Positions 1-64,000 of a DNA stretch of 64,000 bases are shown piece after piece. Each line of letters starts with the position of its first letter. Within the stretch, counting starts at the first letter, position 1. Position numbers and translations under genes: made by a program. The notes under the pieces are model-generated. The model saw only the letters and a list, made by a program, of their open reading frames with translations. It made no database searches and was not told the DNA's origin. The DNA is from Glandiceps talaboti. Its lineage: Eukaryota; Hemichordata; Enteropneusta; Spengelidae. Where the stretch lies: assembly GCF_964340395.1 (NCBI RefSeq), contig NC_135556.1, forward strand, positions 7,178,001-7,242,000. Direction: 5' to 3'.

Positions 1-202
1 GAACCATTTTCGCATTAAATAATGTATTTTTCTATTCATGAATGATTTCCAGTTCGGTATACGATGACATATAGAAATTACAAAAGGATTGGCACCTGTT
101 ATCTTGTTCTGGGAGAAAATTAGTCACTGCAGAAACTTATTAATACTGAACGTTTTCAGTTAATAATATTTCAATATTGCCAGACCATCTTTGCTTCCCT
201 CC

Positions 203-299
<97 letters not shown>

Positions 300-2631
300 T
301 GTAAAGTGATCAATTTTAATTAAATCTCTCATTATAGTGTATGATTGACATGGTTTAAATTTTAGAACCCTAACTGTGAATTAATCACTCAAATTTTTCA
401 AATAAACACTTTGAAGACTAGCAGCGTAGGCTAAGTTTATACTTACACACAGTCTAAAAAGAAGCCATGTGATTTATAGTACAGGGTCAGGGACACACGT
501 TGCATACATGGCCAGCTATCAATCATGCATACTATTATATGCAATATAATATGATACTCCGTTATAAATTATTATTATTTTAATTAGAGCTTTAAGGTGG
601 CAATATGGATGATGATTGGGTATTTATGTTGGATATTTATTTATAAAACAATTTTATCCTGGCTTCCTACTTGAAAAATCAATGTAGAACAACTATAGAC
701 CAAGTCTGTGTTTGTAACTCAATAAATTACAGAAAGCTAAAAAAACGTGTAGAAAAGTTTATTATTGCACCTACAATAAACACTTTGCACATTTAAAAGT
801 CGTTTTACAATTTATTAAGTTACAAATAAGGACTTGACATATGTTATTTCATGATGTTTTTTCAATTAGGAAGCAAAAGTAGATACCGAAATTCTCATCC
901 ATATGGCCACTTGAATGAAATGGATCAATCAGATTTGTTGAGATTAGGTTTTCATTAAAGTACCAACATTGAAAACACTACTTGGATTTGTTTCAGTTTA
1001 GTTGGGTTTATAGCCAATGACACATGTGGATATTTTGCTCTCACCCTATAATTCCCCTACCACGGTTGGCATTCTGCTAGCAACTGCTCCGACGTTAGAG
1101 CTTCGGCTCGAAATCATTGGGTTTTAATTGTTCATGTTGTGAGGGGACTTCAATAACAATAACACCACCGTGTGATTAGAACCACCTCAGCCATTTCAGA
1201 TATATAATGTAAAAATAATCACCTTATTAATTCATAGCTACTCAGGAAATTGTAATCTAAGTCTAATTTTAGGTGAAATGCCCGACATGCTAAGTAGCGG
1301 AAGAATGGAGTATTTAACATAAATTATATCTGTCACGAAGTCCCAAACCTGAATGGAACTCTGTAAAAGTATGTGTTAGTGTGTGTATATGCTTGCGAAA
1401 AGAGGAAAATTGCTGGGAGCAATACCCGGCTCAAATTAAAATTAATAAAGGAGAAGTTGAAAACGGCTTTTAGAGCATGTGGGGACTGGAGAGCCAATTG
1501 TGTTTCAATTTCAAACCGATTCAACATTCTTTAACTTCTTTTCATGACAAAAGGGTCTTTTTGTTTAGCTATAGTGCAAATCATATATATGTTCTTTCCT
1601 TATTCTGATATAGTTAGATATCAATTAATCAGAGGCATAGCCGTCAATGATATAATAGTCCATACCCCTCAAAAGTCCTTGAAAATCGTGGACTTTTGAA
1701 CGAATCATCGAAATTCCATGAAAGTCCTAAAAATATGACTCCACCGTTTAAAATATAATGTATATGACATTGGAAGCTTTTTATATTTCATTAAATATTA
1801 TTACCAGACAAGTTAATTTAATTTCTACAATTCAAAGTCAAATTAAGTGATAAAATGCTAACAATAAACCCCTGGGAAATGACGTTGCTAGTCTAAGTTA
1901 CATTATATTATTCACCCACATTGGTATGCTTGTGACTGACTGATGGCTGGTCTGGCTGGCATGACATATCGTATCTTACAGACTGTGAATATTATGTAAA
2001 AACAACAATACAACTAAAACAAAAACACCAGACAGCTGGTGCCTTTGATGTTGGCCAAAGGTGATGCGTGCTTTTATCACTTTTGATTATGTCTGTGGAA
2101 GTTATAATGTAATCCTGCTGCATAACTGGGGACCTGGAATTTGGATGAACTCCTGGAGTTGTAATGACTCTAACAGTAGGGGACAATTATTCACACGTAG
2201 CCCTCAGGTGCTATGTTTGACAGACCTGGGTGACTCCAGGATAGCCTGCGGACTGACTTGGAAAACCTTGACATTTCCACAGTAATGTGATATAGAGCAT
2301 GTAACATGGCCCTGTCACATAGTCCCAAAGCAGAATGGATATCTGTAGAACTGTGTGGTTGTGTTTATAGTCTAGTCCAATTCCAGAAAGTCGCTGGAAA
2401 ATGATCTTGTAGGCGTTTTGGGGTAAAAGCTGGAAGTCATCTTTTCGAGAGTAATGTAATGGTGCTGAATAAAAAAAAACATCGTATCAAATTTTACATA
2501 AAAACAAACATCTCGGAATCAAATCCCATATACCCCTAGCCCTCACAATATCAATTCTTTTTACATGATAAATTACGACTCTTTATCTACATTTCTTTGC
2601 AGGAGAATCATTTCCTGGAAATTAAAACTAG
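1..2631. repeat. Tandem locus, block a, copy 1
   Basis: This stretch is repeated at 14305-17523 and, for its first 500 bases, at about 45797-46270, always in the same orientation. Matching landmarks are the opening gaaccattttcgcattaaat, the TA array, the sentence-like run around 2041-2290 and the end near 2630. Short open frames in it (1333-1527, 1992-2285) are partly shared with copy 2 (16875-17168), but they overlap on both strands, start without context and have no recognisable domain, so I do not call a gene. Base 1 is at the equivalent point to 14305, so the true start of the copy may lie outside the window. Confidence 0.85.
214..296. repeat. (TA)n microsatellite, copy 1
   Basis: About 40 TA units. 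The same position in copy 2 holds two long TA arrays, and in copy 3 only about ten units (46010-46029), so the tract has expanded or contracted independently since the locus was duplicated. Confidence 0.97.
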
Positions 2632-4997
2632 TCACACGACGTCCTTCTTCTTAGTTTGAGTGGAGTATATATTGCAAGTATTTAACTTAAAGACACAAAA
2701 CCAAACTACTTTTTTTTCATTTGGCCTACGGCGAAAAAAACCCGTTTGTTTCCGATAATATGACTTCAGAAAATAACTTAGGTAGGTTGGGATTTTATTT
2801 TATTTAACATATTTTAATTACTTCAACCCAAAGACAATATACTCATTGGTCACAATACATCCGTAACAGTTGATGAGGTGTAAATGAAGACAATTATGTG
2901 ATTCAGAAGTAGACAAACACAATATGTAGACTGTGTTGTTATAGGCTGAAAAGACAATCTTTTCTTTCTGGAATGTGATTTTAAAAATGTAACCACATAT
3001 ACTTTGGCAAAAAAATCTACAGGATGTAGAACCAAATTGTCATAAATTTACCTCATTCCATAAAATGTTTAGGGTCGGGGGCTTATACTAGGGTTGGTCG
3101 GGTGATTACTTGAAGTGAGGGTTAGTTTAACATCGTTGTAGTAAGACCCTATATACTTCACATGTAAAGTGACATCAGAATTATGTATGCGATTACATTT
3201 TGGAAAATGTGGTCGTGTCACTTTACTTTGGCTTTGGACATCCGAAAGGGGCAGGTGTGGATGGATGGGGGGGGGGACAGATTCAGTTATATAGATGTGC
3301 ATAAATATCCCGCTCCCATATATATCCACAGAGGGTGCAAAATAGGCAAATTGATGAAAACTAAAGTGGAAAAATGCTCTAATAAATGTAACGAAAAATT
3401 CATTTACCACATTCCTGCCAAGGGTGTTCCTTGTTCGATGGACGCAAAAAGATTAGACAATGTACTGTCTCGTCTTTCAGTTTTCACAGTTGTGGACGAG
3501 ACAGGTAACATATCATTTTCCCCTTACGTAAGACATTCAGTTTACATCATGATCTTGTATGACAATTTTCCAAAAAAGCTAACAATATATAACTTGACTT
3601 TATATTTGGTACATTTTCGAATATCTGGGAAGGATGTGTTTATTTATGGATATTCGAAAATTGTGTAATTAGTGTAGCTACACTGTACTAAATCACACAG
3701 GCAATCACACAGTAAACAAGAACGACACGATTTAATGATGCTCATGAATTTGATTTAATCGAAAATAGCAGAAAATTTGAAATAGCATATATAGTCTTGA
3801 TTATTCCAAAGTCGTACGAATGCAATTAGTTCGTTCATAAAACCTAATAATTGTGGGGTTCCGATTACGCTCAATTTTAGAATAGGTGGATAGGTTGATT
3901 TTTTTTGTTTTAAGTTTTTAAGTTTGAAGTCCCGTTTCATTGTGCTATTTTTTGAGCAAGTTCCAGCGAAACATGCTTCCAAGACGAGATTGGACAAGTA
4001 TTGCTATGAAATACAAATTGTGTGATGGCTTGATGCTGGTGGTTACCGTAATAGAAATAATACAAATATGACAAATTTTTAACTTGAAGCGAAGATACTC
4101 AATTGATACAAAAAATTGGTTTTTCTTATAACACAATCTCCCTATCAACGTATGATCATTTCCTCATGATATTATACGTATACGACCAATCTTGATTAAT
4201 TGTAATGTTGTTAGGATTCCTCGTATAATTATAGAAAATTAGTACGCTTTAACAAGAAACAGAATATATTCATCCTGCCATAATGAGATCCGCTTCTGGA
4301 CGTCCTTTATTATTCTTCTTGGGCACAACAAGAAAAAGAAGAAGAATCACGTGTTAATAGTAATAATCATGAGACATGGAACTCTATATGATGGTGGCTG
4401 AAAACAGGTTTATCCAAATTTTACTACTATATAGTGAATCTCATTGTATCATAAACACCACGTGACCACTTATAAACAGACGTGCTACAAACACACCCTC
4501 CCGATAAACAGAAAGTTGTTCATTTCAAAAAGCAATAAAGTATGGTGTGTACGATTATCAAATAAACATTTCGTGAACGAGGATAAGAAATATTGGCATA
4601 TTAACACATACGGACTGAATCAAACCTTTGACCACATATGTATGAAGTTGACAAACAATAAATCATCCACATTGGACATCCAAGTTATTGGTAATCAGTA
4701 GGTAAAATAGCGTTATAATAAACATTAAAACGGCTTGCTCAATTATACTGAAATTTGGTACATATAATTTTTGGGGTAATTGCTAGATCTGATTTGTTTT
4801 TGGGCACGATCTATCAATGTTAATTAGGAAGATTTGAATATCAATGAAATCAACTAATTAAGCAATATCTTAAGAAAAATGTTGAGTTTCTCATGATTCT
4901 TAATCTAAGTGTGTATCTTTTGACACGTCATAATAACCGCAAAATCAAGAGAGAATTGTGTCCATTGGAATTGACGTTACTTTAAAACTAATATGTT
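2632..4997. repeat. Tandem locus, block d proximal part, copy 1
   Basis: Paralogous to 23941-26381 in copy 2, and its first part to 51300-51640 in copy 3. At its left edge the sequence cacgacgtccttcttcttag matches the end of block b in copy 3 (47824 onwards), so most of block b appears to be deleted from copy 1. The longest open frame, 3183-3668 on the plus strand, is not preserved in copy 2 because a G-run and a second site differ in length, so it is probably not coding. Bases 4735-4870 resemble part of the terminal-inverted-repeat element described at 7463. No gene is supported here. Confidence 0.75.
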
Positions 4998-5137
4998 TCA
5001 TTTAATACAAATACTACCATTATTTCGGGATCCACAATCCTCACAATCGGTTCCTAGGGCACAAAGACTATCGAGAGATCCGGCTCCTCCGTCGTCACAC
5101 TCACCATCATCACTATATAAACAGATTTCGGAGCAAA
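4998..5137 (-). CDS. Cysteine-rich terminal exon A of secreted family 1
   Basis: Read on the minus strand, a splice acceptor (ctttcctcaacag) is followed by two bases of a split codon and 45 codons plus a TGA stop. The peptide begins CSEICLYSDDGECDDGG, continues with AGSLDSLCALGTDCEDCG and ends in ICIK. It carries seven cysteines in the same order as the other five family exons. It lacks the three codons that precede the first cysteine in most copies, yet stays in the same phase. It should code for the disulphide-rich part of a small extracellular protein. No signal-peptide exon survives just upstream (around 5680-5700), so it is either a broken copy or is spliced from the signal exon at 10634-10754. 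The tail after DCGSR is shorter than in its relatives. Confidence 0.6.
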
Positions 5138-5811
5138 CTGTTGAGGAAAGTATCACATAACTCTTTTAATTTGGTCTCCTTTAATAAAACATTTCATTCT
5201 ATAATTGTAAAGCCACTAGGCTCTGTGTCACAAGCGCTTTATAGACGCTCGTCCCTCACTGCGCTCAACAGTGAAAACTATTGCTCAGACTGACTATCGA
5301 GAATGTAGACTGTACACCTTGAGGGGCATCCTAGATCCTCACACATTGGTCAACCCCTCTCATGGCTGGTATGTTTTAGAGCTATTATTAAAGGTCGAAA
5401 TATCAGGCATAGAGTCAGAATTCAAAATAACAGCACGTGAATATCTGAATCATAATGATAATAGTAATTTAATAATAATAACAACATAAATGTAAATCTA
5501 AGTAACTCCTATAAGGTGCTGTCCCACACTACGTGCTTTACTGTTGTATTACCCCCCTTGATATTGATCTGTGTATGGCAGTACAACGCCCATTTGTGTA
5601 TATACTTCCTTAACTCCCGGGGGTCGGGGTTGGGGTGGCATATTATCCATTGCAACCTCTGTAAGCTCATAAGATTAAATAATTCACAGAACAATCTACC
5701 AATCTACTGGTGTGTACAATTAACAAATAAACATTTCGCGAACAAGGATAAGTAATATGGGGATATTAACAGACACGAACTGAATCAGAACTACTAATAC
5801 TGAATTGAATT
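5138..5811. repeat. Family 1 intron/intergenic block, next to exon A
   Basis: This block recurs beside every family 1 terminal exon (for example 8888-9500, 10090-10630, 32829-33450, 34048-34600). Landmarks are gacaatcgcttaacagacgc (degenerate here), the AT-rich run near 5450, the segment starting gtgctgtcccacactac and attcacagaacaatctacc. In the intact gene it is intron 1. Here the signal exon that should follow is replaced near 5700 by sequence from the intergenic part of the block. No gene is seen. Confidence 0.65.
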
Positions 5812-7140
5812 TTTTTTTCACCGGAAACATAAGGTAATAACATTACAGAGAGGAAAATACAAATACAGTAAAAGAAAATGCTCTGGTGAGGACCATGGAA
5901 ATAGTTTACTAGAAACTAATCTAGTCCATGGTCCTTATCCTGTCAAAATATAGAAGGTAAAGATACACGGCGTACTTATGATAAATAATTAATAATAACA
6001 AATAATATAGTAATAATCAATACACACATACATATTCACAAATCTATTATAGCACATGTACAGAAAAAGATATTTACATATTTACAGTACAAATTAGAAT
6101 CAAGAGAAAAGGTGTGTCTTTATACATTTTTTAAATTCATGTCGCTTGTGTATATTCTTAAGTTTGTTTGGTAGGGAGTTCCAATGTTTGGGTAATGCAT
6201 ATTTGAAATTCTTTTGACAAATTGTAAGATTAACTTTTGGAATGGGAATGTTACAACTGAGGGCTGATCTGGTAGGGTAGCTATGGGATAGACGGTTAGT
6301 AATGTAGTGGTTAATATTATGAGCATAGCGGTTATTTTGTAAGTCATAGACAAACATGCATGTTTGGAATTTACACAGTTTATGGATATCCAATATGCGG
6401 AGTTGATTGAAAAGGGGCGCAGAATGTGTTTGATAATCAGAGAAAGTGATAAGTCGAGCTAGTTTCTTTTGCAAGATTATAAGTGGTTCGAGTAATGTAC
6501 GATAGGTGTTACCCCAAATTTCAAGACCGTAACTAAGATGGGGGAGGATTAAAGTGTTGTAAAGTAAAACAAGGGTGGACCTTGGTACATAATGGCGAAT
6601 ACGAGAGATGAGTCCGATTTTGGGACTTATAGTTCGGGTTACTTTTTCGATGTGAGATTTCCAGGTGAGAGCTGGGTCGATGGAAATACCTAGATATGTG
6701 GCCGATGATACACACTTAATTGGTGTGTCGCTAATACTTAGGGTTCCCTCGATGTGAGATATCCTCTGGGGAGTTTTGATAATCAATATAGTTAGTTTTG
6801 TCAACGTTAATTGTTAGTTTGTTAGCATTGCACCAGTCGTTAACTTTTTTAAAATGATCATTTATAACATTAAGATTGATATTATTAGTTTTCATGAATT
6901 TGAATAGGTTAGTGTCATCTGCAAATAAACGAAAATTGAAGGCGTCAGTAGATTTGTTAATGTCGTTAATATATATGAGGAAGAGGATTGGTCCAAGTAT
7001 TGATCCTTGGGGTACCCCACACTTAATTTGTTTTGGATTGGAGTTGATACCATTTATGCTAACGACCTGTTGTCTATTTTTAAGGTAATTTTGAAACCAA
7101 AGGAGCGGAACACCTCTAAAGCCGTAATAATATACTAGTC
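5812..7140 (-). mobile_element. 5'-truncated LINE (CR1/Jockey-like superfamily)
   Basis: A non-LTR retrotransposon fragment in minus orientation. It contains the palm and C-terminal part of the reverse transcriptase, about 290 bases of 3' untranslated sequence and a short A-run (read as T at 5811-5819). The upstream part (endonuclease, start of the reverse transcriptase) is missing, as expected for incomplete target-primed reverse transcription. A short sequence of the form attagtagt occurs on both sides and may be the target duplication, but the flanks are themselves repetitive, so this is uncertain. The corresponding place in copy 2 lacks the element, so it inserted after the locus was duplicated. 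Confidence 0.88.
6100..7137 (-). pseudogene. LINE reverse transcriptase C-terminal half
   Basis: Two overlapping frames cover it. The upstream frame (to about 6785) has CGVPQGSILGPILFLIYIND and FRLFADDTNLF, the latter being the catalytic FADD box of non-LTR reverse transcriptases. The downstream frame (6804-6100) has YLGISIDPALTWKSHI, HLSYGLEIWG and PLFNQLRILDIH, typical of the thumb and C-terminal region of CR1/L2/Jockey-type enzymes, and stops at 6100. A single frameshift near 6785 separates them, so no active enzyme is made from this copy. A second, more decayed piece of the same family lies at 52243-52512 on the plus strand. Confidence 0.88.
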
Positions 7141-7462
7141 TGAATACTACTAATAATAACATACATGTAAATCTAAGTAACTTTTATAGGGCGCTGTCCC
7201 ACACTACACTTCACAAGAGCTTTACTGTTATATTATTACCTTTGGTATTGATCTATGTAAGACAGTACAACGCTCATTTGTGTATATACTTCCTTAAGAA
7301 ATAAATATCAATATTGTTAACGTCAATATGTATGGACTTGACAAATAGTAAATTATCCACATTGAACATCCTATAAGTTATTGATAATAAGTAGGTAAAA
7401 CAGTGTTATAATAATGAGCATTAAGATTTCCTATCCAACATCTACGCAATGACTGCCACTTT
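7141..7462. repeat. Remnant of family 1 intron block
   Basis: The sequence aacatacatgtaaatctaag through ttccttaagaaataaatatc matches the intron block at 9290-9430 and 33240-33390, then jumps at about 7325 to the intergenic part (tatgtatggacttgacaaat). The signal-exon region between these points is absent. No gene is seen. Confidence 0.6.
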
Positions 7463-7516
7463 TACCTCCAGTAAGGGGAGATATTGAAAAGGCGATATAT
7501 GTCTGTGTGTCTGTGC

Positions 7517-7579
<63 letters not shown>

Positions 7580-8565
7580 ATTCGTCCATCTGTGTGTGTC
7601 AATCTGTGTCATCATTTTCTTAAAAACGGGTGGCTCAATTATAATGAAATTTGATACATACCTTCCATCTTATGCTAACGGCAAGAACTGATTATATTTT
7701 AGTAAACATTCAATGAACATTAATAAGTTCTTTGTATAATGAATGGTTTTGAGTAATCAGGCTATATCTTTGGAACGTATACTTCAAATTAAATACGATT
7801 TTGGTAATATATCAACTATAACAAGGCGCATATGTCCTATAAGGTTTGTTGATTTAGCTTAAAGCTTTTAGGAATAACTGGCATCATTGGTGAATTTCGG
7901 TATTAGGCTATATCTTAAAAATTCGGTATTAGGCTATATCTTAAAAATTCATACTTGAATTTCGATACAATTTAGTGCATAAGTTAACAATAACTGAGCG
8001 TGTATGTCCTATAATGTTTGTTGATGTATATTACAGTTTTAATGAATAATTTGCACAATTAATGAACTTTGGTAATTCAGCTTTATCTGAGAATGCAAGC
8101 TTCAAATCTCAGAGAATTTGGTGCATATACCAACGATAACAATGCTCTCAAGTTTGGTCACATAGCCTTTACTTTTATTGAGTAATTTGAATAATTAATG
8201 ATCTTCAGTAATTAAGCTATATCCTTGGAATGTATGCTTCAAATTCCCTATAATTTGGCACATCTCCTAAAGCCTGTTGATATAGTTTTTAATCATATGT
8301 CTAATTTGCATAATCAATGATTTTCGGTAATTAGACTATTTCTTAAAAATGCAAACTTCAAACTTCAGATAATTTGTATATGTATTGAAAGAAGTGCATG
8401 TGTCATTTAAAGCTTGATGTTGTAACTTATAATCTAAATGGTCAATTTGCATAATCAATGTTTGTTTTAAGTGGTACATCATGTATAATAGCTATAGTTT
8501 AGAATTTTGCATTCTAACAATGTGTGTAGGCCCAAAAATCTATAGTTTTGTCCTGACGGGGGGCG
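7463..8565. mobile_element. Non-autonomous element with short terminal inverted repeats
   Basis: The left end reads tacctccagtaagg and the right end tcctgacggggggc; their paralogues at 30142 and 32500 read tacctcccgtaagg and tcctgacgggaggc, which are inverted copies of each other with one or two mismatches over 14 bases. Between them are a GT microsatellite and several degenerate direct repeats of about 140 bases, each built around ttaatgattttcggtaatta, ggctatatctta and cctataaggtttgttgat. There is no transposase. An inverted partial relative lies at 31540-31795, another fragment at 26050-26300, and the right end recurs at about 62640-62810. Superfamily unknown. Confidence 0.6.
7519..7577. 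repeat. (GT)n microsatellite
   Basis: About 29 GT units inside the element at 7463-8565. The copy 2 relative (30175-30200) has only a few GTCT/GTGT units. Confidence 0.95.
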
Positions 8566-8656
8566 TTCAGTATAAATCTGGTTAGTCTTAAAAGACTTCG
8601 CCTTTCAGCATTATCTCAAGAAAAATGTTGAGTTTATCATTGATAATATCACTGCG

Positions 8657-8662
8657 TTTATT
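8657..8662 (-). promoter_or_regulatory. Polyadenylation signal candidate after exon B
   Basis: AATAAA on the minus strand about 75 bases past the stop of exon B. The paralogous exon E has the same hexamer at 32593-32598. At the matching place, exons C and F have AAGAAA and exons A and D have neither. This fits use of B and E as terminal exons, but no downstream GT-rich element was confirmed. Confidence 0.4.
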
Positions 8663-8735
8663 TTACACGTCATAGTAATCACAAAATCGAGAAAATTGTT
8701 CATTGGAATTGACGTTCCTTTAAACCTAAAATGTG

Positions 8736-8887
8736 TCAATTGATACATAGAATGTTACTACCATATCGGGATCCACAATCCTCGCAATCGGTTCCTAGGC
8801 CACAACTATCATAGTCAGATCCATCTCCTCCATCGTCACACTCGCCATCACCACTGTATTCACATGTTTCGGAGCAAACTGTGTCAT
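8736..8887 (-). CDS. Cysteine-rich terminal exon B of secreted family 1
   Basis: A splice acceptor (tttcctcaacag) is followed by two bases of a split codon, 49 codons and a TGA. The peptide runs DTVCSETCEYSGDGECDDGG, then DGSDYDSCGLGTDCEDCG and YGSNILCIN. Seven cysteines are spaced exactly as in exon C. No signal exon lies next to it: the equivalent place near 9490-9510 keeps cctgtcaatgg and a weak donor but no start or hydrophobic stretch. It could be the last exon of an alternative transcript beginning at 10754, because the donor there has matching phase. The AATAAA at 8657-8662 supports a terminal exon. Confidence 0.65.
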
Positions 8888-9928
8888 CTGTTGAGGAAAG
8901 TATTATATTTATAAAAACATTCAATTCTATAGTCGTAAAGCCACTAGCCTCTTTGTGACAATCGCTTAACAGACGCCCGTTCCCCAACGCGCGCACCAGT
9001 GAAAAACTACTCTTGACTATCGAGAATGTAGACAGTAAGGTATGTCTTGAGGGACGTCTTCACACATCGGTCAACCACTCTCATGGCCGGTGATGAGGAC
9101 AGCTAGAGTGAGAATGATTCTATTAAGCCTGTGTTGGAGAGTACAAGAGATCTGTGTTTTAGTGCTATTATTAAAGGTTGAAATTTTAGGCACAAAGTCA
9201 GATTTCAAATTATAATAGCACTTGACTATCTGAGTCAAAATAATAATAATGATAATAATACTAATACTAGTCTAAATACTAATAATAATAACATACATTT
9301 AAATCTAAGTAACTTTTATAGGGCGCTGTCCCACACTACACTTCACAAGAGCTTTACTGTTATATTATTACCTTTGGTATTGATCTAGACAGTACAACGC
9401 CCATTTGTGTATATACTTCCTTAAGAAATAAATATCAATATTGTTAACGCCCGGGGGATTATCATTCAGTGCCGCCTCTGTAAGATTAATGCATTCACCA
9501 AGCAATCATGATACCATTGACAGGACTGCAATAAATTATGGTGTATACGATAATCAAATAAACATTTCGTGAACGAGGATATGAAATGTGGGGATATTAA
9601 TAGACACGCACTGAATCAAACCGTTGCCCATATGTATGGACTTGACAAATAGTAAATTATCCACATGGGACATCCTATAAGTTAGTGACAATCAGTAGGT
9701 AAAACAGCGATATAATAATTAATAATTAGCATTAAGATCTCCTATCCAACATCTACACAACGACTGCCATTTTAAATCTTAAAAGAATTCACCTTTCAGC
9801 TTTAGCTCAAAAAAATGTTCAGTTTCTCATTGTTAATATCACTGCGTTTCTTTTGACACTTCATAACAACCACAAAATCGAGGGAATTGTGCTCATTGGA
9901 ATTGACGTTACTTTATAACTAAAATGTG
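8888..9928. repeat. Family 1 intron/intergenic block between exons B and C
   Basis: It contains the recurring intron block (8940-9430), a degenerate signal-exon remnant near 9490-9520, and the intergenic run aaattatggtgtatacgat through catcctataagttagtgac. Close relatives lie at 32829-33892. Plus-strand short frames over the intergenic run are not conserved between copies. No further gene is seen. Confidence 0.6.
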
Positions 9929-10754
9929 TCAATTGATACATAGAATGTTACTACCATAAGATCGGGATCCACAATCCTTGCAATCGGTTCCTAGGCGACA
10001 TACATCATAGTCAGATCCGGCTCCTCCGTCGTCACACTCGCCATCATCATTGTATGAACATGTTTCGGTGCAAACCATGATATCTGTTGACGAAGTACTA
10101 CATCTGTCTGTTGGTCTCCTTTATAAAAAAACATCACATTCTTTTGCCTCTTTGTGACAATCGCTTAACAGACGCCCGTTCCCCACCGCGCGCACCAGTG
10201 AAAAACTACTCTTGACAATCGAAAATGTAGACAGTAAAGTATGTCTTGAGAGAGAGAGCGAGAATGATTCTTTTAAACTTGTGTTGGAGTCCAAGAGATT
10301 TGTGTGTTTTTAATGCTATTATTAAAGGTCGAAATTTTAGGCATAGAGTCAGAATTCAAAATAATAGCACGTGAATATCTGAATCATAATGATATTAATA
10401 GTAATTTAATAATAATTACATAAATGTAAATCTAAGTAACTTATATAGGGTGCTGTCCCACACTACACTTCACAAGAGCTTTACTGTTAAATTATTACCC
10501 TTAGTATTGATCTATATATATAAGACAGTACAATGCCCGTTTGTGTACATACTTCCTTAACCCCCTGGGGGGCATATTGTCCATTGCAGCGTCTGTAAGC
10601 TCATAAGATTAAAAAATTCACAGAACAATTTACCAATGTTGGTCCTATTGACAGGAACGCAATCGTGGTTCAAATCTTGCGCAACGACGTTAGAAGTTTG
10701 AAGTGACAGCAGTGAGATTAGAAGACACAAGTCTGAGCAAATCGAACATATCAT
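9929..10754 (-). CDS. Small secreted eight-cysteine protein, family 1 (intact two-exon gene C)
   Basis: Exon 1 is 10754-10634 and exon 2 is 10083-9929, on the minus strand. Exon 1 starts MICSICSDLCLLISLLSL and has a hydrophobic core followed by NVVAQDLNHDC, a plausible signal peptide cut near VVA-Q, so the product should be exported. The donor is attg|gtaaat after the first base of a codon, and the acceptor gtcaacag leaves two bases, so the junction makes Asp and the frame continues: IMVCTETCSYNDDGECDDGG, then AGSDYDVCRLGTDCKDCG, ending NILCIN. The total is 91 residues, with eight cysteines after the predicted cleavage, enough for four disulphides. The DGECDDGG...GTDC.DCG motif occurs in extracellular proteins of algae and marine invertebrates. 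The function is unknown to me. The start is the only ATG that includes the hydrophobic segment. A CRE-like tgacgtta lies about 75 bases upstream; no clear TATA box is seen. Confidence 0.72.
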
Positions 10755-13041
10755 AACGCGAATATTCCATAAACATGAACCAATTTACATGTATTGAAAG
10801 TTAATACCCCGGATCGTAATGATAATAACGTCACTGTGAAATTGACATGACTTTGATAACAAGTTTTAACCTTGACAAACAACGGAACTGTTGTGTTGAC
10901 TGTTTGGACTCTATAAGCACACATTCAACGTGACAATGACATGGTTACTAAAAGACTTCACAAACGTTCATTAAATGAATGAATAGACGTTTTCCTTAAC
11001 CAGTAATACCTATATCTTACTATCTGGTGCATCTTGGGATCCAAAAGCATAGCAATCAATTCCTAGGATAGTTTTTACCTTCCGCACGGTAATGGAAGGT
11101 ACGCATTAGGGAACGGTCAGTTTCTCTAGGGGGGGGGGTTTCTTAAATCGAGTCGACAAAAAGTCACTGATCCCCCATCTGTAAAACCAAAAACAGGCTG
11201 ACCCCCCTATCACTTAATTCTAAGACATGATGAACCCCCCCCCCCCCCCACCATATAATATTCACCTGACAGGTATTTTTTATCATGACTCGGTGTGGAC
11301 TGCTTGACTGTCTTGCATCTACTTTATTAGATCCCGGGTTAACACTCTCAGAATTATAGAATTAACACAGGGTAAATATATTCCAAAAGGAGTTTAATAA
11401 CATTTTGAAAGTGAAATGTAGGGGGAAAGCTTGAGAAGATCTGTACAGGGTGCTTTTAACTCTGAAAAGTCAATTTTGAGACTATTCAAACATTTTCAAA
11501 CAATAATTTCCAAGCTTTATAAGACAGCACCAAAATGTGTTGAAATGTTTTTGAAATACGGTTTGATAGCATCTTGACAGCAAGAGGTAGGGGAGAGCTT
11601 GAGACGGATGTGTACACCTCATGTGGGGGGGGGGGGTCGTTATTCACTATAATTAACTACATACAAAGGGTTACATCACGTGTAAGATTATTCAACCACA
11701 GAATGATCTCATGATCAGGGAATGGCATTTATGATTATTATCTTTATTTAGCTTATGTATGTATGTATGTATGTATGTATGTATGTATGTATGTATGTAT
11801 GTATGTATGTATGTATGTATGTATGTATGTATGTTTCGTCGTTTCTCAGGCTTCAAATTCAATATGATTTGGGTAAGTACTTTGATAACAAAGAACATGT
11901 TTCATATAAAACAGAAAGTGTAATAATAGTTATTAGAGCTTGTAGTTTTTTATTGATTTATTTGCATAATTAATGATTTTCGATAATTAGGCTATGAATA
12001 AATATGTAGCATAATAATTTAAGTACGCAGTAAAAATTACATCCCACCTCAGCTTGTGCCCCTTGAAGTGATCGTTTTGTATTTTGGGAGCTGGTTTTTG
12101 GGTGCGGACCCCAAAATAAATTTTATTGGATTGAAATTGCACCATTACTACATGCACAACTACACAGTGTACATGGTGGTGATGGAAACAATAGACAAGT
12201 GCAAGAAAAATACCTATCATATCATGTAATTAAAGTAATAAAGTATACAGCAGTCGGTTCATTACTAATTTGCATAATTGTATTTTGAGAAATCATGCGA
12301 TACAGAGATGGTGAAAGCGACTTTTGTGACACAACCTAAAGGTTATAATGAAATCAGCCTCGCCCTTGTTCAACTTTAATATGTTCCAGTGCTAACCCCC
12401 AACTGGAAAGAGAGGCAACATGATCACAATGAAAACGGCTGTGTTGAATACCTCATGTAGTATATGATTAATGAAGATGTGATATACAATATACGTACCT
12501 ATTTCATTCACTTGTTTCTATACAGAGAAAAATGAAGAAAATGAGGTAAATATAAAACACTACATCCATTGTGACCTTTATCGTGATATGTACTGGTTCA
12601 ATAATACGGTTTATTTTAAAGAACATTAAACATGCATTATCCTCCAACTGACATTATTATATCACTCCCAATGTAATCAATGGAGATCGGATGCATCGGA
12701 CCCGTGCAACAAGTTTTCGGTCCGGGATCACGCATGCCCTGGAACACTTTGTCCATGGAAAGTGGTATATCGTTGCTTATTGCTTTAGCTTTTTTTTCTT
12801 AATATCTTATTTTTTGCACAATGATCCACTATCAAGTTCTGTGGAACTACGTGATTCAAATGATGTTTCAGTGTGCCACTACATAGGGGTACATGATAAA
12901 AAGATTATGGCCCGGATTTTGTTTTTAATTCCAGTAAACAGTTCCAGCAGTTACTGATGTTTGCTCCTGGGACCAAACGGGTCCTGTTAAGTCCACTAAA
13001 CATCTGAGTCGTATAGTAATATAACTATCAGTTAATTGTCC
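10755..13041. repeat. Tandem locus, end of block d and block e, copy 1
   Basis: Bases 10755-10900 match 34719-34860. From about 11040 the sequence is paralogous to 35440 onwards: long G and C runs facing each other (11130-11240 and 35480-35540), the phrase tattccaaaaggagtttaat, and the T- and AT-rich part to 12700. Bases 11940-12000 repeat a motif of the element at 7463. A 26-base imperfect hairpin (taccttcc...ggaaggta) lies at 11077-11102. The frame at 12691-12957 is not preserved in copy 2. No gene is supported. Confidence 0.65.
11755..11834. repeat. (TATG)n microsatellite
   Basis: About 20 tetranucleotide units. The matching site in copy 2 has no such array; a LINE fragment lies there instead (36905-37925). 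Confidence 0.97.
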
Positions 13042-13715
13042 TTACCACCTCTTTAGATAAGATACATAGAAATGAATACTGTTTATCGATGGATTCATTG
13101 AACTATCACATAAAAAAGCTAATGTATTTCCGACAGTCATGCACCTTTGTAATTTGTATGATGATATACATCGTCGCATATCACGGCCTCTTTCACGATA
13201 TCGTTCAAAATGCTTCGTCGGGTTCGCAGTGTCGCAGAAGAAATAACAGCTCTGGTTTGCGAGAATGAAGACACATATCGTATCGTACAGCCCTAACCAG
13301 GCTTCTATCTGATAGGGTGACACGTCCGTGTGTTGCTTACTTGACAAATCAACCATTGGTGTACGTGTTTTATATTACAACAATGGTGTAGTTATTCTTC
13401 AATAAATTGATCATGGGCATCACTTAAAGCTTCTAAAACATTCAGTTCGCACTCGTCTTGTGAGTGAAACAAGGCTGAGGCGTCGGACTATAAAAATAGT
13501 TGTGTATTACATATTAGAAAGTGTCCTAGATTCTCCTAGTTTAGACGGCCACAACAAGTTTGTAAGGTGATTACCTGCTTTTGTGTTTTCGATAACTTGT
13601 CAATGAGACTCCTTTGAAATTCCTTTTCAGTAAGCTTCATATTCTTGTAGAGCTCTGCCTGGACCAAAACCAAAGCAGCTAAGAAGACGGTAACCATGAA
13701 AACCTGAAACTTCAT
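13042..13715 (-). CDS. Small secreted six-cysteine protein, family 2 (two-exon gene)
   Basis: Exon 1 is 13715-13575: 47 codons beginning MKFQVFMVTVFLAALVLVQA, a strong signal peptide, then ELYKNMKLTEKEFQRSL and DKLSKTQKQ. It ends at a good donor, gcag|gtaatc, in phase 0. Exon 2 is proposed as 13308-13042 after acceptor ccctatcag: 88 codons starting IEAWLGLYDTICVF, with QSCYFFC, RRC, QRC and FLC, ending YLKRW and a stop. That gives 135 residues with six cysteines in the mature part. The start chosen is the methionine just before the hydrophobic core; an upstream in-frame ATG at 13754 is not kept in the paralogue. The exon 2 acceptor is the least certain point, because the frame is open further upstream. 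The paralogue at 41337-41809 preserves exon 1 and both splice sites. I do not recognise the family. Confidence 0.6.
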
Positions 13716-14304
13716 CTTGTTCTGATGGCTGTCTTCTCGTCTTTTCTTTTTCAAGTGTACCGCTGACGATGACGACTACAACTAAATATCCTATTCACCT
13801 TGGTTGCCTTAAATAACATTTACCCCAATTTGCCTCACAGATACGTATTGGATGATATCTATCACGTGATGCTTTACATAGATGTCTCTTCAGCTTCACT
13901 TTGTCCCTAATCTCTTGAACCATGAAACTATATTCCTCAAACTAGTTTGTTTTACAATGAAACTGTCCATTTAATTTGTAAACCATGTCGATAGTATGTG
14001 AGATGCTAGTACTATGCTGTATACAACTTTTTTTTAGGCATATTTACATTACATTTTGAAGGTTTTCTTCACGATACTACCCATCCATTGTGTTATATAT
14101 CATCTGTATACCTTGCAGCATTTAATTGTTCCAATTTAATAATTCCAATATTGTAAAGAAAAGAAGATGATGTGTTTTAAGGATACAATACTCAACTGTC
14201 ATCTCACTGTACCATTGTCTTACAAAGGGATTGGGGATTAGTAATATCTTCTGCAGTTGTACTCTGAATCAAGGAAAAGAGCATTTGGAATCGTATGGCT
14301 GCTT
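13716..14304. repeat. End of block e, copy 1
   Basis: Upstream flank of the family 2 gene and boundary with the next tandem copy. Bases 13975-14040 match 42030-42085, and 14110-14304 match 45610-45797. A probable promoter lies in the first 100 bases, but no TATA box could be defined. Nothing else is seen. Confidence 0.6.
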
Positions 14305-14490
14305 GAACCATTTTCGCATTAAATAATGTATTTTTCTATACATGAATGATTTCCAGTTCGGTACACGAGCACATATAGAAATTACAAAAGGATTGCCACC
14401 TGTTATCATTGGTCACTGCAGAAACTTATTAATACTGAACGTTTTCAGTTACTAATATTTCAATATTGCCAGACCATCTTTGCTCCTTTC

Positions 14491-14583
<93 letters not shown>

Positions 14584-14645
14584 GTATGATAGCTCTCCAA
14601 GGTGATCGAGCACTCTACTTGGCGAAAGAAGAATGAAATTATATG

Positions 14646-14726
<81 letters not shown>
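14491..14726. repeat. Two (TA)n arrays around a 66-base unique spacer
   Basis: TA runs at 14491-14581 and 14648-14726 flank a spacer (tatgtatgatagctctccaa and on) that is absent from copies 1 and 3. The arrays could pair with themselves or each other. Confidence 0.95.
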
Positions 14727-14729
<3 letters not shown>

Positions 14730-14994
14730 TGTAAAGTGATCAATTTTAATTAAATCTCTCATTATAGTGTATGATTGACATGGTTTGAATTTTAGAACAC
14801 TAACTGTGAATTAATCACACAAATTTATCAAATAAACACTTTGAAGACGAGTAGCGTAGGCTAAGTATATACTTACACACAGTCTAAAAAGAAGCCGTGT
14901 GATTTATAGTACAAGGTCAGGGAGACACGTTGTATACATGGCCAGCTAACAATCATGCATACTTATATGCAATATAGTATGATACTTAATTATA

Positions 14995-15050
<56 letters not shown>
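14995..15050. repeat. (ATT)n microsatellite
   Basis: About 18 units. Copy 1 has only three to four units at the matching site near 570. Confidence 0.95.
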
Positions 15051-16730
15051 GAGCTTTAAAGTGGCCATATGGATGATGAGTGGGTATTTTTTGGGGATTT
15101 CAATTTATAAAACAATTTTATCCTGGCTTCCTACTTCCGACCAAGTCCGTGTTTGTAACTCAATAAATTACAGAAAGCTAAAAAACGTGTAAAAAGTTTA
15201 TTATTGCACCTACAATAAACACTTTGCACATTTATCAGTCATTTTACAATTTATTAAGTTACAAACAAGGACTTGACATATGTTGTTTCATGTTGTTTTT
15301 TTCAAGTAGGAAGCCAAAGTAGATACCCAATTCTCATCCATATGGTCACTTTAATGAAATGGATCAATCAGATTTTTTGAGATTAGGTTTTCATTAAATT
15401 ACCAACATTGAAAACATAACTTGGATTTGTTTCAGTTTAGTTGGATTTGCAGCCAATGACACATGTGGATATTTTGCTCTCACCCTTTAATTCCCCTACC
15501 ACGGTTGGCATTCTGCTAGCAGTTGCTCCGACGTTAGAGCTTCGGCTCGAAATCATTGGGTTTTAATTTGTTCATGCTGTGAGGGGACTTCAATAACACC
15601 ACCATGTGATTAGAACCACCTCAGCCATTTCAGATATATAATGTAAAAATAATCATCATATTAATTCATAGCTACTCAGGAAATTGTAATTTTAGACTAA
15701 ATTTAGGTGAAATGCCCGATATGCTAAGTAGCGGAAGAATGACTGCAAAATCCCCTATACAACTGGATTCTAGACTACTGGATTCGTTGCCATATTTCAA
15801 ATTTCTATAACTATAAATAAAGTACTCAGATGAGATAGTATAGTATGAATTTTAACCCTATCCCCATCTGAATTCAAAACTGATTCAAACTGAATTGATT
15901 TGGAGATTTTTGTGTGATCGACCCAAATGCAAACCCAGAGTGAGTGTTATACAGACTCGACGACGATGGGTAGGCTGTATCACTATTCAGCCATGTCTCA
16001 CTCACAGGACGAGTGCGAACTGAAGGGGGGGGGGGCTCCAGGGGTAATGACTTGAACAGTCTGGTACGATTAGGGGCCTGATGGTGCTATGTTTACAGGG
16101 CTTGGGTGATTCCAGAATAGCCTGTGGACTGACTTCCACACAGCGATGTGATATGGAGTATTCAATATAAATTATATCTCTGTCACGAAGTCCCAAACCT
16201 GAATGGAACTCTGTAAAAGTATGTGTTAGTGTGTGTTTATGTCTGCGAAAAGAGGAAAATCGCTGGGAGCAATACCCGACAATATTGTCATTAGTGATTG
16301 TATGATTTGCCCAAATTAAAGTCTTCCTTAATATCTTTTCGTGACAAAGGGTCTCTTTATTTAGCTATAGTGCAAATCATATATGTTCTTTTCTCTTTCT
16401 GATATTGTTAGAAATTAATCAGAGGCAGTTATCACTATGCCATACCTTTAATATAATAGTACATACTCCTCACAAGTCCTTGAAAATCTTGAAATTTTGA
16501 ACGACTCATTGAAATTACTTGAAAGTCCTAAAAAAATGTTTTAAAAATATAATGTATATGACATTGGAAGCTTTTTATAGTTCATTAAATATCATTGCCA
16601 GACAAGTTAATTTAATTTCTACAATCAATTCAAAGTAAGTGATAAAATGCTAACAATATACCCCTGGGAAATAACGTTGCTAGTCTAAGTTACATTATAT
16701 TATTCACCCACATTTGTATGATATGCTTGT

Positions 16731-16763
16731 GACTGACTGACTGACTGACTGACTGACTGACTG
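16731..16763. repeat. (GACT)n microsatellite
   Basis: About eight units, against two at the equivalent site in copy 1 (near 1935). Confidence 0.93.
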
Positions 16764-17523
16764 ATGGCTGGTCTGGCTGGCGTGACATATCGTATCTTAC
16801 AGACTGTGAAGAAAACACCGATAGTTTTGCTTGACTGAAGTGAGCTAAGAGAGATTTCATGTAATCATAAAAGATTATGTAAAAACAACAATACAACTAA
16901 AACAAAAACACCAGACAGCTGGTGCCTTTGATGTTGGCCACAGGTGATGCGTGCTTTTATCACTTTTGTTTATGTCTGTGGAAGTTATAATGTAACCCTG
17001 CTGCATAACTGGGGACCTAGAATTTGGATGGACTCCTGGAGTCGTAATGACTCTAACAGTCGGGGACAATTATTCACACGGAGCCCTCAGGTGCTATGTT
17101 TGACGGACCTGGGTGACTCCAGGATAGCCTGCGGACTGACTTGGAAAGCCTTGACATTTCCACAGTAATGCGATATAGAGCATGTAACATGGCCCTGTCA
17201 CGTAGTCCCAAAGCAGAATGGATATCTGTAGAACTGTGTGGTTGTGTTTATAGTCTAGTTCCAATTCCAGTAAAAGTCGCTGGAAAATGATCTTGTAGGC
17301 GTTTTGGGGTAAAAGTTTGAAGGCATCTTTTCTAGAGTAATGTAATGGTGCTGAATCAAAAAACAAACAAACATCGTATCAAATTTTACATAAAAACAAA
17401 CATCTCGGAATCAAATCCCATATACCCCTAGCCCTCACAATATCAATTCTTTTTACATGATAAATTACGACTCTTTATCTACATTTCTTTGCAGGAGAAT
17501 CATTTCCTGGAAATTAAAACTAG

Positions 17524-19659
17524 CAACATAAATTAGGATAGGAAATGAGACTCTAAAGTTGTTGCTCTTGTCATACCATGTCAACAATTATAGGTTTCAG
17601 TTTACAGTCAATTTGATGTAGCTGCTTGCCATGGAAATGGATATTTCTCTTATGAGTATAATAGTGTATTTTGTATTTTTGTAAACTATACTACATATGG
17701 TGTACAATATATAATTGTTGTTCATAATATACGACATGTGTCATTATTGTCAAAGAACAATTATCGGAGACACTTTTTAAAACTCAGAGTACACAAAAAT
17801 GCACGTGATTGTATAAACAGTCCTAATTTCTGAGTAGTTTGACATATGAAATCTCATTTCACGTCTGTCTTCATAATAATTTCTGATTTTTTAAAAGTTA
17901 ACATATTAGTAACTGGTCATTACATGTAGACGTAATCATTTCTCAGAAAAGGATTAACAAAACCAGATATTATTTTTTGATATTAAGAAATCAAAAAATC
18001 TCAAAATTTTACAAAAAAAAAACCCTAAATAAAACTAACAAAACTAACAATGGATTTAAAATGGTAGCAGGATGCAATGTTAATTTTTTCCATGATTCCC
18101 AGCTCCAAAAAGAAGCTTCACTGGATAGAAATTTAGGGTTTTTTGGAATCAGCACCCTCAAATTACCCTAAAAAAGTTGCCTTCTAGCTTTTACCACGAA
18201 ATGCTTACAGCATTAACATTTTCTGAAATTAGAACCAGATGTATGTATTTGTCTGCACAAAAAGAAATTCAATAATAAATTTCTATAAGATTGATACTAT
18301 AATTTTGCGTCGCAGGGGGAAATGCTCGGTAAAACTTTGAAAGTGTCATGTTTGGATGTATAAGTATATTTACATATCGAGAAATGTAAAATGGACCTAG
18401 TAGTGTGATATAAACAGTAACACTTCGAAAGTTCCATAATTTGCTCAGCACTGACCCTTTAATATCACTTCCCAGTGACAGAATCTCTTAAAGCGTTTAA
18501 TGAGAGTCAAATTAATTTCATGTTTGAAAGGGTAATTTGAAATATGGCCTGAGAAAATTTTACTATGAGCTGTTGTATAATTATCTGTAATAGTTTGCAT
18601 TATATATTTATGATAATCACTTTCAGTATCACCATTAGTGGCTTAAATAATGATTTTTATAATCACAGAATATAATATTGTCATTGATGTACTGTATAGA
18701 CGGAAGGGAAACTGTCTATGGATACGCTTACACAAATAAGGCGGAAGTGGGGGAGGTGGGGGGGGGGGGAGGAGAAGTATGAAGCCTTGATTAGGCCAAA
18801 AAAGATAGAGTTGTTTCCTGTCAGCGCTAGCATCACCTGAATACCAGCGTGGCAGTCTTTTAATAGTGTGACGGCAAGTGGAGGAGAACAAAATCTGGAA
18901 TGCAGTTGAAATTACCTCATCACCTTTTTCCTGTCATCTGCTGTCAATGTGGTGGACCAGGTGACGATTTTATATCAGGAGAACAAAGCAATTGATATTC
19001 ATCCAACTGTACTGAATGTACAAACACTAAATCTAAAATGCTACTAAAGAAAAAGGAAGTTCTTCAAGGCATGTGATCAGTGGACTGTCTTAGCAGAGTG
19101 AGTGATAGTTTGGTCAATCATGACCAATCAGTGAGTGACTAATAAGACGGCGGTTAAATCAGCTGCATTTTACTTATTTCAACCACAACCTCTATGTGGG
19201 GGGCATATATTAAATGTCACCACCATAAAGAGGCCAGTGGTTCTACGAGGATAGTTTCCATGATTAGTAAATGATTTTTTTATATTGTAAAACAGATATC
19301 ATGAAAAATATCCACAATTTCCAGACCATTATCCCTTTAGCCTTAAATAAAGTCTTTGAAATACTTCATACTTGATTTCTGTGAATAGTATTATTGTGAA
19401 TAAAAAACTTTTGTTTTCATATATGTGACTGTTTTTGCAGAAAATTATATAGGCAGTGAACAACCTAGGACATTGTGAGACACAGGAGAGTTTTAATGAC
19501 AGTGTTACAAAGAAGAGGGAAATCTGATATCAACAATTTTCCAGATAAAATTTGCTAGTGGAAATGTAATTTACTTAAATTTGTTGTGTTTATAGTCTCA
19601 GCATTAACTGATTACATATTGTGATCCACCACAAGTGATATTTCAGACAATTTTATTGT
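17524..19659. other. Segment found only in copy 2, no clear gene
   Basis: Between block a and block b of copy 2. It has several A- and G-runs. On the minus strand at 18840-18900 an acceptor-like ccag is followed by about 58 open bases and a GT, which might be a small exon, but nothing supports it further. The plus frame 17977-18171 is low complexity. I see no recognisable gene. Confidence 0.5.
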
Positions 19660-19671
19660 TCATTTGTTGGT

Positions 19672-19782
19672 TCATTAATTAATTAATTAATTAATTAATT
19701 AATTAATTAATTAATTCATTCATTCATTCATCCATTCATTCATTCATTCATTCATTCATTCATTCATTCATTCATTCATTCA
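19672..19782. repeat. (TTAA)n then (CATT)n compound microsatellite
   Basis: About 11 TTAA units pass into about 16 CATT units. The same site in copy 3 has CGTT in place of TTAA. Confidence 0.95.
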
Positions 19783-20220
19783 TTTGGAATACCTATGATA
19801 ATTAGTCCCAATACTGCATGTTACGTCTGAACAGTTTTCTACAATATGTGATGAATGATACCTCAGAATAATTGTTTGGTTGCCTGATAAAATAAAGTAA
19901 TAAATAAGTTTCTAGTTGTTAGCAAGAGTTTAGATCATTAAAGAGAGTATCCCTTCTTCACGGTATCAACTTCTTTACTTTTTTGTCTAGATACCACAGA
20001 GTGGAATAGTTTCACCAGAGTTGGTAAATGTGGAATTAGAACGATTCCCACTATAATCGAAGCATTGCCAAATAAAAATGGTTAAAGTTTGTTCGATCTG
20101 AGATAAATAATTTGACACATGCCTCTGAAGAATCAGAAAAACACTCAATAATGTAATGTGCTGCTAGGAAATTGATATGTCTGCTCTTACTTTGTTAGAA
20201 AAATAGCGTGTCCACAGAAA

Positions 20221-20235
20221 GACAGACCGACAGAC

Positions 20236-20286
<51 letters not shown>

Positions 20287-20420
20287 CACACATACATACA
20301 TACATACATACATACATGCATACATGCATACATACATACATACATACATACATACATACATACATACATACATACATACATACACAGACGGACAAACAGA
20401 CAGACAGGCAGACAGACAGT
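20221..20420. repeat. (CAGA)n-(CATA)n-(CAGA)n compound microsatellite
   Basis: CAGA units flank a central block of about 24 CATA units. Long open frames on both strands here are a by-product of the tetranucleotide pattern. The copy 3 site has CAGA and CA only. Confidence 0.96.
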
Positions 20421-23400
20421 CATGTTATATAACCGAGTACACTTACTAATTATGATGTTAATGAACGAATGCTCTATTTAAATCCCATCCCGCACATCTC
20501 GGCATAATAATCCAATGTTTTCCCCAAAAGTTAAGTGTGAGATCCATTAACCTGGCAAGGACTCGTATTGTAACACGTACATTTACAGTTAGCAAATTCG
20601 AGCAGTTATACCATTTCCATTTTTATCCTCTGAGAACGTCGACATTTTCAACCGTAGTTCTAATAGGCATGTACAGGTTTGTCCCTTTTATAAAGAAGAA
20701 ATTCTGTATAAAACAGCATAACAGTACACATACTTACTGAATGACAGGTACAGATCGATCTAGACTTATTAGGTTTTTGTCAGCACATGTGTTTATGGCC
20801 GGGTTGCTGACATTGTGATAGTTGACAAGATGGGGACAGTGTCATTGAATTGGTAAACGATAATGCGCAGTTTCTTTCATAATCAAACAGTTCGCCGACA
20901 CTCCTTTGTAGGAGAAGTCGAAGTGTCTCCTTACATGAAATTGAGAGTACAGTTGAAATAATGGGGACGAGATTTACAGGAATATAACTGTATTTAACTA
21001 AAAAGTCTGTGGTAAACGTAAATTATTACTACATAGTTACTTACCAGTCACACAACGCCCTTCTTCTTAATTTGAATACCACTATGCATGGTACCGGCTT
21101 CTTTTGTCAAATTTAACTTTGTTGTCGCCATGCAATGCAATGCAATGACGTGATAGTCACAAATACCACACTTTCGTTAATCATTGCATATTTTTTGACT
21201 ATCATTTATAACAGAATACGAAACGGATCACTATCATAAACCAGAGTATATTTTTCCTCTGTAAGTCTTTGGCGGTGCCGTCAAGAGGTCGCTAATTTTA
21301 CAAGGCTGAGCTTGACATACCAAACATCGTGCCGCTTATCAACATCTTGGTTTTTACTAAGTCACATTTAATAGGACAATGCCGATATGACAGACTGCCT
21401 CTATTTCAGTGTATTGTTTATTATACTCCACAAATCCAAAATATTTCTCTCGAACATCTATGCTTTTAGTTCACAACTTGTCCCCTAAACAGCAAACTTA
21501 TTTACGCTATTCTTTAGAATAATTATTTGAAACTAGATCAACACACTGAGCTTATATTGCAGCCAAAATTCATGACCTAATTAGTACATTTTGAAATAAG
21601 AACACTTCCCCTAGTCTGTGGTTAACGAGCTATGCATTCATTGTTACTGTTCCGAATATAAAATCCAAATTGGTCTGATATACACATATACCAGGAACAC
21701 TATAACACTATAACAACGCTGACCGAACACAAAACATTCACTTGTGCACGTGCGTCTAGATTTATGTTGATCTTGGGGGCGAGCTCAATAGTTCAATGTA
21801 GGATAAACACTATAAAGTCTTTTACTTTGGGGGTGGGGGTGGGGTGGGGTTCAGCCATTTTAGTTCTCATACTACAAAATGTAATGGATGTTTTGTACCC
21901 ACAAATACAAATCTTTCTTTAGAAAATACCGCCAATAGTGCTGCAGCACAACTGTAGTTGACTGTTGCTATGGGCGTGGCCTTGCTGTTAGGCATATTTG
22001 CATACATTTTATAATCTTTATTAATTTGCTTACCATTTCCAGTCTTGGCATCGGTTACTACAACTGTTATTTATATGTAGATATTGTAACAACAACATTC
22101 TTGTACAGGGAGCAGTCACAGTAACACATCAACGAATGGTCAGCCCATTGTAGTCGATGAGGGCGCACTGCACAAGGATATTCATGTATCAGTGTGGTAG
22201 ATATCGGTATATACAAAACAACCATTTCTGCTGGCGACGTTCCCGAGACTGTAGAGGGTCTATGGTCAGGGCAATGAAAACGTTCACATCATCGTTTGTG
22301 CCATTCGTGCTGCTTAGTTTCGGTGATACGGCGAACGAAAGGATGATACTGGGTAATAACCAATTTTGATTTATGCCTACGCAGGAATTTAAAGAGACCA
22401 CACGAAAAATAACAAAGTGGCAAAACACGAAAAATAACAAAGGGGCAACCTGCTATGGGCTTCGTGCATCGCGCACTACAGTATTTACAGCAGGTGACTT
22501 TGACGTGCGCAGTCGTGTCAACCTGCTTCGATGAATTAAGTGTTTAATTGATTGTCAACTTTCATCAGATTTCGAATAAAATCATGTCATAATTATTTCA
22601 AAATACCACTTCGGTAGTAGTGTAGGTTTTCTGATCAGAAAATATCAGAAAATGTTAATAAAACTCAGATGAACTTGTAATTCAATGTAAACAGCATCTG
22701 GTATTGATATTCTAGTCAAATTTTCCCAGAATTCTCCCCCCCCCCTCGGAAGGGACATTTCTTAACTCACGTCAACAAAAGTTGACAATCATAAGGGATC
22801 GAAACTGACGGGATAACGAAATCGCACCGTTTGATTGTACTTGAACTTTACACAATGGCACATCACTTGATTGTTACCCTGAACTTATGTATGACATAAG
22901 GAAAGCTTAGGTTGTGTTTAAAATTATGTTTGAAGTTAGTTTTGGTTGAAAGTCTTCTTCTATAGGCCAGACGACAGGCAAAGGCTTTCCAGCCTTTAAC
23001 CGTTAACGGATATGAGTGAAACTCGATGGTAGTGAACGCAAAGCCATAAATGTATAGGATTTATAGGACATTATTCACAATTACCATATCCAATATATTA
23101 ACTTTAGTATTCTTTCATTGTCATTGCGGTGACTATATAATTACATCTTGATCAATCAGTGTCAACGGGAATGATGAATCTAATTACAAATTCAAACAGT
23201 GTTGAATCTATCGACAAAACGATGGGAAAAACATTCAATAACCTCATATGAACCAGGGCTAAAATGCTAATGTGATACCAGGGAAACCAACGGAAGGTTA
23301 TAATTTAAAGTAAGAAGGAGGACTGGACTAGCAAATATTGAAGAGTGAAAATTTCAGGGTGAGTAGCTACGAAGGCATTAGCCACGCCCGCCCAGCAGGC

Positions 23401-23940
23401 AAAGTTAATTATATTCTGTATTATATCTGTTTCAAATTCAAGTGTGTTCATTTTTTCCGTTTATCGATACATCTGGAAAAATAGCATATGATCATAATAT
23501 GATCAAAATAGCATATGATCATGAGCTGAATGAGCGTCATGCAGAGGTGAAGCCGAAGTTTTGGAGATATCGACGGTATAGTAAGGCGTAAAAAAAATTG
23601 TGTGGTTTCGATTACATTCAATTTTAGAATAGGTGGGGTAGGTAGATTTCTTATTTCATTTTTTTTTTTTTTTTTCATATATGAGTGTTTAGTTCTGGTA
23701 GTTTTCCATATGGTCTCTGTGTTATTGGTTTCTTCTCATCAGATGTACAGCCATTACAGATTGGAAGAACAGTTTTATATTGTGTTTTTCAGTTGATGTC
23801 AGTTGCCGCATCCACTATTTCTTGCGAGACTTCACGATTTTCGCGATTTTCTTATTTTTTCTCTCCAATATATAATAAAAAGTTTAGGGTCGACGTGAAA
23901 AAGTAGGTGGGGTCGGGTAACCGCGGAATCAAACAACTGT

Positions 23941-26381
23941 TTTTTTATTTGTCCTAAAGCGAAAAAAAAAACATGTTTATTTCCGATAACATGACTTCAG
24001 AAAATAACTTAAGTAGGTTGGGATTTTATTTTATTTTAATATCTTTTTAATTACTTCGACCCAAAGACAAGATACTCATTGGTCACAATACTTCCATTGA
24101 TGAGATGTAAAAGAAGTAAATGAAGACAATTACGTGATTCAGAAATAGACAAACACAATATACAGACTGTGCTGATATAGGCTGAAAAGACATCTTTTCT
24201 CTCTGGAATGTGATTTTAAAAATGTAACCACAGATACTTTGGCAAAGAAAATCTACAGAATGTAGAACCAAATTGTCATACTTTTACCTCATTCTATGTA
24301 AAAAAATGTTTAGGGTCGGGGGCTTACACTAGGGTTGGTCGGGTGATCACTTGAAGTGAGGGTTAGTTTAACACCTATTCAATGCTTGCAGTTAAAGTTC
24401 AAATTGTGTTGCGGGAAACATCGTTGTAGTAAGACCCTATATACTTCACATGTAAAGTGACATCAGAATTATGTATGGGATCACATTTTGGAAAATGTGG
24501 TCGTGTCACTTTACTTTGGCTTTGGACATCCGAAAGGGGCAGATGTGGATGGATTGGGGGGGGGGGGCAGATTCGGTTAAATATATGTGCATAAATATCC
24601 CGCTCCCATATCTATCTACAGAGGGTGCAAAATAGGCAAATTGATGAAAACTAAAGTGGAAAAATGTTCTAATAAATGTAACGAAAAATTCATTTACCAC
24701 ATTCCTGCCAAGGGTGTTTCTCGTTCGATGGACGCAAAAGGATTAGACATTGTACTGTCGTCCTTCAGTTTTCACAGTTGTGGACGAGACAGATAACATA
24801 TTATTTTCTCCTTACGTAAGACATTCAGTTTACATCATGATCTGGTATGACAATTTTCCAAAAAAAGCTAACAATATATAACTTGACTTTATACTTGGTT
24901 CATTTTCGAGTATCTGAGAAGGATGTGTTTATTTATCGATATTGGAAAATGGTGTAATTAGTGTAGCTACACTGTACTAAATCACACAGGCAATCACATA
25001 GTAAACAAGAACGACACGATTTAATGATGCTCATGAATTTGATTTAATCGAAAATAGCAGAAAATTTGAAATAGCATATATAGTCTTGATTATTTCAAAG
25101 TCGTAAGAATGTAATTAGTTCGTTCATAAAACCTGATAATTGTGTGGTTCCGATTACGCTAAATATTAGAATAGGTGGATAGGTTGATTTTTTTGTTTTA
25201 AGTTTTAACGTTTGAAGTCCGGTTTCATTGTGATATTTTTTGAGCAAGTTCCAGCAAAACATGCTTCCAAGACGAGATTGGACAAGTATTGCTATGAAAT
25301 ACAAATTGTGTGATGGCTTGATGCTGGTGGTTACCGTAATAGAAATAATACAAATATGACAAATTTTTAACTTGAAGCGAAGCTACTCAATTGATACAAA
25401 AATTTAGTTTTTCTTATAACACAATCTCTCTATCAACGTATGATCTTTTCCCCCATGATACTATATGTATACGACTAATCTTGATTAATTGTAATGTTGT
25501 TAGAATTCCTCGTATAATTATAGAAAATTAGTACGTTTTAACAAGAAACAGAATATATCCATCCTGCCATAATGAGATCTGCTCCTGGACGTCCTTTATT
25601 ATTTTCCTTTCACAACAAGAAAGAAAAGAAGAATCACGTGTTAATAGTAATAATCATGAGACATGGAACTCTACATGATGGTGACTGAAGACAGGTTTAT
25701 CCAAATGTCACTACTATATAGTGAATCTCATTGTATCATAAACACCACGTGACCACCTATAAACAGACGTGCTACAAACACACCCTCCCGATAAACAGAA
25801 AGTGGCTCATTTCAAAAAGCTATAAATTATGGTGTGTACGATAATCAAGTAAACATTTCGCGAACGAGGATAAGAAATATTGGGATATTAACACATATGG
25901 ACTGAATCAAACCTTTGACAACATACATGTATGTATGAAGTTGACAAACAATAAAGTATCCACATTGGACATCCTATAAGTTATTGATAATCAGTAGGTA
26001 AATTAGTGTTATAATTAGCATTAAGATCTCCTATCAAATACCTTCAGAGCGACTGCCATTTTTACCTCCCATAAGGGTACAGGAGGTATTAAAAGGGGAA
26101 TGTCTGTCTGTCTGTGTGTGTGTGTGTGTCTGTCTGTGTCTTAAAAACGGTTGGCGCAATTATAGTGAAATTTGGTACATATAATATTTGGGGTAATGGC
26201 TAGACCCGATTTGTTTTTGGGCGACATCTATTAATGTTAATTTGGGAAATTTGCATATCAATGAAATCAATAAAATTAAGCAATATCTTAAGGCAATTAT
26301 CCTAAGATATAATAATATAAGTGCGTATCTTTTGACACTTCATAACAACCACAAAATTTAAAACTTTAAAACTAAAATGCG
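23941..26381. repeat. Tandem locus, block d proximal part, copy 2
   Basis: Paralogous to about 2700-4997. It includes a 60-base stretch near 24375-24425 absent from copy 1, and at 26050-26300 a fragment related to the element at 7463. Open frames of copy 1 are not preserved. No gene is supported. Confidence 0.75.
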
Positions 26382-26536
26382 TCAATTAATACAAAGAATG
26401 TTACCTCCATTATTTCGGGATCCACAATCCTCGCAATCGGTTCCTAGGTCACACAACATATAGTCATATCCTGGTCCTCCGTCGTCACATTCACCATCAC
26501 CACTGAATATACAGGTTTCGGAGCAACCTGTGGTAT
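26382..26536 (-). CDS. Cysteine-rich terminal exon D of secreted family 1
   Basis: An acceptor (tttcctcaacag), two bases of a split codon, 50 codons and TGA. The peptide is TTGCSETCIFSGDGECDDGG, then PGYDYMLCDLGTDCEDCG, ending NNGGNILCIN; seven cysteines. It is the positional counterpart of exon A in copy 1 but differs from it in many residues, and is nearly identical to exon E about 6.3 kb away. No signal exon lies next to it: the place where one would be is occupied by the transposon at 27373. It may be a terminal exon reached from a distant signal exon, or a stranded copy. Confidence 0.62.
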
Positions 26537-27372
26537 CTGTTGAGGAAAGTATTATATATCTCTTTTGGTCTCCTTTATTAAAACATTGCATTCTATGGTC
26601 GTAAAGCCACTAGCCTCTTTGTGACAATCGCTTAATAGACGCCCGTCCCTAAGTGAAAAGTGAAAATACTCATACTGACTATCGAGAATGTAAACTGTAT
26701 GCGGGGCGTCCTCTAGATCCTCACACATCGGTGAACCACTCTCACGGCCGGTGACAGCGGAGCGAGAATGATTCTATTAAACTTGTTTTGGAGTACAAGA
26801 GATCTGTGTGTTTTTAGAGCTATTATTAAAGGTCGAAATTTTAGGCATAGAATCAAAATTCAAAATAATAGCACCTGAATATCTGAATCATAATGATAAT
26901 AGTAATAATAATAATAGCATAAATGTAAATCTAAGTAACTTCTATAAGGTGCTGTCCCACACTACGTGCTTTACTACCCTTGATATTGATCTGTACAGGA
27001 CAGTACAACACCCATGTGTGTATATTGAACTGGTAACTCACAGTCACGAGGGGGTAATGAACGGGTGCTATAGCCCGAATATAGGCCAGGCAATATGTGT
27101 TTTATAAGATACCTCATGCTGTGAACTCGCGGTGGCAGACGACATCGTCAGAAGCTGTCCGCCATTTTGACCAGCTGTGAATGCGCGGTGGTCACGTGAC
27201 CATGTAAAAGTTGATGGAACTATTTCCCTAGGGAAATAGTCATTCTATTTTCCTATCACGTGACTGATTCTAGCGAATCATGGCACAGCATTATCACTAG
27301 GTATATTATAAACTTCCTTAACTACCGGGGGTGGGGGACATATTATCAATTGCAGCCTCTGTAAGCTCATAA
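26537..27372. repeat. Family 1 intron block beside exon D, with a short insertion
   Basis: The recurring intron block runs to about 27021 and resumes at about 27306 (tatattataaacttccttaac). Between them is a 285-base insertion found in no other copy, bounded on both sides by gtatatt/tatatt. It contains the palindrome at 27219-27240 and gtcacgtgac at 27191. No coding frame is seen in it. Confidence 0.6.
27219..27240. repeat. 22-base perfect palindrome
   Basis: actatttccct followed by its exact reverse complement, inside the 285-base insertion. Confidence 0.95.
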
Positions 27373-28321
27373 CAGTCTGAACGGAGCTAGCCTTTTCCCA
27401 TATATCACCCAAGTTTTCCATGTATTTGCGGCAGGTAACATATTTATTTGCGGCAGTCAAATGTACGGTAGATTACGGCTCGTAGTGCCTCGTGGCGTGT
27501 GATTGCATGCTGCAGGAGAGGAAAACTCCTGGGGAAAACTATCACAGATATCGCAGTTGAACACTCATGGATTTAGGTTGTAAGGAAAGAAATGTGTCAA
27601 ATGACAATTTGAACAATATTAGGTTAAGACTTAGGTTTTACAACGCTCGGAAACTCGTTTTTCGGAGGTTGAATGTCTTCGTTTACGTACTTCCATGTGT
27701 TTATGTAGACCATGGAAGTGTGTAGACCATGGCTATACAATAGGTCGTAGCCTAAACATCAGTGAAAGTAATATCGACTAAAATTCATGTATCACTGCAA
27801 AATGTGATATATACACAAATGTATTATATGTATGCACATTTTGTAAAGAAAAAAAACCCGCAGTCACAGTTCCGTTTCTGTTATTGTGTACAATTTTCTA
27901 CAATCACGTCTTACTGAAAAAATAATATATTCTACGTACAGTTTCAGTGGTACACACTACCATTATTTTACACAGTGCACAATTTTTAATGTTTTTCTCA
28001 CAAATAATTTAGTTTGCATGCAATAATCACACTTACTTTTACATTATATTGTGTACATTATTTTTCTGTTTTTCTCACAGTTTAGTTTGCATGCACAATT
28101 GTGCCACAAAACATGATGAAACAGAATACATCATCTCTAAAACATGTGATATTGTATTCGTGTAGATTTCAATAATGCAACTTTCCAGTTCATGGAATGC
28201 TATGTCAGCTATTTCGGCACCTGTTAGTGGCCACAGAATTTATCATGGAGGAATTCACCATGTAAAGTTAACCTGAAGCTTTACATTTTGAAATTGAGCA
28301 TTTTGGCCTTAACAGTAAGAA

Positions 28322-28402
28322 CAAATAGTTGATATACATATCTCTTCTCTTAAAGTTTACACTGTGCAAACTTCGAGAAGAGATATGTATATCAACTATT
28401 TG
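28322..28402. repeat. 81-base hairpin with 28-bp perfect stem
   Basis: Bases 28322-28349 are the exact reverse complement of 28375-28402. The stem continues, after a small internal loop, with six more pairs (aagttt/aaactt), leaving a nine-base loop. The size is like a microRNA precursor, but perfect pairing of this length is also common in transposon-borne palindromes. Confidence 0.9.
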
Positions 28403-28509
28403 ACACCAATGTTAATATTCATATTGTAATTATCATTCTCTTTGCAAACAGAATTTAGTTCACGTGTAGGATTTTCACTACATTTTATTTTTTCACCAAG
28501 ACTGCCATC

Positions 28510-28821
28510 GTGGCAAACAATGACAGAACAGAACAAAAATATAGCAAAGTATGTGTATACGAATGGAGTTCTCAGGACATCACAGCAACTATAATAATTT
28601 TGTATGACCAGGATTCTGCAAGTAAGAGAGAAAAAAGAAATTTAGAAACTATATATTGGAAAGCACCCTCAAGAGGAAACAATTCAAAATACTATGAAAA
28701 TGTTAAAACTGGTATTAGCACTCCATTAAATTTTAGGACAAGCTTTAATCCTTTTGAAAATTTAGCAACAGATCATCAGGACAAAAAAACCCTAAAAACC
28801 TGGCTGCCATCAATAAAATGA
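28510..28821 (+). CDS. Unrecognised 103-codon frame inside the transposon
   Basis: Begins MANNDRTEQKYSKVCVYEWS and ends TWLPSIK. It is charged and not low complexity. It lies wholly within the transposon at 27373-29853. No domain is recognised and there is no second copy to test conservation. It might be a decayed element protein or a chance frame. Confidence 0.2.
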   Translation: MANNDRTEQKYSKVCVYEWSSQDITATIIILYDQDSASKREKRNLETIYWKAPSRGNNSKYYENVKTGISTPLNFRTSFNPFENLATDHQDKKTLKTWLPSIK

Positions 28822-29853
28822 AGTTCACCAAGTTGTTTCACTGTTCATCACCAAAATTATACATGAGAAGTAAATACAAGTGATGACCAACAAGTCACAA
28901 ATATGAAGTGTTTGGATTTAGAAGAAACTGAATACACAAATGGTCAATACTTCTCTAGTATAACCAGAAAGAAAAAAAATTGAAAGAGCTCCAAAGTGAA
29001 CAAGGGTCACACTTTTCCAATAACTATAGCTGATCACCAGAGCATGCACCAGAGCATGAACCCACAATTACAGATTTGACAGTCAAAAATAGAGAAATTT
29101 AACTTGTAATCTTCAATATTTACTGACTCCAAGATGACTGGTTACATATGAGAACCAAGTAGTTTGGGTTCATATGTGTCGTGTAGCAACTTTTCGCTGG
29201 CTTCCAACGTCAATACTGAGAATAGCTTTGATTTGAGGAAAATCGACCACTAACTACAGTCACCTTTTCTAACAAGTAAACAATAGAAACCAGGTGGTTT
29301 GTATAAACCACTTTGACTTGGGTAAATTCGGATTTCTGACACACCTTAACAACAAAGTCTTCTGACTGATCGCTCGGCAATGCCCCCCAATGTCGGCCAT
29401 CTTAGGTTCTGAAGGCCGCAGAAGAGATCGAAAACATGGGGTTCTTACGGTCATTTACAGGGCTTGGACAACTCTGAAACAAAGTTAAGGGGCTTGATCG
29501 ACTACAAGACTGTCCAGGAAAGTGAAAATGTTTACTCGAATCGAGGGCGCATGTATATGCGGCAGCAAAATATACTGCTATACTGAGCGACCGTCGAGAT
29601 CGAAAATACGCCCGTAAAACAAGAAGTACCACTCAGAACTTCCAAAAAAAATCATAACATAAACTTACCTGTACGACACGAATATCCATGGATGTTCCAA
29701 GTAGTAGTATTCCTCTAGATGGGCAAAATCGACTGTAACATGTCGGTGAAAATTTGACTGTAACAGTCAATCATTGCGCGCCCTCACAACATTTATTTGA
29801 AAGAAATTCTCATCAATATGATTATGCAAATGAAGGTAGCTCCGTCCAGAGTG

Positions 29854-30141
29854 ATAAGATTAAATCATTCACAGAACAATCTAACAATCTTGATCCTATT
29901 GACAGGAGTGCAATAAATTATGGTGTGTACGATTATCAACATTTCGCGAACGAGGATGTAAAATATTGGGATTTTAACAGCCACGAACTGAATCAGACCG
30001 TTTGCTATATGTATGGAGTTGACAAACAGTAAATCATCCACATTGGATATCCTTTAAGTTATCGATAACCAGTAGGTAAAATAGCCTTATAATTAGCATT
30101 AAGATATCCTATCCAACATCTATACAACGACTGCAACTTTT
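29854..30141. repeat. Family 1 block beyond the transposon
   Basis: Continues the block interrupted by the transposon, from ataagattaaatcattcaca to the start of the inverted-repeat element. A plus-strand frame (29754-30032) is open here only because four bases present in most other copies (atcaaATAAacatttcg) are missing; it is not treated as a gene. Confidence 0.6.
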
Positions 30142-32500
30142 ACCTCCCGTAAGGGGAAATGTTGAAATGGCGATGTCTGTCTGTGTGTGTATCTGTCCAT
30201 CCGTCCATCTGTGTATGTCAATCTGTGTCATCATTTTCTTAAAAACAGCTGGCTCAATTATAATGAAATTTGATACACACCTTTCATATGCTAATGGAAA
30301 GAACTGATTAGATTTTAGTAAACATCCAATGAACATTAATAAGTTATTTGCATAATTAATGGTTTTGAGTAATCAGGCTATATCTTTGGAATGATTACTT
30401 CAAATTAAATATAATTTTGGTCATACATTAACCATAACAAAGCGCATATGTCCTATAAGGTTTGTTGATTTAGATAATTAATGAATTTCGGTAATTAGGC
30501 TATATCTTAACCAGATGTAAACTGAGCGCTAAGGGAACCACCAATTATTAAAATTAAACTAAAAAAAACTATGGTATAAACAAATTTGTGTTGCTGAGGA
30601 GAACTGTGAACTTGGTATACACCATGATAATTTTTATTTCTGAACGATGTGTATGTGTGAACTATGGTTAATCTCAAATGAATCTTCGAAGAGCATGAAG
30701 TGAACTGTAAGTAAAGAAGCTGAAAAAAAGGTTTCAGTTTGAGTGAGATGAAATGGTGACATGGGTCCAGCAATGTGGTGTATTTATTTATCGCTTTGGC
30801 CGTGAAGGAGATGCTCCATCGGAATGGCCGTGCTATTAATGGAGACCTTTTGTAATCACGTCTATTACTAAGTAACCAATCACGTGTATAAGTAATGATA
30901 ATATTTCGTAGTTTCTAAACTATCCAAGACGGCACATGAAAGTGGTGAAACGTTTTGCATACGATGTGTTATATTCAAATTTGACAAGTAAGGCGTAATT
31001 TAGCTGAAAACCCACTCAACTTTGCAATTCAGATGTGAATCGCTTCTATTTGCATTTACATTGTAGGAATTGTAGGATTTGGTTCACGCCGAATTCAAGA
31101 AGCCCGAAAATCACAGCAAACGCTACCTACAATATTATACAGTCGACATGTTCGAATCATGGACGCCATCTTGCCATATTACACTTCATGCATACGCATT
31201 TGTCTTCATTGCATTCTCGCACGGAATGAACTTCGTAAAGGTATAACTCGATTGAAATGTAGACACTAGAGCCAAAGGGAAGATCTAAAAATATACAGTA
31301 TTTGGATACTCACCAAACGTTTTGGATTTGGTCTGCTTGACCCGCTAATTTGGGCAAACTAGACGCAAACCATTGACAACGACCGGCCGCTGAGGGCAGC
31401 CTTCCGAGTTTACTCAAATTAATATAGCGTAATTATATTAATTCATATTGTCTTAACAGTTTAAAATACATGAACAAATGTATTTTCTTATGTTTGATGA
31501 ATATACTAATTTCTAATATTGAAATTGAATTATGGAGTCTTAAGATATTGCTTAATTATTTGATTTCATTAATATGAAAATTTCTCTAATTAAACATTAA
31601 CCGATCTGGCTCAAAACCTAATCAGGTCTAGCTATTACCTTAAAGATTATATATTCCAAATTTCATTACAATTGAGCCAGCGGAATTTTAGAAAATGATG
31701 ACACAGACACACATACACAGACAGACAGACAGACAGACAGACACACAGACAGACATTCCCCATTTAATACCTCCCATACCCTTACGGGAGGTAAAAATGC
31801 ATACTTCAATTTCAATATAATTTAGTACATAAGTTAACCATAACTGAGCGTGTATGTCCTATAATGTTTGTTGATGTATATTACAGTTTTAATGAATAAT
31901 TTGCATAATTAATGACGTTTGGTAATTCCACCTTTTCTTAAGAATGCAAGCTTCAAATTTCATAGAATTTGGTGCATATATCAACCATAACAATGCACAC
32001 AAGTTTGTTCACATATCCGTTACTTATAATGAGCAATTTGAATAATTAATGATCTTCAGTAATTAAGCTATATCCTTGGAATGTATGTTTCAAATTCCCT
32101 ATAATTTGGCACATATACATCAACCGGGACAAAGTGCACATCTCCTAAAGCCTGTTGATATAGTTTTTAATCATATACCTAATTTGCATAATTAATGATT
32201 TTCGGTAATTAGACGATTTCTTAAAAATACAAACTTCAAATTTCAGATAATTTTGTATTTGTATTGGTGGTCGCTGGCCAAGAAGTGCATGTGTCATTTA
32301 AAGCTTGATGTTGTAACTTATAATCTAAATGGTCAATTTGCATAATCAATTGGGCATTATGTTAACTGTGCAAGCTTCAAATTTCATTTGTAATTAATTT
32401 TCCAATTAAGTGGTACATGTATATTAGCTATAGTTTAGAATTTTGCATTCTAAAAATGTGTGTAGGCCCCAAAATATATGGTTTTGTCCTGACGGGAGGC
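30142..32500. mobile_element. Inverted-repeat element, copy 2, split by an insertion
   Basis: The counterpart of 7463-8565, with termini tacctcccgtaagg and tcctgacgggaggc. The element is interrupted at about 30511 and resumes at about 31794; the interrupted repeat units on each side match the uninterrupted copy. It carries the same degenerate repeats of about 140 bases and no transposase. Confidence 0.6.
30511..31793. mobile_element. 1.28-kb insertion carrying an inverted partial element
   Basis: Absent from copy 1, where the flanking sequence is continuous near 7920. Its right part (about 31540-31795) is the reverse orientation of the sequence at 26050-26300, including a CAGA run and the hairpin end tacctcccatacccttacgg followed by gaggta. 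The left 1 kb (30511-31440) is unique in the window; no gene is recognised in it. Confidence 0.55.
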
Positions 32501-32592
32501 AGTCAGTATAAATGTGGTTAGTCTTAAAAGACTCCGCCTTTTAGCATTATCTCAAGAAAAATGTTGAGCTTCTCATTGATAATATCACTGCA

Positions 32593-32598
32593 TTTATT
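32593..32598 (-). promoter_or_regulatory. Polyadenylation signal candidate after exon E
   Basis: AATAAA on the minus strand about 76 bases past the stop of exon E, conserved with exon B. Confidence 0.4.
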
Positions 32599-32673
32599 TT
32601 ACACATCATAACAACCACAAAATTGAGAGAATTGTGTTCATTGGAATTGACGTTACTTTATAACTAAAATGTG

Positions 32674-32828
32674 TCAATTAATACAAAGAATGTTACCTCC
32701 ATTATTTCGGGATCCACAATCCACGCAATCGGTTCCTAGGTCACACAACATATAGTCATATCCTGGTCCTCCGTCGTCACATTCACCATCACCACTGAAT
32801 ATACAGGTTTCGGAGCAACCTGTGTTAT
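32674..32828 (-). CDS. Cysteine-rich terminal exon E of secreted family 1
   Basis: An acceptor (tttcctcaacag), two bases of a split codon, 50 codons and TGA. The peptide is TGCSETCIFSGDGECDDGG, then PGYDYMLCDLGTDCVDCG, ending NNGGNILCIN. It sits where exon B sits in copy 1, and its flanks match those of B, but the exon itself differs from exon D by only about two residues. This looks like sequence transfer from D. One unusual change is Glu to Val before the sixth cysteine. No adjacent signal exon is intact (remnant near 33470-33500). Confidence 0.63.
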
Positions 32829-33892
32829 CTGTTGAGGAAAGTATTATATATCTCTTTTGGTCTCCTTTATTAAAACATTCCATTCTATGGTCGTAAAGCC
32901 ACTAGCCTCTTTGTGACAATAGCTTAACAGACGCCCGTTCCCCACCGCACTCACCAGTGAAAAACTACTCTGACTATCGAGAATGTTGACTGTAAGCCAT
33001 GATGGGTCGCCCTCACACATCGATCAACCCCTCTCACAGCCGGTGAGGACATAGTGAGAATGATTCTATTAAGCCTGTGTTGGAGAGTACAAGAGATCTG
33101 TGTTTTTATTGCTATTATTAAAGGTTGAAATTTTAGGCATAAAGTCAGAATTCAAATTATAATAACACTTGACTATCTGAGTCAAAATAATAATAATGAT
33201 AATAATACTAATACTAGTCTAAATACTAATAATAATAACATACATGTAAATCTAAGTAACTTTTATAGGGCGCTGTCCCACACTACACTTCACAAGAGCT
33301 TTACTGTTATATTATTACCCTTGGTATTGATCTATGAAAGACAGTACAACGCCCGTTTGTGTATATACTTCCTTTAAATAGGAAATAAATATTAATATTA
33401 TTAACTCCCGGGGAGGGGGGGGGGGTTATCATTCAGTGCCGCCTCTGTAAGATTAAATCATTCACCAAACAATCTTGATAATATTGACAGGACTGCAATA
33501 AATTATGGTGTATACGATTATCAAATAAACATTTCGCGAACGAGGATATGAAATATGGGGATATTAACATACACGAACTGAATCAAACCGTTGCCCATAT
33601 GTATGGACTTGACAAATAGTAAATTATCCACAAGGGACATCCTATAAGTTATCGATAAGCAGTAGGTAAAACAGCGTTATAATAATTAGCATTAAGATCT
33701 CCTATCCAACATCTACACAACGACTGCCATTTTAAATCTTAAAAGATTTCGCCTTTCAGCTTTATCTCAAAAAAATGTTCAGTTTCTCATTGTTAATATC
33801 ACTACGTTTCTTTTGACACTTCATAACAACCACAAAATTAATTGAGGGAATTGTGTTCATTGGAATTGACGTTACTTTATAACTAAAATGTG
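32829..33892. repeat. Family 1 intron/intergenic block between exons E and F
   Basis: Paralogous to 8888-9928, including the degenerate signal-exon remnant and a G-run at 33410-33424. No other gene is seen. Confidence 0.6.
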
Positions 33893-34047
33893 TCAATTGA
33901 TACATAGAATGTTACTACCATAAGATCGGGATCCACAATCCTTGCAATCGGTTCCTAGGCCACACAGACTATAGAGAGATCCGGCACCTCCGTCGTCACA
34001 CTCGCCATCACCACTGTATGAACATGTTTCGGAGCAAACTGTGGTAT
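33893..34047 (-). CDS. Cysteine-rich terminal exon F of secreted family 1
   Basis: A good pyrimidine-rich acceptor (gcttcccctacag), two bases of a split codon, 50 codons and TGA. The peptide is TTVCSETCSYSGDGECDDGG, then AGSLYSLCGLGTDCKDCG, ending SYGSNILCIN. It is the counterpart of exon C and keeps its tail. The exon is intact, but the adjacent signal exon (34609-34718) does not stay in frame, so an intact product would need another first exon. Confidence 0.63.
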
Positions 34048-34608
34048 CTGTAGGGGAAGCATTACATCTGTCTGTTGGTCTCCTTTATAAAAAAACATTC
34101 CATTCTTTTGCCTCTTTGTGACAATCGCTTAACAGACGCCCGTTCCCCGCCGCGCGTACCAGTGAAAACTACTCTTGACTATCGAGAATGTAGACAGTAA
34201 GGTATGTCTTGAGAGGCGTCCTAACACATCGGTCAACCCCTCCCTTGGCCGATGAGAGCGGAACGAGAATGATTCTTTTAAACTTGTGTTGGAGTACAAG
34301 AGATCTATGTGTTTTTAATGGTATTATTAAAGGCATAGAGTCAGAATTCAAAATAATAGCACGTGAATATCTGAATCATAATGATGTTAATAGTAATTTA
34401 ATAATAATAACATAAATGTAAATCTAAGTAACTTATATAGGGTGCTGTCCCACACTACACTTCACAAGAGCTTTACTGTTATATTATTACCCTAAGTATT
34501 GATCTATATAAGACAGTACAACGCCCGTTTGTGTACATACTTCCTTAACCCCCCCCCCCCCCAGCCTCTGTAAGCTCATAAGATTAAAAAATTCACAGAA
34601 CAATATAC
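34048..34608. repeat. Intron of the second family 1 gene
   Basis: Matches 10084-10633 along its length, with a C-run at 34549-34562 replacing the G/C-rich stretch. The plus-strand frame 34209-34415 lies within this repeated intron and is not treated as a gene. Confidence 0.6.
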
Positions 34609-34718
34609 CAATGTTGGTCCTATTGACAGGAGCGCAATCGTGGTCCAAATCTTGCACAATGCTGAAGTGACAGCAGTGAGATTAGAAGACACAAGTCTGA
34701 GCAAATCGAACATATCAT
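34609..34718 (-). pseudogene. Signal-peptide exon of family 1, copy 2, frame not maintained
   Basis: Nearly identical to the exon at 10634-10754. It begins MICSICSDLCLLISLLSLQ and keeps the donor (attg|gtatat) in the same place. It is 11 bases shorter just after the hydrophobic core, so the frame no longer reaches the donor and runs into a stop. No other in-frame start is visible. Confidence 0.65.
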
Positions 34719-36068
34719 ATCGCGAATATTCCGTAAACATGAACCAATTTACATGTATTGAAAGTTAATACCCCGGATCGTAATGATAATAACGTCACTG
34801 TGAAATTGACATGACTTTGATAACAAGTTGTAACCTTGACAAACAACGGAACTGGTGTGTTGACTAATTGGACTCTTTAAAGGTGATTCAAAATGCTCAC
34901 ATTCACTATTGGTATTTTGCTAGACGACATGTTTGTGAAATGTATACTGGTTTTAAAACTTTAAAAAAAACGTCTGCAAACACCTTAAAATGACCTTTTT
35001 TCAGTCAGTTCCCTTCGGATTTATTTCGAGAGTTTTCGGGTATTTCCAGTCCCACCTAGACCACGGAATTTTGTGACGTCATAAGGGGTACTCGTTAGCA
35101 CGTAGCCTATGACGAGCATAGTCAACAGGTGAATGCTGGTTGTTATAATATACATCAGTAAACAAAAACTACAGTCTACTTCTTTCCTTCTTTGAGATAT
35201 CGGATTTTTTATGCCAATGTTGAACACCTACTTTTGTTGCCATCATAATTGTCTGTTGGTTTTCACACAGGGTAATAAATAAAGAGAGTAAAAAGATGTT
35301 GTTCTATCACACACAGATTATATTTAGGAAACTAAATTAAGACTATATTTCAATACATGTTTGATTTTTAAATAAACATCATTGAGAGTTTTTATGTCAT
35401 GGTATGTTGACACACTGAAAATGCAAATCGGCAACTTGATTGGTGAGCTCCAACATTCAGACAGACCAGTCAGTTTCTCCAGCCTGGGGGGGGGGGGGTG
35501 TCCAGTGGTTTTTTAAAGCATGCTGACCCCCCCCCCCCATATCTTATTCACATTCACATGACAGGTATTTTCTATCGTTGCTCATCAGTATGAACTGATT
35601 GACAGTCTTGCAAATACTCTGAGATCCAGGGATGGCAATATCATATAATTATTGACAGGGTAAATATATTCCAAAGGGAGTTCAATAACATTTATAAGGT
35701 AGTGGGAAACCTTGGGAAGGGAATTTGTACACCTCTCTATAATTCCAAGCTTTACAAGACAGCACCGACATATGTAAAAAGGAACTACATATGGTTGAAA
35801 TATCATCTTGACAGTAGGATGTATAGGGAAGAGCTTTGAGACTGGAATATGTCCATCTCGTGTGTGTGTGTGTGTGGGGGGGGGGGGGTTCTAGGGGGTC
35901 TCCCCTATTTCTGAAATCTTTGTATTGACTGCTTTCAAAACTCGATATTAGAATCCTCTTTTTATACTACAGCACTCTACCCCTACATGTATACAGGATT
36001 CGATGCATGTTCTACTCTCTCACTCTGCGTACTGATTGATTGATTGATTTTAATGATATTATTTATCT
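34719..36068. repeat. End of block d and start of block e, copy 2
   Basis: Matches 10755-10900, then unique sequence (34880-35440), then the G/C-run region paralogous to 11110-11640. No gene is seen. Confidence 0.55.
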
Positions 36069-36347
36069 TTAGGTGTACTCCCTACTTGTAAAGATGCAGT
36101 TTGCTGTAGTGCGAGTCCAAGGCCTGTTGTCTTTTACGGGTCGGCGTTTGGCATCTCTGTCCGATCTGCTGTCGTTTAAATTAATAAACTGTACCGGCTT
36201 GGGTACAGCTGTAGCATGGACGTCAGTTCGCGTTCGTTGGGGACAATCTTTCTTGAAATGACCTTGCACTCCACAGAGATAGCATAGATAGTTCTGTATA
36301 TATTGAGTGCACTTCTTTTCTTTCTTTTCGTTGAATTTTTTTCTCAT
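36069..36347 (-). CDS. Frame with one CCHC zinc knuckle, probably retroelement-derived
   Basis: 92 codons beginning MRKKFNEKKEKK, with CYLCGVQGHFKKDC, a perfect C-x2-C-x4-H-x4-C zinc knuckle near residues 22-35, then a basic tail. Such knuckles occur in nucleic-acid-binding cellular proteins and in gag-like proteins of retroelements. It lies in sequence present only in copy 2, next to a LINE fragment, which favours an element fossil. Family not assigned. Confidence 0.35.
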   Translation of the reverse strand: MRKKFNEKKEKKCTQYIQNYLCYLCGVQGHFKKDCPQRTRTDVHATAVPKPVQFINLNDSRSDRDAKRRPVKDNRPWTRTTANCIFTSREYT

Positions 36348-36904
36348 GGGTAAAGCTTATATATTAAACACGTGTGAGGCGTGTAGTTGAGTTGAAGACT
36401 GTCGGTAACATTACTAGTAGGTGTGGCAGTTTAACCGAAATAGTTTGTGGATATAAATGTGAAACTGCCTCAATTTGTATCTTCACAAATTCGTATACCA
36501 GCCAACTACGCCAGTAAAGAGCTAATGGTTGCTGGCACACACCTAATATATTGGTGACAGCAAGGTATACTAGGTACCTCTCCTTGATGAAATATCTATC
36601 TATGACACTATGGTAGACATTCTTTCCCCAGGGGTACCACTGGCCAGGTCCGGGAGGTGTGTGTGGCCAATGCTTTCAACCCCGACCCCATTTTAGACCA
36701 ATTTTGACCCAAAACCAATACCAATTAGACCAATGTTGAACGATGAATGCAGTGTTGCACATGCGCAGCTAAGACCAGGCATTTCAGGGGGTGTGCATGC
36801 TATCTCATAGTCACTGGTATGAAAATGTCAACCAGTGAATGAGTAGGGTAAAGTTCCCGGGTAAATTCCCGGAAATTCCGAACTAGTTGAGAATTTATTA
36901 ATGA
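36348..36904. other. Sequence unique to copy 2, no gene seen
   Basis: Lies between the zinc-knuckle frame and the LINE fragment. It contains repeated phrases of the type gaccccatttta that also occur at the 3' end of the LINE fragment, so part may belong to that element. Confidence 0.4.
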
Positions 36905-37925
36905 GTTCCTTCCAGGACCCCATTTCAGACCAAACAAAATAAACAAATTGTGAAAGTGGACCCCATTTTAGACTCTACTACTACTACTACTATCTCATAA
37001 CCCCTAGTGGAATTGTCGAGGCACCATTGATGATACCCTGACAATGTCCTGCCTCTTGATCTTGTCACGCTGCAGCCCCCTGCGATCTGGCGAAGGACAG
37101 GCCCGTCCACTCCAGGATGTTATCTTCCCATCTCTTTCTCTGTCTACCTCTACTCCCCCCCCCGGTAAAGTGCCTTGAAGGACGGTTTTTGAAAGACCGG
37201 TTGATCTTGTGACATGTCCATACCATTTCAGTTTCCTCTCAAGTTCTTGACAAGCGTTAGTAGATCTACATATGGCCCAATGGCTCTTCTGATCCTGTTG
37301 CTAACTTCCTCATTTGTAATACGGTCCTTGTAATATGGTCCTTGTTCATTATCTTTCGATAACATCTCATTTCCAGGGCTTGTATACGTTGCTGGAGTTC
37401 TGCAGTGAGAGTCCAAGTCTCACAAACATACAAGAAGATGGAGAAGACAAGTGTATGCATATAAAGTCTAATCTTGGACTTGACAAAGACGTACTTGTCA
37501 TGTCACACAATCTTTAGTTTTGTTACCCCTGCTATCGTTTGTGCAATTCTGGCCAGGACTTCAGGCTTAGATCTGTCGCCGGACACATTGGCACCTAAAT
37601 AATTGAAGTTGGTAAACGATTTCAATCTTCTGGCCTACCACTTTAATTTCTTTCTTGACTCCCTTAGGTTTGTTGGTCTTGAGCTTCGTTTTTTCAGTGC
37701 TGATTTCCATGCCATATGTTTGCGATGTTGCGTCAAGGTGCTCAACAAGCTTCGCACGTTCTTCCTCACCACCCACCAGACCATCAATGTCATCGGCAAA
37801 ACATACGTTGGTGATCACCCTGCCCCCGATACTCGACCGTTCCTTTGTGTCCTTACAGTGCATCGGTCATCCTCCTCTCAAGAAATACCCTACTCTCAAT
37901 AGAATGGGTGAGAGTAGACATCCCT
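36905..37925 (-). mobile_element. Decayed LINE fragment with reverse transcriptase (RTE-like)
   Basis: Minus-strand frames in series give GGRVITNVCFADDIDGLVGG (FADD catalytic box), GMEISTEKTKL, IFLYVCETWTLTAELQQRI, QALEMRCYRKIMNKDHI, ITNEEVSNRIRRAIGPYVDL and RSRGRTLSGYHQW. The order and wording match the C-terminal reverse transcriptase of a widespread invertebrate LINE group often annotated as endonuclease-reverse transcriptase. Several frame changes and an internal loss after GQKIE show it is inactive. It is truncated at the 5' end, and a short TAG-type repeat lies near its 3' end (36975-36990). Confidence 0.82.
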
Positions 37926-40900
37926 GTCTGACTTTGATGATAACAAAGAGCATATATCATATAAAATATAAAGTTTAATGATATAGCTTGTTTTTAATGA
38001 TTTATTTGCATAATTAATGATTTTAAATAATTAGGCTATGAACAAATATGTAGTATAATATTTTAAATATGTAGCTAAAACTACACCCTAACTCATCTTG
38101 TGCCCCTTGAATAATTTATTCACTGACTAATGAGACACTGTACTTTAAATAGAGGTCGGTTGTATCCATAAATAGTAAAGAAACGGGTTGAAATCATTCA
38201 TGCTGTATTTAGAGCGCGGATTTTGGGGCGCGGACCCCAAAATCATTTTTTTGGATTTAAATTGCACCATTACTATATGTACAGCTACACAGTGTACATG
38301 GTGGTGATGGAAACAGTGGACAATTGCAGAAGAATATATACCTATTATATCATGTAAAGTAATAAACTAAAGTATACAATGTGACTTTTGTGACTTACTT
38401 GACACAAACTAAAACAGTTATAATGAGTCAGCCTCGCCCTTGTTGAACTTTGTGCTCACCCAAACTGTGTGCTAACCCCAACTTCAGAGGCAGCATGATC
38501 ACAATGGAACCGGCTGTGTTGAGTATCTGTTTTCCATTGTATTCTAATCATGGGGTAGTATGTGATTAACGAGCATGTGATATACAATAGACGTACCTTT
38601 CTTTTCATTCACCCGTTTCTATAACAAAAATGAAGAAAAAAAAAAGTAAACATAAAACACTACAGTAACCTCTGTTGTATTTGCTTTATCGTGATCTGTA
38701 CTGGTTCAATAATACGGTTTATTTTTAAAGAACATTAAAAATGCGTTGTCCTCCAACTGACATTATCATATCACTCTCAATATAATACAAGGGAGCTCGG
38801 GTGCATCTAACCCAGGCAGATCACAGCATCCTTATTAACATATTAAAATGAGAAAGGTAATTTGAAAAACCGTTTCGTTACACTTGGCTCCGTACACGTA
38901 CACAGTTCTTGAATTGGGTCAATTTTTCCCAAATGTTGATTGGTTTCGTTTTAGACCGTTCAAAGTCATATGGCTGCTTGTATTAAAAGGTAGTACAACA
39001 CGTATATCGAACTATACATTGATGAGTTGTTGTTGTTCAGTTTTGATTTTTATGTTTCGAGAAACCAAACGAATTTGAGAGCCATCAATCAAATTTCACT
39101 TCAGTGTGACATGCCTCGCGAAATTCTTGGACTGAGTGTTACACGAGGATGTCACCATAACCTTTACTAGAACTTCAAAAATCGCAAATGTAGGGCCAAA
39201 GTACTTGCATGAAATTTTTAGTTGTGTTATATAATTTAAACCGATCGCATCACGTCACGTGGTACACTATCATGCAATCTACCCCGTGTAGATGCTCGCA
39301 CGTTGTTGAAATTTGTCTTTTCTTACTGTGAAGACATGGTTTTTCTGTTTATTTTCAGATTCGTCGCAAGGCTATACTACAAAGCACTATACTCAACTGC
39401 GATTTCTGCAGCCTACTTTTTCTAACTGGAAGTTTGGAATTTCTTCAAGTCAAATAAAATTAATTTTGTATGGACCTTTATTTGTCTTTTGTGACATAGT
39501 GGTGTGCACGTGGGTGTCGATTTAGTGATATTTTCCCGACTTCATGTGTTTATCCTTCTCACTTTCATCAATGATCACAAATTACACAATTGTATCCCTT
39601 ATATTACAAGCTTATCTAACCTTTCCAGCTTAAATGGTAATCCAAGTAGTTTACTAGCGGATAAAATGGGCCCTACTTCTGATTTATATTCCATTGTATT
39701 TAAACTTTGTGCTTGATATTTCGCAATATTTATAATTTTCGATAAAGTACTTCAACACATATTACCTCCACGCAGTCCCAGTATGATCACTGACATGACT
39801 GGAGAGGACCTTCTCGGATTTAAAATGGGGAAAGAGATACAAAACATAATGCAAAGGTTGAAGCCAAATTATAGTTGTAATTATTTTTACTTCGCAAATA
39901 TTTGTATTTTGGAAATGGGAAGAAATGTTTATGTCGTTTAAACTGTCAGCCCGTAAACAAGGTTTGGTCGATTGACTGAACTGAGTAAGCTTGCTATATG
40001 GAGTGCACAGAGTCACAGAGACTGCACATGCATAAACTTCAAAAGTACGCCTTGCTAAAACGCGAGTTTTCTTCAAACTGGTTCACTATTACACTGAAAT
40101 TGCGGGATAATTAAACACAAGATACATGTTATCTGAAAACATCAAACATTTATAGTGGGTCTGAAGCGTGATTTTAGTGACTATGGAGAACTACTGAGTT
40201 CCTCTTTGCAGTACATGTGTTACGGGTCAAAGCTTGCAAACTTCTTATTTCATGTAAACAAAACCTAAATCTAGCAACAAGACAGATGTAAGGTCAAATT
40301 TTAAGTAAGAATATCTAGAATGACGCTTTAACTGTTTATTTCTGAATCTAATTAACTGTATTAATGAACATTTCTAAATAAGGTAAAGAAATGAAAATTT
40401 GTTGTGTTTGTCTGTTAACCATATTTGTATTACGGAATGAACATTTAATTTAAATACAATGTTGATGACGTATGCGATTGGAGCCAGCGGATTTTTAATC
40501 AGCAAAACATTTCAGATTGAATTGGGGCCTGGAATAAGAGACACTGATTTGGACACGCTTCGTGAATGGAATTTCACGAAGACAACTTTATCCGATCCTT
40601 TCGAGTATTGGTTTTCGGCTACAAGTAAAGTAGGGAGTTCGATTGGATCAATCATATATGTCATTCAACCGAAACGTAATTCCTTTGTCTCTGTTTGAGT
40701 TATTTTCTCCTTAGATTGCGTCCTAATAAGATCCTGATGCAGTGTGATGTGACACAAGTTTCTTTTAAAGGGGCGTTTACTCTTGAGCTGTGGTCAATAC
40801 ATGTGCTAAAAAACACCAAGTTCAAGCTTAGTAACACACGTAAGATTGCCCGGTCAAATGAGGCCAGCTTCAACTTTCGATCGTCATCCGCTTTCTACCG

Positions 40901-41336
40901 AAAATTCTTGAACAACGACCTTGCTGATTTTTTTTTACCATGATTATTTAAAACACATAAGAATCGGCCCGAGATCGGCACTTTGTCCATGGAAAGTGGA
41001 ATCTGTTTGCTTATTGATTTTGCTTTCACCTTTTCCTTAATATCTTAACGTTTTGCGCATAAAGTTCTGTTGTTATGTGATTCAAATGATGTTTCAGTGC
41101 CACTACACACTGTATATGATAACAAATGTATGGCCTGGATTTGTTTTGAACAAAACAGTGTCAGAAGTTACTGATGTTGCTACAAATGTGTCCTGTTAAG
41201 TCCACTAAACATCTGAGTCGTATAGTAATATAACTAGCTAATTGTTCTTACCCCTTTAGATAAGAAATGATTAGGGTTTATCGATGGATTTATTGGCCTA
41301 TCACATAATGAAGCTAATTAAATGTATTTCCGACAG
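37926..41336. repeat. Block e, copy 2, with a 2.15-kb insertion
   Basis: Bases 37926-38820 match 11870-12700, and 40975-41336 match 12745-13130. The part between (about 38821-40974) is absent from copy 1. It holds several modest frames, the most protein-like at 40459-40698 on the plus strand (GASGFLISKTFQIELG, DPFEYWFSATSKVGS). I recognise none of them and see no terminal repeats, so the nature of this insertion is open. Confidence 0.5.
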
Positions 41337-41809
41337 TCATGCACCTGTAACGTGTATATGATACATCGTATTGTTCAGCCCTAACCAGGCTTCTATCTAT
41401 AGGGTGACACGCCCGAGTGTTGTTTACTTCAAAAATCAACAATTGGTGCTTTATATATATTACAATAATGTTGTAGTTATTCTGAAATAAATGGATCATT
41501 GGCATCACTTAAAGCTTCTAAAACATTCACAGTTAACAGCAGTACCTTGATTTATACAACAGCTGGTAATTCTATATGGCCGGACTATAAACATACTCGT
41601 GTATTACAATTAGAAAGTGACCTTGATTCTCCTAATGTAGGCGGCCACAGTAAGTTTTGTGAGTTGATTACCTGCTTTTGTATTTTCGATAACTTGTCAA
41701 TGAGATTCCTTTTAACTTCTTTTTCCGTAACCTTCGTCTTCTTGTACTGTGCCTGGACCACAACCAAATAAACTAACAAGACGGTAACCACGAGAACCTG
41801 AAGCTTCAT
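41337..41809 (-). pseudogene. Family 2 secreted protein gene, copy 2, exon 2 truncated
   Basis: Exon 1 (41809-41672, 46 codons) is intact: MKLQVLVVTVLLVYLVVVQA is the signal peptide, then QYKKTKVTEKEVKRNL and DKLSKIQKQ, with donor gcag|gtaatc. Exon 2 after the conserved acceptor starts IEAWLGLNNTMY but has lost most of the cysteine-bearing part seen in copy 1 and stops after about 20 codons. Either the copy is a pseudogene or it makes a short secreted peptide of about 45 residues without cysteines. Exon 1 of the two copies differs at many residues while keeping its length and charge pattern. Confidence 0.55.
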
Positions 41810-42778
41810 CTTGTCCTGACAGTTGTCTTCTCGTCTAAATATTTCTTCAAGTGTACTGTTGATGACGACGACTACTATACAACTAACTGTCCTCGTCAGC
41901 TTGGTTACCTTAAATAACATTTACCAATTCGGGCTCCTAGATATGTATTGTAATTGGATGATACCCATCACGTGATGCTTTACATATTATCGCTTCAGAA
42001 ATCACTGGCCAGTTTGATTACAATGAAACTGTCCATTTAACTTGTAAATCATGTCGATAGTATGTGAGATGCTAGTACTACGCTGTACTACTTTTTTAAA
42101 ACCGTGACATGGCAGGCTTTTTGTTCTTTGAGAGGGGGAGGGAGGGGATGGGAGATGGATGTGGGTGAGGGGAGTGTGCAAACATTTCAGATAAAACACC
42201 TCAACTACATTTACCGCGGGCGGGTCTCGAGCACGGCACCTTTCAAGCATTACACTATAACGCTATAAATGGCGAATGCTTATAAATTAAATTAAACTAA
42301 TGAATCGTGAATGATAAAGCTATGTGTGAATGTAAATCGTGAAATTTAACCTTGACCTGAAAGTCATGCAATCAATGGCTCAGTGATAGATTCAGTGGGG
42401 CACTCACTGGTATGGTACAGCACGCAACAGGTCGGAAAAAATTGTTCTTATGAACCCACTTTGTCGGCCATAGGCTTACAGATTTCAGCACAGACATGGC
42501 GTAACCATTTCCATTAACCTATATTGGAAGTTGACAACTTGCAAATTTCCTGTTATAATGTTTATTCAATCTATTTGTGGCCACACAATACACACAACAT
42601 TTAGTCAGAACACGATTTGCGAGGTTGTATGTCACGGACACTTCTTTGCAATTGTCACAAGATGTTGACATGACCACAATCATGAATGCATATGCCAGAA
42701 CGAGGCTCTTCAGTAAGGGACTCGGTGTGACCTACCTATACCACCAAGTTTCAAAACTGAACGATTTTTATCTATTAT
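41810..42778. repeat. Upstream flank of family 2 copy 2 and unique sequence
   Basis: Bases 41810-42085 match 13716-14030. From 42086 on, the sequence is unique to copy 2. No gene is recognised. Confidence 0.5.
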
Positions 42779-42781
42779 TTA

Positions 42782-44884
42782 GGGAGTGTACATTTTTAAT
42801 TTCCAGGGGGAGGCCGGAGGATTTCTAATGAAGCAAGGGATTTTTATTGGTGGCCCCCCCTACAAAAACTGGTATAAATTATCTGGCCCCCCTAAGACTT
42901 CTTGTTTTTATTTCATGGCCCCCCCTGAAACCACTAACAAAAATACGCACAGATGAAACACAGATACAGCAACACATAGATTTGCCAGCAGTTGCTACAT
43001 GTATTAACTTATTCCATATTTATACTTACTTCAGAATTGAACCAGTGCACAAAGTTGTTGAATCATGGACACTCATAAAATCACAAATAAAGACTATTAT
43101 TAGTTAAATTGGCTGACAGGATGTCTACTTACAACTGAGGGGTGACAATAGACTACTGGTCTGGCTACACTTTTTCTTGGATTTTTAGCCCATCACTGAC
43201 ATAAATAAATTAGCAAATAAATGAACAAGTATATATATATATTACTTATTTATCACAGGTTTGGAAAAAATAGTGCAAAATTGCACCATGAGGAAACTTT
43301 TTTCCATGTGAACATATTCAAATTTTAGGATTAATTTGCAGTGGTTGGTCACACAATCATTTATTATTAATTTAAACACTTCATAAATTACACATTTTAG
43401 AAACATTTTTAATTGCAGTGCAAATGGAAAACATGTTATTTAAGATTGAAATACATATTAAGACCCTTCCTATATTATAGTATTCATATTATCTCTACGC
43501 AAAATATAAAACACTTCTGGACTATATTTCAAGAGACTTTAGTAAACTGATGCGCTGAGGGGGGGGGGGCAGTACATGTATCACTTCAAAGGGTTGAATA
43601 ATATTTTTTATGAATGCATGGCTTGTTATGAATACATTCCTCACCCAGCACCTGTGAATAATTTTGTGTTTAATTCAAACTCACAAAAGCTATCATATAA
43701 TACTTGAACCCTACCATGGTGATAGAATGAAAATTTATTGAAACCCATTACAATATTGGTGAGCTCTATATGGAATTTATTAGGGATTCATGTATACAAA
43801 ATGGCTCAAAGTGCAGTTACTGTTCCACTACAGATTGGGTATCGCCATCTATGAACAGAATACCACATCCTATGCCAGATATGCACAACCCAGGTCATTA
43901 TATGGATGTGTTTGAAACACCAAACACAAATCGAACTGTTGATGACTACCACAACCACATGCTAACTTAAAAAAGCTCTATGTTTCAAAACAATTAAATG
44001 ATGAAGTTGCTATTTCTCGTTTTGCTGAGAAATATATTCTCAGTGTGAACAGTGTTAAAAACTACATTGAACTTTTGAGAAATTTGGAGAGGATGAAAAA
44101 CATTAGATCCAGACATCGGTTAGAGGTACAGAAGAAAAGAGAAAACAAGAATTATAATGACTATGACTGGTTGCAGTTATTCATAAGTGGAACTCTAGAA
44201 AAACTGAACGTAAAAGAGCTACATAAATATCTAGACAAGCATAAATTGCCAAAATATAGAAAATTAAAAGGAGAAAAAGTACTAGACATAATATCAACGC
44301 ACATACTTGGAACACCTGAATTTAGGTCAAGAAAAGTGACTGCAAATGAACTTCAAACTACAACTACAGACATCTGATCAGTGATACAAACAGTAGTGAC
44401 TCTGAAAGTGAAAATGCTATAATAGGTGTTATAGACAGTGATGATTGTTTTTCTGATAACTCTGAAACTTCAAGCACGGCTGATATCTCAGTGATTGTGA
44501 TGAAACAAGTCCTACACAATTTCATGGGAAAGTTACCTTGAGAAGTGGCAGAGTCGCCGGTCAATTTTTGTTTCACTGAATACAAATATTGTGATTTAAT
44601 AGGTTTGTGCACTGTTTTATCATCAATCCATGTTAAATGCTACTTCTGTAGGACATTGTGCACAGTCAAGTGTTGGGTTTTGCCTATATTTTATTTTATA
44701 TACATATCTGGCACTTGTCCATCCTGACATTCAGGTTTAGGTTGTTTTTTTTGTGGCCCCCCCCTAACAAAAAGTGAAATTTTTGTTTAGCCCCCCCCCC
44801 CTAATTTTTCTTGAGAAAAATTGGTGGGCCCCCCCCCCCTGAAAATCCTCCGGCCCCCCCTGGAAGTTAAAACTGTACACTCCC
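42782..44884. mobile_element. DNA transposon with 45-base inverted repeats and TTA target duplication
   Basis: The left end gggagtgtacatttttaatt continues into tccagggggaggccggagga; the inverted right end reads gggagtgtacagttttaact and continues the same way, with about four differences in 45. TTA occurs on both sides (42779-42781, 44885-44887), as expected for three-base TWA duplications of PIF/Harbinger-type elements, although the protein does not prove that family. Long C/G runs lie just inside both ends. Length is 2.1 kb, and it contains the coding remnant at 43770-44377. Confidence 0.85.
43770..44377 (+). pseudogene. Transposon-encoded protein remnant with SAP-like C-terminus
   Basis: The first frame (43770-43970) has CSYCSTTDWVSPSMNRIPHP and DMHNPGHYMDVFE. 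The second, joined by a frameshift near 43965, continues ISRFAEKYILSVNSVKNYIE, a basic coiled segment, then YDWLQLFISGTLEKLNVKEL and HKYLDKHKLPKYRKLKGEKV. The last part resembles a SAP-type helix-turn-helix. I recall similar zinc-cluster plus SAP-like arrangements in repeated uncharacterised proteins of cnidarians and molluscs, but cannot name the family. The region upstream, where a catalytic domain would be expected, is not recognisable. Confidence 0.6.
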
Positions 44885-44887
44885 TTA

Positions 44888-45796
44888 GTGAAGAGATCGT
44901 GAGTTTATCTTGATAAATTGTCCATCAATATTTCGCACAGATGCAGTCCGCCTTATCGTGGTATTGTAATACCAACGTGCAATGAGATTGTTGGGCCAAT
45001 ATTCAAATGAGCATAGGTCACACTGTACCTTTAGTTTTGATAAGTTTGCGATCGCGAGAGAAGAGCTAACTACCGAAAACATAAATATGCAAATAACTAA
45101 TTAATACTAAAAGCTGCATTAAAACTATTCTCAAAACAGAATTATGCGCTTTGGTATAGCATATGTCTGTACCAAATTATATTGAATTTGAAGAGTGAAT
45201 TCTTAAATATATAGCACAACTAACGAAATCTATTAATTATATAAATAGCTCATTGATATTCATGGAATTGTTTGCCAAAACCTAAGGAGTTCTAGCCATT
45301 GCCCTAAAATACATGTGCACCTAATTTCGGGGCTAATTTTGATAATTGTAGTTTGATAACACTGTGTGTGAGCCACGTGTGTCTTTACCCATGGAGTAAC
45401 CAATTCCCCTAGTAAGTTGTAAGTGTAATTCTGATACACTGATTTACATAATTACATGTACCTTGTTACTAAATGTTGATGCTACCTTATGATAAAAAGG
45501 ATATAGCGAAAGGTTTTTTTTATTTTTCAGCAATCAAAATATAAGAAAATGGGAAAATGTTACAGCCAATGATGCGCTATGTAGTATACCTGATACATCT
45601 GTTTGCCTTGCAGCATTTAATGCTATATTGTAAAAAAAAAAAGAAAAAAAAAAGATGATGATGTGTTTTAAGGATACACTATATACTTAACTCATCTCAC
45701 TACCATTGTTTTACAAGGGGCTTGGGAATTAGTAATATCTTCAGTAGCTGTTACTCTGAATCAAGGAAAAGAGCATTTGGAATCGTATGGCTGCTA
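44888..45796. other. Right flank of the transposon to the copy 2/3 boundary
   Basis: Unique to about 45560, then matches the end of block e of copy 1 (14095-14304). It contains A-runs at 45630-45655. No gene is seen. Confidence 0.5.
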
Positions 45797-46587
45797 TAAC
45801 CATAACCGTATTTCCATCAAATAATGTAGTTTTCAATACATGAATGATTTTCAGTCCGGTCCACGAACACATTCAGAATTTACAAAAAGGTTAGCAAATT
45901 TGTTACCTTGTTATGGGAGAACACTGGTCACTGCAGAAACTTATTAATACTGAAAGTTTTCAGTGAATAATATTTCAAATTTGCCAGACCATCTTTGCTT
46001 CCTTCCGTACATATATATTATATATATTAATGTAAAGTGATCGATTTTAATTAAATCTCTCATTATAGAGTATAATTGGCATGGTTTAAATTTTAGAACA
46101 CCAATTGTGAATTAATCACTCAAATTTATTAAGTAAACACTTTTGAGGACTAGTAGCGTTGGTTAAGTATATAATTACACACAGTCTAAAAAGAAGCCAT
46201 TTGATTTAGTAGTACAGGGTCAGGGACATACATGTTAAATACATAGTTGGCTAAAAATCATACTTATATGCATTATTATATGCATAGACCCTCATATTCC
46301 CAGGGTGTGACATCAAAGTATAGTAAAATGAAATCCATACATGTCATATTACAATTTGACGTCACAGTATAGTAATATGGTCGGAACTACTTTGAATTAT
46401 GTGTAAATATCATCAACCTGTACAGTTACGATGTTGTTGATTGAAAATATGGTTTCCTGGCTATTCATGGATTGCCAAAGATCGACCATCATCATCAGTG
46501 TGTAAACAGTGAACAGAACAAACACACCTCTATAGGACACATCTATCGCCTATCGTACAGCCACTAACGTTTGTAGACATGATAACA

Positions 46588-46677
46588 TTCGTTCGTTCGT
46601 TCGTTCGTTCGTTCGTTCGTGCGTTCATTCGTTCATTCATTCATTCATTCATTCATTCATTCATTCATTCATTCATT
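46588..46677. repeat. (CGTT)n then (CATT)n compound microsatellite
   Basis: About eight CGTT units followed by about 13 CATT units, at the position of the TTAA/CATT array in copy 2. Confidence 0.95.
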
Positions 46678-47091
46678 TGGAAAACCTATGACAATTAGTC
46701 CTAATACCGCATGGTATGTCGGAACAGTTTTCCGCAATGTGATGAATGATACCGGACCTAAGAACAATTGTTTGGGTGCCTGATTAGATAAAGTAATGAA
46801 TAAGTTTCTAGTACGTTGTTAGCAAGACGTTAGATAATTAAAGAGAGTATCCCTTCTTCACGGTATCAGCTTCTTTACTTTTTTGTTTAGATACCACAGA
46901 GTGGAATAGCTTTCAATAGAGTTGGTAAATGTGGAAGTAGAACGGTTCCCACTATAATCGAAGCATTGTCAAATAAAAATGGTTTCAAGTTTGTTCGTTC
47001 TGAGATAAATAATTTGACACACATGCCTCTGAAGGATCAGAAAAGCACCCAATGTTTTGTTAGAAAAATAGCGTGTCCACAGAAAGAAAGA

Positions 47092-47092
47092 A

Positions 47093-47145
<53 letters not shown>

Positions 47146-47210
47146 CACACACACACACACACACAGACGGACAAACAGACCGACAGGCAGACAGACAGAC
47201 AGATAGATAG
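47092..47210. repeat. (CAGA)n and (CA)n compound microsatellite
   Basis: About 13 CAGA units, then CA units to about 47165, then imperfect CAGA. The CATA block of the copy 2 array is absent. Confidence 0.94.
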
Positions 47211-48939
47211 TCATGTTATATAATATAACCGAGTACACTTACTAATTATGATGTTAATGAACGAATGCTCTATTTAAATCCCATCCCGCACATCTCGGCC
47301 AAATAATCCAATGTTTTCCCCAAAAGTTATGTGTGAGATCCATTAACCTGGCAAGGACGCATACTGTAACACGTACAGTTACATTTAGCAAATTATATTA
47401 ATTATAAGCAGTTATAATATTTCAATTTTTATCCTCTGAGAACGTCGACATTTTCAACCGTAGTTCTAATAGTCATGTGCAGGTTTGTCCCTTTTATTAT
47501 GAAGAAATTCTGTATAAAACAGCATAACAGTACACATACTTACTGAATGACAGGTACAGACTTATTAGGTTTTTGTCAGCACATGTGTTTATGGCCGGGT
47601 TGTTGACATTGTGATAGTTGACAAGATGGGGACAGTGTCATTGGAATGGTAAACGGTACTGCGGAATTTCATTCATGATTAAGAAGTTTGTGCACACTCC
47701 TTTGTGTAAGAAGTCGTTAAAGGAAATTTAGAGTACAGTTGAAATAATGGGGACGAGATTTAGAGGAATATAACTGTATTTAACTAAAAGTGTGTGGTAA
47801 ACGTAAATTATTACTATATACATCTTAGCAGTAACACAACGTCCTTCTTCTTAATTTGAGTGGAGTATATATTGCAAGCATATAACTTAAGTCAAGTGAA
47901 AATTCAGTTACTTGAATGGGGTAGTCGCTTATTATATCAATAGCGCAGTATTGTTGACGACGTACTGGTATGACCTTTTGAACTTTCCGCTCTGAATACC
48001 ACTATGTATGGTACCGGCTTGTTTTGTCAAATTTGTGTTTGTTGTCGCCATGCAATGCAATGACGTGATAGTCACAAATACCACACTTTCGATAATCCTT
48101 GCACATTTTTTGACTATCATTTATAACAGAATACAGATCACTATCATAAACCAGAGTATATTTTTCCGCTGTACGTCTTTGACGGTGTCGTCAAGAGGTC
48201 ACTAGTTTTACAAGGTTGAGCTTGACATACATCAACATCTTGCAAATCCAAAATATTTCTCTCGAACATCTATGCTTTTAGTTCACAGCTTGTCCCTTAA
48301 CCAGCAAACGTATGCTATTCTTTACAATTTATTGAAACTAGATCAATACACTGAGCTTATATTGCAGTCAAGTTCCATGACCTAAGTACAAATTAAGCAC
48401 ATTTTGAAATACGAACTCTCCCTAGTCTGTGGTTTATAACGAGCTATGCATGCATTGTTACTGTTCCGAATTATAAAATCCAAATTGGTCCGATATACAC
48501 GTATACCAGGAACACGTCAAACCAGGACCACTATTAACAACGCTGACCGAACACAAAACATTCACTCGTGCGTCTGAGGTTTATGTTGATCCTGGGGGCG
48601 AGATCATTAGTTCAGTGTTGGATAAACACTAATTAGTCTTTTACTTTTGGGGTGGAGTTGAGCAATTTTAGTTCTCATCCTACAAGATGTAATGGATGTT
48701 TTGTACCAACAAAAATAGTACAAATCGTTCTTTAGAGAATACCGCCAATGGCGCTGTAGCACAACTAAACTGTAGTTGACTGTTGCTATGGGCGTGGTCT
48801 TGTTGCTATGCATATTTGCATACATTTTATAATCTTTATTAATTTGCCATTTCCAGTCTTGGCACCGGTTACTACAACTGTTGATTATATGTAGATATTT
48901 TAACAACATTCACGGACAGGGAGCAGTCACAGAAACACG

Positions 48940-49263
48940 TCAACGAATGGTCAGCCCTTTGTAGTCGATGAGGGCGCACTGCACAAGAATATTCATGTAT
49001 GTGGTAGATATCGGTACATACAAAACAGCCATCTGCTGGCGACGCTCCCGAGACTGTAGAGGGTCTATGGTCAGGGCAATGAAAACGTTCATGTCTCCTT
49101 TATTATTGTACGACAGTCTATGTGCAGTGACTCGGACAGAGTGTATTTCCTTGAGGCCAATACTCTCTTCGGTCGTCGCATCATCGTTTGTGCCGATGCC
49201 GTTCGTGCCGTTTAGTTGTGGTGATACGACGAACGAATGGATAATGGCGGGTAATAACAGATT
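48940..49263 (-). CDS. Unrecognised 107-codon frame, partly conserved between copies
   Basis: Open between two stops on the minus strand, with PAIIHSFVVSPQLNGTNG, IGLKEIHSVRVTAHRLSYNN and MNVFIALTIDPLQSRERRQQ, ending GLTIR. The copy 2 relative (about 22190-22370, minus) keeps the frame on both sides of a 30-codon length difference (SPKLSSTNGTNDD joined to VNVFIALTIDPLQSRERRQQ), then shifts frame by one base. In-frame length change is weak evidence for coding. An internal ATG would start at MNVFIAL. No domain is recognised. It may instead be an old exon or element. Confidence 0.28.
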   Translation of the reverse strand, partial: NLLLPAIIHSFVVSPQLNGTNGIGTNDDATTEESIGLKEIHSVRVTAHRLSYNNKGDMNVFIALTIDPLQSRERRQQMAVLYVPISTTYMNILVQCALIDYKGLTIR

Positions 49264-50507
49264 TTAATTTATGCCTATGTAGGAATTTAAAGAGACCACA
49301 CGAAAAATAACAAAGAAGAAGCAACCTGCTAAGGGCTTTGTGCATCGCGCACTATTCATGTACAGCAGGTGACTTTGACGTGCGCAGTCGTGTCAACCTG
49401 CTTCGATGAAGTTAAGTGTTAAGTTGATCGTCATCTTTCATCAGATTTCGAATTAAAATCATGTCATAATTATATAATTATTTCGAAATACAACTTCGGT
49501 AGTAGTGTACGTTTTTCTAATCAAAGAGTTTCAGAAAATGCTTTTATATGTCAATAGATGAATTTGCAATTTAATGTAAATAGCATCTGGTATGGATATT
49601 AGTCAAATTTTCCTCGTTTTTGAAATATGTCTCAGTTTTGGGTCATACACGATAACATGGAGTTGAACGTCGAACATCGACCGCCATTTTCATTTGTTTT
49701 ATGTTCGGAATCGCCGTGTCTTGTCCAATCAGAAAGCCATTTTTTGATGACGTCTAACATGGATATCATGACGTTTAAGTCTCATATCAGAAGTGATATT
49801 TCCTAAACGTCATCAAGAATTATTGATCTGGGCATAGGTATGTGATAAATACTTATATACCAGGGTGTTTTTGTGCTCATAAGGTATTAGTGAGAAGGAT
49901 TATTCTTTTCATCATGACCATATCTGTCGACAATACCATGTGTTTAATGTCCAATGTCCTGTGGTGACACTGTGTTGACCTTACATTTCCTCGATAATAG
50001 GGTTAAACCATTACTATAATCACAATATATCCCGTGGGACACCTCAAAGCAATCCATAGTATCGCTTATGTGCGATGCAGTTGGTGTGAGAAAGGGTATC
50101 CTTTTTGGGTGTGATAACAGTTTTGGTTTGGCGGTCTCAAAGGAGCCCCCCCCCCCCCTGTATAATTTTACACAGAATCCCCCCTCTCGGGAGGGACATT
50201 TCTTAATTCACAACAAAAGTTGACAATCATAAGGGATCGAAACTGACGGGATAACGAAATCACACCCTTTGATTGTACTTGAACTTTTCACAATGATGAC
50301 ATCTCACTTGATAGTTACCCTGAACTTATCCATGACATTAGGAAAGCTTAGGTTATGTTTGGAAATATTTTTAAAGTTAGTTTTGGTTGAAAGTCCTTTT
50401 CTATATGCCAAACGACAGGCAAAGGCTTTCCAGCCTTTAACCGTTAACGGAGTGAAACTCGATGGTAGTGAACGCAAAGCCACAAATGTAGGGTTTAGAG
50501 GACATTA

Positions 50508-50880
50508 TAATAATGTTTATAAATCAATAAGTACTTTTGGCCACTGGCCCACTATACAGTCTCAGAAAAAAAAGAGAAATCAAGATAACGTCCAAAGTCA
50601 AAGGTACATCATACATCATACAAAACACAATATAAGAGATACAAAAATTAATGATAGAAAACATGTTTGTGCTTATTCCACGTGTTGTAAAAATATTTTT
50701 TTCTTTCAGAAACAAAATATATGTATGTTGCACAGTTTCTTATAACAGTAGGATTTTGACTGTTCGTAAATCTCAAAAAATTATAATCAGATAATGGCTT
50801 GTCTATAATACATTGTGGGAAAATACATTTCTCTGAGTTCTTCATAAAGAGCACAAACAAATAAAAAGTGTTTCTCGTTA
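50508..50880 (-). mobile_element. 5'-truncated LINE 3' end with 13-base target duplication
   Basis: ttagaggacatta occurs at both borders (about 50495-50507 and 50878-50890), and the paralogous site in copy 2 (near 23057) is uninterrupted. On the minus strand the insert encodes NEKHFLFVCALYEELREMYF and, in another frame, NFLRFTNSQNPTVIRNCATY, matching the cysteine-containing C-terminus of many LINE reverse transcriptases. About 200 bases of 3' untranslated sequence follow. The frame is disrupted. It inserted after the copy 2/copy 3 duplication. Confidence 0.8.
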
Positions 50881-51640
50881 GAGGACATTACACAGTCACC
50901 ATATCCAATGATTACAGGTTCAACTAGTGTTGACTCTGTCGACAAAACCATCGATGGAAAAAACAATTCATATGAACCAAGGCTGAAATGGTAATGTGAT
51001 ACTAGAGAAAGCGACGGAGGGTTAGAGTTTAAAGTAAGACGAAGGACTAGTAAATATTGAAGAATGAAAAAGTCAGGGTGAGTAGCTACGAAGATTGTAA
51101 AAGGCAATAGCCACGCCCTCCTAGTAGGCACGGTTAATTAATTACATTCTGTATTGTATCTGTTTCAAATACAATTGTCTTCATTTCCCGATACATCCGG
51201 AGAAATGGCGTATAAGCTGAGTGGGCGACACGCAGAGTAGAAACCGAAGACTCAGGATATCGACAGTATAGAAAGGCAAACATAAAATTGTTTGTTTCCG
51301 ATAACATGACTTTAGAAAATAGGGTAGGTCGGGGTTTCATTTTATTTCATTTATATTTTTTTACTTAGACCCAAAAATAAGATACTCATTGGTCACAATA
51401 CTTCCGTAACATGTACAGTTGATGAGGTGTAAAAGAAGTAAATGAAAACAATTCTGTGATTCAGAAGTAGACAAACACAATATACAGACTGTGTTGTTAT
51501 AGACTGAAATGACACCGTTTTCCTCTGTAATGGGATTTTTAAAATAAGAAAGTAACCAAAGATAATTTGGCCAGAAAATCTACTGGGAAATAGAACTACA
51601 TTGTCATAATTTTACCTTTTTCTATGTAAAAATCTTTAAG

Positions 51641-52242
51641 GCCGAGGGCTGAAACTAGAGTCGGTCAGGTTATCGGAAACTCACTATATTTGTTATTTGA
51701 CCTAATCATGACCCCTCGTGGTAAGAAGACTTGTTTTTGTAGAGTGTCACTGCCCTTAGATTCCAGCTATTCTCGCAGATTCCCAAGACATTTGGTAGTT
51801 GAGACTGAATTATATCCAACTTTAGGGACAGTCTAAACAAAATAAATAAAAAATATGATGTTAATGAAAAACGTGATTATAGAAACAAAGGCAATTGGCA
51901 TATACGTCAACTGGCTTCTTGTATATTTTTATCTATTTATCAATATTTGCTTCAGATAATAAGAAGCAAAAGTTAGTAAATTACAGTGCTTTTACACGAA
52001 GTTTGAGCAGCCAACTCGGGGGGGGGGGGGGGTAACTCCCACAGGCAACACTGTGGGGAGGGTTCCCGAAGAGTTTTTTTTATCATTTACTTTCATTATT
52101 TGGATATCCAGGCTGTAGTAAGGCCTACAAATGGCAAAATAGATCAGATTTCGTTTTATGGAAAACATGTCCGTGACAATGTTGACAATATGGTGACAAT
52201 TGCCTTTTACCCAGTAGCGTCGAAATAATAAGGTAAAAGGAT
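51641..52242. other. Unique sequence after copy 3, no gene seen
   Basis: AT-rich, with a G-run at 52018-52032. No frame or repeat is recognised. Confidence 0.5.
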
Positions 52243-52512
52243 CTCACCCACTTTAGTTATTGTATTGAAATTTGGAGTAACACGTATCATAGTTTTACAA
52301 AAGAAACTTGTTCGAATACCACTGATACCTTTCTTAGATTACTACACACCCCCCTCCTCCCCCGTATTCAATCAGCTGCGAATACTTGATATAGAACCAC
52401 AAAGTCTGTTAATTCTACACTTGTATGGTAGTTTTGTAATCTACAAACTAATCCCTATATACCTATATAGTCTTAATCACTACATTGGTAATCATATATA
52501 TCTCATAGATAT
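52243..52512 (+). mobile_element. Decayed LINE fragment, same family as 5812-7140
   Basis: The plus strand matches the minus-strand LINE over the thumb-to-C-terminal part: ttagttattgtattgaaatt against ttagttacggtcttgaaatt, then VLQKKLVRI and VFNQLRILDI against ILQKKLARL and LFNQLRILDI, then cactacattggtaatcat. The remaining 3' part of the LINE is absent; the sequence passes straight into the minisatellite. The fragment has frame changes. Confidence 0.78.
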
Positions 52513-55058
52513 TATACTAAATCAGCCCTGTAGATATCATACTAAATCAGCCCTGTAGATATCATACTAAATCAGACCTATAGATACCATACTAAATCAG
52601 CCCTGTAGATATCATATATACTAAATCAGCCCTGTTGATATCATACTAAATCAGCCCTGTAGATATCATACTAACACAGCCCTGTAGATATCACACTAAA
52701 TCAGACCTATAGATACCATACCAAATCAGCCCTGTAGATATCATATATACTAAATCAGCCCTGTTGATATCATACTAAATCAGCCCTGTAGATATCATAC
52801 TAAATCAGCCCTGTTGATATCATACTAAATCAGCCCTGTAGATATCATACTAAATCAGCCCTGTTGATATCATACTAAATCAGCCCTGTAGATATCATAC
52901 TAAATCAGCCCTGTGGATATCATACTAAATCAGACCTATAGATACCATACCAAATCAACCCTGTAGATATCATACTAAATCAGCCCTGTAGATATACTAA
53001 ATCAGCCCTGTGGATATCATACTAAATCAGACCTATAGATACCATACCAAATCAGCCCTGTAGATATCATACTAAATCAGCCCTATAGACATCATACATA
53101 CTAAATCAGACCTATAGATACCATACCAAATCAGCCCTGTAGATATCATATATACTAAATCAGCCCTGTAGATATCATACTAAATCAGCCCTGTAGATAT
53201 CATACTAAATCAGCCCTGTAGATATCATACTAAATCAGCCCTGTGGATATCATACTAAATCAGCCCTGTAGATATCATATATACTAAATCAGCCCTGTAG
53301 ATATCATACTAAATCAGCCCTGTAGATATCATATATACTAAAATCAGCCCTGTAGATATCATACTAAATCAGCCCTGTAGATATCATACTAATTTAGTCC
53401 TGTAGATACCATACTAAATCAGCCCTATAGATATCATATATACTAAATCAGCCCTGTTGATATCATACTAAATCAGCCCTGTGGATATCATACTAAATCA
53501 GCCCTGTAGATATCATACTAAATCAGCCCTGTAGATATCATACTAAATCAGCCCTGTGGATATCATACTAAATCAGCCCTGTAGATATCATATATACTAA
53601 ATCAGCCCTGTAGATATCATACTAAATCAGACCTATAGATATCATACTAAATCAGCCCTGTAGATATCATACTAAATCAGACCTATAGATACCATACCAA
53701 ATCAGCCCTGTAGATATCATATATACTAAATCAGCCCTGTAGATATCATATATACTAAATCAGCCCTGTAGATATCATACTAAATCAGACCTATAGATAT
53801 CATACTAAATCAGCCCTGTAGATATCATATATACTAAATCAGCCCTGTAGATATCATACTAAATCAGACCTATAGATATCATACTAAATCAGCCCTGTAG
53901 ATATCATATATACTAAATCAGCCCTGTTGATATCATACTAAATCAGCCCTGTGGATATCATACTAAATCAGCCCTGTAGATATCATACTAAATCAGCCCT
54001 GTAGATATCATACTAAATCAGCCCTGTAGATATCATATATACTAAATCAGCCCTGTTGATATCATACTAAATCAGCCCTGTAGATATCATGTATACCAAA
54101 ATCAGCCCTGTAGATATCATACTAAATCAGACCTGTAGATATCATATATACTAAATCAGTCCTGTAGATATACTAAATCAGCCCTGTAGATATCACATAT
54201 ATACTAAATCAGTCCTGTAGATATCATACTAAATCAGCCCTGTGGATATCATACTAAATCAGCCCTGTAGATATCATATATACTAAATCAGTCCTGTAGA
54301 TATCATACTAAATCAGACCTGTAGATATCATATATACTAAATCAGTCCTGTAGATATCATACTAAATCAGCCCTGTAGATATCATATATACTAAATCAGT
54401 CCTGTAGATATCATACTAAATCAGCCCTGTGGATATCATACTAAATCAGCCCTGTGGATATCATACTAAATCAGCCCTGTAGATACCATACTAAATCAGT
54501 CCTGTAGATATCATACTAAATCAGCCCTGTGGATATCATACTAAATCAGCCCTGTAGATATCATACTAAATCAGCCCTGTAGATATCATACTAAATCAGC
54601 CCTGTAGATATCATACTAATTTAGTCCTGTAGATACCATACTAAATCAGCCCTATAGATATTATACTAAATCAGCCCTGTAGATATCATACTAAATCAGC
54701 CCTGTAGATATCATACTAAATTAGCCCTGTGGATATCATACTAAATCAGTCCTGTAGATATCATACTAAATCAGCCCTGTGGATATCATACTAAATCAGC
54801 CCTGTAGATATCATACTAAATCAGCCCTGTAGATATCACACTTAATCAACCCTTTAGATATCACACTAAATCATCCCTGTAGATATCATACCAAATCAGC
54901 CCTGTGGATATCATACTAAATCAGCCCTTTGGGTATCATGCCCTGTGGATACCATACTAAATCAACCCTGTAGTTATCATACTAAATCAGCCCTGTGGAT
55001 ATCATACTAAATCAGCCATGTGGCTATCATACTTAATCAGCCCTGTGGATATCATACT
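52505..55058. repeat. 25-base minisatellite, about 95-100 units
   Basis: The unit is actaaatcagccctgtagat plus atcat. Variants replace gtaga by gttga, gtgga or ataga, replace cc by ac or tc, or add atat to give 29 bases. Variants recur in groups (for example the acctataga unit is usually followed by a ccaaatcag unit), so the array grew by copying multi-unit blocks. Degeneracy rises at the right edge (54840-55058). Most units contain GATATC. No coding role is evident, because stops occur in each unit. Confidence 0.97.
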
Positions 55059-56636
55059 GCCACCAAGCATAGGAATTCCTTACCAGCTCCACTCAAAAAC
55101 ATACAACCAATACTTAGTCTATTGATTAAAAAATACTTTTGACAGCAATTTGATGCATGCTTTTGTGTATATATATGTGTGTGTTTGTGTTTGTGTTTGT
55201 GTTTGTGTTTGTGTTTGTGTTTGTGTTTGTGTTTGTGTTTGTGTTTGTGTTTGTGTTTGTGTTTGTGTTTGTGGAAACAGATAGTGTTAATTTATGTCTC
55301 TGTTTTTCCCTTTCTTTATTTGTAGAAGTTTTTGAATATGTAAGACACCCAAAGGAACGATGAAAATGCCCAAATAATATGTGTATTCTGATTACTATTA
55401 CATGTGTATATGTCTTGGCGGGGGTTGGACTAGATTAGTTGGCAGACAATTATTTTTCGACCCCTTTCTCTTTCATTTACATATTCATACTCTCTTTACT
55501 GACTTATTATTTTTGTATGTGGGAATAAAAAGTTATATGTTTACAAATATTTATCTGTTATTTACTTGTACGGTATGTAAATAGAGTTGCCAGGACCACG
55601 AGCTTGAATAATTTTCAGTCAACTATTTCTATGGTCCCCATCAGAATCTTGTGTATCAACATAACAGAGCGGTGTGAAGGTACTATATATTTTATTATCT
55701 AATTAAGTTAAAACAACACAATCCGTAGACTCACTAGTCAATTAAGGGGTTTAATTGGTATAATTTGACAGGAACTTGTAAGCATTTTCATTCTTACTGT
55801 AATTGCCGCATTCCATCTTTGATAACCATGAGTTTTTGGAAATCACTAGTGTATGTGTCCTACAAAAACGTTCACCTTTAAAGTAGGGCGTACACCGACC
55901 TGAGGATGACTCATTGTCACCTACAAACATGAATTGTTTACGTTATGCTTATGACGTAGAAAATGGTAACGTGTATACCACCATAGACTTTTGTGCAAAT
56001 TCTGTGATTAATATAATTTTCGAGTACGAAGGAACACACATAGTTTGAAGAACGTTAATTTCTCTTCGGCAGTTCCCAACTTTATGAGGCAAGTATGCAA
56101 AACAACCTAAAGGTCACACGAGTTTTGAAATGACTTCAGTAATTTAGATTACTAGTTTAACTATTTTTTAAAACCTGATAATATACAAAAGGGAATGTGT
56201 GATGTGTTATCTCTTAAGGTACATCTGTTTTATCGTATTATCCTGGAAGTAGGAACGTTGCTATTGTCACTGATTTCAGTATATGATTGTCATTATATAG
56301 CAGACAGTATACACACTTTGATATAATAACTTCCGCCGATAAATACTTGATATGTATAGCACGTATAAATCCAGTTCTTTTATTTGTGACGCCATATCTG
56401 ATACAACATTGAATATCATCACGTTCCGAGTGAGAGTTTCATAATGTGCTGTTCTCTTTATCGTCGACACCACCCTCACTACGTATACCTTGGTGTAAGA
56501 TTTCTGTGGTCTGTCGTGGCAGGTGATACACATATTTCGATCGCTCTTTGTGTCACTGTGAAAATAGGGCACACGTGACGATTAAATTGAAACCAAGACT
56601 AGGCCTACCACTACGTAATTGATATTAATATTCAAG
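55059..56636. other. Intergenic sequence upstream of the zinc-finger gene
   Basis: Holds a TTTGTG hexanucleotide array at 55180-55272 (about 16 units), whose open frame is a by-product of the repeat. A minus-strand frame at 56276-56572 lies head-to-head with the zinc-finger gene but has no domain and could be chance. The promoter should lie in the last few hundred bases; no TATA box was identified. Confidence 0.5.
55180..55272. repeat. (TTTGTG)n microsatellite
   Basis: About 16 hexanucleotide units, almost perfect. Confidence 0.96.
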
Positions 56637-57553
56637 ATGGCTGATAAGAATATGCAAGTTGGTCATCAAGAGACCGATAACATCACACAATGTTTGGTGT
56701 GTAAGTCAGCTCTACAGGTGAGAGACAGTCATGGAGGTTACTTCTGCAGTGACTTGTGTCGTTCTAGTTACTCGACATTGAAGAGTTGTAGTGAACAAAT
56801 CGGGTGAGTTTCATATACCAATTTTCCTTCTCCACGTTTGGCCTACCTGCTATTATAATGTCCAGTATCTGTTTATCCTTAAGCTTCCTGTATGTAGTCA
56901 TTTCTGTTCATACATATGCACACTTGTGCATTTGCAAACACAAGCACACAAATTGTAAATAAATAAATAAAAATAAACGCATATATACACAAATGCATTA
57001 CACACACAAGCACACAAAGGGTCTTAATATACCACAATATTTGTATTTGCATACCACATGCCTATGTCGGCTTTTTGAATTTGGGTAGGAAACAAAGATA
57101 CGGAATTTAAGTCTCTGATATTTATAAGCAGCGGAAAAGTCATAATTCAATTAGACCAAAATGACGCTGGTGTAATGTCTAGGCAAAAATACCTATTTCT
57201 GAATTGCACTTTCAATTTAAAGTAATTTGGTGTTGTGCTTGTTTCCGCGGACAAGGCGTTGATTCAGTTAGAACATGGATTCAGTTAGAGTAGGTTACGG
57301 TCCGTCAAAAAATGTTGTTGAGGACGAATAGATTTTCTGTAGCGCTGCTCTGTTTATCAAACCCTCAAGGAAAAAAATAATGTTTTACCAAGAGAGTCCT
57401 TTTCCCAACGAAACAGCATAACATTTCCTTATGGCTTTCCAGAAAAGACAAAATATGTGGAAAGCCAGACTTTGTTAATGTATTATGCTTTTTGTGTCAA
57501 ACTGTAATGTTCATGTTTTTACTGTAAATCTGAAATTGTATTCAGAACGGTGG

Positions 57554-57635
<82 letters not shown>

Positions 57636-58904
57636 AAAAAAATAAGTGTTGAAGCTGATCTATTCAAGATGAAAGTTGCAAACAGAAAGGATATCAAAAT
57701 AGAGGTCCCGTTTCATTTTCATGAGGTAAATACAACTTTTTCCTAAATATAAGTTCTAATTCAACAACTATTTGGTTACAGTCAATCACATCAGAACAAA
57801 AAGTTAACGCTATAGTGAAATACAATTGTGAGATTAATATGATTATTTTGTTGAGTTATATGCAATATTGTCTCGTAACCTTTCGAAATTCTTGCACAAA
57901 CAAATGGATTTTACGATTGAAAATTGCACCATTTTCTTCTTTATTAGGCTGGGACAGAAAACGGTTGTTCGCAGCCACTAGAAGGGGAAATCGTTAAGTT
58001 ATCTGACGAAGGTCTTCTACAGAAACAGACTGCTGTAGACAGAGATGGAATGGTACTTGATGTTGAACACCTTCGACATTTGGTGTCTGATCATGATTTG
58101 AAGCTTGAGAGGGAGGCCATGATAAAGCAACGCGATCAGTGTAGCAAAGCCCTCTATGACATTGACAAAAAGGTCAAGTGCATGCTCCACGTCATTGACG
58201 AGACTTTAAGCTTGTATACTGAGAACTCGCGGAAGCAGTCAGAGAATGTGACTCAAGTTCAAGAACTCTGTTGCGAACTTCAGGAAATGACGTACACAAG
58301 AAACGAGGACGTCGACATGCTGAAGCAGAAGATGAAATTACTCGAAGAGAAGTTCAATCTGCAGTGCAGAAAACAGGATGAAATGGAAAAATCCGTGAAA
58401 TCCCTTGCCGTCAAAAGTCATAAACAGGAGAAAATGTTAGCCCACACTCTTCTGAAGGAGAAGGAACCGAGTATCAAACAGTCTGAAATGACAGCCGTGC
58501 AGAACAAAGTGAAGAACCTTGAGTTAGAACTCGACATACTGAAGCGAGAAATGAGTAGGCCCTGGTTTACCAATACTTCAAGTCAACAACCGGTTCATAT
58601 TAGTATACAGAATCCCATTAATAATTACGTACCCTTCGCCACCAGTGACCCCAGAGTTCCCGCCACTTCTGTTCTACAAGACGAAGGGCAATACTTTGAT
58701 CCAAGCAGAAGATACGTTCCATCACGGAATGTATGGGGGTATGCGAATCACACTGCGCCGCCTCACTACCAGCACCAGCCAGCTGAGCTGCCGCCTTATT
58801 CTGATGTCACTCAGTCGGATACCATTGGCCCGCGTAATTTTGAGAAACACACAACCGAATATGATCGTGAAAAAAAGACTGCGAATGGTGAGGGAAAGAA
58901 ATAA
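56637..58904 (+). CDS. Zinc-finger and coiled-coil protein, 400 residues, three exons
   Basis: Exons 56637-56803, 57647-57725 and 57948-58904. Donors are atcgg|gtgagt and catgag|gtaaat; acceptors are aataag (behind a CT tract) and ctttattag. Phases 2 and 0 fit exactly, giving one frame to TAA at 58902. The start ATG is in good context (ttcaagATGGCTG). Residues 19-51 hold CLVCKSALQV...GGYFCSDLCRSSY, a C-x2-C...C-x3-C pattern like FCS/MYM-type treble-clef fingers. After VKLSDEGLLQ, residues about 125-270 form heptad-rich coiled coil (LVSDHDLKLEREAMIKQRDQ, KLLEEKFNLQ, KVKNLELELDILKREM). The last 130 residues are Pro/Ser/Tyr-rich and probably disordered, ending EGKK. A nuclear or scaffold role is plausible; I do not recognise a named orthologue. 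A separate single-exon reading of exon 3 would start at the ATG at 58050. Confidence 0.82.
57554..57634 (+). repeat. (CT)n microsatellite at the exon 2 acceptor
   Basis: About 40 CT units ending 12 bases before the inferred acceptor of exon 2 (57645-57646). In the sense strand this is pure pyrimidine, so it may serve as the polypyrimidine tract. Confidence 0.93.
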
Positions 58905-60599
58905 GACAACAAAACTGTAACCCGACTGTAAAGTTTCAGCTGACATTTCTTTTTTTCATAAGTTAACATATTATATCCATGAGATGGATCACGTGATAAT
59001 GACGTTCCCTTGAATGTTTCCCTCCCTGCTTTGAAGTTGGAAATATTATCTTTGATTGCAACTGATGTGACTGCATTTAGTATCTGTGAATTGGACATTT
59101 CTAAGACCTTAAGCTATTGTCATCCGAGGCTGAACATAGTTATTGTACATGACTGTATTTGGTTTCTATGTTGTGATTATTTTATGTGGTTACTGATCAA
59201 TCAAACGTGATTAGATGTTTTAGAATTAGTTAGAAATGTGTGATAAAACTGTTTATATACAACTTTATTTAAAACTTTGATTTATCATAGTACCATTATT
59301 ATAGCAGTACAAACATTGATACTAGCTAATTTGTTAATGCTACAATGGTAAGACACATCTATTCCATCTTAAATCATTATAGATGTTCTATATAATGGTC
59401 TGACATTCCATGTACCACCCAAGCCACAATAATGAAACAATAATCAAACAGAAAAAGTTTAAATTGCAAGATGGGAATACCTTTTCGGTTTCATTGGTCG
59501 CTGCAATCTTTGTACGTGAAAAAAGGAAGACCTTAAATACATAAAGAGTATTGTTTGTGAGCACACTCCGCATACAAATGTGAGACGAAGACGGCGAGGT
59601 CTGATCTGATTGGACGTATCGGATGAACCATTACACATCTTGGATTCCAATGGGAATTCCTAACTTATGATGTTGACTACAACTCGAAGCATGTACATTT
59701 GTAATTTGCTTAAAACGTAGTTGTGGACTGACTGACTCTCTAGGTAACAAACTTTGGATGCAGTAAGGCTTTCACAGTACTGTTCTCACACATAACTTTA
59801 CTTTTCCAGTTGATTTTTTGTCAGTGTTTATGGGGCATATAAGACACAGTACGTTATTTATTCATGCAGAGGCAGGGCGATCCGAGTGTGTGTACACAGA
59901 CAAGTGGTGCGATGTGCATGAGTGTGTTGCTGTGTATAGCTCAAGGCGGAAGTAACTGTAAACGCAGTCGGGGCATTATCATCTACACGTACAATCAACA
60001 CACAAAGTTCACAAAAATGATATAGGTTAGTTGTAAAGTTTGGCATGACATGATTTTCTGGTTTTTCTTGAAGTTTATAGTCTGAAAGCCTAGACTACGA
60101 AGTTTGTAAACATTATTCTGGTTTATAGCTATACCCAGTACAGGGTGAGTGCATGATAGCATCAGAGTTGACTGCATTTAGTATCCGTGAATTGGAAAAT
60201 TTTAAGACCTTAAGCTATTGTCATCCGAGGCTGAACATATTGTACATGGCTGTATTTGGTTTTAGATGCTTTAGAATTAGTTAGAAATGTGTGATAAAAC
60301 TGTTTATATACAACTTTATTTACAACTTTGATTTATCATACTACCATTATAATAGCAGTACAAACATTGATACTGGCTAATTTGTTAATGCTACAGTGGT
60401 AAGACACATCTATTCCATCTTAGATCACTATAGATGTTCTATATAATGGTCTGACATTCCATGTACCACCCAAGCCACAATTATGAAACAATAATCAAAC
60501 AAAAAAAACCAAAAGTTTAAATTGTAAGATGGGAATACATTTCCGGTTTGATTGGTCGCTGCAATCTTTGTACGTGAAAAAAGGAAGACCTTTAAATAT
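58905..60599. other. 3' flank of the zinc-finger gene with a direct duplication
   Basis: Bases 59066-59582 and 60170-60640 are direct repeats (gactgcatttagtatc, gttatacaac-type AT run, cgctgcaatctttgtacgtg) separated by 590 unique bases. No canonical AATAAA was seen shortly after the stop at 58904. Minus-strand short frames inside both repeats are not convincing. Confidence 0.75.
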
Positions 60600-60754
60600 A
60601 TGAGTGTCGTTCGTAATGAGAACATTCCACATACAAATGTCATATTATTTGACAAATCTCATAAACAGATTTTTAAGCTCAGAAAATTGCGTGTTTATGT
60701 TGGATCGAATTCAGAAATTGTCAGTATTTTAGCAATACCGGATGTAGAAGAAAG
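60600..60754 (+). CDS. Possible first exon of an unknown gene
   Basis: Starts MSVVRNENIPHTNVILFDK and ends SILAIPDVEE, with a good donor gaaag|gtaaat in phase 2. The composition is protein-like. The start lies in the second copy of the 59066/60170 duplication; the first copy diverges after the equivalent ATG region and has no such frame. No second exon was found downstream. Confidence 0.3.
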
Positions 60755-60758
60755 GTAA

Positions 60759-61689
60759 ATATGCATACATGTGTAGGTGAAAATGTTTAGATATAGATTC
60801 GTGTTATTTATGTTATTACATGTATTATGCTAGATGTATTCCTGCACAACGATAAGGATTACGTCGTTTAGACTGAGATCTGCTCGATGCTTTCAATATA
60901 CTAAACTACATACTAGTAATCACACAAATAAACATTGCAAATTATGTATGATTTGCAAGTTCACTTTAAACGCTTAATAGTGTGAGGTCAAATCGCATCA
61001 AATTGAGTTGAACAACACATGATGATTTTTCTCGTGTCATTTAGTGGTTTTTTTCTCATGTCCTTTTCCAAATATTGCCTAGTTGTGTGAAACGCCGGTG
61101 TAATTTAGAAAATAATCAAAAGTTGTTGTATTTTCTCACATTTTGGATTTTTAGAACAAATAAGTGGTTATTCCATGTTTAGGTTCTTATTAGAATCAAA
61201 ATTGTGAACCTGTATTTATAACTGAAAATTACAGTTTAACAGAGTGGACTTTTTTATTGAACATTCAACAATTATCTAATTTTACCATCCATGGACAACA
61301 TATTTAAATCATGTGTAATTACACATATTGTTGCAAAAATTTGACGTCATATTACAAAGGATTGGAATGCAGGAAAAGTGAATATTTTAAACAAATCAGA
61401 TTATTGGTCGCAACTCTTGAATAAAATAAGATTGAATAAATTTCAGTTTCGTATAGTTTTATTTCTTCAATCTAAATAATACAACAGTATCTCATCTCTG
61501 AACATTGGCTAGAACAACCAGTCACCCCTAAATATTAGATACATATTTAAATAAATATAAATAGTAACAATGTTTATTGCCAGAAATTATAGGCTTACAA
61601 AATACTATAATCTTATCTAAAGATGTACAAATATATCAAAATTATTAAGTCAAATGAGCCATTAAATAGATAATGTAGAGAATTACAAA
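60759..61689. other. AT-rich sequence, no gene seen
   Basis: No frame over 60 codons on either strand and no recognised repeat. Confidence 0.6.
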
Positions 61690-61925
61690 CAGGTGAGGTA
61701 TTAATCTGACCCCCATTTGGTTCCCAGCGGATATGATTGGAATCAACAGATAAATGTATGCAACTCACTTCCTCTCCAACCTGTCACCACTGCTAGTAGA
61801 AAAATGGTCTTCCAGGTCAGGAATTTAAGAGAGCATGAGTGAATAGGTTCAAAAGGGCTGCCCCTGAGGCTGTCTAAGACCAGGGGAAGGTGTCAATAGA
61901 TTTGATGTCTTGATTGTCTACATGT
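61690..61925 (-). mobile_element. Fossil tyrosine-recombinase fragment (DIRS/Ngaro- or Crypton-like)
   Basis: On the minus strand the segment LTWKTIFLLAVVTGWRGSEL matches the box around the first catalytic arginine of tyrosine recombinases carried by eukaryotic mobile elements. Flanking words such as ASGAAL and PLGTKW fit the same region. Only about 230 bases remain, broken at several points, so it is an old, inactive piece. DIRS-like and Crypton-like origins cannot be told apart from this part. Confidence 0.55.
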
Positions 61926-63553
61926 TGGTATTGTGTTACTGATTTTCTGTAGGAGCCAAACAGATTTGGATCAAGATCTGTTCTTTATTGCTTTCTTTTA
62001 TTGTTATAGCCTTTTTTAAATTATGATAATGATGACTTGCACAAAATATATCCATGTAAATTTTGAAATAATGTTGATCTAGCAAAGTGTAATGAAATAG
62101 AACATTTGCTCTTTTTGCCTGGTAATAAAAAATGAAAAAAAAGTAGATACATGTACCTATATATTATGGTCACTGTGCATCATTTTAGTTAAGTATAGCA
62201 TAGTGGGGACTAGTGATGGTTAGAGTATTTACCATTGACATGGGAGAGGGTTATATAAAGTAAATCGTACCGAGTAAAACATACGGTTATGTTGTTATAA
62301 TTACAATAATAAAAATTGTGAAAAATCTGTAATACAGTATCATTAGTGGTCATACAGCTGTATGTCTAATTCCGCAGGCTATGACTCACTTGTTCTCATC
62401 ACGAGATGCAATAAATCAACTGTTTGTGAAAAGTGACGACATCTATTCATTACATCATCACCTTTAAATAGATCAGTCCGCTGCTTCAAAATACAAACTA
62501 AATTACCTTTGAATGATACAAATGCATATACAGATCAGTATAGTGAATGTAAACATTTTCTGTTGAAATGAAAATGACATTTGATTCTGACCTTGATTGG
62601 GACATTTTATATGCTTTGCATATTTTATTAATTATTTTTTGATAATTAGGCAATATGTCAAGAATGAGAGCTTCATATTTTGCATATGTATAGTTTCATA
62701 CAATAACATTTTCCAAATACGTCATATATGATATTAGCTATAGCTCAGAATTTTGCATTCCAACAATGTGTGGGAATAAAAATCTATGGTTTTGCCTTTT
62801 TGAAAGGTATTCAGTTTACAATCCAGTGCTAAGAAAATACAGATATGATATAAAAAATATTGTGATATGTAGGGTATGGAATAACTGCAAATGTTTTTTT
62901 TTTTATATGACCAACAACGCCCTGTATAAAATTTGTAGACGTCCATGGCATGGCGTCCTCGTTCAACATGAGCGTTTGTATACGGATGACTGGTCGACTC
63001 CCTGCACATATTTACTTCCAGCATTTTATCGTTAGTTCATAGACGGAATCTATGGTTAGTTACATTCTAAATCATAAAGTGTATATATTCTCACATGCCT
63101 CGATGTTGTGTACATGTACAGTGCAAGTTACTTGTTACCCCCTGTCGCTATGTGCCAAGGTCCGTAGACTGCGTCACGAATCAATCATCTCGCGAACCAA
63201 TTAGCTTCTTGCATGCAAACTAATGGGGAATTGCCCAGAGTAAGTCGTTTTTTGGGGCTTACCAACTCCATCTGATATTTTGAGGTAAGGATTGACATTT
63301 TACTCAGGTATTCATCATACCCGTCAATAATATCGCCTTAGTGCTACAATACGTTTAGAACCTTCCATTCCCAGTTTCTAACAGGTGATGACAATGGTAA
63401 CGAATACTTCATTGGAATGCGTCGATATCAGCAGGCGCTTCGAAACCATCGCGATCGCCTGAAAGCACAAAGGGTGTTCATGACCAGCGCGGTCGAATTC
63501 ATAGGGCCATTCATCACGTGACCCGAGGGAAACGACATATATATCTCTCTCTC

Positions 63554-63555
<2 letters not shown>
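61926..63555. other. AT-rich sequence with a fragment of the inverted-repeat element
   Basis: Bases 62640-62810 match the right end of the element at 7463-8565 (gctatagctcagaattttgc, aacaatgtgtg, atctatggttttg). Frames at 62734-63035 overlap on both strands, begin in this element fragment and are not called as genes. The rest has no recognised feature. Confidence 0.5.

Positions 63556-63642
<87 letters not shown>
63556..63642. repeat. (TA)n microsatellite
   Basis: About 43 TA units preceded by a short CT run. Confidence 0.97.
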
Positions 63643-63644
<2 letters not shown>

Positions 63645-64000
63645 GTATTCTGTAATATCTTATTTACCTATTATAACTTCATAAAATATCCAAAATTTGG
63701 AAAAGGGGGATTTCTAAAAGTTGGCAAAAATTAACTTCTTTGAACGGTAGGTGAAAAGTTTAACATAATATCTTCTTCAGGTTGAAGTTTGAAATTCTAT
63801 TATTTTAGGCCACATTTGCCATTCATCAAGTCAGAATAGTCTACGATATATCGTGAGGGTTAAACAAAAGTTTCTAGTCTGTTCTGTGCGTTTTTTTTTC
63901 TTTCTTTTATTAGGTATCACAGTGAGTTCTCGTTGGCATGTTATCTCCTTCACTGATGCATATATATTTCATCGCCTGGAACGGTTTCGGGCATTCGAAT
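63643..64000. other. Window end, no feature seen
   Basis: AT-rich sequence without a supported frame. Confidence 0.6.

Follow-up and report, generated by a model that had tools for sequence, protein, structure and literature searches.

In calcitonin/CGRP, a common leader part is followed by alternative last exons, which are few and give peptides differing in kind, and in insect serpin-1 the shared part corresponds to most of a serpin. The locus described here would resemble the former in having a common leader part and alternative last exons, with the difference that these are tandem duplicates, and would depart from the latter in sharing a leader only and in coding for an unrelated domain. 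PpSerpin-1, a secreted immune/venom protein, is described as combining a shared upstream part with a C-terminal exon of 44-50 aa drawn from many duplicates that evolve fast, the same arrangement as proposed here; dN/dS is given as higher in its alternative exons, and all 21 forms as confirmed by RT-PCR (PMC10513286), whereas the exons reported below are predicted from sequence. Tandem homologous terminal exons with mutually exclusive choice, again as proposed here, are described for Drosophila pip and PGRP-LC, where they are treated as untranslated or 3' variable regions and the choice is ascribed to competing RNA structures (PMC9013439). Splicing events reported for lacewing and spider venom genes also include alternative last exons (PMC12758981, PMC6700725). 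None of the literature matches listed has a shared exon limited to the leader, which does not prove that such a gene is absent from print.

We analyzed a stretch of 64,000 nt from the hemichordate Glandiceps talaboti (hereafter the window), in which two tandem sets of exons, copy 1 and copy 2, were predicted on the minus strand (Table 1). Our tentative reading, held with slightly less than even confidence, is that copy 1 constitutes a single gene whose leader would be joined by splicing to one terminal exon out of several in tandem. We arrived at it because no leader seems to have been included when the extra units were duplicated, because the cores of their modules are constrained, and because the C-terminal tail is apparently constrained as well.

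Table 1. Exons, R elements, and unit remains predicted in the window.
Feature	Positions	Strand	Remarks
Terminal exon A	4998..5137	-	Copy 1; 46 aa, 7 Cys
Terminal exon B	8736..8887	-	Copy 1; 50 aa, 7 Cys; AATAAA 74 nt past stop
Terminal exon C	9929..10083	-	Copy 1; 51 aa, 7 Cys
Leader exon, copy 1 (predicted)	10634..10754	-	Open; phase-1 donor GTAAAT; one Cys in mature part
Terminal exon D	26382..26536	-	Copy 2; 51 aa, 7 Cys
Terminal exon E	32674..32828	-	Copy 2; 51 aa, 7 Cys; AATAAA 76 nt past stop
Terminal exon F	33893..34047	-	Copy 2; 51 aa, 7 Cys
Leader exon, copy 2 (broken)	34609..34718	-	110 nt; 11-nt deletion, frame shift, in-frame stop
Last R element, copy 1	4533..4721	-	Runs on into 3' flank; no leader remnant
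Fourth-unit remains, copy 1	7125..7462	-	R and intron start, module lost; adjoins reverse-transcriptase element
R element closing C unit	9529..9774	-	End fused to leader-exon 3' part opening B unit (join by eye)
Last R element, copy 2	25822..26062	-	Runs on into the same 3' flank as that of copy 1
R element and leader remnant opening D unit	29854..30140	-	
R element and leader junction between F and E units	33496..33734	-	

Organization of the Terminal Exons and Predicted Products

Six homologous terminal exons were identified in tandem on the minus strand of the window, each of them open up to its own stop codon. A phase 1 acceptor and the reading of the module were common to all six, so the description of these exons in the initial annotation, as exons in a single phase with a stop codon each, was borne out. 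The ctcaacag-like acceptor that it had given for all of them was found before five (..TCAACAG), F being preceded instead by ..CCTACAG. Eight cysteines had been attributed to each module, but only seven were counted in every one; the eighth cysteine of a leader-joined product is supplied by the leader exon. With A, C, and D as tblastn queries, no seventh module was found in the window (next match, E 0.22).

The AATAAA motifs previously noticed past the stop codons of B and E were present at the distances given in Table 1. Neither AATAAA nor ATTAAA occurred over 1,266 nt past the stop codon of C, the next one being that of B, or over 782 nt past that of F, and both C and F have a weak TATAAA 12 nt past the stop. 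Since no canonical poly(A) signal follows C before that of B, a message started at the leader should hold both C and B. According to the single-gene reading of copy 1, the leader exon would be joined to one of C, B, and probably A (10634 to 10083, 8887, or 5137), with splicing presumably passing over C in order to reach B or A. The resulting products would be small, putatively secreted peptides with a common N-terminus and a differing eight-cysteine body composed of six core cysteines, one tail cysteine, and one leader cysteine, the last two of which may pair with each other.

Leader Exons

The leader exon predicted in copy 1 is open for 40 codons plus 1 nt, which are followed by GTAAAT. Taken on its own it is not far above chance and provides weaker ground than the modules, since three signal-like ATGs with a phase-1 donor were found upstream of C and 1.4 were expected from 20 shuffles. 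The copy 2 leader is 11 nt shorter; the frame of its ATG runs into a TAG ahead of the donor, and its tblastn match to the copy 1 leader is split over two frames. These 11 nt were lost in copy 2, because a third, diverged neighboring set (L018) has the length of copy 1 at this place (by eye). Thus, of the one intact signal exon per set previously proposed, the one in copy 1 stood as an open exon and the one in copy 2 did not, so a shared upstream exon that is intact and ends at a phase-1 donor, as the modules would require, is present in the former and absent from the latter. The proposal that one leader serves alternative modules is likewise the best single reading for copy 1 and fails for copy 2, where the leader is frame-shifted. 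Copy 2 (D, E, and F) would then be a duplicate that has lost its own leader, with intact modules and no usable leader in the window, which also means that an intact module is no proof of a working leader.

In the window, tblastn matched the leader peptide at two places only, 10754 and 34718, the latter match being broken (next match, E 0.43). A second signal exon at 41.8 kb was considered as the missing leader and ruled out, its donor being in phase 0 (by eye).

Origin of the Extra Units

As a simpler alternative, the initial annotation had offered an array of two-exon genes, once complete and now in decay, citing signal-exon remnants near 9500 and 33480. These remnants are present, near 9,530 and 33,500, and further leader remnants were located at 29,914 and 5,703; that at 33,500 was established by pairwise alignment, that at 29,914 by the same means and BLAST, and that at 9,530 by eye beside 33,500. 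A neighboring set (set 0), with a dead leader and a decayed module, is moreover in decay next door. However, the remnants of units B, E, and D all begin at one internal point of the leader exon, where the end of an R element is joined to its interior (..TTTATTGC then ..TCCTGTCAAT.., for B by eye). The equivalent stretch of unit A has been eroded by deletion, and the last R element of each set continues into other sequence. No complete first-exon remnant was found beside the modules: what was seen of the leader was its 3' end alone, attached to R and more eroded in unit A, and neither a promoter nor a signal-coding part was detected beside the remnants. The modules themselves are not decaying. 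An array of once-complete genes is contradicted by the common breakpoint within the leader exon and by the intact cores, and we regard it as very improbable. The shared R-leader breakpoint and the ends of the last R elements point to one founding duplication without leader, and B, E, and D, the extra units in the best state of preservation, which open inside the leader exon, appear to have been copied without a leader of their own.

Constraint on the Modules and Gene Conversion

All 16 residues that are invariant in nine bacterial loci are present in all six modules, and the 22 of 51 columns that vary among the modules include none of the core (hypergeometric, 9.5e-6). Exon E probably holds the sequence of D, by which it would have been replaced exon-wide through gene conversion. 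It was consequently dropped from the pS/pN and codon analyses, and the comparison of exon and flank between B and E was left out as a sign of fast change for the same reason. In the remaining five modules, pS was 0.208 and pN 0.000 in the core, compared with 0.201 and 0.208 outside it. The C-terminal tail, coding only in a terminal exon, showed a pS of 0.353 and a pN of 0.070 (A, B, C, D, and F), and its cysteine and the stop codon are retained in all six modules, although the survival of these two alone has a chance of 0.24 before frame-shifts and is not unlikely. Overall, omega = 1 was not rejected by the codon model (lnL -473.87 vs -474.25), and exon divergence approximates flank divergence. 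Constraint is visible in the core, to a weak degree in the tail, and as the absence of breaks, and nowhere else.

Neutral evolution was simulated for modules A, B, and D only, with F as start and branch lengths taken from the flanks. The three modules stayed open with the full core in none of 30,000 runs (4 of 30,000 without the stem branch), and when stops, the seven cysteines, and frame-shifts were considered the frequency ranged from 5e-5 to 1.7e-3 across six settings. These results bear on the possibility that only the nearest module, C, is used, and that youth or gene conversion accounts for the likeness of A, B, D, and E, which would be relics. Conversion has apparently been active here, E having been converted by D, and exons A and F are closer than their flanks (JC 0.137 vs 0.217), so conversion from F-like exons may have partly refreshed A; the overall omega not different from 1 and the intact look of copy 2 without a working leader would fit relics too. 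Against this, the distance between exons B and C (JC 0.145) is not below that of their flanks (0.127) and those of A and D are near each other (0.171 vs 0.183), so that a fresh copying from C or F is not apparent in B and D, their cores still being perfect, and neutral survival was very unlikely in the simulations. Exclusive use of C is hence rather improbable in our judgment. Since A, B, and D have intact cores although they lack a leader of their own, and decay is seen in the neighbor whose leader is dead, the leaderless exons were probably translated in the recent past, most simply through splicing from the upstream leader.

Conserved Intron Block

A conserved, TATA-bearing block lies approximately 340-460 nt upstream of each acceptor. 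It contains GTAGTGTGGGACAGC, exact at all seven places found, among them that in the partial fourth unit (expected number 0.04 when two mismatches are allowed), and divergence within the aligned unit is lowest in the 40-nt window around this motif (0.055 vs an intron mean of 0.33). Such conservation would be consistent with each unit having an unseen start of its own, whether an internal promoter at the block, a distant leader, or trans-splicing, and the modules of copy 2, if used, would need another leader. On the other hand, variation in the block falls on its TATA letters (by eye), and the C-B, B-A, and F-E intervals contained no first exon that is signal-like and has a phase-1 donor, the two in the E-D interval comparing with 2.7 expected. 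Separate starts are thus distinctly unlikely. In the consensus fold of the six introns none of the 68 pairs showed a compensatory change, so competing RNA structures, to which the choice in pip and PGRP-LC is ascribed (PMC9013439), are unsupported as exon selector in this locus. No Rfam match was obtained in the window at the gathering threshold.

Donor Sites After the Core and Origin of the Tail

Modules of the same domain elsewhere in the genome, searched for behind phase-1 acceptors, have a phase-1 donor matching at least 5 of 7 positions after the core in 18 of 27 cases and a strong donor in phase 0 or phase 2 in none of the 27; they look like internal exons, whereas the window modules end in a tail and a stop codon. 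No window module reaches 5 of 7, the best being 4 of 7 in D and E (P 0.0045 for 0/6 vs 18/27, related modules being treated as independent). A phase-1 GT is nevertheless kept after the core in all six, and in other phases in none; the weak donors read ATG/GTAGTA, or GAG/GTAACA in D and E. An exon beside set 0 that is called internal also has a donor of 4 of 7, equal to those of D and E, and reads CAG/GTAGTAAG, with downstream sequence that aligns with the window tails.

These donors and the gene structure usual in the family make a serious alternative of serial splicing, which the initial annotation had left aside and in which leader, C, B, and A would be joined in one message through the weak phase-1 donors, giving a secreted three-domain protein and leaving the tails of C and B as intron. 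The restriction of strong donors elsewhere to phase 1 is as expected of serial 1-1 exons, and the phase-1 acceptors and GTs of all six window modules, together with the equal score of the exon beside set 0, agree with it; constraint on every module would also be accounted for. What speaks against it is the lack of strong donors in the window, the protein-like constraint on the tail with the stop codon and tail cysteine kept throughout, and the poly(A) signals just past the stop codons of B and E. We consider serial splicing unlikely. Judged by sequence, the donors of the window exons are weak, and the tail would be former intron that is now coding.

Continuing with the single-gene reading, we would go a step further and propose, as a possible but doubtful extension, that the gene acts as a peptide diversifier in which leaderless exon copies are used at once via the single leader. 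The duplication, having broken inside the leader exon, would have delivered copies without leader or promoter; the loops, perhaps the usefully varying part, would diversify on the fixed cysteine core, and whole exons would be swapped through exon-sized conversion, as from D into E. The intron behind a weakened donor would have given rise to the tail and its additional cysteine, the partner cysteine lying in the leader. If the extra exons are used, a secreted peptide would multiply by copying its coding end only. The usual expectation is that a duplicate without promoter and leader will die; here it would be functional at once through splicing, and three stages would stand side by side: a working copy 1, a copy 2 with a broken leader and intact modules, and the decayed set 0.

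Relatives of the Domain

No Pfam-A family, Notch LNR included, was obtained for any of the six modules at E up to 10 or for the leader-C product at E up to 1. No match was found in PDB with one module, and the six-module profile gave a single one at E 0.54; the phage database search with the modules returned nothing usable, the viral contig scans no relative, and the literature search no match to the module motif. Structure prediction for the module gave a poor model (pLDDT 44, pTM 0.22).

In the genome of this animal, a leader-plus-C query gave 35 matches (E up to 0.001), and no fewer than two of them are to the leader. Exons of the domain elsewhere in this genome share the same core, C..C..DGxCDDGG..C..GTDCxDCGxR and variants; modules in the fetched loci were counted by a fixed pattern, with masked bases in three loci. 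Bacterial relatives with the same six-cysteine core were found among uncharacterized proteins of Myxococcota, Phycisphaerae, and Flavobacteriales (L001-L009, from seven MAGs), and none of the best Pfam/NCBIfam stretches listed for these nine proteins lies over the core. The six-cysteine domain of this animal and the three bacterial groups may represent a family yet to be described. The bacterial proteins carry the core inside a longer frame of 91 to 856 aa, with no leader-tail layout like that of the window, and one of them, L001, has a cysteine at the tail position too, as the window modules do.

Organization of the two copies and state of their leaders

The genome of the animal comprises 590,416,875 bases in 47 contigs, and the window corresponds to C9:7178001-7242000; introns, size and the arrangement of genes are all eukaryotic in character. 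Both copies are contained in a larger tandem duplication spanning much of the window; at 45596-51674 yet another copy of this region begins, and a minisatellite with a 25-bp repeat (~94 copies in its main array) occupies 52506-55058. The claim of six homologous terminal exons (modules) in the same phase was borne out, all six being in phase 1, and the ctcaacag-like acceptor also ascribed to them is seen as ..TCAACAG before five, with ..CCTACAG before F. They had been described as eight-cysteine modules. This count was too high, since each carries seven cysteines; the eighth would be supplied by the copy 1 leader once joined to C in the predicted product. Scanning the adjacent 20 kb past the window (L030, L031) for the motif revealed no module.

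Exons and intronic blocks of the two copies
Feature	Position in window	Strand	Description
Terminal exon A	5137-4998	minus	46 residues, seven cysteines
Terminal exon B	8887-8736	minus	50 residues, seven cysteines
Terminal exon C	10083-9929	minus	51 residues, seven cysteines
Terminal exon D	26536-26382	minus	51 residues, seven cysteines
Terminal exon E	32828-32674	minus	51 residues, seven cysteines
Terminal exon F	34047-33893	minus	51 residues, seven cysteines
Leader exon, copy 1	10754-10634	minus	open, 40 codons + one base
40-nt intronic block	10466-10427, 9339-9300, 7207-7168, 5532-5493	minus	
40-nt intronic block	34458-34419, 33286-33247, 26965-26926	minus	

The initial annotation had assigned one intact leader to each set, which holds for copy 1 but not for copy 2, whose leader lacks 11 nt of copy 1, has a stop in the ATG frame ahead of the donor, and was matched in two frames by tblastn with the copy 1 leader as query. 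Set 0, a diverged third set in the fetched locus L018 just outside the window, has the copy 1 length at this site (by eye), so that the difference represents a loss in copy 2. The window therefore contains one intact leader per six terminal exons, and copy 2 is best regarded as a duplicate whose leader is gone but whose modules so far survive. A second signal-peptide-like exon (41809-41672 and 13715-13575, minus strand; 66% protein identity between the duplicated regions) ends CAG|GTAATC in phase 0 (by eye). It was rejected as a module leader and assigned to a different gene, because a phase 0 donor cannot feed phase-1 modules.

Origin of the extra units

A complete unit consists of the leader 3' end, an intron, the module, a short flank and a closing element R. 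At the start of units B, E and D, the end of R (..CCATAATTTATTGC) is joined to an internal part of the leader exon (..TCCTGTCAAT..), the two having ATTGC in common at the join. Alignment supports this for E and D, whereas B was judged by eye; BLAST at E 1e-4 found the leader end at D only. Unit A has the same arrangement, with the join covered by a deletion. In each set the final R (4533-4721 and 25822-26062) continues into other sequence common to both sets. A single duplication that broke within the leader exon, with units copied afterwards, would explain the joins and this continuation. On this account, the extra units would never have carried the promoter or the signal-coding part. The array had alternatively been regarded as decaying, once-complete two-exon genes; this is disfavoured and most improbable, as units beginning inside the leader exon would never have been complete.

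Several remnants and insertions were also observed. A fourth copy 1 unit is left as R plus an intron piece (7462-7125), adjoining a broken reverse-transcriptase element (6100-7183, minus strand; RVT_1, E 2.8e-14) where its module vanished. Within the unit D intron, ~2.5 kb (27367-29859) with 23-nt imperfect terminal inverted repeats resembles a transposon insertion. Upstream of the copy 1 leader, a dead module exon remnant (~11070-11020, minus strand) aligns with an open exon at L018 7302-7177. Beside unit D, a deletion in R opens an ATG frame at 29942-29872 (minus strand) that crosses the junction and continues in the frame of the leader (MLIIVHTIIYCTPVNRIKI..), so that it might serve as a makeshift leader; two such frames were found in that interval versus 2.7 expected by chance.

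Constraint on the leaderless modules

None of the six modules matched a Pfam model, and the predicted structure of the module was of too low quality for use. The same six-cysteine core is encoded at nine bacterial loci (L001-L009) from seven MAGs (Myxococcota, Phycisphaerae, Flavobacteriales), the domain thus being common to bacterial MAG proteins and this animal; in the nine proteins, the core is not covered by any Pfam or NCBIfam best stretch among the matches listed. Sixteen residues are invariant across these loci, and all 16 are kept in all six modules. Variable columns (22 of 51) are absent from the core (hypergeometric 9.5e-6). In neutral simulations with branch lengths taken from the flanks, modules A, B and D stayed open with all 16 residues in 0 of 30,000 runs (4 of 30,000 without the stem branch). 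When another simulation took stops, the seven cysteines and frame-shifts as its criteria, the values from six settings ranged between 5e-5 and 1.7e-3. That only C is used and the other modules are relics is considered unlikely.

In the ten pairwise comparisons among A, B, C, D and F (E left out), pS was 0.208 and pN 0.000 in the core, against 0.201 and 0.208 in the rest. Exon distances are similar in size to flank distances, and freeing omega in a codon model brought no improvement over omega 1 (lnL -473.87 vs -474.25); the average rate is taken to hide the core constraint. Between C and F, 14 of 155 sites differ in the exon and 26 of 586 in the flanks (Fisher P 0.043). Set 0 offers one case of decay for comparison with the window modules: its leader has an in-frame TAG and no donor GT (donor by eye), and a core glycine is missing from its module, which also stops short.

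Gene conversion between exons

The B-E distance is 0.068 in flanks and 0.178 in exons, and that of D-E 0.191 in flanks and 0.013 in exons (2 of 155 sites). The E exon is D-like at 29 of 30 informative columns, gap columns included. This pattern indicates that the E exon was replaced by exon-wide gene conversion, probably in the direction D into E, since the B-C and A-D exon distances agree with their flank distances. A may also have been touched by conversion, because the A-F exons (JC 0.137) are closer than the flanks (JC 0.217).

Internal exons and the tail

A genome search with leader plus C as query returned 35 matches, spread over nine contigs and including at least two to the leader. The window and fetched stretches contain 35 core-pattern modules (six in the window, two in L018 and 27 elsewhere). 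After the core, 18 of the 27 modules elsewhere have a phase-1 donor with a score of at least 5 of 7, and none has one in phases 0 or 2. The window modules score 3, 3, 3, 3, 4 and 4, none reaching 5 (P 0.0045 versus elsewhere, assuming independent modules, yet the modules are related). Serial splicing through weak donors would fit the GT that all six window modules retain in phase 1 and in no other phase, and the exon next to set 0, taken as internal, likewise scores only 4; with no window donor reaching 5 of 7, serial splicing is regarded as rather improbable. At the exon next to set 0 the sequence is CAG|GTAGTAAG, and what lies downstream aligns with ATG|GTAGTAAC, the tail and the stop of the modules, suggesting that the tail, seventh cysteine and stop probably derive from former intron downstream of a donor that had weakened. 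By its substitutions (pS 0.353, pN 0.070, same ten pairs), the tail behaves as coding; chance survival of the tail cysteine and stop alone is 0.24, frame-shifts not yet counted. At L025 4636-4863 (plus strand), two modules are fused head to tail within a single open frame, and the domain therefore occurs in series too.

Predicted splicing of copy 1

The first canonical poly(A) signal past C is that of B, so that C and B would share one pre-mRNA. Separate promoters or another leader for the modules are very doubtful, the C-B, B-A and F-E intervals having yielded no first exon that is signal-like and has a phase-1 donor. Terminal modules that are constrained yet lack leaders would be explained most simply if the single leader were joined alternatively to C, to B or to A; with every junction predicted from sequence, we hold this reading tentatively, at somewhat less than an even chance. 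In layout the locus is similar to the serpin-1 genes of insects (PMC10513286) and to pip and PGRP-LC of Drosophila (PMC9013439). Compensatory pairing indicative of competing RNA structures was sought and none was found. The least diverged window of the unit is a 40-nt intronic block (GTAGTGTGGGACAGC..TATA..AGTTACTTAGATTTA), at 0.055 versus 0.072 for the best exon window and an intron mean of 0.33; wherever the block was found (seven places), the first 15 letters match exactly.
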